64,000 nucleotides of DNA, from the NCBI RefSeq assembly GCF_030463535.1, contig NC_132878.1:90257507-90321506 (forward strand), given 5' to 3'. Source of the stretch: Salminus brasiliensis (lineage: Eukaryota > Chordata > Actinopteri > Characiformes > Bryconidae). Of the stretch, positions 1 through 64,000 are shown one piece after another. The notes beneath the pieces are model-generated. The model worked only from the letters and a program-made list of their open reading frames with translations, was not told where the DNA came from and did no database searches. Position numbers and translations under genes: made by a program. Position 1 is the first letter of the stretch, and each line of letters begins with the position of its first letter.

Positions 1-2227
1 ATATAAAACTCCTACTAGCTCTTCATTTACATTTGTGCTATTTTTGGTGCCGCTATTAGACATGGATTCATTCAATCTGTTTAGCACATTTAGTTTAGTA
101 GTATGTGGTTAGTTTGCACCTTTAAAGTTACTTTCATGTAAAAAAATCTCTTAATTGTATCTAGTAAGGTATTTCTTTTTTAAATTATACACACACACTC
201 ACATAGATAGATATAAATATACAGCCCTACATTATCAGTTTCTCTATTATTATATACTATTTATAGGCAATGTGTTCAACTGAATTGTTGATATTTTTTG
301 GTTTATTTTCGCTTTCATAGGCTTATTTGCTTTTGACAACTGTTATTATATGTAAAAGGGCTTATATACATTTATTATATAAAATTATTTTATAAAATAG
401 GCTTTATAACTGCTGTTACCACTATTTTATTGGATACTGTTGATCTCTAAGATAATCTAATAATAATAATAATCTTCTGTATATTTATGTATTTAAATAC
501 AAGTGTGTGAATTATTATGTATGTACATTGATCTAAAAAAACTAAAGAAGCAAACGTCAGACAATAAACATGTCTTGGCTGATCAACTATATTGTGCACA
601 TTAAATTTTTGGCCAAACCATCAGTTAAGCAACACTGCAGGACAATGTTTTCTCCAGTATTGTAGGGTAATGATGAAAACACGTTACACAGCAGCTCCCG
701 AGAATTCCTCTTTTTTCCCCTTCCGGAGAGTTCTGATAACATTGTCTTTTGTTTGGGCCTGAAAAAGAGGAGCTTTGTTCTCCAGACTCCGTAGCAACCT
801 GAAACTGGAGGGAGGTACTACACCGCTCTGTGTTTACTTTCGTTTCCTGCCTGCAATCTGCAGTGCTGTTACTGTAAGACTGTACACTAAGGAGGAATTT
901 TCCTAATTGAGATTATATTATAGTGAAACTTGATCTATATTATATTATAGTGAAACTTTAAATGCCCTTCAGTCATTGCCTGGCAGTGTCATCTAAGTTC
1001 ATGTAAAGACAAAGTCAACAAGTCAATTATGCAACACGACTGCATTTGTGCAATTGACCAGATAGTGACACCCCTTTTTATACACCACAGATGGCTTTCA
1101 GAATGTGAATAGAAATTAAATTAAATTTTAATTAAAAATACATTTAAACATTAGAAATAAAAGTAAATGCATAATTGGTTGATTTGGGTGATTCTTCAAT
1201 GAGGGGAACCCTACATCCCTAGGTTATGAATTCATATTCTAAATACTTTATTACAATATAAATACATGACATATTAAATATATTATTTATTACACTACCA
1301 GAAAATTATGATTTCCACTTTTTCATGTTTTAAAAATGAACATTTTGCTACTTTGTCTTCATACCCAACCCAGACTTTGAAACTTCTCTGCTTCAACAAA
1401 ATAATAATAAAAAAATAATGTGTATTTTTAGAATACCTTAAAACATGCATAATTTATGTTAATATCTATTTAACTTAGTTTGCATATTTTGAACAATATA
1501 TGACAGTCACCAGCATTACTGTCATTACACTGTGTAAATTTGTGTGTATATTTTTGTTTTTTAGTCATGTTATTTATTGTATGTTTAAGCACCTTAAGGA
1601 TTGCTGCTCAATTTCATTGTACATTGTGCAATGACAATAAAAGTATCTCATCTTATCTTATCTTATTACTGCAACAACCTGTGATTTCTGTAAGGATTTT
1701 TAAAGGTAACACTTATTTATGTTATAACCAAGGAAACAAAGACTGACAGGACAGCATATTTAACTGTTTAGAAATGAAAGTTAAATGCAAACTAAACTTT
1801 CTAAAGCAAATATTCCCTGTTCCGCAATCAATATGGCTGTAGGCAACCATACAGAGGAAACCACGCTAGAGAAAACAGAAAACAGTAAGTAAACCTTTAG
1901 GATTTCTGTACTATACCAGTCAATAAATATAACATATTTAAATACTATAAAAGATCATTAACTTTTAAAACATGTAACCATTGATATGATTAAAACAACA
2001 TTATTGCTCATTTTTATTTATTTTTTAAGAACCCTCAATTAAAGAATCACCCAACTGCCTTTTTTTATAACAAGGTTAACTGCATTTGCATTCAATGTAC
2101 ATCCTATTCAACAGGTTTGAATCTTAAACCGTGAGACTATTTCCATCCCAAACAGATTTGTTCAGCTTCACTGCAACTAATAATTCTCAACATGCATACA
2201 GGATACAGTACATTACATCTTACTCAC
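1..2227. other. hpn intron: AT-rich, no further hpn exon seen
   Basis: Neither strand shows a block encoding the GDSGGP catalytic-serine motif or the other 3' protease exons. The sequence is AT-rich with short local repeats, for example a direct repeat built on tatattatagtgaaactt at 910-957. It also holds a LINE-type 3' end at 1545-1668. Confidence 0.6.
1545..1668 (+). mobile_element. LINE-type 3' end fragment
   Basis: The sequence ends in acattgtgcaatgacaataa followed by (ATCTT)n-like pentamers. That is the usual 3' end of an abundant fish non-LTR retrotransposon family. No coding part is visible. Confidence 0.5.
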
Positions 2228-2424
2228 CATTAAACTGCAGTGGTTTGGTTAGGGCCAGGACAGCTATGTCGCGGCTGTTGTCGTCAATGTTAGCATCCAC
2301 AAAGGGCAAGTAACTGCTGTGATAGACAACCGTTTTCACCTCAGCGATCACCACGTTCTTATGGATGGGCGTGTTGTAGATGGAACCCATCAGCACTCTC
2401 CACCTCGAGACATGACGATATCTC
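2228..2424 (-). CDS. hpn: hpn exon: catalytic Asp region
   Basis: This 197-bp exon has acceptor gttcacag and donor gtgagta. It encodes [23 protein letters not shown] and [17 protein letters not shown]. The Asp of RDIAVL is the second catalytic residue. The exon ends in phase 1, and no continuation is visible in bases 1-2227. Confidence 0.95.
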
Positions 2425-5400
2425 CTGTGAACACACAAACAAATAAGGATGAGGTCCTGTTTACACAGTATTTACAGTATGTACAACATGTATGTATATG
2501 TATGTATGAATGTATGTGTAAGTGGAATCTGCAGTTGTTCAGAAATGGCTTCAAGACACATTCCTGACTTAAACCTACGATCATCCTTCTTAGATCTACT
2601 TTGAGCTTCTTGCACTTTTCCACTGTCAATCCAATTAGTGTGTGACTTACTCAGGGAAGCAATGTGCGGCGCTGATGATCCAGCGGTCAGATATGATGGA
2701 TCCGCCACACTGATGAATCCCGTCATACTGCAGACTGACCTGCCATGGCCAGGAGCCCTGTCGGGCATCAGCTCCGCCTACAATACGCTCCTCAGGGAGC
2801 ATCCGACGCCCACATTCTGCATGAGAATACACACAGCTTTTCACACTTACACTGCTAACATGTTTGAAACATTATAAATATATTTTGTATATGATTTCAA
2901 AAGACATCTGCCTTTCACACTGTAAACATTTTCAATGGACCAATTGAAATGATCCAAGATTATAGACCAGGACCAGGGAAAATGCTCTTACACCTGTTCA
3001 TTTACGCAAATCTTGCATGTGTGTTTTTTTTTGTTCTATTAATGAGTTTGGACATATGCTTATGGTATGGGATGATAATGATTAACACTTTACTTGGATG
3101 GTCTATTATATATGCCTGGTAGATGCTCATCTGACATTCAACTAACATTCAAGTAAATGTCTCTTAAATGCAACTGGACTCTAAGTTGAATGTAAATGAC
3201 TGTCTACTGAATGTAAACATCCATAAGCCTTACCCTAACATTAACCTTTTAGTGTAAGAATTAGGGTTAGGTCAGAGTTGCATTCAATAAACATTTAATG
3301 CATATTTAGGTAAATGTCAGTTAAATGTCCGGTGAGTATCTATGAGGCATAATGAACCATCCAAGTAAAGTAATAGAGCATTAGTTCTTCTTCTGTCCAT
3401 AAGCTTCAAATTGTACGAAACTGCTCTAAATAATCTAGCACCTCCTTTTCTGCCTGACCTCCTTCTTCCCTACAACCTTCTCGCGCTCTCATATCTTCTA
3501 CTGCTGGGCTTCTAAATGTGCCATCATCCAAACTCTGTAGCTTTGGTGATCTTCTCCAGACTCGCTCCTCGACTGTGGAACTCCCTCCCAAACATGGTCA
3601 AACAATCTCCCTCTCTTTCCATATTTAAATCTAATCTCAAGACTCACTTCTTCTCTCTTACCTATGGCCTCCCTTCTGCCTAACTTGCTTATCTCCATGT
3701 CTACATGTAACAGTACTGCTGAGCTGATGTTCCCCCTACTGTTGTACCTGTATTGTTTGTGTGTCCAATGTTTCTATGTACTAATGATTGTGTGTCTTTG
3801 GGTTTTAGAAAAGCGCTATATAAGAATAAAGTATTATTATTATAATGTAATCTCTGATAACTTTGACTTTTGGGCTGCAGTTTAGGTGGCTTCTGATTTC
3901 AGCTAGAATGCCAGACCCCCTTGATAAGATGACAGGGTGAGGAATCTTCATCATGGGACACAGAAGATAGATATATAAGACCTTGACTGCAGCTTTAAAG
4001 GTTCTCCTCCAAAACACCACTTTTTGCCCATTCATCAGGAAATGTTTACATAATGTAAAAGGCAGGTGGAACTTTCATGTCATGAAAGCAATGGCATGTG
4101 ACTCGAACACCATATCTTACCTTGACAAAGAACTTCCACAATCTGTCCTTTTTCACATTTGCTGAAACAAGAGATAGGGGTCACTCAGAATGCCACGCAG
4201 TTACTTAGATTGTCTATAGTTTACTTCTTAAACCATCTGAAGACATTTCGTATTGAAATATCGCTCAAAGCCACTGTTAAATCAGAAGTGCATGCTTGGG
4301 TGGTATAGATAATCTTACCACGGATACAAGGCAGTGCTGATCTTCTTGCCGAACGTTAACTCACTCTCCTTTACACAGAAGAACTCATGGCTACTTTCAG
4401 AAGCACAGGTGACAGAGAAATTTATTGCCCTGGAAAGACAAAGGAGGGAAACAACAGGATCATTGGAGTTAGTAAGACATTTTTACTCAATGCCTTGTCT
4501 TATTGCGTGTCAAATCCAATGATTGTAGCAAATTTCCCCCCTGGATTCCCAGTTTGTCCAGTAAGTGGAATATTCCAGCAGTAAAAGTGCAGCTCATGTA
4601 AGTTCCTCGACAGTTCCTCATTCCAGAAGTATTGGCTGGAGCACCAACCATCATTCCAGAGAGCACAGTTCCACTGCTCCACAGCTCAATGCTTGAGGGC
4701 TTTATACCACTCTAGCCCACGCCTGGCATTTATCTGCTCCAGAGAGTCCTATTCTATTGGCAGTACTTCTCTACAGGGACTAGACAAGCTGTGATGGAGA
4801 GCTGAAATAACAATTAAAGTCTCTTGACTTGACTTGCACATCTGTACCAGCAATGGGTGCAACTTAAAGTAGCTAGTAGCTAGCTGAAGTGCTCATTAGT
4901 AGTCCACTATAGAGGAGCTCGGCTCTTTCAATTATGCTCTGTTATTTTCTCTGTCTCTCTCGTTGTCTGTGTGTCTGCTGTCTTAGTCTCTCCTCCCTCC
5001 CTCCCTCCCTCTCTTCGTCCTTACCTGACAAAGCCCATCTCCTCACAGCTGATGGCAGCCAGCAGCTGATTGGCGCTGGAAGAGCAGACATGTCTCCACC
5101 GCCGCTGCACCGAGTCAAACACCCGCAGCCTCTGATCCGCCACGCTCACCTGCACTGTAATGCAGGTTTGAATGAAAAGCATGCAGTGAAAATCTGAGAA
5201 TACTGTTAGTTATATATTATCTGTATAGATTCAAGAAATACAAAAAAGACGAGTGAGATAATAGCATCACAACAATACACTAAAATATAAAAAAGTCAGA
5301 TCAACTGATACAGGCCTGAAAAGTTTGACTTAACTTAGCTTTGTTCAGTCAAAGGTTTATATTGGCATTTCAGTTTAAACAACAATACATACTGATTTGA

Positions 5401-8400
5401 GCCTCATAAACATTAGTAAATGAGCTACAGCTGAAACTGATCAGTTATTGTGTATGATGTTTAGTCTGTGACTCTTTCCCCTCAGTCTGTTTATTGATTT
5501 GTTGATTCCCATCTTCTCCTATCACATGGACAGAGCCCTTTCTATTCTCAGACTCCTGACCATGTAAGGCTTTGGTGTTGATAGGGTTTGAACATATGTT
5601 TTGAACATATCTTCTCTCTTTTGACAAGCAGGCAGTTAGACAGTTACACCACTCTTCAGCTGTGAAACCATTTCTGTGTCCAAGAAAGAATGGAAAAGTA
5701 AATTTACTCAGAAGATAGTTTTTATGTAGTGTCATTTCACAGCTCAAATATTATTTTGTTTTTGAGTATAAAGTATGAAGCATAGAGCGTGAAAGTTAAG
5801 TATATTTAAATATCTAAGATACATACTGCAGAAAGGGAGGAGCTACATCACTGCAAGTCCTCCTGCAACGGCGGCAGGAGAACCTGCAGTGACCTATTTT
5901 GGCGTAGAAGTGCTTTATCACTTTCGGTTTGTATAAAGCGGGTTAGTATGTTAATATCTTGTGTACTAACCTGTCACATCTGCACTATAAGGAATATTAT
6001 ATAGTATATACCGTATAGTACTACTGTGTACTACACAATTGGGATGCAGCCTATGCAACTTTTGACTAATAGAAGTTGAGTTAACTCAAAAAAAAGGTTG
6101 GTCTAACCTTTTATTGTTTACATTGCACAGTTTATGCAGTTACTACACACTGGTTGCTGTTCCAGGCTCTTGCTCTATCCTTGGTTATAAGTAAACTGTT
6201 TCTCATGACACATGCAGTAGATCAGTGCTGTAAATATATGTACCTCCATCAAAGGGTCCAGCCCTAATTACAAACACAGATTAGTATGACTAACACTAAT
6301 CAAACACGTGGGCCATGTGACTCGGGCTCTTACGGCTCTTACGTTAGTCACTGTGGAACAAGACAGTGTTACAGTCTATTTATTTGTTCACTTCATGTCT
6401 TACCATCATATAAACCAGTGTCTTCTGCTGTCCTTAAGTAGGTTACTGGAAAACAAGCACATATGTACGCCATTAAAAACCCACAGTTGTGGTCTTAAAC
6501 CCATAATTACAGCAATAGGAGACAGCAACATTCAACAGCTTAAAAAATCTAATTAGTATGGCTAACACAGGCTGGACTATTGCTGCCTTAGGCTCGGACA
6601 GGATTAGTTTTACTGCTGTTGGAGGTGGAGTGACGTCTGTAATGTTTATGGTCGATTCACAGGGTATTTAGCTTTAAATGACAGAGATGGGAGTGGCTAC
6701 TAAATTAAAACATTGCTGACACAAAAAAACATGCACAAGATTTTGCTGAAAAACATCAAAAACATTTCATACAAAAACTGTAAAAAATTTAAAACAGGTT
6801 GTTTTTGCAACCATACAATAATATAAGATGATATAAACCTTTTAATGTAGGTTAGCACATACAGAGTATTTGCTGACCTATTGGCAATTCACATGGGGTT
6901 AATATAACTTGGTGTTATTTCCACAGTTCAGTTGATCACAGGTAAAATCCCCCAAACTCTTTACTGGCACGGGAGCGTGCAGTCTAAAAATGAAGTAACT
7001 GATTTGGATGAGGTGACAGTACCCCACCTCCCCATGTACAGCTTATGCTGTCCAAACTGCACTAGAGAGGGAGGTTTTCTTATTAAGTAATAATGTAAGA
7101 AACTTCATTCTTACTCACTAAGAAGGTAATCTTGTCACTGCAGGCCTGCACCGTTTATGACCAAATCACATGCAATAAAAATGAATCTGGCTATAAGTTA
7201 CAGAGATGTGAGAGACTGGTCAATTTAAAAACAGAACACCCTGAATGCAGAGTATCATTAGCTTGGGAATTCATAGCCAACCTAAGAAAAATTACAGAAT
7301 CTTTAGCAATTTCAGTTCAATCAGATTAGTATAACTTGATGTTATTTCTAAGGTTTGCTTCATGGCATGTAAAAGACAAGGTTTAGATACTTAGGTAAAA
7401 ATTATGGTGCCCCACCTCTCCATGTAAAACTACCCTTGTCCGGACACTAAAGACATGGACTTCATTGCTATAAACATTAACAAACATTTGATACCACAAA
7501 AAAATGAATTTTATGCTAGGTATGAACATGTGACTAATGACAGACACACTCTCGAGTGATTTTCCCAGGTCTGGAGCTCCATTGAAAGCATCTAACAACA
7601 GGAATGATCTGGTAGCATTGGAGGAGAGCTTCGGAGTAATCAGAGAACCTACAATATTTTCAGGCATGTTTCATTTTTTGACTCAAAATGTGCACAAGTC
7701 TCATACTCTAGTATGAGATGGATAATAGTCAATTAACTAGTCAATCAGCCTGCAGCCAAAGAGAGAGCCAGCAGAGAGCCATCACTGATGTAACATAATT
7801 GGCAGTTATAGGTTCTTCTCCAAGATTGATGTTCAAAAGAACTGTGGTGAGACTGCTAGCTTTCACTTGTTCAGCGCTGGCAACATCATAGGAGTCATTG
7901 CTAATGGATGGGAATTGGAATAGACTAAATTGGGGAGAAAAACTTGTGAGAAACTTGGGGGATGCTCTCCATCCAGAAGAAACATGTCTGAAACCCCTTC
8001 TCCAAGCGTCCTTTAAATTCCATCTCCACATACCAGCTTTCAAACCCACCACCACCCGGTCTCTTCTGTTCAACTCAGCCATATCTCTCAGTCCTAGCTC
8101 CACTTATCAGAGGGGACTCTGGCCTTCTAACACAAGCAGAACTTCTGCCCACTGTTCTGGGAGTTCCAACCCATCTCTTACATGGTCCAAATCTGTCACA
8201 AAAGATCTGAGGATGATGTCTGGGGATCCCATGGGCAGCAGATTTGGGTGTTTCTGCTTTGACCAATGCCTTCGTCTATTTAGGCAGGCATATTAGAGCC
8301 ATGGGAAAAACCCAGATGGTCCAACCCAACACATAGGACACCACTGTTGGGAGAACCACCCCATTTAGAAAACTAAATAAAACAAAACAACTCTAAATCT

Positions 8401-8638
8401 GCTGCCCATGGGATCAATATCCAGGAACAGAATAACCCCTTTTCTAAAAACACACACTGTGTACTCCCAAGGTCTTTGGAAGCAGACTTTAGCATCCCAG
8501 TGCTAGACTATACATTTCCCTGAAAGCAGCACAGCAGCATGTCTCACCCAGGGCCCAGATAGCAGCTCCCAGTGCACCCAGTATGACCACAGTCAAACCC
8601 ACAGCAATGGCCACTCGGCATGGGCTACACAGGGCCAT
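2228..8638 (-). CDS. hpn: hepsin, type II transmembrane serine protease (3' end outside window)
   Basis: Hepsin is a cell-surface trypsin-like protease that activates pro-HGF and other zymogens. Seven coding exons were assembled here: 8638-8548, 6445-6404, 5154-5025, 4429-4319, 4161-4121, 2816-2651 and 2424-2228. They give 259 codons plus one base, with matching phases at every junction. Reading order: a very short cytoplasmic N-terminus, a membrane anchor (about residues 8-34), a stalk, the SRCR domain (about 45-138), the linker cysteine in ECGRR (C140), the activation site R149/IVGG (I150), catalytic His190 in SAAHC and catalytic Asp246 in SRDIAVL. The spacing from IVGG to His (40 residues) equals that of human hepsin. 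The S1-pocket and catalytic-Ser exons would lie left of base 1. The start ATG at 8638 is the first in its exon, but the frame is open upstream in that exon, so an earlier exon could add residues. Identity is near certain from family-specific blocks such as YHSSYLPF; the exact N-terminus is uncertain. Confidence 0.93.
2651..2816 (-). CDS. hpn: hpn exon: activation site and catalytic His
   Basis: This 166-bp exon has acceptor ctcatgcag and donor gtaagt. It encodes [27 protein letters not shown], the QCGGSII block and [16 protein letters not shown] is the zymogen cleavage site and the His of AAHC is the first member of the catalytic triad. Confidence 0.96.
3083..3374. mobile_element. palindromic MITE in hpn intron
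   Basis: The two ends form imperfect inverted repeats of about 70-80 bp: actttacttggatggt at the left and its complement accatccaagtaaagt at the right. The centre carries a ttagggttag motif. There is no coding capacity. Confidence 0.75.
3390..3845 (+). mobile_element. LINE 3' end (ORF2 C-terminus remnant)
   Basis: Broken reading frames resemble the end of non-LTR retrotransposon ORF2: a leucine-rich stretch, then a terminal block equivalent to WNSLP...F.S.LKTHL. The element ends with aaaagcgctatataagaata and a (TAT)n tail. Confidence 0.6.
4121..4161 (-). CDS. hpn: hpn micro-exon: end of SRCR domain
   Basis: This 41-bp exon has acceptor tgtttcag and donor gtaaga. It encodes [13 protein letters not shown], matching the CPRGRFLAAICQ segment of human hepsin. 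It joins the next exon as CQ-ECGRR, which carries the cysteine that ties the SRCR domain to the protease. Confidence 0.9.
4319..4429 (-). CDS. hpn: hpn exon: SRCR domain, second half
   Basis: This 111-bp exon has acceptor ctttccag and donor gtaaga. It encodes [20 protein letters not shown] followed by a segment ending STALYPC. The EFFCV block equals GFFCV of human hepsin. The final Cys codon is split with the next exon (TG|C), giving the expected C-x-C pair. Confidence 0.9.
4615..4880 (+). mobile_element. non-autonomous DNA transposon, partial copy (family F1)
   Basis: It shares blocks with the near-complete copy at 46317-46786: ccagagagcacagttccact, ctgctccacagctcaatg and ctctagcccacgcctggcat. 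It lies in the hpn intron between the two SRCR exons. Confidence 0.65.
4990..5012 (+). repeat. (TCCC)n short tract
   Basis: A short run of tcccTCCC tetramers sits just beyond the donor side of the first SRCR exon of hpn. Confidence 0.8.
5025..5154 (-). CDS. hpn: hpn exon: SRCR domain, first half
   Basis: The acceptor is ttacag and the donor gtaagg; length 130 bp. It encodes [15 protein letters not shown]..., a WRHVC block and [10 protein letters not shown], which match the first half of the hepsin scavenger-receptor cysteine-rich domain. Both cysteines of that half (in HVCSS and ISCEE) are present. Confidence 0.92.
5385..5690 (-). mobile_element. tRNA-derived SINE-like element (family S1)
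   Basis: It matches the copies at 9650-9905 and 9970-10250. Shared blocks include gtaaatgagctacagctgaa, a ctcagtctgtttattg box and the antisense tRNA-like start caggcagttagacag. Confidence 0.6.
6404..6445 (-). CDS. hpn: hpn exon: 14-residue juxtamembrane stalk
   Basis: This 42-bp micro-exon has acceptor ttttccag and donor gtaaga, phase 1 to 1. It encodes residues 31-44, [14 protein letters not shown], followed by the V that opens the next exon. It fills exactly the 14-residue gap seen when the anchor and SRCR exons are compared with human hepsin, whose stalk also ends in LYxVQV. The flanking exons would stay in frame without it, so skipping would give a protein with no stalk. Confidence 0.75.
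6885..7450. repeat. diverged tandem duplication of about 400 bp in hpn intron
   Basis: Two ordered blocks repeat about 400 bp apart. A taacttggtgttatttcca-type block is at 6903 and 7329, and an agtaccccacctccccatgt-type block is at 7018 and 7404. Spacers differ, so the duplication is old. Confidence 0.6.
8225..8415. repeat. perfect 21-bp inverted repeat with 149-bp spacer
   Basis: The left arm 8225-8245 begins gatcccatgggcagcag. The right arm 8395-8415 is its exact complement. It lies just downstream of the hpn anchor exon in the intron and may be the ends of a small MITE. Confidence 0.7.
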
Positions 8639-8649
8639 CCCTTGTGCTC
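8548..8649 (-). CDS. hpn: hpn exon: N-terminus and membrane anchor
   Basis: The acceptor (tttgacag) lies next to 8649 and the donor (gtgagac) at 8547. From the ATG at 8638 it encodes [18 protein letters not shown] and a further hydrophobic stretch ending AAIWAL, then one base (phase 1). Human hepsin likewise has a Cys-containing cytoplasmic start followed by a Trp-terminated anchor. The 11 bases before the ATG are open in the same frame, so they may be coding or 5' UTR. Confidence 0.8.
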
Positions 8650-8937
8650 CTGTCAAAGAGAAACCAAAGACACATTCAGACAGATGACAGAATCAGTCAA
8701 ATACAAGCCAAATCCTATACAGAATCAGAGAGCAATGAAATGATAAATCTCAATAAAATGTCCTATATGTCTAAAAAATCTGTAGCCTATACTGTAACAG
8801 TACAGCATCTACAGACTTGGTGGTTGTTGTCAGTGCCAGTGAAAATAAATGATGCATTGATATGGTATTTGTGGGCAGATGCCGATCTCTGATATTTTAA
8901 TTTGTATATCTGTATATTGTACATATATATTGTAGCA

Positions 8938-9133
8938 AGGAAAAACATGTATCTCCAAAATGGTGATTTTACAGGAGAAGGCAAAAATGTTCTTAACTTT
9001 GAATAGTTAAATAAGTATGGCAAGTACTTTAGAGCATTTCTATTGGTATAGTCATCCAAAACAGAGTTTAGACAGTTCAAGCTACAAGGTTCAAGCGATG
9101 GAGTAAACTAAAAATGGAGATACATGTTTTTGT
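8938..9133. mobile_element. MITE (family M2)
   Basis: The ends are inverted repeats: aaaaacatgtatctccaaaa at the left and tggagatacatgttttt at the right. A related copy lies at 54172-54370 in the opposite orientation. Confidence 0.75.
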
Positions 9134-9649
9134 ATTGGATAGTAGATATAGAATAATGTTTTACATCTAGTTGGGTTAACATTACAAAGAAATTTCAAAT
9201 TTAAGTCGGTAGAGTGACAAGTGCTTTAAATATTGCAGATATATTCAGAGTAGCCCAGCAACACTTCCAAAATACTACTACAAATACTTAAATATCGGTT
9301 TGAAATATAATTCAAATCATTAAATATCGGCTTGAAGTATCGTTCAAATCTGCTGATACCGACATGAATCTAATATCATTGTACATCCCTAGTGATTGGA
9401 CTGCAACTAGAGCTGCAGCCCCATAATGCTCCCATGTTGTTGTTGCTGAAGAAGTGTGAACATACATTCAGACCTGTACTCAAATGAGTTACAATGACAG
9501 GTGACTGACAAGAGCAACAAGGGTTGAACAAATTGTTTGCTCAACTGGCAGTGCATGATAAAATTGGGCATATGGAAATTTTTCACAGCGGTCGATTTGT
9601 CATTTTCGGTTATTTTCTTTTCTTTGCATTTGATTTTGGTCAACAATAC

Positions 9650-9905
9650 ATATTAAATCGAGCCTCAAAAACATCAGTAAATGAGCTGTAGCTGAAGCTG
9701 ATTGAATACTGGATAAGAAGTTTAATCTGTGGCTCCTCCCCCTCAATCTGTTTACTGCAGGTTTGAACTCCTCCTTTCACGTGACATCTCCAGACATAGA
9801 AAGGTTTTGACAATGGAGCGCTGAGCCCTTGCTGGGATTTGAACATATAATCTCCTTACATTTAATGACCAGCGGTTAGACTGTAGGGCCGGTCTAGAGC
9901 TGTGA
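9650..9905 (-). mobile_element. tRNA-derived SINE-like element (S1), left arm of an inverted pair
   Basis: It contains the blocks atgagctgtagctgaagctg, ccctcaatctgtttactg and tgctgggatttgaaca (an antisense B-box-like segment). The copy at 9970-10250 lies in the opposite orientation about 65 bp away. Confidence 0.65.
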
Positions 9906-9969
9906 AATTAAAGCAAAGAGCAAATTTTGAATTCCATTCATAATAAAGACATGTGCATGGTTTTATAAC

Positions 9970-10250
9970 TCTAGAGTGGTGCAATTGTCTAACTGCTTGC
10001 TTGTCAAGAGACAGGAGATCATAAGTTCAAACACCACTGCCCTTAATGGTCAGGAGCCGATAGTAAGAATACGAAGACCTCGGCCCATGTGATGGGGGGA
10101 GTTCTAACCTGCAGAGGGGAATAAACAGTAAACAGATTGAGGGGGAGGAGCCACAGACTAAACATCTTACACAGTATTTAATCATAAAGTTTCAGCTCAT
10201 TGATTATTTTCTTTCAAGGGTTAACTCAGGTATTGTTGACCAAACCGAGA
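9970..10250 (+). mobile_element. tRNA-derived SINE-like element (S1), right arm of an inverted pair
   Basis: It starts with an A-box-like segment, gagtggtgcaattgtctaac, and a B-box-like segment, aagttcaaacacc. Its body, cagtaaacagattgaggggg, is the complement of the 9650-9905 element. Confidence 0.65.
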
Positions 10251-10740
10251 TGCAGAAATAAAAATGTGAGTTATGAGAATTTCTGACTAAAGATTAGTTA
10301 AAAACACTCAGCTGATTTAGAAGGCACAACTACAACATTTAGACATCACATAAGAGGGGATTAAACAACATAATTATTAGTCTATGCTCTGCATGAAGCG
10401 GTAATATCCTGTTAATGTTGAAACAAAACCTTCACAGGAGGAAGATCTGATTGGTATTGGTCTGCTGTTTCTATTTATTTTTTGTTTTGGCAGAAATGAT
10501 CTTTAAAATGCTCTACATAACAGCACAGGTAAGGCATACTTAACATTATGGACAACACCTAAAAGACACATATTAATAATACAGAGAAATAAATTTGCCC
10601 TGAAAGCCAGAGACTCCAGCAGGCAGAGCATGATGAAGCTCACTTACTACCGCAGAGAGAATAAGATCAATAGTCCAAAGTCAGCACTTCCATGGACACA
10701 AAGCAAACTGAGGATTTAATACCTGTGCCATGTTCTACTC

Positions 10741-10742
<2 letters not shown>

Positions 10743-10793
<51 letters not shown>
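10743..10793 (+). repeat. (CT)n(CA)n compound microsatellite
   Basis: An uninterrupted ct repeat runs directly into ca repeats. Confidence 0.95.
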
Positions 10794-10794
<1 letters not shown>

Positions 10795-11004
10795 ATCACA
10801 CAGCCCACTGCGAGTGTCAGTCTGTCCCAGGACAGGATTTGTGAGATTTGGCCATGGGGTTGGTCAGTTACATAAAGAATCACATGCAGGTTGATCTAAC
10901 TTCCCTTAGAGATTTAATAAGATTTTAATGAGATGCTTTAGGTCAGTATAGCTGACCACTACTTCATATGATATCCTAAACATCAGGAGAATTATAGGAT
11001 AATT

Positions 11005-11380
11005 AAACATGAACCTGTTGGCACTATGCTGCCTAATGCCGGGTGTGGGCTAGAGGGGTAAAAAGCCCCCCAGCATTGAGCTGTGGAGCGGTGGAACTGT
11101 GTTCTCTGGAATGATGGTTGGTGCTCCAGCCAATACTTTTGGGATGAGTTGGGTAGCTTTGATGATGAGGTGGGGTGGTGATCATCCTTCAGCCTGACCT
11201 CACTAATATTCTTGTCACTGAATGCAATCAAATCCTCACAGCAATGCTCCTCCAAAATCTAGTAAAAGCCTTTTCTGGCAGCAGAGACAAAAGAGCACTG
11301 AACTCTTTTTAATGCCCTTGATTTCGGTAGAAACAATGAATGAGCAGGTGTCCCAAAACTTTTGTCCATATAATGTATGT
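11005..11380 (-). mobile_element. non-autonomous DNA transposon (F1), antisense copy
   Basis: It reads as the complement of the 46317-46786 element: ccccagcattgagctgtgga, ctgtgttctctggaatgatg, and a terminal caaaacttttgtccatataa. Confidence 0.75.
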
Positions 11381-11439
11381 CAGAGTAGGGCTCAGTACAG
11401 ACATGCCTATTTGTAGCAAAAAATGCCTCCTGTGCCCAT

Positions 11440-11640
11440 ATGCTAGCCCATGTTAAAGCAGCAGAGTAATGTTACAGGATTTTACACAGATATGACTCAG
11501 GTTAGGCAGCTTTAGGCGGCTCCACCCATGTGCTATAGTGCAGTAGCTGCGCTCCGGCCTGAGGTAAAATGATAGGGACGCTATTCTTCCTGTTACAAGC
11601 TGCTATTTTAAGGTAAAACTGCTACAAAATGTTGCTGTTG
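11440..11640 (+). mobile_element. MITE-like repeat (family F2)
   Basis: It shares cagcagagtaatgttacagg, a gctccacc...gtgcagtagc block and gctgctattttaagg with 60560-60850 and with parts of 43385-43470 and 44880-45410. There is no coding content. Confidence 0.55.
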
Positions 11641-12293
11641 CCAAGTTCCTATTGGCAAGAAGTCACATGTTTTCATCCCAGAAAAAAAGAAAAAAAAATT
11701 GCAACAATAATTCAATATTCATAATTTTATTGGCCCAGGTTGCCCCGACCATGAATAGTCATGAATGGATTCTGATCCAATATTTTGGCCAGTGTCTGAT
11801 TTTCCCTCCAGCCCTTTCAATCACCAGAAGTTGCAAAAGCAATACAAATATCTGCTTTTTGATGAGTCAAGTAGCTTTTTGAATAAGACGAGTGAGTGGC
11901 GCACCTGTCTAAGCGCTTGCCCGTCATTGGAATTGGTTGTCTGGCTTAATGGAGGAGCACATGCTTGGCTTCACCCCTCCAGCACTGGTATGGGTGATAG
12001 GTGGAGTCCTAGCAACTGGGCAGTTTTTTTTAAATGACCAAACTGCAAAGACTTTGGAAAATAAATTAATAAATAAATAAAAATAACATGAAGTCAAGCA
12101 CTGCATCAAGCAGTTAACCGCAGTGCAAGTGCACTCATCTATCTCAACCAAAATAATAAATAATAAATTCAGTGATCCTCAAATTGTCCTATGAGTTCTG
12201 CTACATTTTAGGTCTTCTCTACAGACCCCATTTACCTTCTGCATGCTAGGGCGAGTTCTCTGAGTAGATGAAGACGTTATTTGGAACTTACAG

Positions 12294-12500
12294 CTTGAAG
12301 TTCAGCATCTGTAAAGTCTCTGCTTTCCACTCTTATTCTACTTTTAGATCCACAGCAGATTCAGATTCCTCTGAAGTTACTGAGCTTCTGCTCGAGAGCT
12401 GACTTTTCAGCAACAGGGCTGAAGCAGTTCAGCTTAAAACAGAGGCACAGCGGTGTGATGATTAACTGCAGTTGCCATGCAGAGTCTGAGCATGCTCACA
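12294..12500 (-). promoter_or_regulatory. candidate hpn 5' untranslated exon and promoter
   Basis: On the minus strand this unique-looking stretch ends with a consensus donor (gtaagt, 12288-12293) and could splice to the hpn anchor exon at 8649. A gttaatcatcac motif (complement of 12456-12467) resembles an HNF1 site, and hepsin is liver-expressed in mammals. A tataat-like box lies upstream near 12528. This is inference; there is no transcript evidence. Confidence 0.25.
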
Positions 12501-12509
12501 CACACACAC

Positions 12510-14235
12510 ACGAGCGCGCACACACAGTATTATAATATGGGCTGGCATCCCCACCAGAGACGGCAGGTTGCACCATCGCTTCTGTTCTAACCCAAGGCTT
12601 TATTCACTCACATGCAAATGTTGAGGCACCCCTGAAACCCCTGAAACTTTTCTAAGTGAAAATAAATGAACAAATCCTCCACAGAGAAAACACTACTGCA
12701 GAAACAGTGTTGATTTATAAAATACCAGATTTAGTTATAACATATGACAAGTGCAAAGTTTATAGGATGTATTATTATTCTACATTCAGAAAACAAATTC
12801 TTAGCAAAATTCTGTTGAAACGTATATTTGATTAAAACATGGCTGTACAAACTTTTGCATACATTGTATTTAGACTTGTCAGGATCATGGCATTTTACCT
12901 GACCATGGTCATTTCTACATAAATAACTGTAATGCTATAAACTAACTATTAAAGTACAAGCTAAAAGAGGCTATCTTGCTTCCTAGCTGATACTTAGTAG
13001 CCCCCACAGACATGACAGACAAGAGACACAGCAGCTCCAGCTCAGATAAACAAACAGTCCTCACCCTCTGCCCTCTAAACGTGTTCTAGCACCAGTACGA
13101 ATTAGAACTTCTGTTGTTTTCATAAGACCCACGGCATGCCTTGAAAACACGTGTTTTCAAATAGCTCTGATTTACACGTATTTGCCTTTAACCAAGGGAA
13201 CAAAAACTCACTCTCAATTCACATTCAGTTCGTTTGGACGCAAACAGCTGTGGCCAGAAAACTTCTATTACCAAGGAATAGCAAGAAGTCCCTGTAGTTA
13301 CGGAATAATACACCTTAGTATGTGATGAGCCTTGGAGTGTTACGGCTTAAAGGACTAGTTCATCATAAAAATCAAACAAACCTGACTGATCACTGACCCA
13401 GGTGCAGACAATCGGCCAAGAAATGTTTGATATCTGAAATTTGCTACTTTATTTAAGAACAAGTGAAGCTAGGCTAACATCGCTAACAAAAACTAGGCTT
13501 AGACTGTCACCAATGTCATATAAAAAAAAAGCAACATTTGTTTGGCGCAGACAAATGAATGTGCTTCAGAGCATCACATGACTTACTTTAGTCTATAAAA
13601 ACATGACAAATTTGTTCCACAGAGCTGAAAAATGTATTATTTGATATAAATTAGGATGGTAATGCTTGGCTAACTAACCAGATGCTTGCAGATGCTTCAG
13701 CTTGAATCAAGCCAGATGGTGTTACAATAACCAGTGGGAACAATAACCAGAAAGCATGAGCATCAGCAAGAGCACCAAGCAAGGGCATAACCAAAGGATA
13801 ATCAGAAGACAAGCCAGGGTAAGTAAAAAGAGCAATCCAAAAAACAAAAAATGACAAACCATACACAGGGTCGAACACCGATATACACCTAGACAGGAAA
13901 GACCTCTCAGTCTGCAGTAGTAAGGTCAGCAGTTCTTCATAATGTAAGGTTTAGATATACAACATGTAATGAGACGTGGCTGAGTGCGAGCAAGAGAACA
14001 GTTCCTAACTGGTGGATTGAGGACATGTGGTACTGATGTCAGATGAAGGTGGATTCTGGAAAGTGCAGTCCAAGGAGTCTAGGGAGGTAACAGGAGACTG
14101 GTGGTGTGGTCTTTTTTATTTACAGGAATATGATCGGTGATAGTCCAAGTCCAGCGTTTGTTAGCAACATTAGCTTACAAATGGTAGGCTAACTGTGCTA
14201 AGAACTAACTCTCTCTCTTTTTACCTTCCGAGTAA
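12510..14235. other. no gene seen
   Basis: Open frames are short and without recognisable motifs. A small (CA)n tract lies at about 12500-12520. The stretch at 13700-14110 looks like old mobile DNA but was not assigned. Confidence 0.5.
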
Positions 14236-14733
14236 ATGGCCACCCAGCCTGAACTGCTGGAAGATTGCCCGCTGAGGTCTCCTCTACCTGCGTCAGACCA
14301 GCTGCCACCTACCAGTCCGACCATCAGGCCCTCCACCCACCACCACCCATACCAGACCAGCGGCTCACCCGCCTACCACTGCTACCTGTTTAATGACCAT
14401 GGACTCTTAACTATCTGCCACTATTAATATCACCATTATTAACTATATGTTGTTTCTGGTTTGGTAATTTGGTTCTGATCAGAGGAGGACGGGTCGGGTC
14501 CCCCTTATGAGTCTTGGTTCCTCCCAAGGTTTCTTCCTCCAGCTCTGAGGGAGTTTTTCCTTGCCACTGTCGCCGTTTGCTTGCTCACTGGGGGTCTTTG
14601 ATCCTTCATGTCTTACGTTATTTCTTTTTTTGTCTTTGTCTTTTACTAATTACTAATTATGTAAAGCTGTTTTGTGACGACAACAGTTGTAAAAAGCTAT
14701 ACAAATACATTTGACTTGACTTGACTAACAAAC
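14236..14733 (+). mobile_element. abundant fish LINE-type 3' end
   Basis: The short proline-rich frame at 14236-14427 is part of the repeat. It is followed by the characteristic run gtttcttcctccagctctga, gagtttttccttgccactgt, aagctgttttgtgacgacaa and a terminal (TTGAC)n. Confidence 0.75.
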
Positions 14734-14739
14734 ACTGGA

Positions 14740-16050
14740 CTTGGACATTGCACCTGTGGTACGTGATAAATCACGTTAAACAAAGTTTTTGTTCCTTTAA
14801 ATAATCAAGATTGTGTAATAACTGTGACTGGCCTATAAGAAATAAACCTATAAGAAATAAGAAATCTCTTGATGGACATGACAGTGGTCATTTCTTAGCA
14901 CTGGCTCTCTTTCTGGTTCACAGAAACAGGAAACCTAAGACTCCCGGCCTGTCACTAAATGGAACAGAACATCAACAACACATGCCCAATGGGACAAGGG
15001 CCCATTTACCTGGCCGAGCCCTCCTGGGTGTCTTGGACCAGGTGGGGGTACAATGGTAACACTTTTAGTATGTTTGAACAGGTGTGTTTTTAGGGGAATC
15101 TCTAATGTCACTGCCCTTAGCCTTCCCATGCTGGGAACGAACATGGGGTCATCCAAGCCTGTTTACTTCTGCCGCAGAACAGAGATTTACACTCAGATCC
15201 CCAAACGAACTAGAATGTTAAAGGCTTTTAATGTTTCTAGAGGGATCTTTGGAAACTGGTACTCAGCCAAGCTGCTTTATATGAGACTTTATATCTTGAA
15301 TGCCTAACGTGGGCGCCCTTATTCAAACTTACAGTGTGTTACTGTGAACAGTTAAGTGAGTAGAAGATGACCTGATCTCCAAAAGGTATAAAGTTAAGGT
15401 AGATCAGTGTGTTTTTTGTTTTGTATAATTTTAGAGTGAAAAAATGGAAAGGAACAACATGCAAAAGTTTGAGCTCCCTGAGAGATTTGAGCCCTCAGCT
15501 CATGTCTCAGACATTAATTTGCTTGTTTGTGCACAGTGCATAGGAAAGGCTAGGTACTGAAAATGCTCCTCAAACCTTGCTTCAACAATTGGCTGCCATG
15601 GACTCCTCTAAGCATCTGCCTAGCACTCTGAACAATAAAACAATCAATGTCCACAAAGCAGGAAAAGGTGATAAGAAGACAGCACTGCATTTTTTAAGTA
15701 GACAATTTCTCAGTTGATAAAGTAATTAAGCATGAGGTCAGGTTGATGTCTGGAAGACCAAGAAAATGTTGAGAAAGATCTGATTTCTGAACTGCTGGAA
15801 AGGCAAACCACATGCCCTGTTTGACTGCAAAACAGACAGATTTAGCACACTCTGAAGCGGTGGTGCACTGTTCTACTGTGCAGCGACAACTGCTCAAATA
15901 TGAGTCTACATCTAAACTACACCTAAATAAGCCTTTTATAACAACTGACTAGGGTATGCATTGATGTTACGTTCCTGCTGGCACACGCCTCCGTTAGCCA
16001 GACTGAGTGCAAAACCAGGAATGAAACAAGCGATTATCTGCTCAAAGCTC
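14740..16050. other. no gene seen
   Basis: Only short chance frames occur on both strands. No splice-flanked conserved block was recognised. Confidence 0.5.
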
Positions 16051-16054
16051 AAGG

Positions 16055-16250
16055 CAGATCACATTTACATTTATGGCATTTAGCTGACGCTGTTATCCAG
16101 AGCGACTTACAAGTTTACTCATATTACAGAGGTATAGTGTCAGTGTAGTGTTAGAAGTCTTGCCCAAGTACTCTTACTGGTGTAGCGCAGCATAGTCACC
16201 CAGACTAGGAATCAAACCCTGGTCTCCCATGTTGTGTGGTAGCTCACTGG
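16055..16250 (-). mobile_element. SINE with LINE L2-type tail (family S3)
   Basis: The L2-type tail (ggcatttagctgacgct, ccagagcgacttac) leads into an antisense tRNA-like B box (aggaatcaaaccctgg). Similar copies lie at 22730-22870 and 47845-47970. Confidence 0.65.
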
Positions 16251-18840
16251 CAGGTAGGAGTAGGTTATCTGTTCCTCCACACCAACCGCCAAATGGATTC
16301 GACAGCTTTCCGAACAAAGAACCAATGGTCCAAAGACATCATGTCAGGTAGGTCCAGCTAATTTAGGCTTGAATCACACCCTTTTAAGGATAAAGCCTCA
16401 TATTTGCAAGCACAAAGTGTTTTTGGCTGTTTTCAGGCGTGTTTAGTAGACTGGCTCATACAGGTCAAAGTTTTAAAATGTAATCTACGGTGGTCTTGTT
16501 TTTTCCCCAGCGTGACTTCACCAAACAGCGAGCTCCTACATATTCAAGTGCCTGGATTCCAGTTGTTTCTGTGAACTGCAGCATTTAATTTGTTTCTCTT
16601 TTCTTGAGCTTTCAGCAGTCTGTAAATGGACTGAATGCTACTGCTGCCACTCAGTGGGCGTGCGTACCCTCAATTCTATGCGTGTGAAGTGAAGTTTTGT
16701 ACCAAATGATCATAAACAACAGTTTATTCCATGTACATAAATCATATGCTCCTTACAAGGTCGGCACCACTTCTGCAATGTCTGCAAAACTGGCTAAAAC
16801 TGAATCCTCTTTAAGGTAGCTTAGTGCAACAAAGTAGCCACCCAAGTTACCCCTGAAGTGATACGAACAGCTTCATATGACTTTACCAGTGCTTAATTTA
16901 TCGAAGAAACAACCAATCTAACAGTTATTCTGTAGATTTCCATTTCAATGGTACCACATTATCAAAGCTAGTTCTGCACATCACGCCATAACAAAGTCGT
17001 ATTTACTAGTGGGAAACTTTTTGATTGGCCCTGACTTTCCAGGGGGCATTTCAATACAAAAACTTTACTTTTAGCCGCTAAGTCGTATAGTGGGTGTGGT
17101 TATTCAGCAGCAACACATGAACACAACAGTCTAAAATCATTTTAGTGGCATTAAAACTGGATTTGGATTAAAACACTTCACACTCATTTCTCATTCTAGT
17201 TCCAGTAACAGCAAACAAAAGTGACTCTTTAAGGACAGACAAAAACCTCCTAAACATAAATCAGGTGAAAAAGCATAAGCAGGAACTTTTGAGAGGAATC
17301 TGAAGGCAGCATTTGCCCCCATATATAAATTAATGCAGGTTTATGTCAGGTGTCATTAAAAAAACATTATGAGCACTGACATGTAGGCTTATTAACGGTG
17401 GCCTACAGTTTAGTGTTGCCAAACACTTTAACCAGGCAACGGACCATTTGTCATGGTTCTATATAAAATAACAGCTTTTACTGAAGGCCTTTCCTAAAAG
17501 ATTTTATCATGATTCAAATTTGATGAAAAATTGGGCCTTTTCATATTTCAGATATTTAGTTTTTGTCATTAGTGTGACATCAAAGGCAGAAAAAGTGAGA
17601 AGTGTAGATGTGAACCTCTTAGGTTGTCTTCATAGACAGGCTAAAGCATTGCTACTACATAACTATTTATGTAATTCACTTAAATAATATAAAAACTGAT
17701 AATGACTCTACATTTCTAAGGTAACTAATGCATAGCTAGAAGACTAGACAACTCTCAACTGAGTGAAAGGCTATGGTAAATATATTGCTTTGTGATTTCA
17801 AGTAGAGCTTATGCACTCATATCATCACATTTGGTACAAAAGTATAAATGTGTAAATTGAACAAATCCACACAAACAATGTTACAATGCCACTAAACCAC
17901 ACAACCCGCCAGACAAGCCAGGCTATGAGCTGTTTGTGGAGAGTTCATACTGCAAGGTAATCCTAATAGCAAAAGCTACAACATCAAGGACACCATGAAT
18001 CACTCCAGTTCTGTTCAGGATCTTATTGTACAGAGAATCCAGCCCAATCCAGTTGACGGCAGAAAACACAACATCAGAAGTCAACATCAGAAAAACACAA
18101 ATCCAATGCCAGCTGACACGTGAGACAACAAACAAAGTGTACACTCGGTATATATGAACAATTTGCTCAGTTTAAGACAATGTCGTTAATCAAGTTTTAG
18201 CTTTTTTACAGTGCTATATTACACATAGCACCACAGGAATCAGAGGATTAGCCAACACAGCCTGTGTCCATCGTTTAATCTAACTTCCAGTTTCTGTCTT
18301 ATCTTGCGGGTTATCCCCCTCCGGCTGAGCCGGTGGCCGAGCAGCACTCAATTTGACCCATTTGACCAGAGAACAAGTAACACTTTTGTGTAGTGCTCGG
18401 ACTGCATGGCTGACTGAAACTCCTGAAGCCACAGTGTGCTGCTGTTTCTTTCCCTGCTTTAGACCGTCACACCTGGCTGCCTCACATAATTAAAGGGCCC
18501 ATCTCATGGAAAACCAACCTTTCTTTGCTTTTTTTGGAAATTCAAGATTTACATTTACAGACCTTCACAGATATTCACCATAAATAGATATGTATAGTTC
18601 ATATATGGAAACTAAACTGTAAAGGTGCTTTACATAATGGTTAGGATGTCACATGTGACCACACGTTCGACCAAAAGCAGTTTAGCCTGCCTGTTCACGA
18701 TAAGGTCATAAGGTTCACAGTCTAGAGGTGAAGTTAGAGAGGAAAATCAAGGTAATCATAGTAAATGTATAATTCCTTAGTCAGTTTAGTCAAGTCTAAA
18801 TGTAAGAAATAGTCCAGCATTTTTTCTTTAGTTTAGAAAG
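16250..18840. other. no confident gene; one unexplained 73-codon frame
   Basis: The stretch is mostly unremarkable. The minus-strand frame at 18144-17923 encodes a fairly hydrophobic 73-residue peptide with blocks VNWIGLDSLYNKILNRTG and HGVLDVVAFAIRITLQYEL. I do not recognise it with confidence. No clear splice sites flank it. Confidence 0.4.
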
Positions 18841-18842
18841 CT

Positions 18843-19314
18843 ACAGTGGGGTAAAAAAGTATTTAGTCAGCCACTGATGCAAGCACTGTGCAGGTTCTCC
18901 TACTTAGAAAGATGAGAGAGGTCTGTATATCATGAATATCATGTGGTCAGATGAAACCAAAATAGAACTTCAATAGAAACTCAACTCATCGTGTTTGAAG
19001 GAAGAAGAATTCTGAGCTGCATCCCAAGAACACCAAACCTACTGTGAAGCCTGGGGGTGGAAGCATCATGCTTTGGGGCTGTTTTCTGCAAATGGGACAG
19101 GATGACTGATCCATGTTAAGGGAAGAATGAATGGGGCCATGTATCAAGAGATTTAAACCTCCTTCCATCAGTGAGAGCATTGAAGATGGAGCGTGGCTGG
19201 GTCTTTCAGCATGACAATGATCCCAAACACACCGCTCTGGCAACGAAGGAGAGGCTCTGTAAAAAGTATTTCGAGGTCCTGGAGTGGCCTACATACTTTT
19301 TTGCCTCACTGTAA
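18843..19314 (+). mobile_element. Tc1/mariner transposon remnant
   Basis: The ends carry cagtggggtaaaaaagtatt and tacttttttgcctcactgta inverted repeats. The interior keeps decayed transposase DNA such as gtgaagcctgggggtggaag and gacaatgatcccaaacacac. Frames are broken and most of the N-terminal half is deleted. Confidence 0.85.
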
Positions 19315-19319
19315 ATGCT

Positions 19320-21175
19320 AGCCCTTTAAATGCTAGCCCTGTAAATGCGGCACAGAGTGCCATACAATTGTAAGGGATAGAACTGTGGCTGTGTTCAGCT
19401 TCCAAATGGCCCATAACCTAAATATTTCTTAGATTTCTTATTTTTTTCCTCGAAGTCCACTTACAATGTATAGGTACCAAACATGTACATAACCATTCTC
19501 CTACTTTTTTATGGGCCATAATTCAACAGACTGTTACACATTTAAGACTATATTTTGTCTTGTATTGTGGCTCATTCAAAAAGCAATTCAAATTGAGAAC
19601 TCCAGTCTGAAATGGCGAGGCAGGCTGAGTAGGCGGAGACAGGTAAATTAGTTGTTTATTTTACATCAAAGAGACAATGGATTTAAAATGGACTTTTCTC
19701 AGATTATTTTTTAATATATGGACTGAATATTTTTATTTTCTGAAAATGTATGAATATCTACACATGACTTTAAACTTCTTTATTTCATTTAATGTTAGGG
19801 TTTTTTTACAACCTGGATATGACAAGATCATGTTTGATGCTACATAGCTGCCGTTTTTGTCATGGTTTTATAAGAAACCAGTCATATACAACCCTCTAAC
19901 TCTCCAAAATATCCAAAATACTAATATACTGAAGTTGACAAAGAGAAATAAATACCAATATAAGGAACGAGTCTTCAAGTGGTCTAATCATTCAGGCCAA
20001 CCCTAAAAGTCTGACTAATATATACATTTAAAAAAGTAACACTGGTCACCTAAAGACAAATTGCAATTGTTATCTGGTTACACAGATAGTCACAAGAACA
20101 CCACAAGTCAACATTGAGGAAAGAAAATCCACATGAAAAAAGTATGTGCTCTTTAAAAGCAAACTAAATATCCCCTCATTCAGTCAGTGCCAAAACCCCT
20201 TGACGGTAATGCACTTCAGAGATCCTTGGCTGCTGAGAGGAAAGCCCTGTTTACTGTTGTTTGGCCTGGTGAGGATGTTACTATGTGACTGTGGGGGAGT
20301 TTGTCCTGAGGGAGTCACAGACATTTGAGCTGGATCTGCAATTCCAGTATAACCACATAATGCTGTGTTATGATCTGAAGACGTACACTGCACACATGAG
20401 TGCTTCTGTATGTGTCCAGGCAGGTCGAGATGAGACGTTTGGAGAATAAAAAATATCTGAAACAGCCACAAGTATCATTACATGTTTGGGCAATATTTAT
20501 TTTCTGAGGAGCGAGATGTGGTTTTATGGCAGGGTGACAATTAAAATTTCCCCTTTATCCATGCATCCATGACAGAATCAAAAACGTTCCGCTAAGAGGC
20601 AGTTCCCTCAAGGCTCCCTCAATTATCCCATGACCCACAGTTATCATTTCATCAACTACTTCAGCTAAGTAACTACGTAGGTTCTATTTAACAAATGACT
20701 GGGTAGACAGCAACGTGTGTGGGAGTGAGTCAGCTCCCTGCCATAGGCGTTACCGATCTGCACTCAGCAGACAATATAGACACACCTTTGTAGTCAAGTC
20801 TGAGTGGAGACAGAGCTAAAAGCTCTCCCGAGGGCGACTGCAGTTTTTGATTTATCAGAGCTTTGCCTGAGGTGAGTCTACTGAGAATGAATCATTTCTC
20901 ACAAACTGAATGTATCTCTTACATGCATTCATTCTGTTAACACTGAGCTGTGAGACTTATAGAATACATTGTAAACAACTGTTAACACTGTAAATGTAAT
21001 ATACAAAAAAGTATTCAAAATATGGTAACTTTTATGAGTTAACATAAATTTGTTTAGTCAAAAGTTTGCCTAACTTCATTTCTGCATCTAACTCAGGAGT
21101 TGCGCTTCTTTACTGTTCAGCTTTAGCTAGTTAAAGAACTGCCTTCAACAGCATGGTGGTGTGGTATGGTGTGGA
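19320..21175. other. no coding gene seen; one good plus-strand donor
   Basis: The stretch includes a short direct repeat (aaatgctagccct, about 19313-19346). At 20872 a consensus donor (gtgagt) follows a unique stretch with a tgagtca (AP-1-like) motif at about 20727-20733. This could be an untranslated first exon, but that is weak evidence. Confidence 0.4.
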
Positions 21176-21179
21176 GTAG

Positions 21180-21310
21180 CTGTTGTGGTGTAGTGGGTAA
21201 CGTCATTGCTTTCCTAGCATAGCAGACTAGGTTTTGATTCCCTGGCTGGGCATGCACACCACAGTCCACCAATAAGAGCCCTTGGGCAAGACTCCTGAAG
21301 GCAGTTGCAC
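21180..21310 (+). mobile_element. tRNA-derived SINE fragment
   Basis: The A-box-like gtggtgtagtgggtaacg is followed by a degenerate B box (ggttttgattccctgg). A cccttgggcaag segment is shared with the copy at 37875. Confidence 0.5.
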
Positions 21311-21784
21311 ACCAGACAGTAGCAAAGCCTCAAGCTCCTGTTGAAGACCAAACTGACTCCAGATCAAGTTCCAGATGGTCTGTAAATATCTTTAAAAATG
21401 TGTGACTAGTGGCAAAAAGTTCTGGGTATTTGCACACTTGGTTAATCTGCTTCTCCTCATCCATCACCCACAAGGAAGTTTCTTGCGAGCAAGATGTGCT
21501 GTCAATAAGCTGTACATTTACATTACATTTTAAAGCATTTTACATTTACATTTTAATGCTTTGCTTTTTACCAAAGAAAAACCTCAGCTAGTTTGAATAG
21601 ACTAATAATTCAAGGCTTGCCTGTACAGAGGCAAGCCTACCACAAGTAAAAGGTTTCTTTTAAAATATTGAATTTCTTGCATTTCCTGTACATTTCAAGT
21701 CATGGGTCATATATTATTCACTGTTGTGGTATTATTTTGGTTATGATTTAATATAATTTTGAAATGTTTTTCTTTTGTGGCCCG

Positions 21785-22130
21785 TTGTTATGAACAGAGC
21801 CTGAGGTTCGCAAGTTCAAATCCTGGGTCATGCTGCTTTGCCATCAGCAACCGGAGCCTGAGAGAGCACAATTGGCCATGCTCTCTCTGGCTCTCTCTTC
21901 TCTTATCCCTCCCATTGTGAGGCTGGTCGGCACAGCCGTCTGTTGGCTGATGTATCAGAGCTGGGGATTCAGCCCTTTCCTCTGAGCACATTGGTTGCCT
22001 AGAGAGGCAGTGGCTGGCTACACATGGTCCTCACCCTCCTAGTGATGGGAACACTGCACATGCTAGGAGGAGTCCTATTGAGTGGGTGTGTTAATTGGCT
22101 ACTCATTTTCTATCTGTCTGGTCGCTAATG
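21785..22130 (+). mobile_element. tRNA-derived SINE-like element
   Basis: A B-box-like caagttcaaatcctggg is followed by gagcacaattggccatgctc. Related sequence (gggcacaattggcctc) occurs at 36190. Confidence 0.5.
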
Positions 22131-22729
22131 CTAGGCTAGCTGGCTGCAAGTGCTAAGCTGTGCTAGGACATTTTGGCTTGGCTTTTCTGTCTGACAGGTG
22201 TTTGTAGTCAGGGAGAGCCAAATATCACCAAACAACGGGCTACTAACGTAAGCTATTAATTAGCTGATATGGAGAAAATAATCAGCTAACACTTTAGCTT
22301 CTAGCAAGATAATAATGGCTGGTAGACTACAGCCGTAAATCTACGGCTTTCCACAGTTTATTCAGATGAGCTGGAACAGAATTATATATCTGAAGCTCAC
22401 TGTGTCAAAGACGTCCACTGGCATCAGCTTCTGCATGACTCACAGCGTTTAGATTTTGGGCATTTTCACATCTGCGTCTTTTAAATCTGATTCTGGCTCA
22501 TTTTTACCCTTGGTGCGATTCGTTTGGGCAGGTGTAAACACAGAAATCACAACCATGCTAACAAAGGATGTGGTCTCAGATCCAGTCCCAAATGAACTCT
22601 AGAGTGGTTTGTTTGTGATGAGAACGTGATCTGGCCTCGAACCGACCAAACTATCGGGTGTTCTCCACAAGTCTGAGCTAAACGACTTCTATAGACAGGT
22701 GTACTGCCCAGATAATTACTACAGATGTA

Positions 22730-22870
22730 AACATTTATGGCTTTTACCTGTTGCTCTTCTCCAGAGCCACTTTCAAGGTTACTCATATTACAGTGGTGGG
22801 AGTCTTTCCCAAGGACTGGGAATCGAACCAGGTCTCCCGCATGGTATTTAACATTGCGCCACACCAACCA
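22730..22870 (-). mobile_element. SINE with L2-type tail (S3), fragment
   Basis: A degraded tail (gttgctcttctccagagcca) is followed by the antisense B box ggactgggaatcgaacca. Confidence 0.6.
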
Positions 22871-23369
22871 CAACCAAATGTCACTGAACAGATGCCATCT
22901 CTGCCCTTGCTCCATGTTGAACTGCACAGAAATCTGCACTAGTCCAGAACACAGGACCTTCTTCCTGTATTTACTTTCGTGCTCCCGCCCCAGACAGCTC
23001 AGACCAATAAGCGAGGAGAACGTTCTTACGTGGTTTGTGGCGATGCATTTTGGTGCTCTTGATTTTTTTGTCCTGTGTAAAAACAAATTAAACCTCTTGT
23101 ACGTTTAGAAACTTGTTAAGTAACTCAGACCAGAGTAAACCAACAATAGGTGTAATTCAATTCTTCATTTCAATATTTGCTCAGGAATTCAGAAAAACGA
23201 AAGCACTGGGCCGCTCCAATAACAGACTGCTTCTGCTGTAGCTGTTTGAAAAAGAAGTGATTTAATGCTAACAACAGTAAGCCATAAAAAACTTTCACCG
23301 TGAGAAAGATCCGATGTTTAAGATGCCCTCACAAACCACTGCCTCATTATCCGCTGACAGTGCTTGAAT

Positions 23370-23580
23370 GTTTAATTGTGTCGTCAGATTTTTACTTTGT
23401 GTCCTCCGGCTCAGTTCGTTTACTACTAATGCCCTCCTGCAGGCTAATGAAACTCACATTATCACAAGAATGGGCAACTCATGATCATGGACCACTGAGG
23501 CATTACTGGGATTTGAACTTACAATCTCCTGTTATAAGCAGGCAGTTAGACAGCTGTGCCACTACAGGGCTGTAAAATTA
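23370..23580 (-). mobile_element. tRNA-derived SINE-like element (S1)
   Basis: It contains tactgggatttgaactta and caggcagttagacagctg, the same antisense tRNA-like start as the S1 copies at 5385 and 9650. Confidence 0.6.
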
Positions 23581-24493
23581 CAACCTACCCAAAGAAGCCC
23601 ACACTGTTCTGAATAATTATACCTTCTTGTTCTTTCCTAGACTCATCCTAGATCATAGGTTTGAATCTTAGAAAAGCCACAGTGCTCCATTGTTGGAAGC
23701 CTGTGAGCAGGAAGTGCACACACTTGTATTGTATTGAAATAAAGAACAAAAAATGAACAAAAAATTACAGGGGTGGAATAAGTGATGGAGGAAATGAATC
23801 CTGCTTATTTAAAAAAAAGAATTTTTGGCTTAGAACAGGTATTGATTAAAGTAATGAACATAGAAATGATCATCATAATGATTATGTTGTATTGTGCCAA
23901 CCCCAGCTTTGTTATTAAACTTTAGATTTCAGAAGGTTAGCATTTTCTCCATAGCTATGCTAATTTATCTTTGTGCAAGAAACAGTACTAGCCATTAGCT
24001 GCCGCACTACGTTGAGAATTTGTTGAAAAGGGGTTGGGATGAGGTGGACTCTCTATGATCTACAATTGTAAAGATCATTTAAAAAATGTACCTTTTAAAC
24101 ATTTTAAATTTACTCTAAAGATACATTACTTTCACTCAAATATATATTTGTTTCCATTTTGGTCCTTTTAAGAAAGAGTTTGAGACAAAACTTACACTTT
24201 CACATTAGTATAGTTTCTCTACAGTCCCAGTATGTCTGCTGGTATTGAGAAAGGCACATGCACAGGCTACAACAGTAAATTATCATTTAATTTAATTTTT
24301 ATTAACGCTTTTCAATCTAGTGTTCTCTGCAATAATAATGGGATAAATCACAATAATGTGATGCGGCCATATTAAGTACAAAGAATGCCTTACAACAAAG
24401 TGTAAAATTATAATTTGAGGAACATACATTAGCATTCAAAAGTTGTTTTTTTAACAATATAAAAGCAAACTGGTTGCAGACAATGTCGAAATA

Positions 24494-24495
<2 letters not shown>

Positions 24496-24542
<47 letters not shown>
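24496..24542 (+). repeat. (TA)n microsatellite
   Basis: A perfect ta dinucleotide run. The bases just before it (aactggttgcagacaatg) match the units of the tandem duplication at 26205-27130. Confidence 0.95.
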
Positions 24543-24543
<1 letters not shown>

Positions 24544-24559
24544 TCATTCTTATTATTAA

Positions 24560-26200
24560 ATAAAACTCATTCTTACTATTAAATAAAACATCTAAAAAGT
24601 AGCTTGTAGTGTAAAGTTTGAAATATGTTGTTCACATTGTATAAGTTTTTACTTTTTAATAGTAGTGTACTTCACACTTTTGTCCCCAGTTCCCTTTTAC
24701 TGCTACTTTGATTAAACAAAATAATAATAGGCATTTCCATAGCAATGTGAATTCTGAACATGTGATCTGAATGCCAGTACATGATAACTCTAAAACTAAC
24801 ATTAACACATTGCATCCAACAATAAAGGCAGCATTCAGCTTATTTTATACACTGGTTGCAGGTTAGCACTCAACAGCTATTCCACATGATCTGATCCATT
24901 TTTACTAGACTCATTGTGCCATTTTCTTCACATTGACTTCAAACACCCTGATTGCAAGTTCTTTATTTAATGATTCTCGTTACACAAATGTGCAAATATG
25001 CGTCTTTTCTCTGGAAAACATAAGCATACAATACCTTTAATACTTTACTCTACTAATAAAAATTGACTACTGGACCTTATTTGAGTATATTTGCATTGTT
25101 TACCCTTTGTTGGACACGTACAGCACCTTTTTTTCTGCGCACATGGCCGACATGGACATGCACGTGGCCCTACTACATTTAGGAAGGATTTTAGTTTAAG
25201 AAGAAGAGAGAAAAGATGTCTAATCTAAGTGCATTGCCAGCTAGACATTAGTGTAAGATATGGTTAATCTTGAATGGAACATGTTCTTAAATGGTGAATC
25301 AGCCTGAAAGTGTCCTTTTTGTCAAGGGTCCAGCTGCGTATGTCTCTCGCCCGTGCTAATTTCCCTCATCAAATTCTGTTGACAAATAGGCCTTGTGACA
25401 TCACTTGATGTCCTATTAAACAACCTTTGACCTTGTTACAGTACTAATCACTGGCTATAACACTCAGTCCGAACAAAACAGGTCCTATCCACAAATAAGT
25501 CGGCAGAAGCTCTCTCTATTAATGTTTAACAGCTCACTCGTCCGATGTCTGCTGTCAAAAAAAAAGAGAGAGAGAGAAGGCACAATTTGTCTTCTGTGCA
25601 TTTAGTACTCACCTATCTTTTTCTCTGTCATCTCCTCGCAAATGAAAAGCAGAGAAAACTGAAACGAACGCAGGAGGTTGGAACGCTCCCGAAAATCCTC
25701 CTCACCACGACCAGTGTCCCTTTTTCTCCTTTAACCTGGGAAGGATGAAAAAAACAGGGAATCACGTAAATCAAACTGCCAGGATGGACAAAAACGGGTT
25801 AAGCAAGTTAAATAAACCAAAGGGCACAGCGAGTTACGAATTTTGGAGTGAACAGTCAACAGGCTAAATGTTGTCAAAGTCTTCAAAAAAGACAGGCCAT
25901 AAAATAGGTCCAGTTTCTTCCAGATTTGACAGGCCTTTCGCTCACTTTTATGAGCTTTGTGAACAGGCTAGACACAGATCTCTGGATGTGGGCAAGCAAT
26001 GGAGGCTCATATTAGAGTTGTTGTTTAGTACAAAGTAAAGAAGTCGGCAGGGTAGCTCAAAACCACACTGACTTAAAAGGGTACAAACACTGACTGAGGA
26101 AACTACCAAGAGGAAAGGCCCAAAGCTCTCAGAGAAATACTGCAGTGGTACTTCTCACTACACCCAGCATCTATCAGTACAGGAACACTTATCAGCAACA
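24560..26200. other. no gene seen
   Basis: Only short frames occur. A purine-rich (GA)n patch lies near 25560-25580. No conserved protein block was recognised. Confidence 0.5.
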
Positions 26201-26204
26201 ATAT

Positions 26205-27078
26205 TTTTAAGAGAAAGTATTTATTATTAGTATATTATATTATAATTAATAACGACAAGAATAACAATAACAATTAACGTTTATTTAAGGCATGACAAAA
26301 ATATATAAAAGAGATATGTTTTTGCAAAATATATTTCTGACATATAAAATAATAAATTCATTTGTATTATATATATACAGCATATATATTGTTTATTAGA
26401 TTTCTCAGTCTCTTCTCAATCATCTCTCTCAATCCTCGGCTCTTTTCACTGTTCTGGACACATCTACCACCTACTTTACTGACATTCGCATTAAAAAAAG
26501 TTGGTTTTTATTCATATAAAAGTAAACTGGTTGCAAACAATGTCAAAATAATATGCTATATATATAATATGGTAGTGTATTGAAACAAGTTACAAGTGTC
26601 AGATAACAGGAAGAGCTGTAATAATATAAGTAAGATAAAGTATTTATTATTAGTATATTGCATGAATTAATAACAAGAAAAATAATAATAACAATAAAGT
26701 TTATATAAGGCATGAAAAAATATATAAGAGAGATATGTTTTTGACATATAAAATAAGACATTTATTTGTATTATATATATATATATATTTTTTTTTTTTA
26801 TCAGAGTTCTCAGTCTCTTCTCAATCCTCTCTTTCAATTCTCAGCTCTTTTCACTGTTCTGGACACATCTACCACCTCCTTTACTGACATTCGCATTTTT
26901 AAAAAGTTGTTTTTTAAAAATATAAAAGTAAACTGGTTCCAAACAATGTTGAAATAATATGCTATATATAATATAAGGCATTAAATATATATATAAATAT
27001 ATATATATATATAGTATAGAGATATATTTTTTACATATAAAATAAGAAATTGATTTGTATTATATATGTATATATATA

Positions 27079-27130
<52 letters not shown>
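26205..27130. repeat. tandem duplication, unit about 410 bp, 2.3 copies
   Basis: Unit 1 (26205-26575) and unit 2 (26625-26975) run in the same order through these blocks: aagtatttattattagtata, ctcagtctcttctcaatc, gttctggacacatctaccac and aaagtaaactggtt. A third unit starts at about 26975 and is lost in the (TA)n tract at 27061-27130. Each unit ends in a TA-rich stretch, which suggests spread by slippage or unequal exchange. Confidence 0.85.
27061..27130 (+). repeat. (TA)n microsatellite
   Basis: A long, nearly pure ta run closes the truncated third unit of the tandem duplication. Confidence 0.95.
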
Positions 27131-27136
<6 letters not shown>

Positions 27137-27549
27137 ACAGATCTAAAACTTATTCTCTAAAACTTATTAAGTTACAATGCTTCAATATATTAGCATTGCA
27201 TTTATTTTATTATCTTGTTTGCAACCAAAAAACTTTTGATGTTAATATTGTTGTAAACTTTGATTCCAAACTTTGCATTGCTAATGTTTATTCATCAACT
27301 GAGTAACTGCTGAGATATTAAAGTAAATATGACAACACAACACGAGCACATCACTACATATAGCTACTGAACTACTACCTACCCACCTCTGTCCAGTCTC
27401 ACCACCTTCCAGACAAATCCCCGCACTGATGAACTGGTTCTGGTTTAGTTGTTGGGGGACAGAGTTTTATGCCCCTATCCTGACCAAAATATCTCCCTTT
27501 CACCTCATAAGCTGGCTGTCCTCTCCTCAGCTGGAGCAGAATCACTCAC

Positions 27550-27770
27550 CTTTCTCACTCAGGTAAAGGTAAACTCCTCAGCACGACCAACAAAGACATG
27601 AAGTTGGACACCGAGCTGCCTTTCTCAGCACTTCCACTCTGACATTTTAGCTTTCTCCCCCGAGCCTTCAATCTTTTATTTTCCTTCACAATGAGCTTTT
27701 TCTCGCAGGTCGTCTTTTCGCACTCCGTTTTCCCCCTAACTGTCTCCAAAAGTCGAAACCTGCTCCTTCC
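27550..27770 (-). other. candidate minus-strand first exon, mostly untranslated
   Basis: On the minus strand this stretch ends in a strong donor (gagaaag|gtgagt, donor 27544-27549). It contains a basic 64-codon frame (27749-27555) that stops just before the donor. It could be a distal 5' exon of hpn, the next minus-strand coding gene, or of an unknown transcript. The peptide is not recognised. Confidence 0.3.
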
Positions 27771-27960
27771 GGTCAGTAAAATAAAAAAATAAAAACCGTC
27801 CCCAAAGGGCCAGGTATCTCACCAGGGTTATTTTTACTACACCTATTATCCGTTAGGTCCCGCCTACCTCGGCGGTGATTGGCTAGGCGAATCCCTCCTC
27901 CTGTGAAAGGATTGGTCAGTAGTCAGTAGAGAGGGCGTGGCTTGTCGAGAACGGGTGGGA
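27770..27960 (-). promoter_or_regulatory. promoter-like region with two CCAAT boxes
   Basis: ATTGG at 27878-27882 and 27911-27915 reads CCAAT on the minus strand. A gggcgtgg (Sp1/KLF-like) box lies at 27933-27940. The stretch is GC- and CpG-richer than its surroundings and lies directly upstream of the candidate minus-strand exon at 27550-27770. Confidence 0.4.
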
Positions 27961-28369
27961 CACTAAAGAAAGCTGGGGCAGCAGGTGCTTTGGCTGGTTG
28001 CTTATGATTTGCAGCATAACTGGAGTAAAACCGACTTTATAATGTTGAAAAGATTAATATTATTTAGCATTTGGGACCATTGAACATTGCTTTTCAGCTT
28101 CACCCCTACAGGACTCACACAATAGGGTAACAACATGCATTGTATGCAAATGCAGAGCAGAAAGGAAGACATGTGAGCTGACGGATAGGCCGTCCTTTCT
28201 GTTTACTCTAACAGGTGTTACAGAGGTCATTAAAAAAAGTTTTAATATCTGAGCTTTGCTTTTTTAGTTTTAGACTGGATCTAAGAGGTGATTGGAATAA
28301 AAGTCTATGTCATCCAGGGTGACCATACACCCTCCTTTCCCTGGACATGTCCTATTTTTGTGTTTTTTA

Positions 28370-28760
28370 AATTCAGATAAAATACTTTATTGAGCCCAGG
28401 AGGGAAATTGCAGTTGTTGTAGTTTTGCAAACGTTTGTGTAAGAATAAACACACTATAAAATAAACATGCTATAAATAAACACGCGATAAATAAAATACA
28501 TTTAAAACAAATAGAGAAAAAATGAGAAAAACTTAAAACATGTACATATATATATATAAATGATAAGAATACAGTAAAGTGGAGAGTAATAACTGTGATA
28601 ATAAATATGGAACATTATTGCACACTTATTAAATTGAATTACAGTGCTATTATTACTGCAATGTAAACAGTATAATTTATATAAGAGTATTGCACAGCTA
28701 AACCATAGTGTCACACATTAAGGGAGGAGTTATAGAGTTTGATGGCGCTCTGAGGTGCAT
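28370..28760 (-). mobile_element. LINE-type 3' end, antisense
   Basis: actttattgagcccaggagg and gaaattgcagttgt match the type of antisense LINE end also seen at 53585-53830. Degenerate sequence follows. Confidence 0.5.
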
Positions 28761-29205
28761 TTTGGTGGAATGAGTCTTGCACTGAATGTGCTCCTGTGTC
28801 TCGTCACTGTGTAGTAGAGAGGGTGCACCACTGTGCAGGATTTCGCTGTTATTTCACGTCAGCGTTTGCTTCTACAGTCCCCACAAATTCTGTGTAGATG
28901 TAGATGTTTCCGGCTCTATTCAAGCCCTGTCTTCTGGTCTTAAGGTCCACCTAGGCCAGTTCCCAATCTGCGTTCGTGTCGGTACTTGTGTATCCAAGTA
29001 CTTCTCCATTCAGAAGTTCACATCTAGCCAATCAAGTATTGAGTGTTGAGTATTGTGTTACGAAGGATGCACCAGGATGTGACTTGTTTAGACTTGGCAC
29101 AGGCCAAATTTCCCAGAATGCATTACGCACCACACCGCTGTTCCAATAATAAGTATAAAACAATTTTAAAACATAACAATCAATAATACTACTACTACTA
29201 CTAAT

Positions 29206-29229
29206 AATAATTATTATTATTATTATTAA

Positions 29230-29271
<42 letters not shown>
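29206..29271 (+). repeat. (TTA)n microsatellite
   Basis: A long tta trinucleotide run with minor interruptions, about 300 bp upstream of the first exon of the single-V receptor. Confidence 0.95.
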
Positions 29272-29564
29272 GATTTTATAAAGGCATAAAAATAAGAAAA
29301 TGTAAGGAGAATATTTCTTTATTAGGTCTTTTATTAGTTTTGGTAAATGAGTAAATGTTTATGCATTAATGTTTATTTAATAAAGATGCATGGTTGTATT
29401 TAACCAAGTATTAACCCCCCCCCCCCTCCCCCCAAAACACACCAAAGCTGTTTAGACAACTTCATTTTGTAACACCAACAAAAGAGAAGTGAGATTCCCC
29501 AGCTTGGTTTGTGAAATTCAGGCTTCTCTGCATTTGTAGGCGAGCTCATTGCAAGGCAGCTGAG

Positions 29565-29619
29565 ATGGACGCAGGTCACCTTGAGACCAGATTGCTCTGG
29601 ACTTCTCTGATCATTTCAG
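29565..29619 (+). CDS. single-V receptor exon 1: signal peptide
   Basis: The ATG at 29565 opens MDAGHLETRLLWTSLIIS. The exon ends tttcag|gtgagatg in phase 1. The hydrophobic core continues into exon 2 (GVLAG). Confidence 0.65.
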
Positions 29620-32600
29620 GTGAGATGAAATCTGTCTTTGTGTTTACACTTCTCTGCCACCTCTTCTACACAGAAAGACAGCAACAGGACTAGTGTAGAA
29701 AAGTAATCTGAGTAGATGTTTACATGCCTTGGACAAAAGTATTGGGACACACATCTTAATCGTCTCTAACGCTCTGCTGACTCTTTAACTGCGGAGCTCC
29801 ACAACTGCTGTAAGAGCTGCCAAGGGGGCGTAACTCCATATTAATGCCTATGGATTTAGAATGTGATCTCAAAAAGGCTCCTGTAGGTGTAATGTGTAGA
29901 TGTCCCAATACTTTTGTCCATATAGTGTGTGTGTAAACAGTGTGAACAAACAGTCTAACACAGGAACACAGCAGAATACAAAAGAGGTAGTCTCAACTGA
30001 CAGCACTTGTTGCAATGAAGTGTTATTTCTATGGTATTTCTCCATAGAACCCTTTTTAGCACTTTAATGTTAAGTAAGTCTACTGGCCCTCTAAACTGAC
30101 AAATCTGCTATCAGAGATATTGATATTACAATGCTCAATTAGCTCCAAATATATTTCTTCATGGAGCTTAATCACCTAAAGCAAGAGGGCCTGCATGTGA
30201 GTTCGGACTTTCTGGGAACTGGGAAAAGTCATGGCCGTATTGCTATATGCAGTTCTTAGTGTTAGGCTATGTTGTATTAGCACCAAGCTAATGGTGTTGT
30301 GGGATCACTTTCCCACAATGAGAATAGATTTAGCTTAAATACAGACATTTAAAGCTCATAACAAGCATCCAGGTAACACTGTTTGCTTTAGATATGCAGT
30401 TTTACAGTGACTCCCTCAGTAAAACACTGAGCCTGAAGCAAGTCTATGAACAGTATTAGAGGAATAAGCCTACCAGTGGCTGTTAGCTCACTATTGATTT
30501 GTAATGTCAGGCAAAGTGACCAAAGCTGCCTAGTTTCCTAATATAAGCTGGTTATCTAACATCAGTGGCCTAAAATTCTGTCATATATATAGTTGCCTAA
30601 CACAAGAATGCATACAAAAACTGTAGAACGTCGACAAGCTCGTTTTTGAGTATTTCCAATGTACTGTTTCCTGCTCCCACCTTCCAAGAACACACATGGT
30701 GGATGAACTGACGATGTTATAATGTCCCCTAGGTGTGAATATTATTTGGTGTGTGTGGAACCCTGCAATGTCCAGTTGGTATTCCTGCCTTGTATTTATG
30801 ATTCCACTGGTAGGCTCTGGACCTACCGTAGCCATGTAGCTGACTTCTCAAACAATGCCATGTCCAAAGAAGCAGACTACAGAGCCCTGCTGATCCCACA
30901 TGAATCAAAACGTTTCTCTCGTTTCCACATCTTACTGGGAATCTCTTCATGTGTGTAGGTGTTCTGGCCGGTGACTGGGTGGTACAAGTTCCAAAGAGTC
31001 CAATCCACGCTCCTCCTGGTTCCTCTGTGACAGTGCAATGCACTTATGACTTCCCTGAGGATTCATCGCAGGGGACGCTTCACAAAGTGCTTTCGGAGAT
31101 GTGGTGTCGGAACCAGAGCTTCTGCATCACGCCAACATACATCTACCACAGCCGTGGAATCTTCACAGACCCTGCGTACCAGGGCAGGGTGCAGTACCTG
31201 GGCACGACTGGGTCCAAAAACTGCTCTTTCAGGATAACAGACCTGAGGACCACTGATAGCGGGGTCTATGTGTTCCGCTTCATTACGGACCACCCAGTGG
31301 AAAAGCTGCCGGGCCAGAAGGGACTCATCCTACAAGTGACACAAGTGGAAGGTACTATTACATTTTAATTACATTTAATTTTTAAAAGGCCACGGTAGCT
31401 AATTAGCAATTAACAGTAGTTACAGCACATACAATCTGCATAGCTAAATGATCACACACTTGCCTCAAACTGAGACTCTCGTCTGAAATTGTTCATTGCT
31501 AACAGACTTGCTTGTGTAGTTACTGACACTACTGCTGTTTCTCTACATTTACATTTACATTTAAGTCATTTAGCAGATGCTCTTCTCCAGAGCGACTTAC
31601 AAAAGTGCTTCACTGTTTCCTCAGAAAATACCCTCAACTAGTTTGTATAGACTAGGATCCCAAAGACACCTCTAAGCTTAAATGCTACTAAATACAAAAG
31701 TCAGTATGGAGACCACAATACTCCACACTACACTTCACCCAAGTGCCCTTGGAAGAGGAGGGTCTTCACTGTGTTTGAAGACAGCGAGTGCCTCCGCTGT
31801 TCGGACACCCAGGAGAAGTTCACTCCACCACTTCAGTGCCAGGACAGAGAAAAGCCTGGACGCTTGTCTTGCGTGGATCTTGAAGGATGGCGGGTCAAGC
31901 CAAGGGCTCTTGGTACTGATTGTCTTTTGACCGTTGACATTAAGTACAGAGGGGTTGGTCCATTCTTAGCTTTGTAGGCCAGCGTCAGGGTTTTGAGTCT
32001 GATGTGGGCAGCAGCTACAGGAAGCCAGTGAAGAGAGAACGCAGCAGAGGAGATGAACATGGCTGAAGACGACCCGTGCCGCTGCTTTCTTTATTAATTG
32101 CAGGGGCCTGATGATATGCAGAGGGAGACCAGCCAGGAGTTCATCTCTATCTGTTACACTAGTAGCATAGGCTCAGTTTCAGTTATTTCAATGACTTCTA
32201 TTACAAGCCAACAAGAAAAACAAGAGTTTTTGATTTTGTGGTAATAAACTGTTTGCTACAGATAGAACTGACAGATATTACACTGGATATCATGGTCTTC
32301 TATGATCACCACAGTGGAAGCAGAAAATATGATTTTGTGAAGGCAGAGAACAGTTGGAATGAAACTAAACTGACTAAACCACACCGAAGTTCATGGCACA
32401 ATCTGTGCTATTTTTACTGCCACATCCTGTCCTTCACACTGTACATCTTCCGCATTTCTGTTAAGAAAGGTTAGGCATTTCCTCAAACAAGCTGGACCAG
32501 CATCCTTCCCTGTTGCAACTGCCTTGTAAGTGAAAATTGTGAAAGATAATATTGTTCAGCGCCTTGGAAATTTCTAACATCTTGCTATTCCTTAAAAGTG

Positions 32601-35451
32601 TACATTCAAATGTTGTTACTGTACCTTAAACACTGATCTACCATAACATTTGTGCGTAATAACGAGTAGGTCTCCCGTGTGCCGCCACAACAGATCTGAC
32701 TATTCGAGGCATGGACTCTGAAGGTGTCCTGTGGTATCTGGCACCAAGAAGTTAGCAGTAGATCCTTTAAGTCCTGTAAGTTGTGAAGTGAGGCCTACAT
32801 GGATCTCATTAATGAGCCTTAGGAGCCATTACCCTGTCACCAGTTCACAGGTCGTCCTTTCTTGGGGCACCTTTAGTAGGTACTGACCACTGCATACAGG
32901 GAGCCTGGAATTATGTCTCATTCCTGTCTGGGCTGAAACATTTCTTTAATAGGCAGGGTAAAACTACTGTAGGCTAATTGCTGGATTTCCGGTTGTGGTC
33001 AGAGGTTAACATACACTGATCATGAAAACCGGGTCAGTATCGGGCTTTCAGTGATTTCTTTGAGCTGAGAATGAGTTACAACATCTACAACGCAACACAG
33101 GGTCAACATGATACATACAGCACATCTACAATTTGGGTAAATGCCTTTAGCAAGTCGCACCTTGACCAGACGCTTTTGGCAGGCATCAACAAGAATGAAG
33201 AATTCTAGTTGGATATTTGACCACTCTTCTTGTGAGAAGAGTGATTTATCCATTTCTCAGCCATTTTAATGTGTGTTTAGGGTCATTGTCCTATTGAAAT
33301 CCAACTGTGTCCATGTCTCAGCCATGTAGGTGATGGTTTGATGTTATGCTGAAGTATTCTGAGGTAGTCCTCCTCATTTATTATCACATCCACATTGTGT
33401 AATGTACCAGTCACAAAAACAGACCCAGAACATGATGCTAACACCACCATGCTTAACAGATGGTACATAGTTACTGGGTTAGGTGCCTCACCTTCACTCC
33501 CCCAAGCATCTTTGTACAACAGCTGCGATCTAGGCTGCTTTATCTATCCCACAGCCATCATTGGTGAGTCTTGGGGTCATCAGCTATTTTTTTCCCTCTG
33601 TGATGAATCAAGGTATATAATCATAAATGTACGCTAAGAATAATTACTGTTTATGTATTGTAGCATGATAGGTTACTAAACACATATAGGCCATCATTAT
33701 TTACACAATAAGGACAAAAGTATTGGGACATCTGTTCGTTCTGTCATTCTTCTGAAATCAAATGCATAAAAAAAAGTTGATCCTGCTTTTGATCACCGCT
33801 CCACCTCATTTCCAACTCCCTAACTCCTAAAAGTATTGGATGGAGCTCCATCATCATTCCAGAGAACACACCTCCACTGCTCCACAGCTATGTATACCCC
33901 TCATGCCCATGTCTGGCATTAGGCAAAAGCAGGTTCATGTTTATCTACTCCATAGAGTCCTATTCTAATGGCAGTACTTCTCTACAAGCTGTTGTGTGTG
34001 TGCATTTGCACATCTATGTCAGCAATGGGTGCAACTTCAAGAGACCAGATGCAGACAACCTTTGAGGAAGTTGTTATTTCATTTTGCCGACATGGAATTG
34101 TGCTGAGCGTTGTGATTCACAGCTTATGCTAAATAGGGGTTTCCTTGCAACACATGATGGCGACACACTTGTGAACTGCTGCTATTCGAGTCTGCTTGTC
34201 CTGCTTACATGTGCATTATGGGAAATAAAAAAGTGAGAAGTGCCAACCTACACTGTGGTGGCTTAGCGGTTAGTGCGTCGGGCTGTGGGTTCGATACCCT
34301 TGAGCAAGGCCATTAACTGTATCTGCTCCCTGGGTACCGCAGTATTGGCTGGGCACGTGTGCTCGCTGTCCACTGCGTGTGTTTGCTCACTAGTGTGTAT
34401 GTGTGTGTTCACTGCTCGGATGGGTTAAAGGAGAGCCAAATTCCATTTCTAAAAAAAAAAAAAGTCTGAAGCATTTTGAAAACAAGTCCTGTGGACTGAT
34501 GAAGGTAAAATAGAAGTTCTTGGCCACGACTAGTCAATATGTTTGTATAGGAAAGAGTGCAGAATGTTGTGAAAAGCATATCTATCCAGCTGTTAAGCAT
34601 GAGGGTATACTGTCCCATGGCAAAGGGAACAGAACTGGATTCAGTTAACCCCTTAACACCCCAAGGCTTATTACACACAAAAGTGTATTACTCAGTAGCT
34701 ACAGAGACTTCACTATAAACTGGTGGGGATATTCTTTGCCAATAGACGTTTGGCCCCAGTGGTGCTACCACCACCATGCTTAACAGTTGTTACATAGTTA
34801 CTTGGGTTAGACGTCTCACCTTTACTCCCCAAAGCATCCTTGCACAACAGCTGTGATCTAAGCTTTATAATATTCAATGAAAAGCGATATTCAGCTTTTG
34901 ACAACAAAAGGTAAGAGCATGTTCTGTGGCTTTATGCGGGTCCTATGGGATCAGCAGTGGGCTGAGATAGTAGATCAGGACAAAATAAAAAGGCTAAATG
35001 TTGGTGGGACTATTCGTTGGTAATAGAAGTTTGTAATAACACTTAATGGGCGAAAATCTCCGAAAGAAAATCTGAAAGACTCTTTAAGGCTCTAAAAACA
35101 ATGACTAAGAAATGACCATGCTTTTCTTTTTCAGTATTGTATTGAAATATGTACCCCCCTCATGTGTATGCACTGTGTATTAACTGGAGAAATCTCTGTG
35201 TTGCAGATGGTAGCTGTGTCTCTGTTATCGGCATTGTGTTTGGAGTTGTCCTCACGCTGATAGCAATAGCCATTATTGCTGTTTGTGTCAGAAGGTGAGG
35301 AAGTGTGTTAATCCAGCTTGCTGAAGCCTTTTCTTTAACACAGTTTAAAGTGTAAAACTAAAGATATAAATTTGTCTTGGCTGATTGACTACATACGAAT
35401 TTAGGGGAAAAATGTGTACGCTTGATTTTTCACCTGAGCTATTGCTTTCAG

Positions 35452-35544
<93 letters not shown>

Positions 35545-35623
35545 AAAACATGAACACTTACTCTGATGTTTTTATTTCAGACGTACACGATCAAGATCAC
35601 TACGGACAGGTAGCACCCTCTGA
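29565..35623 (+). CDS. small Siglec/CD22-like receptor: one V-set Ig domain, one membrane segment, short basic tail
   Basis: Four exons (29565-29619, 30959-31351, 35207-35294, 35581-35623) give 579 bp, a 192-residue protein in one continuous frame. Signal peptide: about residues 1-23. V domain: about 24-149. The canonical cysteines are C46 (B strand) and C107 (E strand), and an extra pair is C68/C74. The LTTTD-type stretch before the F strand reads RTTDSGVY. R125 in YVFRF sits where Siglecs keep the arginine that binds sialic acid. The G-strand tryptophan present in the neighbour's V domain (GRW) is replaced (EKL). N70 and N106 are possible N-glycosylation sites. Membrane segment: about 154-177, without charged residues. 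Tail: RRRTRSRSLRTGSTL, no tyrosine. It converges on the larger CD22-like gene at 38540-51897. Probable role: a glycan-binding surface receptor or decoy of leukocytes (family inference). No C2 domain exon was found in the 3.9-kb intron before the membrane exon. Confidence 0.75.
30959..31351 (+). CDS. single-V receptor exon 2: V-set Ig domain
   Basis: The acceptor is catgtgtgtag and the donor gtacta; 393 bp, phase 1 to 1, as usual for Ig exons. It encodes DWVVQVPKSP, VQCTYDFPED, RVQYLGTTG and YVFRFITDHP. FRFITD and RVQYLG are hallmarks of fish CD22/Siglec-like V domains. Confidence 0.92.
31545..32090 (-). mobile_element. L2-type LINE 3' end, antisense, in the single-V receptor intron
   Basis: It starts at the reversed tail (tttacatttacatttaagtc, agagcgacttac). 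It then holds decayed ORF2 DNA equivalent to the coding end seen in sense at 44480. Confidence 0.8.
32625..33000 (-). mobile_element. Tc1-like transposon remnant, antisense
   Basis: The end resembles a Tc1 terminal repeat (actgatctaccataacattt). It is followed by antisense transposase-end DNA (ggcatggactctgaaggtgt, gtaagttgtgaag). The internal part is deleted. Confidence 0.65.
33100..33530 (-). mobile_element. Tc1/mariner-type remnant, antisense
   Basis: catgatgctaacaccaccat and catgcttaacagatggtaca are antisense forms of the Tc1 transposase region encoding HGGG-type blocks. A similar fragment is at 34735-34870. Confidence 0.6.
33705..34075 (+). mobile_element. non-autonomous DNA transposon (F1)
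   Basis: It opens ggacaaaagtattgggacat and shares attccagagaacac, ctccactgctccacag and gtctggcattaggc with the 46317-46786 copy. Confidence 0.75.
34250..34450 (+). mobile_element. tRNA-derived SINE
   Basis: The A-box-like ggtggcttagcggttagt is followed by the B box gggttcgataccc. Then come a gagcaaggcc block and an A-rich end. Confidence 0.7.
34470..34880. mobile_element. two Tc1/mariner-type fragments
   Basis: 34470-34640 reads in sense (cctgtggactgatgaaggta). 34735-34870 reads antisense (gtgctaccaccaccatgctt). Both are broken and non-coding. Confidence 0.55.
35207..35294 (+). CDS. single-V receptor exon 3: membrane segment
   Basis: The acceptor is ctgtgttgcag and the donor gtgagg; 88 bp, phase 1 to 2. 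It encodes DGSCVSVIGIVFGVV followed by LTLIAIAIIAVCVR, a 24-residue hydrophobic helix with an arginine stop-transfer. The phase pattern equals that of the neighbour's membrane exon. Confidence 0.85.
35454..35539 (+). repeat. poly(A) followed by (AT)n, just before a 3' splice site
   Basis: About 32 A residues run into about 27 AT units. They end 41 bp before exon 4 of the single-V receptor. The layout is that of a retroposon A-tail that seeded a microsatellite. Confidence 0.95.
35581..35623 (+). CDS. single-V receptor exon 4: basic tail and stop
   Basis: After acceptor tttatttcag, the phase-2 frame gives RTRSRSLRTGSTL and a TGA at 35621. A different frame of the same exon stays open much longer and contains YGQV and PVYS tyrosine motifs. 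A weak donor (gtagca) at 35610 could also end the exon early, so the tail is the least certain part of the model. Confidence 0.55.
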
Positions 35624-35913
35624 GAGCTGCCCAGTGTACAGCAGGTCATCAAATGAATGCATTAATGACCCAAATTGTAAAGAAAGTCTTAGTTACATTT
35701 GTACCTTCCATCTCAAGACATACCTCTTTAACCCTCTTCACTTTTTTATCAACATTTAACTTTTAAAATGACAAGCAATCCTGTTTTTAATGCTGAATTC
35801 TTATTTATTTACTCTAACCAGTTGTGTTTAATGTGACATTATTAGGCTGGCTCATAGTTGGCCACATATGCTATGTACTGGGAGCTCTACAATGCACTGC
35901 AAATGAAGAAAAT

Positions 35914-35923
35914 AATAAATAAA
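35914..35923 (+). other. polyadenylation signals of the single-V receptor
   Basis: Overlapping AATAAA hexamers lie about 290 bp after the stop codon, and another lies at about 35926. Confidence 0.45.
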
Positions 35924-36094
35924 CAAATAAAAATATATTTTTTAACATAAGACATTGGTTTAAAGTGAAGCTTACCTTGTTGAGTATAATGCATGCTTTT
36001 TGTGATGGGAGAGCTTCTGCTGGTTGTAGTGGTTTAGGTACCACACAATATGAGTGCTTCTTAAGTGCTCAGTGAGACTTATAGTGGGAGCGGA

Positions 36095-36370
36095 GTCCTG
36101 AGTGGCACAACTGTCTAAGTGTTGGCCCTACTGTTAGGAGACAGCACTCTGTAATGAATATTAATTAACCATAAATAGTAATTAACAGCCAAAGGGCACA
36201 ATTGGCCTCTGTCTTCTCTCTCTCCCAATTACTGTGCATGGTCTGCTACAATAACGTGCTACAATAACGTTAGCGGCAGCTTAAAAAGATGTGTTGCTGC
36301 TTTTTGTGACATGGAAGGAAGCACATGGTAGCCTTCATCCTCCCAGCTTGGGACAGCAAGTGAGAGAACT
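36095..36370 (+). mobile_element. tRNA-derived SINE-like element
   Basis: The A-box-like gagtggcacaactgtctaag is followed by a degenerate middle and gggcacaattggcctctg, shared with 21785-22130. Confidence 0.55.
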
Positions 36371-36379
36371 AGAGGGATA

Positions 36380-37750
36380 GAAACACTGGGCAACTATAAG
36401 GAATGAGACATATATAATGTATTTAGATTTATACATATATATATATATTTTTTTATATATAATGTATTTTTATAATATATAATATATATAATATATAATG
36501 ATATTCTACGGCATGATTTCCTAAATAGTAATGTTCAACCTGACACTACGAACTACTATACTATGTAATGTAAAAGTTCAAGTAGAGATGTAGCCATTTC
36601 TAGCCAGATATTTTAAGATGTTTTTATGTTTAAATATTACGACTTTTTAAGAATTTTGCCACAGAATGAAATACGTTAAATAAAATCATGGTTTATCTCA
36701 CCGTGATGGCTTACAGTAGCCACATAGCATAGCCTAGCCTAGCATTGTTTTTTGACCTGTAACAAGAATTGTAATTATTTTTGCAGTCATCCAGACTGTG
36801 GGTGTCCAGTCAGCACAGAGTATGTTTAGCTAGCTGAAGACATTGTAGTAGGGCCTGGTAGGGCTGGGCTAGCACATGCTTCCAGCCGTCGCGTGTATAT
36901 CTGCAGAGATGCTGCCTGTTTAGCCTTGAAAGGCTTTAATTAGTGGACTGGGTGTGTGTACATTTTGGAGACGTAGATAAACTGAGCCACGACTTTTAGT
37001 TAGCATTCTTCTCTGAGCGTAAACAGGCAAACAGTTGTGGGGTTTTGGAAGCTCTATGTGGGGTTTTTCCTTTTGAAACAGGACACAGCAGTGTTTTGGG
37101 TTTATGGTGTCACTTCCATGTATTGAACTCTCATTATTCAACTAAAATAAATATAATAAATACAGTTCAAATTCGGTGGCCCCTTTTAAACAATACAATA
37201 TCAGACAAGCAGGTGTTTTTGGCCAGCTTGGTTTTATTGAAAGAGTGTAGATCAATGGAACGAATCAGTCCATCCATCATAAATGAATACACATTGTTAG
37301 GTATTAGTACATCATAAGACATTATAAGGTCATCTATTATTTGCATATTCAGAATAGTAAATATACTGCAGGTAATTGTGAGATGTGATAATGGACTGTG
37401 AAGGGACAAATTCAGGAATGGTTCATGACTATTGTCTTTTCCTGCATCTCCAACATTGTGTACTACCTCAAAACTGATGGACATTGGACAAGTATGGCCC
37501 AAGCTAGACTTGAACCATTTTAATGGCCAGTGCATGTGATTGTTATGAAATAGCTCACAAACCAATCAATTTAATTCCCTTATCAAGTGCTACTCTGTCA
37601 TAATGTTTAGTGCTAATTCAACCAGTCTTAGCATGGCTAACTTTGCATGCTATCATGCTAACTGGCAGCATGGATTCATTCATAATCATTCAAAAACAGC
37701 TAAGTGAAACTAGTAGTGCGGTGGCTGAGAAGGGCCAAACAAGTTTACAG
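36380..37750. other. no gene seen between the two receptor genes
   Basis: AT-rich at 36410-36500 (tata runs), otherwise unremarkable. No tyrosine-motif tail exon for the single-V receptor was found here by eye. Confidence 0.5.
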
Positions 37751-37755
37751 AAATA

Positions 37756-38308
37756 AAAAAAAACACATTTACAAGCTGTGAAACACTTTTACCAGCCCAA
37801 AACATTTTTACTAACGGTCGAAACACTTTACAAACAGTGAATCAGACCAAAGGGAAGGTCTGGGTACAATACGCAGGAAGAGCTGCTGGACAGTGGTGGG
37901 CTATTGATAACAGGGTTGTGGGTTCGATTCCCAGGCTTGGCAAGCGTTGGGCTGTTGGGCCCTTGAGCAAGGCCCTTTACCCTCTCTGCTCCCTGGGTGC
38001 TGGAGTTGGCTGCCCATTGCTCTGGGTGTTGTGTGTACTCACTGCCCCTAGTTCACTAGTGTGTGTGTGTGTGTTCACTACCACAGATGGGTTAAATGCA
38101 GAGGATACATTTTGCTGTACATTTTGCCCCCCCCCCCCCCCCCCCCCATCTCCATTCACTTCTTTCAACATCAAGCTTCCGTCAGCAGCACTTCCTGTGT
38201 ATTGTACCCAACCTTTCAGTCTGATTCGCCATTTGTAAAAGTGTTTCGGCCATTTGTGAAAATGTTTCGGGCCGGTAAAAGTCTTTTAATTTTTGTAAAT
38301 GTGTTTTT
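37756..38308. mobile_element. MITE with about 90-bp terminal inverted repeats, split by a SINE
   Basis: The left arm 37756-37847 and right arm 38219-38308 are imperfect complements: acacatttaca with gtaaatgtgt, aaaacattttta with tgaaaatgtttc, and gaatcagac with gtctgattc. The tRNA-derived SINE at 37875-38147 sits between them. The element lies between the convergent 3' ends of the two receptor genes. Confidence 0.75.
37875..38147 (+). mobile_element. tRNA-derived SINE nested in a MITE
   Basis: The B box is gtgggttcgattcccagg. Then come gggcccttgagcaaggccc, a ctgctccctgggtgc block, a (GT)n tract, gggttaaatgcagaggatac and a terminal poly(C) run (about 38126-38147). Confidence 0.75.
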
Positions 38309-38430
38309 CACTACCCCCTCCACTGTAAGTATGCCTTATTTTACATCACATTTTAATTGTAAAACCACATTGGCATAGTTTGTTGTGCTTGGACTTTACA
38401 GTGTTTCCTTTGGAGGTCTCATATATCTGA

Positions 38431-38436
38431 TTTATT
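38431..38436 (-). other. polyadenylation signal of the CD22-like gene
   Basis: TTTATT on the plus strand reads AATAAA on the minus strand, about 105 bp past the CD22-like stop codon. Confidence 0.5.
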
Positions 38437-38539
38437 TAATGAGGTGGATTCGACAATTAACTGGACAATGCCTACTAGGAAGAGCACAAACATCTGGCAT
38501 ATCAGGAACCATAAAAAATCTAAATTCTTCCAACCACTG

Positions 38540-38639
38540 TCATGGCTGTTTGGCCAATACAGTGTAAACGACACTGGACCCCTCTTTAGGCTCTTTTGTG
38601 CCATCCAGTGGTACCTTTGTGATTTGCGCCTGGTCGAGA
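38540..38639 (-). CDS. CD22-like exon 10: second ITIM and stop
   Basis: 100 bp of coding sequence after acceptor cttccacag. It encodes [13 protein letters not shown] and [14 protein letters not shown], then TGA (38542-38540). VVYTVL is a canonical ITIM close to the C-terminus, as in CD33-type Siglecs. Confidence 0.92.
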
Positions 38640-41600
38640 CTGTGGAAGAACAAAAACCACACATAAATACTGCATAGGAAGGCTAATAATGAATGACAGC
38701 TAGAGGAATTCTAGCTACTATTATGTAAGCAAATCTTTATTATCTAAGTACTTTTACTATGGCATTTTATGCCCGGCTAAAAAATTCAGCTCAAGACCCG
38801 CTTTTGCTGGGAACTGGTTTTGGAGGGTCTAACCTATTTTTTGATTGTAAGGTGGTTATCAGATTTTGACCAGCATGGTGTATACTGTATTTGATTTTGG
38901 TTATGCTGGTCAACCAGCTTGATGGTGCTGGACATGCTGGTCGACCAAGCAAGGCCACCAGTATGACCAGCATGACCAAGCAAGATGACCATGGGGTCAT
39001 CTTGCTTGGTCATGCTGGTCATACTGGTGGCCTTGCTTGGTCATTCTGGCGGTATAGCTTGGTCAGGTTGATCATGATTGTAGACCAGCTAAACCATTAA
39101 ACTCAAATGAAAACGATACCCTATGCTGCCCAAGGACCAAACTGGTCAACCAGCTTAACCAATCTGACCAGTCTTGGCTGTTTTTTTCAGCTAATATTAT
39201 TGTCATTAGCTGCAGTACGGTAAAAGAATTCATACTGGAGCCATAAAAAATAAGACTCTAACCTGGGCATGCGAGAGTAATGCACGGTGACGTACTTGAC
39301 TCTCCCATCGTTCCCATCTCCATCAGTTTTCCCAGTGGCTTCCTTAAGGGGAACGATAGCAGGGTGAACGCTCTCATACACATCTTCTGGTTCTTCCTGT
39401 CACAAACACAAAGCCCAAATACCTTATAACTGGCTTGATCTGATTTTTTTTAAGAACCGATTAATTAACTACTAGTTAAAGATATTGTTCTCATTAGCGC
39501 TCATAGACAAATAGACCACTAATGCTGTGTTGTCACTAATGCGCATGTTGGATATAATTAAAGAAATTTCATATATTGTAATATATCTGAAATCTATACA
39601 GCAATCAGCCATAACAGCACCACTGACAGGTGAAGTGAAAAACATTGGCTTCTACATCTTCATCTACAGTGGCTTCCACTGTCAGTGGGAGGGATATATT
39701 AGGCAGCAAGTGAACAGTCCATTCTTAAGGGTGCAAGCATAAGAATCAGAGCCACTTGTGGCAGATTGTGATTGGCTAGATGACCGGGTCAGAATATCTT
39801 CAGAACATCAGACAGGTCTTGTGGGTCTTTTTCTTGTATGCAGTGCAAAGTGCTTCAAGGAAGGGCAACCTCTGAACCAGCAACAGGGTGATGGGCACGT
39901 AAGGTTCTGCTGCTAACGTCATGGTGCAAGATACGACAGGATACCTTCAGAGGTCTCATGGAGTCCATGCATCGAATGGTCAGATCAGTTGTGCTGATCA
40001 CTGTATATTGCCATATATCAGAATTCTGTATGGGACATTTTGGCCAATGTAGCCTTAAGTGGCATTCGGGAGAAATCGTACACATAGGATTAAATCTTAT
40101 CAAGTTTAGAATATTGTTGACCCAAAACCAAAATAATCTCAGTTATTTAATTAAATAGACCCAGGGTTTGGGATTTAACATGATGCTGACTACAAAATGA
40201 AGCTTGACTTCACAGAGGTCTCTTGCTTTGTCATCATCTTTGGATGCTAAAATGCTTCCCTGTTTGGAAGGATCAGGAAAATGCATTGAAATGAATTATC
40301 AAATGTTAAACTGCTTATCTGAATGGAAACGTTCCACATTACGCACTGGGATGTCTGCCATCTTTGTCTTCCTGAGCTCAAATGTTTGTTGGGGGCATTC
40401 ATAAAATAGTGTGTCCACTTCCATGGGGGAACCCAGCTGTGTTAATAATCAAACACACAATTGTTCAGTTAACAGAACATCATATTTACTCAACATTAGT
40501 ACCAATCTCACTAAGACATTTATTTTCTAATATAGTTTGGTAATTTTTTTAAACCTCTCTTTAGCTCCAAGAATATGAAAACATACAGTTAAATATGTAA
40601 ATAGACTCTGTTCTGTTTAACATTAAGGGACAGGTTAAAGTACTGTAGGCTATACCGGTGCTCAAACGTCAATGTTTTCATGGTTGTGACATCAAAATGG
40701 GCTATTTTTTGCGCTTAGCCTCCATATATTATACATATGGGATGTACTTAAAGGCTTAAAGGTGAACTGTAACTGTTTAACACTTTAAAAAAAACATAAA
40801 ATAGGATTTAAATGATATTATCCCTTTACATTCATAATAATACATATGAATAAAGTTAGTGGAAAGACCTGCTTGTCCTCGTCTAGTGCTTCCATGTCCA
40901 CCCGGTGCATATTCTTACTGCAGGACAAATACAGCCTGTTAGCTTTCAGCTCCAGCATAAACATGGCTTAAATGCATCCATATAAGGATTAGACCTCAGT
41001 CACCTGATCATGATGGCCACAGTCAGCGTGATGAGCCCGACTGACACACCCACTGCAGAGGCCAGCGCAATCACCTTCAGACGACCTGCCAATCAAACAC
41101 ACGATATCTTTTTGTTTAGTTGTTATATTGAGAGAAAATTAGAAGAGGAGCATAATCAAATTAAGGGCGCATCGACTTAGTCGACTAAAATTGACGACCA
41201 AGTTGTCAACTAATTTAATAGCCGATTAGCTGGTGGCATCAACACACATGTTTCTTACGCTAACTAGGAACGGTTTAGGATTCACATGAGCACATGAGTA
41301 TCAATAAGACTGAGAGCTAAAATGACTAAAGTGATGAAATAACAGTTGTTCTTTATTGCTGATCCGAAAAATGATGGGAAAACGGACATTTGCAGTCTAC
41401 AGTGTGTCCAATAGCTGGTGTGTAAGTTGAAATATCCAAGCCAACCCAGTGACCAGCCATTGGTTGATATATGAATGGGAGTTCTTGTAATGCTCATCAT
41501 GGTGTCTGTTTACGCATAAAGTCCCGTCCTTCAACAAAAAGAGCCAATCAGCTTTCTGGTTATGCTTAGTTACAAGAGAAGGGTTGATGTGGATCCGGAC

Positions 41601-44600
41601 AATCCATGTGAAAAACTAATAAAAAAGTATCAATAACACAAAATACCTTCAGACTGAGAGCTAAAATGAAGTGATGAAATAAGCGTTGTTCTTATTTGCT
41701 GATCCGAAAAAATGATGGGAAAACAGTCTATCAGACATTTGCAGTGTACAGTGTGTCCAATAGCAGTGTATAACATTTCAATCTATATAATCACAATACT
41801 AATTCATATGATGCAGACATATAGGCTTGCTCAGTCCCGGATAATTCAAATCCCTGACTGTTTTTTGTCAAAAATTGTCAAAAATAAACAAGAAATGCAA
41901 CAAAAGCTTCTTTAGTTTTGTTCAAACCAGATACATTTCATATGGGTTCCCGGGGTAATTCTTTCTTTCACAGAGGCTCATCTGTCAACGCTATTCCCGT
42001 TCAGATCGACCATGTCTATGTTTTTCCCCATTATCCTCTAAGAAAATTGCAGGCTGAATTACCTCCTGTTTTTCACTGAACTCATGGAGTTCGAACGATT
42101 GGAATAGGCCTTTTAAACACTGCTACAGAACAGAGGTGGGCACCTCCAGTCCTGTAAGGCTGGATTCCTGCACAGTTTTGTGCTTTTCCTGCTCAGACAA
42201 TTGCTTGGTTAAGTTAAGCTTTAGGTTTAGTAGGTCTGTTATAGCAGGAAAATCAGCAAACTGTGCTGGACTCTGGCCCCTGTTGCCCATTGCTGCTATA
42301 GAAGATCCAGTTTTGGCTCCATAAAGAACCATATTTATAATAAGGAGGACCTTTACAAATTGGTGAAGAATCTAGAGACATTTAATAGGTAGTTCAACTC
42401 AAACATGGTTCTTAATGAGGCCAAAAGTACAACATCTTGTATGGCATTACTTAAAGAAGCTGGTGATATGAGCAGCTCACAGTGTTACTGAGAGACTAAA
42501 CAAAAATGAAAGTTTGAGAGAAGAGGAAGTGGAAAAATGTGAAATTAGAAAAGAGGATTGAAGAGAAAGCGGAATGATGGTTACGGCCGAGGACGTGGGT
42601 ATGTGAAACATGTGATGTGGCTGTGAAAGCTTTTTTCCCTCCTTTAGGCCAAAGAGAATCAGGCTAACAAAATTATTTGCAGTCGGAACAGCTGACTGTA
42701 GGTTGGGAAACGCAATCACATGAAATGTCTTACACAACGGAAGCAGACTGACTGCAGGAGAATCAGTTCTGCACACTGGTTATTATTTATCAGTGAAGGA
42801 ACTGTTTTATAACCCTCTGAACGACTGTATAAATACACCAGAATATTGCAAAAAACGTGAAATCAGTTTCTGTAAGCTTGAGCATCTGTGAAAGGTCATA
42901 TTAGAAGAGTGCAGCTGTTTATCCTAGTGCATCCATCTGGAGGTGGTGATTCAACTGCAGCTATTTTGTAATTACAGTAGAATACAAAGCACTGGTCTCC
43001 AACCCTGCTCCTGGAGATCGACCTTGCTGCAGACCTTATCTCCAACCCTATTTGAATCCACCTGGTCCCTCTAATTACTGCCTAAGAAGTGGTTGATTAA
43101 CTGAACAGACTGTTAGATGTGAGTTGGAGGTGAAGTCTACAGGATGGTGGATCTCTTTAGGAGCATTGCTGCAATAAAGCCTGATCTTAGTTGTTAGCCA
43201 CCATTTTGTCTATATTCCACTATTGAGTGAATAGTTCCTTTCATTTCAGTGTATCTATAAATGTTATTCTGACCTATACCAAAATATATAACCTAATGAA
43301 ATATCCTTTAGCCTGAAGCATTTCCTTAGAACCTGAGCTTAAATGATTATGTTGAAATGTGAGATTTCAAGATGCATTTAATTATTTCCTTACAGCAGCA
43401 TTGTGGGCTGTTACAGTACAATTGCAGTATTTTACACAAATGTGACTTGAGTTATGCGTCATTACAGAGATCTGGCGAGAGGTCTTGATTAAGAATTGTA
43501 ATTAAAATGATTCATTGTGAAATCTGAGATTTCCTGATGCACTGAAATGAAGAGCTATAACTGCATTCAACCAAATTCTACTGAAATTTGAGATTTCATG
43601 ATTCATAAAACTGTTTTTGTTTGAAACTTTGGATCTAAACAAATTAATTAAGAACTGTAATGAAATTGCATCATTGTGAAATCTGAGATTTCCTAATGCA
43701 CTGAAATGTTTCCTAAAGAGCTGCAACTGCATTCAACCAAATTCTGCTGAAATTTGAGATTTATAATACGTTAAACTGTTATTGAATTGAAAAAAAATCA
43801 GTACTAATTTGGACATTTCACAATTTACTGAATCATTTCATGAACTGAAACTGAATCACCAAAACTGATTAATATCAGTTAATATGAATATCAATTCATA
43901 TTAAATAGTGTAATAGAGAACTATCATAAAATTGGAGATTTTGTGGTAGTTAAACTCGTTTCTTTAGAACTGTAAGTAGAGATTTCATGATGCACTGAAT
44001 TACTTTCTAAATTATACTCAAATTTTACATTTCATCCTACACTAAGCCACTGAATAAGTACTTTACTTCAATTAAAATGAATTATGTTGAAATGTGAGAT
44101 TTCAACATAAGAGCTGTAACTGCATTCAACCAAATTCTGCTGAAATTTGTGAGATTTATAATACGTTAAACTGTTATTGAATTGAAAAAAAAATCAGTAC
44201 TAATTTGGACATTTCACAATTTACTGAATCGTTTCAATCACAGAAACTGATCTGTAGTAAAATCTAAGGTTTCATTTTACAGCTTTACAGAGAACTGTTA
44301 TAAAATTGGAGATTTTGTGGAGCTTAAACTTGTTTCTTAAGAACTGTAATCAAATCAAACTGAACTGGAGTCAATCCGTAGTGATATTTCATGATGCACT
44401 CAATCACTTTCTTCTATATTATACTGTAATTGAATCAAACTACTTAAAAATACCAAATTCCATGTTAAAGTAATATTTCCGATCCGCACCAAGAGCCCTT
44501 CGAGCTTCAAGTACAGCTCGGCTCGACCCGCCATCCCTCAAAATCTACAAAATACAAGCGTCCAGGCTTTTTTCTGTCCTGGCACCAAAGTGGTGGAACG

Positions 44601-47600
44601 AGCTGCCCCTGGGTGTCCGAACAGCCGAGTCGCTCGCTGTCTTCAAACGCAGACTGAAGACCCACATCTTCCGAGAGTACTTGGACGATTAGAGTACTAT
44701 GGTCGCCTTATTGTATTGTGTTTAGCAATGTCTAAGCTTAGAGGTATCTTTTGAATTATTAGTCTATTCTAACTAGCTAAGGCTTTTCTTGGGTAAATAG
44801 CACAGCACTTTGTAAGTCGCTCTGGATAAGAGCGTCTGCTAAATGCCGTAAATGTAAATGTAAATGTAAATTTCCATAAACTTGGGTTGCACGATGTAAC
44901 ACAGTTCTGGTGAGAGGTTTTGTGCAGCTCCACCAAAGTTACTTCAGTAGCAGCAGGTCCCTCCTGGAGTGGCAATGACAGAGAATCTAGTCTAGTCTAG
45001 TCCCATTAGAGAAGTATTGCCAATAGAATAGGACTCTCTGGATCAGATAAACATGAACCTATTGGCACCATGCTGCCTAATGCCAGGAGTGGGCTGGAGG
45101 GGTATAAAGCCCCCCAGCATTGAGCTGTGGAGCAGTGGATGAACTGTGTTCTCTGGAATGAAGGATGGTGCTCCATCCTACACATTTGGGATGAGTTGGG
45201 TAGTTGGGGATGAGGTGCGGTGGTGATCATCCACCATCCTGACCTCACTAATTGAAAGATGATGGGTGGTGCTCCATCCTACACATTTGGGATAAGTTAG
45301 GGAGTTGGAGATGAGGTGCTGACTTCACAGAGATGCTGTTCTCTCAGTTGAGCACCAACATGTTTCTGAATCTGCTATTTTAAGATAAAAAACACTACAT
45401 AATGTTGTTTCATGAATTGTAATTGAATTGAATCATGGTTGAATCAAACGTTAATGGAATCATTGTGAGATTTACACACCACCTGTATTCCTTTGTTTAC
45501 AGTTAAGAAAGAGCTAAAGGCTTAATTTCTAACCTCAAGACAATTTCCACCTCCTTCTTTCAGCGTTCTTACAAATCAAGGGGTAAATAGGCACCTAGGA
45601 TAAAACACATGTGAATCTGTTTTAGAAGCCCACTTTGAAGCCCACCGACCTCTAACCCGGACAGTCAGGACAGGAGAGCTGTGCACGCCGATGCGGTTGT
45701 GGGCCTGGCAGTAGTACTGGCCGCTGGCCCCAGAGCTGACCTCAGCGATGGTGTAGCTGGGGCCTGATCGGGTTTCCCAGGCGTCAGCCGCATTGATCCG
45801 GTGCCAGGTGTAGTTCTCCACGGCCGGGTTAGCCTGGCTGCTGCAGGTCAGGGTCAGCGAAGCGCCCGCCTCGATCACACTAGAGGGCCGAGCCAAAACC
45901 GAGGTGTTCTTAGGGGCGTCTGAAAGGCAGGGAGAGAGAGGAACAGCAGAGAAAGAGAGGAATAGACAGAAAGGGGGGGGGGGGGGGGTAAGAGAGAGAG
46001 AATGATTGATTAGCTTTTCAAGGGCTAATGAAGGCAGGCAGGAGGTGAAGCTTCATTTCACAGTGAGAAACCTGAGCAGATTTGATGAGAATGACATTCC
46101 TACTTCAGCCCAGCGCCACATTAAAGACTACATAGCATGTGATAGCATGCGAACATATCCTGTATAGAAGCCCAATTCTTATATGTTATTGTCAAGTTAA
46201 AAGCAGTAGCCAAAAATATTACTTACACAATACATGTTTTGTGTAAGCTATATCCTGTGGTAAACAATCACTCATCTGAATTGTGAGGTCATGGACTAAA
46301 CAAAAGTATAAGCTACACACATTATATAGACAAAAGTATTGGGACACCTGCTCAGTCACTGTTTCTTCTGAAATCAATTCATCCTATCTCTACTGTGCAT
46401 TAGGTAGAAGCATTAGTGGAGCATTAGTGAGGTCAGGATGGTGGATGATCACCACCACAACTCATCTCCAACTCCCCAACTCATCCCAAATGTGTAGGAT
46501 GGAGCACCATCCTTAATTCCAGAGAACACAGTTCATCCACTGCTCCACAGCTCAATGCTGGGGGGCTTTATACCCCTCTAGCCCACGCCTGGCATTAGGC
46601 AGCATGGTGCCAATAGGTTCATGTTTATCTGCTCCAGAGAGTTCTATTTTATTGGCAATACTTCTCTAATGGGAATAGACTAGAGTTTGTGGATTCCTAC
46701 ATCTGTGTTAGCAATGAGTGCAATGTAAAATAGCAGAATGCATTCATTAGAAGGGGTGTCCACAAATATTTGGACATGTAGTGTGCATATAGTAATGCTA
46801 CATGCAACATGCAAGCTAACATAATTACATAGAAGTAATTCTCAAACTGTAATCTACACTGTTAAAAGTATGACTTCCTTGAGGAACATTTGGTGGGTCC
46901 TCTTAAAAAACAATGAATAAACAAGTGTCCCAAAACATTTGTCCATTTAGTGTACCTTTCCCTATCATTAAGCCCAAGGACCGCTCAGCATGAGGGAGGA
47001 CTTACACAGAACAGAGAGCGTGGCAGAGGGGGACGTCCCTATACCAAATGCATTCCATGCCGTGCAGTAGTACTGTCCACTGTGGTGTGAGCGCACACTG
47101 GAGAGGGTGAGGTTCTGGGACGAGCCTCTGGCCCAGGGCTGACCCCCACCAACCTTGTACCAGGCATATTTCTCTACTGGCGGGTTGGCGTTGCTGACGC
47201 AGGTCAGATTGACCGAATAGCCCTCCATGATGTCACCTTTGGGGCTAATCAGGACCTTTGTGTTCTTGGGAGAGTCTAAGTGGAGAAACACAAATGTGAG
47301 ATATATAGCTTCAGTCTGCAACATGGATTGTACCTGTAGCTACTGGCAATACAGCTCTTGTGCTTTGCGATCTCTGCACAAATGTCCTGGACTTTGGACT
47401 TTCAGTAGAATGTCTGACAGCTTCTGTTGCTTGGTGTGACCAAGAACCACTTACATTGAGAGGAAGGGGCCATTTGACTAATAGGCAAAACGACCAGCCT
47501 ATTCGGTCAGCCATGGCCCTAGGTGCCCATGACCCTGTCACGGTTTTACTGGTTATCCTTTATTGGACCACTTTTGGTAGGTACTGACCACTGCATAACA

Positions 47601-50600
47601 GAAAAAACCCACAAGACCTGCCTGATGTTTTGGAGATGTTCTGACCCCTTTGACTAGCCGTCAAAATCTGTGTCTCAAAGTGTCTCAGATCCTTATCCTT
47701 GTCCATTTCCCTCTTTTTAACACCTGTATCATCTTCAAAACAGTTCACCTGCTGCCTAATACACTCCACCCTTTGACAAATGAAAAATAATCCATGCTAT
47801 TTACTTCACCTGTCAGTGGTACTAATGCTATGGCTGATCGGTGTACATCATTTGGCAGAGACTCTTATCCAGAGTGCCTTACATTAGAATCATGTTCCAC
47901 AGGTTAAGAGTCTCGCCCAATGACTCTTATGGTTTAGGACTGTGTGCTTACCCAGCCAGGAAATTTTTACACATGACCTCGGATAAAGCCAGTCAAAAAA
48001 TCATATGCTACTGAGATAATGCATGTTAACCCATTAACACTCCAAGGCTTATTACACATTAAGGTGGATTACTTAGTAACTACAGGGACATCTGTACAAA
48101 CTGGGGGGCTATTCTGTGGGTAATAGAAGTTTGAAGTAACACTTTCGGCCTGGCGGGCCATAGGTGTTTCATGGGGTTGATGACTGAAGCTCAGTGCTAA
48201 AATGGATACATTACATCTAAAAAAAAAACTAAACTAAAATACCTTAGAATAAGCTATGGATGAGCTCCGGATGAGCTCCGGATTCCAAAAACAGATCTAG
48301 AAGCACTCTTTGTTAAAATACTGCAGATACAGCTTCGGAAACACACACTTCCCTGATTCTTTCTAAATTTGTCAGATTGAACTTTAGCCTTGTGGTACTA
48401 ACATAGAGATCTGTGCCAGTGTGACATGATGTTCTGCCAAAAATAACAATATTACACAAGAACCGATAAGCAGATGTAATGACAGACACCAACTCAGCAA
48501 GCTCAAACTAGCCAGATGAAAGAATATCGCTCATCTGGGTGTGAAGAGTTAAGATGTCTAGGTCATGTGAACCCAAAAATACCTTTGGAAAGACATTACT
48601 GAGCGTTCTGTCACCAGATTTACATTTACAGCAAATACTTCTCTAAAGACCACGAGCATGCCCAACATCAGCTGGCTGCTAAATTTCGTCATTAGCATCT
48701 GCATGATTTCTTTTATGTAATTCAGTAGAACCTCTGATACAGTGCTGTATGTACCTCAGTTAAATTGACATTTACTGTATAAGTCTGCAGCTGTAATAAG
48801 CTGTAATAAGTCATGTTAAAGAAATGCTTAGAAATTACAGAAAGTAAATTACAAGTAACGTTGACCAGAACTGGATGGGACCGGTCCGTGCCGAGGGAGT
48901 TGCGGGCCACGCAAAAGTACTCCCCATGGTCTCTGTAGTCCAGAGTCCAGAGCCTGAGCTCGGGTTTGAAGCTGTCCGGCACGCTGCCACTTTCACCCTC
49001 CTTAAACCAGGCAAAGCTCTCCACGGCTGGGGCTCCCTCACTGCTGCAGGTCAGGGTCACCGAGTCACCCTCTGACATGGCCCCTCTGGGACTGACTTGT
49101 ACTGTGGTGTGACGTGGAGCATCTGAAAGAGATCGGTTAGGCCGGATACTTATCAGACAGTACTGAATCTGAAGAGATTGTACTGCTCATATTAGTACAG
49201 GACGAACCAGTCAGCGTGATGCAGTTATGGTTATGGTATAAGTATGGCATAAGGCAGCATGGTGCCAACAGGCTTGTGTTTATCTGCTTCAGAGAGTGCC
49301 ATTTTATTGGCAGTACTAGACAAGCTGTGTGTATGTGTGCATTTACATTGTATTAGCGAACTTAAAGAAACTCAATGCATCAATTAAAAGGAGTGTCCAC
49401 AAACATTTGGACATATAGTGTATGCCACATGTAGTTCAAATATTATTATTATTATTATTATTGTTATTATTATTATTATGACATATATATTGTATATGTA
49501 AAATAATTTTGAATCTGTATATTGCCATACATCAGAATCTGTATGCGAAGTTATGAGGCATATGTAGCTAGCAAGTAATTGAAGCTGATGTACCAACAAT
49601 TAGTATCAACAGTACAGACAAACTTCAAGTTTGCTACCAGTGTTTTAGCTATTAGACATGCGTTTGTCCATTTTTAAAGATTACAGTGTGTCATACAGTG
49701 TCAGAAACCACAATAGCAAGTCTATTTCCATTCCTTGTTATGTAAATTAGCCTTGTAGCTCCAGTGTAAAGCTTTCCCCACACCACAATGTAGCTGATGG
49801 ACCACATCTGTGGTATGAGGAAAGTGTGACTAGTGTTGTCCTACTCACATCCCACAGTCAGGGTGATGCCTGGGGACTGGACATTCTGAGGGGGTATTGG
49901 CCTGCAATAGTAGGTACCAGCATGCTGGCTGTTGAAGTTGTAGATGGTCGACACCTTGTCTGCGTATCCTAAGTTGACCCCATTCCGATAGAGGGCAAAG
50001 TTCCTGCCAGCAGCTGCACAGCCTCGAGCTACACAGCTAAGAAACACGGTCTCTCCTGACGCAAACATGTTCCCAATTCGTGCTGGATGCACTTGTACCT
50101 GGAGTTCTGTAACCAATACAAGTCACACAAAGCACTACTCACAACTGGTACATAGGAGCTATCACATCTATAAGACCATAGCTCAGAAATCAGATGTGTA
50201 AGCCACTGTCAAAGTCATGGTTTTCCATCACTGTGATCATTAAAAAGATAAATGGTGTTTAATTAATTCAAGAATTTCTGGACATTAAGGTTTATCAGGG
50301 CAAAAGGTTCTAATGATTCGTGTAAAATGTACTGTACCCGTTACTGATAGAGAAATAGAGTCCGGTGAGGTCCACCTGCCCTGCTGATGGTCCGTCTCGA
50401 ACCTGAAATGGTACTGGCCATCATCGCTCAGCTTGACGTTGGTGATCTGCAGACTGCATCTCTTGTAGCCCCCCATGTACCTGATCCTGTCTCTGTAGGA
50501 TGGGCTCACCAGGTTAGTGTCTGTGTGGTAGGCTAGGTCCCGTCTGCCCTCTGCTGTGATGTGGAACCACATCACCTGCTTGGCAGTATAGGGCGACGGG

Positions 50601-51897
50601 TAGTCATAGCGGCAGGGCAGCGTTACTGTGGTCCCGGCCCAGACGCATATGTCTGTCCTGGAGAAACTTACCACCCACTTGCTGCTACATGACCCTGGAA
50701 AAAGAAACAGGAAAAACTAGCAGCTAGTGGTGAAGCTAATGTTGGTTTAGCGTCTTAGTAGGGGTGCACACTTATGTTAAATTCTGTTGCTAGATTTGCT
50801 TATTTTTTTTACTCCTGGAGAAGCTGATAACCCTCTTACGGCCAAATGGGCCTGAATTATATTAATGTGAATATGAATGAATCATATGAATCACAACAAT
50901 CTAGTGGCTAGTTAGTTTAGCCCCTCAGTATGGGCGTGCATCTCTTACCTCAAGTCCATTATAAATTAATTTTAGTGACATTATAACATCAATTACAATT
51001 ATCTTTTCATTATTTTTCATTTCTGCATAAACTTACCATGACCAAATTAGCCTGAATCACAAAAAAGCTATCGCCTCAGTAATGATGCATATATCAAACC
51101 TCAATTCAATGATATAATACTTTAGTAAAAGATTCAAAACTTTATGAAATCTCATATTTCACCACAATTTAATTTCATAAAATCACCACTCATTTCCCAT
51201 CACATCAGCCTGAATCACAAAGAAGATTTTGGCCAGCAGTGCAGCTAATAATAACTAGTGACTAGATAGGGGTGCATATTTCAAACCCCACAATGATTTA
51301 ATGACACAATCCGAAAAAGGAACTTTTACAACGCTTTGTGAAATCTCACATTTTACTACAATTTAATTCTTTTTCAGCATTGTTTAATTTCTGGAGAAAC
51401 CACGCACTTCTTAACTTTCCCATGAGCCTGAAAATGCTAAAACTAGCTACTACCATGAGCTATGTTGCCCCCTTAAATCACAATGATTTTATGTGTTGGT
51501 GCAAAAATAGTGTATTGTGGCCAGTGGAGGAATACAGACAATGAAAAAGAAGATTTTAGAGACATATACATTGAAAAACATGCCTTATTTCAAATAACAT
51601 TATAGTAATCCATTATAATAATCTGAAACTCAGTGCATTTAAATGGGTAATTGCCATTGTGAAGCCAAAGGACAAAGCAAAGAACAAAATAATCTGATCA
51701 ATGCTATATAAATAACATGCCTTACAATTGCAAGGGCAACCAGGTAACTGTACACTTAAGAGCAGCACAAGGTAACCGGCTCAGTGCACGCTACACTGAA
51801 ACCTGCATGATGCCCAGTGTTACACATAAACACAAAACAACGACCCACCTGGTAGAGCGATGTAGATTACAGTCAACACAGTTGCAGATGCCCACAT
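38540..51897 (-). CDS. CD22/Siglec-like inhibitory receptor (V + four C2 domains, two ITIMs), complete
   Basis: Ten exons sum to 1839 bp, a 612-residue type I membrane protein in one unbroken frame. Signal peptide: about 1-17. V domain: 18-135, with C44/C96, an extra C33, and R114 in YHFRFETD at the Siglec sialic-acid arginine position, plus W23 and W124 as aromatic partners. C2 domains: 136-221, 222-311, 312-401 and 402-491, each with a C...W...YxC pattern. The three last domains come from exons of exactly 270 bp. Membrane segment: about 494-518. The tail has Y570 in VKYVTV and Y605 in VVYTVL; both fit the ITIM consensus (S/I/V/L)xYxx(I/V/L) that recruits SHP-1/SHP-2. Y542 (DVYESV) is a weaker tyrosine site. 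Every Ig exon is phase 1 to 1, as in the Siglec family. The expected role is a sialic-acid-binding inhibitory receptor of B or myeloid cells. MAG also has five Ig domains and maps near HPN in human, but the ITIM tail favours CD22/CD33-type Siglecs. It is the convergent neighbour of the single-V receptor. Confidence 0.9.
38776..39192. mobile_element. palindromic MITE with a perfect 48-bp hairpin core, in the last CD22-like intron
   Basis: The ends are inverted repeats of about 22 bp: ggctaaaaaattcagctcaa at the left, and a right end whose complement reads gctgaaaaaaacagccaag. The core 38943-38990 is the exact complement of 38995-39042, with loop atgg. Flanks are rich in gctggtc/gaccagc motifs. 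Confidence 0.85.
39263..39396 (-). CDS. CD22-like exon 9: first ITIM
   Basis: 134 bp, acceptor tttgtgacag, donor gttaga. It encodes [17 protein letters not shown], a charged linker and [19 protein letters not shown] is an ITIM; YESV is a further tyrosine site. Confidence 0.92.
39598..40012 (+). mobile_element. Tc1-like transposon, internally deleted
   Basis: The terminal-repeat-like end gcaatcagccataacagcac is followed by tatattaggcagcaagtgaa. The far side keeps transposase-end DNA (gaggtctcatggagtccatg). It lies in the intron between CD22-like exons 8 and 9. Confidence 0.75.
40869..40917 (-). CDS. CD22-like exon 8: proximal cytoplasmic tail
   Basis: 49 bp, acceptor tcctgcag, donor gtcttt (non-ideal). 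It encodes [17 protein letters not shown]. Phases fit both neighbours. Confidence 0.75.
41004..41085 (-). CDS. CD22-like exon 7: membrane segment
   Basis: 82 bp, acceptor tgattggcag, donor gtgact, phase 1 to 2. It encodes [14 protein letters not shown] followed by [13 protein letters not shown]. Confidence 0.88.
41090..43320. other. CD22-like intron between membrane and domain-5 exons, first part: no exon seen
   Basis: A diverged direct repeat occurs (agctaaaatga...gatccgaaaaatgatgggaa at about 41318-41375 and again at 41660-41720). No Ig-type or other coding block was recognised. Confidence 0.5.
43320..44440. repeat. degenerate long-period repeat
   Basis: The blocks tgcattcaaccaaattctgc and gaaatttgagatttcatgat recur at about 43560-43600, 43725-43770 and 44115-44165. 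Related sequence is seen again near 45410-45470. The array is old and has no coding content. Confidence 0.65.
44480..44873 (+). mobile_element. L2-type LINE 3' end with ORF2 C-terminus
   Basis: An open stretch encodes a C-terminal block, [19 protein letters not shown] and [16 protein letters not shown], then a stop. This is typical of L2/CR1-clade ORF2 ends. The 3' UTR ends ctaaatgccg(taaatg)n. It is the best preserved copy of the tail also used by the S3 SINEs in this window. Confidence 0.88.
44880..45410. mobile_element. mixed MITE copies (families F2 and F1)
   Basis: 44880-45000 and 45330-45410 match F2 (gagaggttttgtgcagctcc, tctgctattttaagat). They flank an antisense F1 fragment at 45000-45320 (ccccagcattgagctgtgga). 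Confidence 0.6.
45650..45919 (-). CDS. CD22-like exon 6: C2 domain 5
   Basis: 270 bp, acceptor gcctttcag, donor gtcggt (weak). It encodes [34 protein letters not shown] and [13 protein letters not shown]. It is more GC-rich than its surroundings. Confidence 0.93.
45975..45989 (+). repeat. poly(G) tract
   Basis: An uninterrupted G run of about 15 lies just upstream (intron side) of the exon 6 acceptor of the CD22-like gene. Confidence 0.9.
46317..46786 (+). mobile_element. non-autonomous DNA transposon, near-complete reference copy (F1)
   Basis: The ends form imperfect inverted repeats: cacattatatagacaaaag at the left, and acaaatatttggacatgtag at the right before tgtg. The middle holds the shared blocks ggtcaggatggtggatgatc, ctcaatgctggggggcttta and ctctagcccacgcctggcat. 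There is no coding capacity. Partial copies elsewhere in the window come from the same family. Confidence 0.85.
47006..47275 (-). CDS. CD22-like exon 5: C2 domain 4
   Basis: 270 bp, acceptor ctccacttag, donor gtaagt. It encodes [34 protein letters not shown] and [13 protein letters not shown]. Confidence 0.94.
47440..47970 (-). mobile_element. Tc1-like remnant followed by an S3 SINE fragment, antisense
   Basis: 47500-47835 is an antisense Tc1-like copy (ccaaaagtggtccaat complement, ending ggctgatcggtgta). 47845-47970 carries the L2-type tail (cttatccagagtgccttac) of family S3. Confidence 0.65.
48853..49122 (-). CDS. CD22-like exon 4: C2 domain 3
   Basis: 270 bp, acceptor ctctttcag, donor gtaatt. 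It encodes [34 protein letters not shown] and [13 protein letters not shown], a typical Siglec C2 domain. Confidence 0.93.
49250..49425 (+). mobile_element. F1 element, 3' fragment
   Basis: It shares gcagcatggtgccaacagg and ends gtccacaaacatttggacat atagtgta. Confidence 0.7.
49437..49480 (+). repeat. (TTA)n microsatellite
   Basis: An att trinucleotide run with one ttg interruption. Confidence 0.95.
49849..50106 (-). CDS. CD22-like exon 3: Ig domain 2
   Basis: 258 bp, acceptor ggttacag, donor gtgagt. It encodes [25 protein letters not shown] and [11 protein letters not shown]. The second cysteine in ARGC is placed like the Siglec domain 1-2 bridging cysteine, a plausible partner of C33. This domain lacks the usual core tryptophan (ALYRNG). 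Confidence 0.9.
50338..50694 (-). CDS. CD22-like exon 2: V-set domain
   Basis: 357 bp, acceptor tttttccag, donor gtacag. It encodes [32 protein letters not shown] and [14 protein letters not shown]. The FRFETD arginine is the Siglec sialic-acid contact position (family knowledge). Confidence 0.95.
50740..51540. repeat. diverged tandem/dispersed repeat, units of about 200 bp
   Basis: The set cctcagtaggggtgca, a caatgatt...acacaatac block, a tttctggagaaa block and agcctgaatcac recurs at about 50755, 50925, 51075 and 51270. It appears again at 53430-53580 and 53825-53945. It lies in intron 1 of the CD22-like gene and upstream of it. Confidence 0.65.
51849..51897 (-). CDS. CD22-like exon 1: signal peptide
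   Basis: The ATG at 51897 starts [16 protein letters not shown]. The donor gtgggt follows in phase 1. The short hydrophobic core fits a signal peptide. Confidence 0.8.
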
Positions 51898-52175
51898 CTT
51901 CGGGCTTCACCCCTATGTCATGTACAAGGTAAAGGAGAAGAAATGACCACACAGTCCTGAAAGGTCAGAACTTTTGACCGTTGCAGGTAAATCCATCCAT
52001 TAAGACTGTATGTTCCATGAACAGTACCAGGATTTGTCCTCAGTCTGTCCAGAATGCATGCAGATCCATCTACAGTGACACACAGCAGACCAGGCTCCTT
52101 TGGTAGATGGTGCTATGACTATTAGACAATGATGACTAGATGTGCTGGATGTTGGAGACCCAGGAGGATAGAAGG

Positions 52176-52187
52176 AAAGGGGAAGTG
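52176..52187 (+). promoter_or_regulatory. PU.1/ETS-like site upstream of the CD22-like gene
   Basis: aaaggggaagtg fits the PU.1-type purine-rich core and lies about 280 bp upstream of the CD22-like ATG. Myeloid and B-cell genes commonly use such sites (family knowledge). The motif is short, so this is weak evidence alone. Confidence 0.3.
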
Positions 52188-52959
52188 CGAATTAGGGAAA
52201 GGCGAAAGGCTGGCCATCCCTCCGTCTCTCTTGCGCTGTTCCTTCACATTGTGAAGTCGCTCCAGACCTTGCTTTGCCTTCAGTGAAACCCTATCTTACC
52301 TCTCTAAGGTGCATAGAGCAGCAGTGCCAAGCCGCTGACACCTACAGCCACTGTGTTTTACAACCGCCGAGTGACTACAACTGACCCAGCACAATCAGGT
52401 TAATGTAAATGTCCCAGTAGATGCTTCAAACACTGCTTTATCATTCAGGATATTCAGATATTTATTATATATACATTACCTGTGAAGCATTAAAATGACC
52501 TTTCCTGGACACAAGACCCCCCTAGTTTATATTCCAGTGGTCAAAATGTTAATCTAAAGAAAAGCTGTAAAAGTGAAGACCATAGAGCATTTCCAGATTA
52601 CAACCTATAGACATGTACAATATATTAAAAGACTGCCGAATAGCATCCAAGTGTTTGGATATTCCTGTGAGCACTGTTAGATTGTGAAGAAATGGAAGCT
52701 GCACCAGACCACCCAGGCTCTGTCTGAACAAGGCCGTCCCTCAAAGACGTAGGACTTTTGAGACAGACCACAAACAATAGGCCAACTAGGAGTGCAAAAT
52801 TCCATGTTTGGGAAATTTACCATGGGAATTTACAGGAACTGAATGGTAATTATGGGAATTAACACTAATTAATAGTAATAAAATGGGAATATTCAAAGCT
52901 AAAGGTGAGAAACTTACATAGAGTTGCTAAAAAATATACTGAAGCATAATGTTGGCTAA

Positions 52960-53370
52960 AATAATTAGATATGATACCGAAACAGTTGAATAGCAAAGCT
53001 GCTCCTCAATCCCAGGCACATTACACACTGAAGAGCTATTGAGACCACACCCCTGCATTCACTGTTCATGCCTCCATTACACATACAGCATATGATAGGA
53101 GGATGACTAGAAAGAAGACATCCAGGTAACATGTTGGACAAGGTTCTGTGGGCAGATGTGACAAAATGAAGCAAAATTCAAAAAGCCATGGGTAGCAAAA
53201 TAATAATAATAATAATAATAATAATAACTTCCAATTCACTTCCAATTCTTCAACAAACACCATGCCAACAGTGAAGTGTGGTGGTGGCAGCATCAAGGGG
53301 AGACTTCTTGTTAACATTAAAGAATGGATGTTGAAAAATACAAGAAGATACTGCAGGTGTAACCAAGTTG
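52960..53370 (+). mobile_element. Tc1/mariner remnant
   Basis: Decayed transposase DNA (gtgaagtgtggtggtggcag, catgccaacagtgaag) is interrupted by an (ATA)n tract at about 53197-53227. Confidence 0.65.
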
Positions 53371-53584
53371 ATCTTATATAGTTAATGAAACGCACCACCT
53401 ACTTACTACTTAATTGGAAAGAAATTTACTGACCAGTGGTGAAGTTAGTGTAGCGCCTCAGTAGGGGTGCAAATTTCATACCTCACAAAGATTCAGTGAC
53501 ACAGTACTCTAGAAAAAGACTTTTCACCACTACTTCATTTATATTTTTAATTCTTGGAGAAAATCACCACTCATTTGTTACCAT

Positions 53585-53830
53585 AAGATAAGATAAGATA
53601 AGATAAGATAAGATAAGATAAGATAATCCTTTATTAGTCCCACAGTAGGGAAATTTTCAGTGTCACAGCAGAAAGGGATAGCAAGACACTCAGTTACAAA
53701 AATGTAGATAAATAATACACTATATACACAATATAAATAAGAATTTTAATAAAAAGCAATAACAATATTATTTACAGATTATTGCAAATGACTCTTAATT
53801 GCACATGGGGGGGGGGGGTATTGCACATAT
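53585..53830 (-). mobile_element. LINE-type 3' end, antisense, with (AAGAT)n tail
   Basis: Pentamers aagat (53585-53630) lead into aatcctttattagtcccaca and gtagggaaattttcagtgt. The element ends near a poly(G) run at 53808-53818. It is inserted within the repeat set described at 50740-51540. Confidence 0.7.
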
Positions 53831-54171
53831 CAGCCTGAATCACAAAAAAGACTCACATTTTATCATCACATTAACAGAGTCTTGATCATTTTTATTTCTG
53901 GAGAAATCCAGCACTCTTTTACTCTAGCCTGAAAAAGTTTGAATGAAATATTAATGAAATATTAAATTAAATATTGAGTGTTACCAAAATTATTTATTAT
54001 TGTAACAATTGTCAATACAGTCTGTAAATGTTTTTTTTTTGTATTTTATAAACTTTTATAAAGTTTAAAATGTATATTTTTATGGGACTTAAGGACTTTA
54101 TGGGACTTTCACTTTTATTGCTTTTATAAATGTAATCATGGTCATTATAATATATATCGTTGCTGTCCAAT

Positions 54172-54370
54172 GAAAAACATGTATCTTCATTTTTTGTTTT
54201 CTTCAATGTTTGAACCCTGTAGCTGCTCTAAACACTATGTCACTAGTTCTGGATGAATAAACAGATAGAAATGCTCCAAATTACTTGGAATAAACTCCTA
54301 TTCTACATTAACTTCCATTCAAAGTTAAGAGCATTTTTGCCTTCTCCATTTTGGAGATATATGTTTTTCA
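54172..54370. mobile_element. MITE (family M2), second copy
   Basis: The ends are gaaaaacatgtatcttc and tttggagatatatgtttttc, inverted with respect to each other. The interior (gttaagagcatttttgcctt) is the complement of part of 8938-9133. Confidence 0.7.
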
Positions 54371-54399
54371 TTAGACAGAATTATTACAAGAATTTACAA

Positions 54400-56400
54400 A
54401 AAACTCTTTCATGTCAAAGTGAAAACAGACAGCTACAAAGTGATGTCAGAATGATTGCATTAAGATTCAACCCCTTTAAAGTGACTGAGCTAATTCAACA
54501 GAGGTCCAGGGATCCCTGAGTGCAGTGAATGTGTCTCAACTGATTGTAGTATAAAGGGACCTTGCTGGAAGCTTTAGTCACTGGTTAATCAGTATTTCTG
54601 AATACACATTACACCATAAAGACAAAAGGACATTCAACACAACACAAAAGTACGGGTCAGATGATGGATATCCAGATCACTAAACATCCTCTGGAGTTCA
54701 GTTAAAGCTAGCATTAGAAAATAAAGGAATATGGCATGTGTGAAAATCAGACTAGAGCAGGCCTTCCTCACAAACTGGAGGGGGTGAATATTTATGCAAT
54801 CAATTGTTTTACATTATATATATTTCTTTAATTCACTTTACTTTTGTTTTCACTTTGGCATATTTTTGTAAATTCTTGTATAAAAAAGCCAAATGATATT
54901 GACTTCTGAACATATTGACTTCTGAACATATATTTTTTCCCTCGTTCCACTTATTGCAACATCCCCCTTTTTCTTTCATGAAATGTTGAATATGTGTGTT
55001 TTACACACTAGTAAAACCCATACAGTCGAACTCAGCAGTACAGCAAATGATAACTTGCTCTTACAGCCTTTAACACTGAGGCCAGGCAGTCAACCTTTAT
55101 TTAGCATATAACTCAATACCCAAGAGAAGGTAGCCTAGGGGGAATGACTACATAGTTTGGTAGGAGGGGGTTGCAACTCAGAGGTTGCATTGCACACTAT
55201 CCATTTGCCAAAAAATAAAATAAAATAAACCGCAAAGATAAATTTGATGAATTAATGTGGAATAACAAAAATTACTTAATGCTTAAATATTTTTTTCTAT
55301 ATTGTAGAAAACAACTACTATTTTGACCTTATTACATTTACATTTACATTTAAGGCATTTAGCAGACTCTCTTATCCAGAGCGACTTACAAAGTGCTTTG
55401 CTATTTACCCAAGAAAAACCTCAGCTAGTTAGAATAGACCAATAATTCAAAGATACCTCTAAGTTTAGACACTACTAAACACAATACAATAAGGCGACCA
55501 TAGTACTCTATTCGCCCAATTACATGATACTAAGTAATCAAAATCTTCATTTTAAGATCACATAAGTGCATTTTGACAAACTGCTGCCAGACATTTATTA
55601 GTTTGAATGGGATTTGTCTGTAACACTTTTACAGCCTTGCAACAGTCAGCTAAACACCAGCAAAGCACCTTAAGAGATTCAAACTAGGGAACCTCCAAAT
55701 GTCCCTCAAGGATCTTATACTTTTAACAGTGCAAGCTCAAACTCTACCATCTGCAGAGATCTACTCTTTGTGTTCACCTCACTCAGTGACCGGGAGACTC
55801 TTCTAATGATGCTACTAGACCAGATGTCGATACCAAAATATGAGCACACAACATGTCCACGCCTGGTGTGGCCATTTTCACCTGCTGTGTGAGGTGACAG
55901 GTGGTCAAAACCAGAGCACTGTTTTTACTTCCTTTTTTTGCACCTGTTCACACCACGTATTTATGGCAGTATACAGAAAGAGCTGTGTGCAATCTGTCTT
56001 TGCTTTGTGAGCAGCTGCTGTAGCCATGGAACGAGAGAATGAGGGAGCTGAATTAACTTTTACGTTCTAATGCTGATAATGTTGTTTGTGTGCACTTATT
56101 TCAGAAGTATTTAATTTCATATTTAATTGAATCATGGTTATTAAAGATCTTCAAGTTGCATTAAAATGTTAAAGAGGGTACTGGTCTATAGTCCTTTTAA
56201 ATCTAGTATAAATCTACTATATATTGTAAATAAATATGTAAATTGTTGACCTGAAAGATACACTGCCCCCTGCTTCTCATTGAGAGAAAACACACAGCTA
56301 GTTCAGAGACCTTCCATGGCTGAAACATTACACTGGTATTTGAAGTTTAAATGAACTCGGTTCTGATCATACATCAAAGGCTATGTTAGTGTGTTAAGCT
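54400..56400. other. no gene seen; one L2 tail fragment
   Basis: 55328-55530 holds a reversed L2-type LINE 3' UTR (tttaaggcatttagcagact, ccagagcgacttac). The rest is AT-rich and without recognised coding blocks. Confidence 0.5.
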
Positions 56401-57500
56401 GGTAACTATTATTATTCTAAAACACTAATTCAATATTTTAGAAGATTTTTTTAGATACTATGTAATTCTTTTGAGATAGTAATTCATTATTTTGAGATAC
56501 TGTCTCATTATTATGAGATAGCAAATCGTTATTTTGAGATAATGTATCATTATTCTGAAACACTAATTCAATATTTTAGATGTCATTGTTTTGAGATACT
56601 GTCTCATTATTTTAAAACACTATTTAAATGTTTTGAGAAGATAAGTCATTATTTTGAGATACTATACCATTTTTATGAGATAGTAAATCATTATTTTGAG
56701 ATAATGTCTCATTATTCTGAAACACTAATTCAATATTTTATAAGTCATTATTTTGAGATAATAATTCATTATTTTGAGATAATAATTCATTATTTTGAGA
56801 TACCGTCTCATTATTTTAAAACACTATTTCAATGTTTTGAGAAGATAAGTCATTATTTTGAGATACTATACCATTCTTATGAGATAGTAAATCATTATTC
56901 TGAGATACTGTCTCATTATTTGAGTACTGTCTTATTATTTTGAAAAATTAAGTGGTAAGATTGTAAATTATTGTCCCATTATTTGAGAAAGTCATTATTT
57001 TAAAACACCAATTCATTGTTTTTAGAAAGTCATTGTTTTAAGATGCTTTCTTGATGATCCTAGACAATTTTCCATTAAAAAACAAACAAACTAAATAATA
57101 ATTTTCCTGTTATCATGGATGAGATACTTACACTTTTTTATTTTACGTACGTATTTTGAGATTTTGTATCATTACTTTGAGATGCTTTATTGTTATTATG
57201 ATATTTCACAACAGTATGAGAAGATAAGTCATTATTTTGAGATGGTATGTCGTTATTTTGAGCTAGTAAATCAAATTCGAGATGTTGTATCATTATTTTA
57301 GAAAGTCATTATTTTGAGATACTCTTTTGATATTGAAAATAATTCTAAATAAGATGTTTTATTTTCATTTTGAGTTTTTTCACAGTATTTCGAGAAGCTC
57401 TCTCAGTAGTTTGAGATGCTTTCTTTTTATTTTGAAGACATTGTTTTATTATTTTCAGAAACTTTATCTTAGTTTGAAATAACACCTCATACTAATGAGA
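56401..57500 (+). repeat. degenerate satellite with about 18-20-bp unit (tcattattttgagatact-like)
   Basis: Several dozen imperfect units of cattattttgagata separated by short variable links. The array gives long artificial frames translating as repeats of HYFEI (for example 56542-56943). Confidence 0.9.
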
Positions 57501-57539
57501 TAATAAATCATGTATAATATAAACATATATATTATTTAT

Positions 57540-58059
57540 AGTCACCGGCGTTCACGTAAAACCACACAAACCTCAAACGTGAGTGAACTGCAGGACATGG
57601 GCCCTTTAAACCCCATAGAGTAAACAGGGCAGGCGCCCCAGTGCAGCGTTCGAGCGCTCCTCAGAAGGCTGCATCCAAATGGTTACCCAGTAAATACGAC
57701 TTCACTCTGACCGGTGCTCGCTGAAAGACACACCCACGACAGAAAAACCGAAACCACGGATGTCCGGAGAAACACACTCTGTATGTTCATTGCTACTTTA
57801 AGAAGCACATAGCTCGTGTAGAAGCACCACGAGTAATAAATGGTAGCTAGAAGTTTCCCAATTTCGTGCAGCACTTGAACGCGGCATTCCTGCTCAGCGG
57901 CGGCGGTCTGGAAACGCCTTGGTGGAAATGAAAACACGAGGGTGTGAGGAAGTCCAGTTTCGAGGGAAGTTCACGGAACACTGAAGTGTGTGAAATTACC
58001 TGCTGAATGTCTTACATGTGAGTTTCAGTCGAAGGCAGCTGTCGCTTCAACTCGACGAG
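57540..58059 (+). promoter_or_regulatory. CpG-rich probable dnase2 promoter and untranslated first exon
   Basis: CpG density rises sharply over the flanks (for example gcgttcgagcgctcc and gcggcggcggtc). A plus-strand donor (gacgag|gtaatg) lies at 58060. It could splice to the strong acceptor ttcattccctcag that immediately precedes the dnase2 ATG at 59275. Inferred, with no transcript seen. Confidence 0.45.
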
Positions 58060-58132
58060 GTAATGTATGCTCTACAGTCGTGTGCGCCAACTACGAGGCT
58101 GCTTATCCGCCAACGTGTTAGTCGAACTTGCT

Positions 58133-58219
58133 GGTCCACCTTAAATGAGACAGGTCTTCAGGCGCCTGTTCAGCGCTGCCCAGTATACTAATGCAACTGC
58201 GGGGCATTTAAGGTGGACT
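58133..58219. mobile_element. short palindromic element
   Basis: Perfect 14-bp arms, gtccaccttaaatg (58134-58147) and catttaaggtggac (58205-58218), flank a 57-bp centre. It is probably a very short MITE. Confidence 0.6.
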
Positions 58220-59274
58220 GGAGAAATTACAAAATATGCTTTATAAACTTTTTTTGTTTTAACTCGGACAGAAACTTAAAGTTTGGTAATTAAGTGATTA
58301 GTACCTGCTTAAATTCAGTGGCATTTGTTAAACCAGGCATTGAAAATGCAGTTATATATTGTAGCTATATACTGTATATACTGTCTTATGTATTTTTCCC
58401 CATGGACTCTTTATAATAACTCATTGAACTTCTGAATTTCTGGACATGATCTCAGTCATCATAATACTGTCTGTTGGCTAATATTGGCTAGAATATATAT
58501 TATTATTTAAGTTTTGTTTATTAAAAAAGTGATTTATTTATGTTCCAATTCCAATATCTTAATATGCTATTAATAATTAACAGTGTATTGCTTTTAAAGA
58601 GTTGTAATAATATTATTATGCTGTTATATTAACATTATATCACTTAAATGACAATAATATCATATATTGCAATTTTTTCTGGAACAATAAATATTTATTA
58701 TGGCAGGCCTAATTAGATGTGCCTAAATGTAAATGTGTATATATGTATATTTCATAGCTTATACAGTCATAGCTTATACAAAAAGGGATACGCAAACAAA
58801 ACCAATCCTGGGAGATTTAAGTAATATAACTAAACACATCCAACTGAAAAATGTCTTTAAAATCATAGGGATGCAGTTTTCCTGCGAGGAAAAGTTAGAA
58901 CACCCTGACATTTATTACTACTTAAAATGTCTAAAATTAGAATCAGCTGCAGGTGTTATTTTTTTGTTATTGTCAGCAATAATGGAAATCAGCCTGGAAA
59001 TCAGTCTATATGTTTGGGCCGACAGTGCAGTATTGTATGCTAATGTGCATATATACTGTGTTTTAATGTGTTTATATATTGTGTATTTACTTACTGTGAG
59101 GGGCTATGCACCTAAGGCCTTCACCCACCTTCACACCTGTGTTTAAAAAGTGATTTTATTTGATTGATTTCATTTTATAAACTTTTAAGAGACCAAAAAC
59201 ATAAACTGTTTCTATGTTTCTTTCTATTGTATGCTGAATTGTATAATAACTGATCACTGTTTCATTCCCTCAGC

Positions 59275-59369
59275 ATGTTCCTGTCCATCCTGCTACTCCT
59301 GCTTCAGCCAGCAGAGGGCGCCAACTCTTCACTGTCCTGCTATGATGACCAAGGCAATGCTGTTGACTG
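59275..59369 (+). CDS. dnase2: dnase2 exon 1: signal peptide and N-terminus
   Basis: The ATG at 59275 lies one base after a splice-acceptor-like ttcattccctcag, so a 5' UTR exon upstream is likely. The exon ends GTT GAC TG before gttggt, a weak donor. Joining restores the W of VDW. Confidence 0.82.
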
Positions 59370-62282
59370 GTTGGTTGTCACAAATGTTTTTTGTCCTAAA
59401 CGTTTATCCCCCAGATTGTCCCTCAAATAATCATGAATACAGGGTCTCGACTCCTCATTAAGTGCTTCTAACCCATCTTAGCTCACACACAGAAGCCTAC
59501 AAGCTGCTGAATAAGCTGTGTCGTTAAAGGAAATGAGTCTCTGACCCAGTTCAGTCAATATCAGGACGTTTATTCAGGCAGATTTGTGTGAAATCCCTCT
59601 TCTCTGTTTAGGTTTTACCTTTACAAACTCCCCCGCCTGCACGAAGAGCCCCCAGAGCAGGGTCTGAAGTATCTTCTACTGGAGGAGAACAGTGAAGGAT
59701 GGGTGGATGGCAGCGTGTTGGTGGGACAGAGCACAGGGGCTCTAGGGAGGACCGTTGGGCCGCTCTATGAGGTACCCTGTTCCTCTGTTAGTGCACAGCT
59801 TGCAGTAAGAGTTCCTGCTGCTCAACCTGCTCGGAATGACAATTCAGCAGCCTGTAATTGCTTTCAGTTCAGTTATTCTCCTATTCTAAATATGCTGACG
59901 TACAAACATCCCTCTCCCCTTCTTTGCAGAACTGAAATTTTGATTGAAGGCGTTGTTTTTGGCTCTCACTTGAAAGTAGTTTTGCTTATTCGACTGTCTG
60001 GTGTTTTTCAGCTGCACGCATGAGAGACAAATCAATCTCTGTTTCACAGCTACAGAAGCTGGTGGTTGACAGTTTCAGTTGCTGAAAAAGTTATGTTTGT
60101 TCTTAGGCTCCAACATCTCATTTTAGAATACACAAGTGCAGCATCGCCCCCTAATACTGCTCTATACTGCACTAAATGGGCGAAAGTTTGTGGACACCGG
60201 CTGATCTAGGGTTTCTTCCCAAATCAGGGGTATTAAGAAGGAATATTTTTAGTCTATAAGGAAGGCTTGCTGGGAGGATTTGATTGCGTTCTGGCAGAAG
60301 AGGGTTCATAGGGTTCACTCTGACCCATCCTATAGGTATTGGATGGTGCTCAATTACTCCAAAGAACCCACAGCACAGTGCTGGGGGAGCTTCATACCCT
60401 CCTTGGCTTACACTTGGCATTGGGCGTGGCGGCAAGCTTTATAGGAGAATCAGGGTTTGTTGCTCCTGGGCTCCCCCTACAGTTGGGAAGCGTAATTAAC
60501 TTTTAACACCAAAGCACACTTTTAGCGCCCCCTCATGGACAGCTGAATAGGTACATTTGTTGACAAGCTAAGAGATGCAGAAGCAGCATGTGGACTGAGG
60601 CAGTAGAGTAATATTACAGGATTCTACATTAATTTGATTTGGGTTACGCAGCGTTGCGCAGTTCTGTCGAGAGGTTTCCTACAGCTCCACCAAAGTACCG
60701 TAGTGCAGTAGCAGTGTTCCAGCCCAGAGTGGTAATGACAAATGATGCCATTCTCACTATTACAGTACAGCATGATTCTGAAGCTGCTATTTTAAGATGA
60801 AAATGCTGTGTGGTGTTGCTTTAATCCAGCTGAGTTCACTTAAAAGAAAGGGTGTCCACAAACTTTGGGACATATAATGGCAAATGAAATCTAGAAAATG
60901 TCATGTTGGTTGATCAGGACTATGCTGTGTTTCAGGAAGGTGAACTTGGGTACATCCTGTATAATGATCAACCACCGGAAAAAGGCCGTTTGGAAAATGC
61001 ACATAGGAGTGGAGGACACACCAAAGGTGAGTGGCGATACCAGGCACAGGGTTTCATGCTACAGACTTCTGACATTGCTGAAGCTGTATCTGCCTTTAAA
61101 GGTGAGGGGTGAGTTTGTGTCCAGTTGTATCACTTACATTCAGGATTCTTCAGCCTCATTTATATGCAGTCATCTCTCGACACCTGCTAAGGGAAGCTTG
61201 TGTTAAAACGTACTGTTCACACTTCTAAGTCCATGGAAACTAAGCTGCAGAAACAGTCAGTGTTTGGAAATCATCATGGTTGTGAATGCACCTACATATG
61301 ACCGCCCAATCAGCCTGCAGGAGCTGCCCATTCAGGTTGAAGTAACGGATTGTTTTGGCTCGAGCTGCTTTTATTATACAGTGCTTGAAAAGCACTATTT
61401 AACACCATAGCAACCACCTAGCAACCGTTTGGGAAACCATAGCAACCAACTAGCACCACCCCACTATAGCAACCCCCTAGCAACCACCTGGCAACACCAT
61501 AGCAATTGCCTGGAATCACCAAAGCAACCACTCGAAACACCATACCAACCACCTAGCAATCACCTGAGACTCCATAGCAACCATCTGTGACACCATAGCA
61601 ACCACTTAGCACGCCCCTTAACATGTACTTGCCACATTTCAAGCACTGTGGTAGTTCCTAAAATCTAGTTTTTTTGTTTGTTTGTTTTTTGTGTTTTTTT
61701 GTTTGCAAGACACAACACTTTCATTTACAGACACCAGTCTTATTAATTTCCAATAATGTAAAACAATTAGTCTTTAATCATATACATACAGTCCAAATGT
61801 GCTGTTTGAAATTGATAGGAAATGTTGTTTAATCTGCTAGCTGAAAATTCTGAGGAAGTTTATTTGATGTAAATGTTAATGTCATTAGTAACCATAGCAA
61901 CCAGCTCAAATTTAGCTTTCATCTGAAATAAATGAAATTGCTGTAGAACAGATTGCAAGTGGCAATCATCGGGGCCCAATCACTGTGTGCCACTGCAAAG
62001 CCAGTAGAGCCCAAATGATGGGCAGTGTTTCGCCGGCCCTGCGCAGGGCAGGGTTGAACCACTGGCCCCTGGTACTTCATTCTTCATTTGACCATTTATT
62101 TGTTATTCTCTGTGCAGGGGTTGTCATCTTTGATGGCACACAGGGCTTATGGTTGGTCCACAGCACTCCTCATTTCCCGCCTCCCAAGACTGAGGGCAAA
62201 TTCTCGTACCCTGACACTGGCATCACTAATGGGCAAAACTTCATCTGCGTCACCTACCCCTTGGACCATTTTGAGACTATAG
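59275..62282 (+). CDS. dnase2: deoxyribonuclease II, lysosomal acid DNase (3' end outside window)
   Basis: DNase II cleaves DNA of engulfed cells in lysosomes at acid pH without metal ions. Four exons (59275-59369, 59612-59771, 60936-61026, 62118-62282) give 170 codons plus one base in a continuous frame. Signal peptide: about residues 1-16 (MFLSILLLLLQPAEGA). The mature part opens SLSCYDDQGNAVDW then FYLYKLP, as in mammalian DNase II (CYGDSG...VDWFVVYKLP). Further family blocks are GYILYNDQPP, GGHTKG (H113) and LWLVHSTPHFPPP (H130). H113 and H130 have the same 17-residue spacing as the two histidines reported as important in porcine DNase II (H115, H132). The C-terminal half, with the second HKD-like region, is not found before base 64000. 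A DNase2b-type paralogue is possible; the symbol rests on overall similarity. Confidence 0.9.
59612..59771 (+). CDS. dnase2: dnase2 exon 2
   Basis: 160 bp, acceptor ctctgtttag, donor gtaccc. It encodes FYLYKLPRLHEEP, GLKYLLLEENSEGWVDG and ALGRTVGPLYE, matching the YKLP...GLQYKYLD...GW.DG block of DNase II. Confidence 0.92.
60175..60880 (+). mobile_element. F1-related and F2 MITE copies in dnase2 intron 2
   Basis: 60175-60450 is a diverged F1 copy (aagtttgtggacacc, attggatggtgctcaatt, gctgggggagcttcatac). 60560-60850 is an F2 copy (gcagtagagtaatattacag, gaggtttcctacagctccac), closing with an F1-type end (gtgtccacaaactttgggac). Confidence 0.65.
60936..61026 (+). CDS. dnase2: dnase2 exon 3: HTKG motif
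   Basis: 91 bp, acceptor tgtgtttcag, donor gtgagt. It encodes EGELGYILYNDQPPEKG and ending SGGHTK; the G of HTKG is split with exon 4. Confidence 0.93.
61404..61613 (+). repeat. degenerate minisatellite (ccatagcaaccacctagcaa-like) in dnase2 intron 3
   Basis: About ten imperfect units of roughly 20 bp built on accatagcaaccacctagca. Confidence 0.9.
62118..62282 (+). CDS. dnase2: dnase2 exon 4: LVHSxPxFPPP motif
   Basis: 165 bp, acceptor tctgtgcag, donor gtaaga. It encodes VVIFDGTQGLWLVHSTPHF, a GKFSYPDTG block and GQNFICVTYPLDHFETIG. Confidence 0.94.
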   Translation, partial: GLSSLMAHRAYGWSTALLISRLPRLRANSRTLTLASLMGKTSSASPTPWTILRL

Positions 62283-64000
62283 GTAAGAACTTGTTGGTTA
62301 AAAAAACACAAATATACTATATATATATATATGTGTACAATATGTGTACAATATACTTTTTCCTATCACAAATATTGATCAGATACTTTGTTTTGCACTG
62401 GTGCTAGAGGGCTAATGGAAGCGTATGATAACCAGCTAGCAATGTGCAATCAATGTAAAATCCTTCTTAGATATGCAGCATACTTTAGTCCATGTTAATA
62501 AATAACTGTCTGTCACATAGTGTCAGAAACCACGTAAGCAAGTCTGTTAGAGATTACTGAACGATTCAACAGGCATGCAATTTGCACAGTTCTAATTGGC
62601 AGGATATAAACTTCCATTGCGTGTTAGCTACTTTGTAGGAATTAAGAAAAATCTTGAAAATATGAATACATTTGAAGTATACATTAATAACATGCTTTGC
62701 TGTCAATTCTCAAAAGAATTGCTGTTTAATGAATGGTTGTCATGTAATGATTGGTGTCAGACAGTGTGTGGTGTAGTATTTAAACCCTGACTGCTACATA
62801 GCAGCGTTGTGCTATGACAGTTTTTCTAAAATTTCATTTAAAAAAATTGCAGTATATAGCCTTGCTAAAATTGAATCGTGACCCCAGTATCAACAATAAA
62901 CAGCCCTACTTCTTTAGCCTTGTAGCTCCAATACATAACTTAAGAAGCAATCTACAGATAAGAAACATGTCTTTCCCGATCATCTAGGCAAAGGAAAATT
63001 GTATAAATTGGATTTTTTTTAGCTAAACTGTCACTTTAAAGACAAGCACACTTTAGAGACCAACTTTAAAACATCTCTCAAATATATCTTTATCTGAACA
63101 TTAGGCCACTGTGCCGTCTGAACACATACGGGTGGACTAGTTGAGTGTGAAATTGATGCCGCTGCTTAAAATGCAAGCCACCTTTCGTTGGCTTTGTCTG
63201 TTTGTGACTAGAGCATCACGAGACAACACTCTATAGAAGCCTCCGCATTGATCACTTATGCTTTAAGAGCAAATCATGCAAAGGGTGCAGTTGCCATAGT
63301 TACGGCGAGAGTAATCCATCTATCTGGCACTGTAACCATAGTGACAGTGCCGTTCTCACCGAGCCGTAGGTTATGGCTTTCCCATCAGGTGAGTGTCATT
63401 ATGCTGATGACACTTCACAGCTGCACTTCCTTTTGTTTGCTGTGACGGGCGGCTGTTGGGCTTTGTGTATGACTGCGGCAAGGACAGTACAGATGTGTCC
63501 ACCTTACTGTTTGCAGCTAGTTCACAGCAACTTAACACTACAGATCCAGGAATGCGCAAAGGTCTTGAGCACCTGAGAATTCTGTTTAATCGTATATTAA
63601 ATTATATTTAATAATTATTTTTAATAAAGAAGCTCTTTAATTGGGTAGTATTAAACGTGTTCATTTTCTCAGAAGCACGATAAAATTCGAAATATAAATA
63701 CAAATACAAATAACTATAATACAGAAATGATTTCTTAGCCATTTCTAAACCGTCCTTAAGTACAGACACTATTATTTGTCATCATCATCCGCTATATTTG
63801 ACTGATCAGTGCTTCATTAAGTTAGATCAGGATGGATCGACTGGTGGAATTAATCAAATCTGTGCTCAGGGACATCAAGAAGAAAACCTGGAGTATGCTT
63901 GGATGATCATGTAAATTTAGACAAGTGTTCATCATCTGCAGCGTTATCACAGTAAACCATATTATTTGGATCCAAATTCAGTGTCAAAGTACAACATAGA
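62283..64000. other. dnase2 intron 4 or beyond: no further exon seen
   Basis: There is a small (TA)n tract at about 62317-62330. No block resembling the C-terminal DNase II exons was recognised before the window ends. Confidence 0.5.

Follow-up and report, generated by a model that had tools for sequence, protein, structure and literature searches.

We propose that the shorter of two neighbouring genes in a 64,000-nucleotide stretch of the Salminus brasiliensis genome (the window) is probably, judged by its sequence, a reduced relative of genes coding for a V domain, C2 domains and ITIMs. This short gene retains the arginine associated with sialic acid, while the C2 domains, the ITIMs and the aromatic residue of strand G are gone. 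To the whole reading, in which such a reduced relative would make a non-signalling surface lectin or competitor, we give an even chance. The short protein would then be displayed at the cell surface, possibly dimerised through the stalk cysteine Cys 153. Using Arg 125 and Trp 25, its V domain would bind a sialylated or related ligand, either weakly or with a changed specificity. It would pass no signal itself, and would serve as an adhesion lectin or as a competitor lowering ligand access for ITIM-bearing relatives. A short gene that keeps the arginine without C2 domains or a signalling tail would show how an inhibitory lectin family can yield a non-signalling member, and would make the decoy idea testable with one small domain, the short V.

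The translated model of the short gene predicts a 192 amino acid product from four exons on the forward strand (29565-35623), with phases 0-1, 1-1, 1-2 and 2-stop, an intact frame and all splice dinucleotides present. By translation, exon 1 (29565..29619) carries the start codon and the signal peptide. Exon 2 (30959..31351) codes for the single Siglec-type V domain, exon 3 (35207..35294, supported by the exon scans) for Cys 153, the lone cysteine of the stalk, and the membrane helix, and exon 4 (35581..35623), preceded by an acceptor, for a basic, tyrosine-free tail that ends in -GSTL before the stop codon. At 291 bp past the stop, the same strand has three AATAAA poly(A) signals (35914..35931). 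The membrane segment VSVIGIVFGVVLTLIAIAIIAVCV is free of charge and offers no basic residue to an adaptor, as activating Siglecs do, and the last tyrosine of the protein is residue 122 of 192, so there is no cytoplasmic ITIM. An earlier note on this DNA had described a gene devoid of C2 domains, membrane charge and tail tyrosines, and the gene model, the profiles and the exon scans confirm that description. We consider it unlikely that the short protein is a partner-dependent receptor whose signal would go through an associated chain or scaffold, with the C-terminal -STL or an acylated Cys 176 as possible contacts. The GSTL end, whose last three residues fit a class I PDZ ligand, is in favour of such a partner, as are Cys 176, located at the inner membrane edge next to an arginine run, and the lone Cys 153. 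However, the helix has no charged residue for DAP10/DAP12-type adaptors, and a rough estimate suggests that a few proteins in every hundred have an S/T-x-hydrophobic end by chance alone.

The identity of the short V domain is clear from several comparisons. It scores 50.5 bits with the Pfam profile PF24518 (Ig_CD22; cut-off 27), and its best PDB matches are MAG, sialoadhesin and Siglec-5. A cysteine pair joining strands B and E is a hallmark of Siglecs, and Cys 46 and Cys 107 appear to form its counterpart, as they align with the B- and E-strand cysteines of sialoadhesin, MAG, CD22, CD33 and Siglec-5. A NILT/CD300-type origin, raised by the extra cysteines of the domain, was rejected on the CD22 profile and on this B/E pair. 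Arg 125, in strand F, is aligned with an arginine in all eight other alignment rows, and the N-terminal Trp 25 is kept. In strand G, an aromatic is a contact residue in Siglecs; Leu 135 takes its place in the short V, although an aromatic occupies the site in 27 of the 30 other V rows from the same genome and in all seven comparator rows that cover it, the long V included (the MAG row stops before the site). Because this aromatic is missing, sialic acid binding by the short V may be absent. PMC10122656 states that the essential V-domain arginine is required in Siglecs and that their V and C2 domains are cysteine-linked. In the alignment, the usual Siglec V-to-C2 cysteine is missing from the short V, and so is the differently placed one of the long gene; this absence fits a single-domain protein better than a cut gene model. 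The domain has a second cysteine pair in addition to the B/E pair. Its glycosylation site N106 aligns with N101 of human CD22, itself a glycosylation site (PMC7226832, section 3.3.1). An AlphaFold model of both window V domains reached a mean pLDDT of 42 and was left unused, so the second disulfide and the binding site are read here from the sequence only.

We searched for further exons near the short gene. With strict splice scores, a harsh filter below which seven of the nine long-gene donors fall, three phase-1 membrane-exon candidates were found in 31.36-38.5 kb, one of them hydrophobic. Relaxed scores also gave three candidates, and 35207-35294 was by far the best, with a hydropathy of 3.19 versus 1.81-1.89 for the other two and a donor of 7.3 versus 0.4 or less. 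No C2 domain for the short gene was detected by a 3-sequence or a 30-sequence profile, and Pfam saw none after the short V exon in any of the six forward-strand intron frames of at least 60 amino acids; the intron has no open Ig-size phase 1-1 exon, even with relaxed splice scores. A pattern scan for Ig exons recovered only one known C2 exon and was discounted. An incomplete gene model, whose true transcript would add C2 domains, an ITIM or another tail and make an ordinary CD22-like receptor, seems to us distinctly unlikely. In its favour, the donor that follows the short V exon scores low (-0.6) and the tail exon has an internal GT (0.5), but the donor of the long gene V exon is comparably weak (-1.3). 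The 30-sequence profile overlooked genuine C2 domains at two loci elsewhere in the genome, L034 and L038, but Pfam recognises both and finds no C2 in the six intron frames. Twenty-eight ITIM-like strings occur on the forward strand in 31.35-41 kb, four of them in frames with a pyrimidine-rich acceptor, but all four precede the tail exon and none lies downstream of it. One such frame, ending in ...LSWLIDYIRI, has an acceptor at 35344 and could follow the membrane exon in phase. This exon would require a 49-base intron, and IDYIRI breaks the ITIM rule [I/V/L/S]xYxx[L/V].

As for the long gene, it codes for an ordinary inhibitory Siglec of the CD22-like type that carries ITIMs. Its predicted product of 612 amino acids, from ten exons on the reverse strand (51897-38540), comprises a V domain, four C2 domains and two ITIMs. 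Exon 1 (51849..51897) codes for the signal peptide by translation, and the V domain (50338..50694), assigned by Pfam (PF24518, 41.4 bits versus a cut-off of 27) and alignment, has Trp 23 and retains the arginine (Arg 114) and the strand G tryptophan (Trp 124). The first C2 domain (49849..50106; translation and profile) has an extra cysteine, and the other three, read by translation, lie at 48853..49122, 47006..47275 and 45650..45919. The membrane exon (41004..41085) and a first cytoplasmic exon (40869..40917) follow; the tail then carries the two ITIMs that the earlier note had reported, VKYVTV in one exon (39263..39396) and VVYTVL in the last (38540..38639), which also has the stop. The V and C2 exons are of phase 1-1 and the membrane exon of phase 1-2, and a poly(A) signal lies about 100 bp past the stop.

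How are the two genes related? They lie tail to tail with 2,916 bp between stops, in agreement with the earlier figure of about 2.9 kb, and they have in common, as had also been described, the YxFRF region (YVFRF and YHFRF) and an exon plan with V exon 1-1 and membrane exon 1-2. The V exons match each other (tblastn, 67 bits, E 8.6e-17; 34% identical), and tblastn found no other significant V match within the window. That both V domains are of the Siglec/CD22 type was likewise upheld, as both pass the PF24518 cut-off with Siglec structures as best matches. In the phylogenies both are placed on the human CD22 side, so not outside the Siglec group, with support of 94/88 in a 39-row tree (window copies L001 and L004 dropped) and 94/91 in a 36-row tree (PILR alpha, Siglec-15, L035 and the cysteine-loop columns dropped), values below the tree tool's star. 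The terminal branch of the short V measures about one change per column in both trees.

The earlier note had likened the two genes to paired receptors, and a private pair is not supported. We regard as very improbable a true paired or decoy receptor, that is, an inverted duplicate of the long gene specialised for ligand sharing. The tail-to-tail position, the matching exon phases, the 34% identity and the lack of another V match in the window favour it, and human CD22 and both V domains group together at 80/87 in a nine-row tree. However, the two V domains are not sisters in the free trees: they pair in 18% of the bootstrap trees of that nine-row tree and in 0% of 200 in the 39-row tree, though a tree in which they are forced together is not rejected either (AU p 0.10, 36-row tree). 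The genome has at least 98 other V matches, and the short gene has no activating signal. A recent duplication leaving shared intron DNA was also rejected, as the stretches common to both loci look like dispersed repeats and are present in both orientations. The residue at the place of the strand G aromatic differs too; with arginine and tryptophan in the long V and arginine and leucine in the short one, ligand sharing by the two genes appears doubtful.

The genome search with the short V gave at least 100 matches, itself and the long V included and not all of them CD22-like, an indication of the number of CD22-type V domains that a single fish genome can contain; most of those read among the other matches are CD22-like. 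PMC7226832 gives four Siglecs as regularly present in fish. No close copy of the short V was found among the matches listed, and the nearest relatives of the long V are known through loci fetched with the short V query. A C2 domain lies beside the V in 20 of the 21 stretches read elsewhere in the genome (L021-L041, picked from these other matches; L041 is an extension of L021), by profile in 17 of L021-L040 and in L041, and by Pfam in L034 and L038; L035, the one without, is not Siglec-like. The CD22-like receptors read so far have ITIM-bearing frames. The extra cysteine pair of the short V is common to all five V rows of a cluster at C1:96.6 Mb, 6.3 Mb away, and occurs in none of the 25 other own-genome V rows of the 39-row alignment. 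Two loci of this cluster, L022 and L040, have, as read in the unspliced DNA, a V, a C2 and an uncharged membrane exon; downstream, VMYASV and VIYSAV stand in ITIM-bearing frames, in blocks 87% identical between the two loci. The first gene of L021 yielded no membrane exon. In the tree built without the cysteine-loop columns, a link of the short V to this cluster is compatible with the sequences but is not demonstrated (AU p 0.41; 6% of bootstrap trees).

The long branch and the lack of a close copy among the listed matches could also mean a dying gene, a CD22-like locus now drifting after the loss of its C2 and ITIM exons, with any product functionless. The joint loss of C2 domains, ITIMs and strand G aromatic agrees with decay, as do the dispersed repeats in the 3.9 kb intron that follows the V exon. 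Nevertheless we hold decay to be rather unlikely, as the four-exon frame is intact with all its splice dinucleotides, the membrane exon is clear and in phase, poly(A) signals are in place, and the cysteines, the tryptophan and the arginine are retained together with N106.

Returning to the reduced, non-signalling lectin, a bolder version may be imagined, in which a single-V Siglec-derived receptor, its V-to-C2 bridge replaced by a second V disulfide, would form a disulfide-linked dimer and act as a dedicated non-signalling competitor setting the threshold for the large CD22-like family; we think it improbable. Among the papers listed, mostly from outside the subscription journals, no title or abstract opening described a single-V fish Siglec.

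Fish CD22-like receptors (the Siglec-2 group) are alike in their PF24518 V domain, B/E cysteines, F-strand arginine and exon phases, and the long gene has their full plan; these receptors are ITIM-bearing, whereas the short gene has neither C2 nor ITIM. In Siglec-15, too, the stretch from strand B to strand E contains a second cysteine pair, but at other columns, with an F-strand cysteine and no E-strand cysteine, and it has a C2 domain. Its membrane lysine serves DAP10/12 (PMC7226832, section 3.3.2). Fish NILTs and NITRs have one or two Ig domains, while the matches of the short V are to the CD22 profile and to structures of Siglecs. CX3C, CX6C or CX7C motifs occur in salmon NILT domains (PMC3022915), NILTs carry an ITAM or ITIM, and NITRs have ITIMs in most cases and a membrane charge in a few (PMC2442602). 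PILR alpha has the F-strand arginine of the short V, but no B/E-strand cysteines, an F-strand cysteine and 24% identity (alignment with 3wuz), and the short V, which keeps its B-strand cysteine, does not have this PILR alpha pattern. PILR alpha and beta, built on one V domain, are mammalian single-V Siglec-type receptors of a different branch. PMC3313972 relates PILR to Siglecs and pairs PILR beta with DAP12. Siglec-1 (sialoadhesin), which supplies one of the best PDB matches with its V domain, is like the short gene without regulatory domains. Siglec-1 has many C2 domains, whereas the short gene has one V only. It "contains no regulatory domains" (PMC7226832, section 3.3). The statement in the earlier note that the arrangement fits neither standard type is true of the short gene, but Siglec-1 provides a precedent.

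We rebuilt both gene models from the window sequence. The short gene (+ strand) comprises four exons, at 29565-29619 (phase 0-1), 30959-31351 (phase 1-1), 35207-35294 (phase 1-2) and 35581-35623 (phase 2-stop), and gives a product of 192 aa. The long gene has ten exons on the - strand, from 51897 down to 38540, and codes for 612 aa arranged as a signal peptide, a V domain, four C2 domains, a membrane helix and a tail bearing the ITIMs VKYVTV and VVYTVL; it is an ordinary ITIM-bearing CD22-like receptor. In both models the inner exon ends carry AG and GT, poly(A) signals lie behind each stop, and the two stops are 2,916 bp apart. The earlier note had described these genes as a convergent Siglec-like pair, and every point of its description was recovered in the sequence. 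The repeats common to the two loci are 73-79% identical: one, presumably the 3' end of a LINE, lies at 31544-31904 and 44517-44868, and a second, at 33790-34034, recurs at 45007-45229 and 46446-46723. A DNase II gene (59592-62404, +) adjoins the long gene; two frames there hit the Pfam family of deoxyribonuclease II (PF03265, E 1.8e-7 and 2.1e-23).

Several searches bear on the identity of the V domains. The two V exons match each other by tblastn (67 bits), which found no further significant V match within the window, and both domains exceed the curated threshold of PF24518, the Pfam family for the first CD22 Ig domain. In PDB searches the best matches were MAG (7e-8), sialoadhesin and Siglec-5 for the short V, and sialoadhesin (1.6e-10) for the long V. 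With a joint profile of both, Siglecs rank top and pIgR is found within the CD33 rows; JAML, Siglec-15 and PD-L1 rank lower. The phylogeny of both V domains, proposed as a check in the earlier note, was built from 39 and then 36 rows as unrooted trees with long-branch warnings. In both, the short V and the long V group with human CD22 and the CD22-like genes of the same genome; sialoadhesin, MAG, CD33 and Siglec-5 fall apart from that group, the split on the CD22 side having unstarred support of 94/88 and 94/91, respectively. The two genes are neighbours, but their V domains do not come out as sisters in the trees: sisterhood was seen in 0% of 200 bootstrap trees (39 rows) and in 18% in a nine-row tree, although the forced pair was not rejected (AU p 0.10, 36 rows).

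The genome context changes the reading of the two-gene arrangement. The window lies at C1:90,257,507-90,321,506 in a 1.07 Gb assembly, in which the short V has at least 100 matches at E <=0.001, counting itself and the long V, a lower bound with 150 of the 185 candidates scored. Two of the 100 contain an internal stop. The gene families present point to a bony fish. Matches cluster on C1 (96.58-96.73 Mb, 11 rows), C15, C29 and elsewhere, and since the top-scoring other match among those scored is only 39% identical, there is no recent copy of the short gene among them. CD22-like character is not universal, one locus (L032) grouping with MAG. On C29, the good V at L027 and at L028 each has beside it a second V-like frame that scores weakly (23.5 and 22.3 bits) and has no Cys in strands B and E.

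The short V carries two extra cysteines between strands C and C' (WCRNQSFC). Cysteines in the same columns occur in 5/5 rows of the C1:96.6 Mb cluster, represented in the tree by 5 of its 11 matches, and in 0/25 other rows of the genome. When these columns are left out, grouping the short V with this cluster is compatible with the data (AU p 0.41) but is seen in only 6% of bootstrap trees. Two cluster loci, L022 and L040, have a V exon, then one C2 and a membrane exon (phase 1-2) without charged residues, with VMYASV and VIYSAV further on, in blocks 87% identical between them; this candidate domain order is read from exons and frames. The first L021 gene, also of this cluster, has C2 pieces, and no membrane exon was found for it. 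A transposase-like frame, resembling the Tc1 type, is common to L022 (~6206-6445) and L040.

Is the short gene truly single-domain? C2 adjoins V in 20 of 21 stretches from elsewhere in the genome (L021-L041, selected from 98 other matches), the exception being L035, which is not of Siglec type. No C2 was found near the short V by profiles built from the C2 domains of the long gene or from 30 C2 domains of the genome; the second profile is imperfect, having overlooked genuine C2 domains in L034 and L038 (found via frame lists and recognised by Pfam). Pfam detected no Ig domain in any of the six + strand frames of >=60 aa in the short gene's intron, which has no open Ig-size phase 1-1 exon, even at relaxed splice scores. 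A V-C2 bridging Cys is described in Siglecs in a passage of PMC10122656; in our alignment the short V has neither this Cys nor the one that the long V carries at another position. The evidence for the putative membrane and tail exons, both small, is their phase and their splice signals. When 31.36-38.5 kb was scanned at strict splice scores, a filter so harsh that 7/9 long gene donors would escape it, three phase-1 internal exon candidates remained, one being a membrane helix, and a relaxed scan gave three places, with 35207-35294 far ahead in hydropathy and donor score. Among 28 ITIM-like strings on the + strand (31.35-41 kb), four belong to frames that have a pyrimidine-rich acceptor, and all four precede the last exon; the one that follows the membrane exon in phase, IDYIRI, would require a 49-base intron. 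A poly-A run and then a long TA repeat (35450-35540) lie just upstream of the last exon.

Regarding the binding site, the short V retains Trp 25 and Arg 125, and the long V Trp 23, Arg 114 and Trp 124, the place of the last being occupied in the short V by Leu 135, with equal spacing after the Arg. Among the 30 distinct V rows of the genome aligned besides the two window genes, 27 have the G-strand aromatic and 26 the Arg; losses of either therefore occur within the family. In the fish CD22 examined in a published study, the Arg is conserved and nearly every other human contact residue is absent (PMC7226832, section 3.3.1). Ser replaces the essential Arg in L036 (C6:10.13 Mb, CD22-like; YHFSF) and in L023 (C1:89.99 Mb, ~0.27 Mb from the window), a CD22-like gene that combines V, two C2 and a membrane exon with frames carrying LTYAEL and VVYSSV. 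L029 (C29:3.71 Mb) has two V domains in which Gln stands for this Arg (YRFQF) and the G-strand aromatic is replaced by Val, and its CD22-like genes may have left sialic acid.

Our data establish the family of the short gene, its domain plan and its lack of motifs. We file it as Siglec-derived rather than as a full Siglec because it is without a C2 domain and the G-strand aromatic; in the titles and abstract openings that our literature searches listed, we found no description of a fish Siglec with a single V. A non-signalling surface role is the most likely one: the protein would be a surface lectin or former lectin without signalling of its own, perhaps dimeric through stalk Cys 153, which could compete with ITIM-bearing relatives or add adhesion beside them. 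Rival readings are that it is a dying gene, a partner-dependent receptor, an incompletely modelled gene or a true decoy of its long neighbour. If the short gene works at all, it would do so like a stripped-down Siglec; for a Siglec that has no regulatory motif, Siglec-1 is the precedent.
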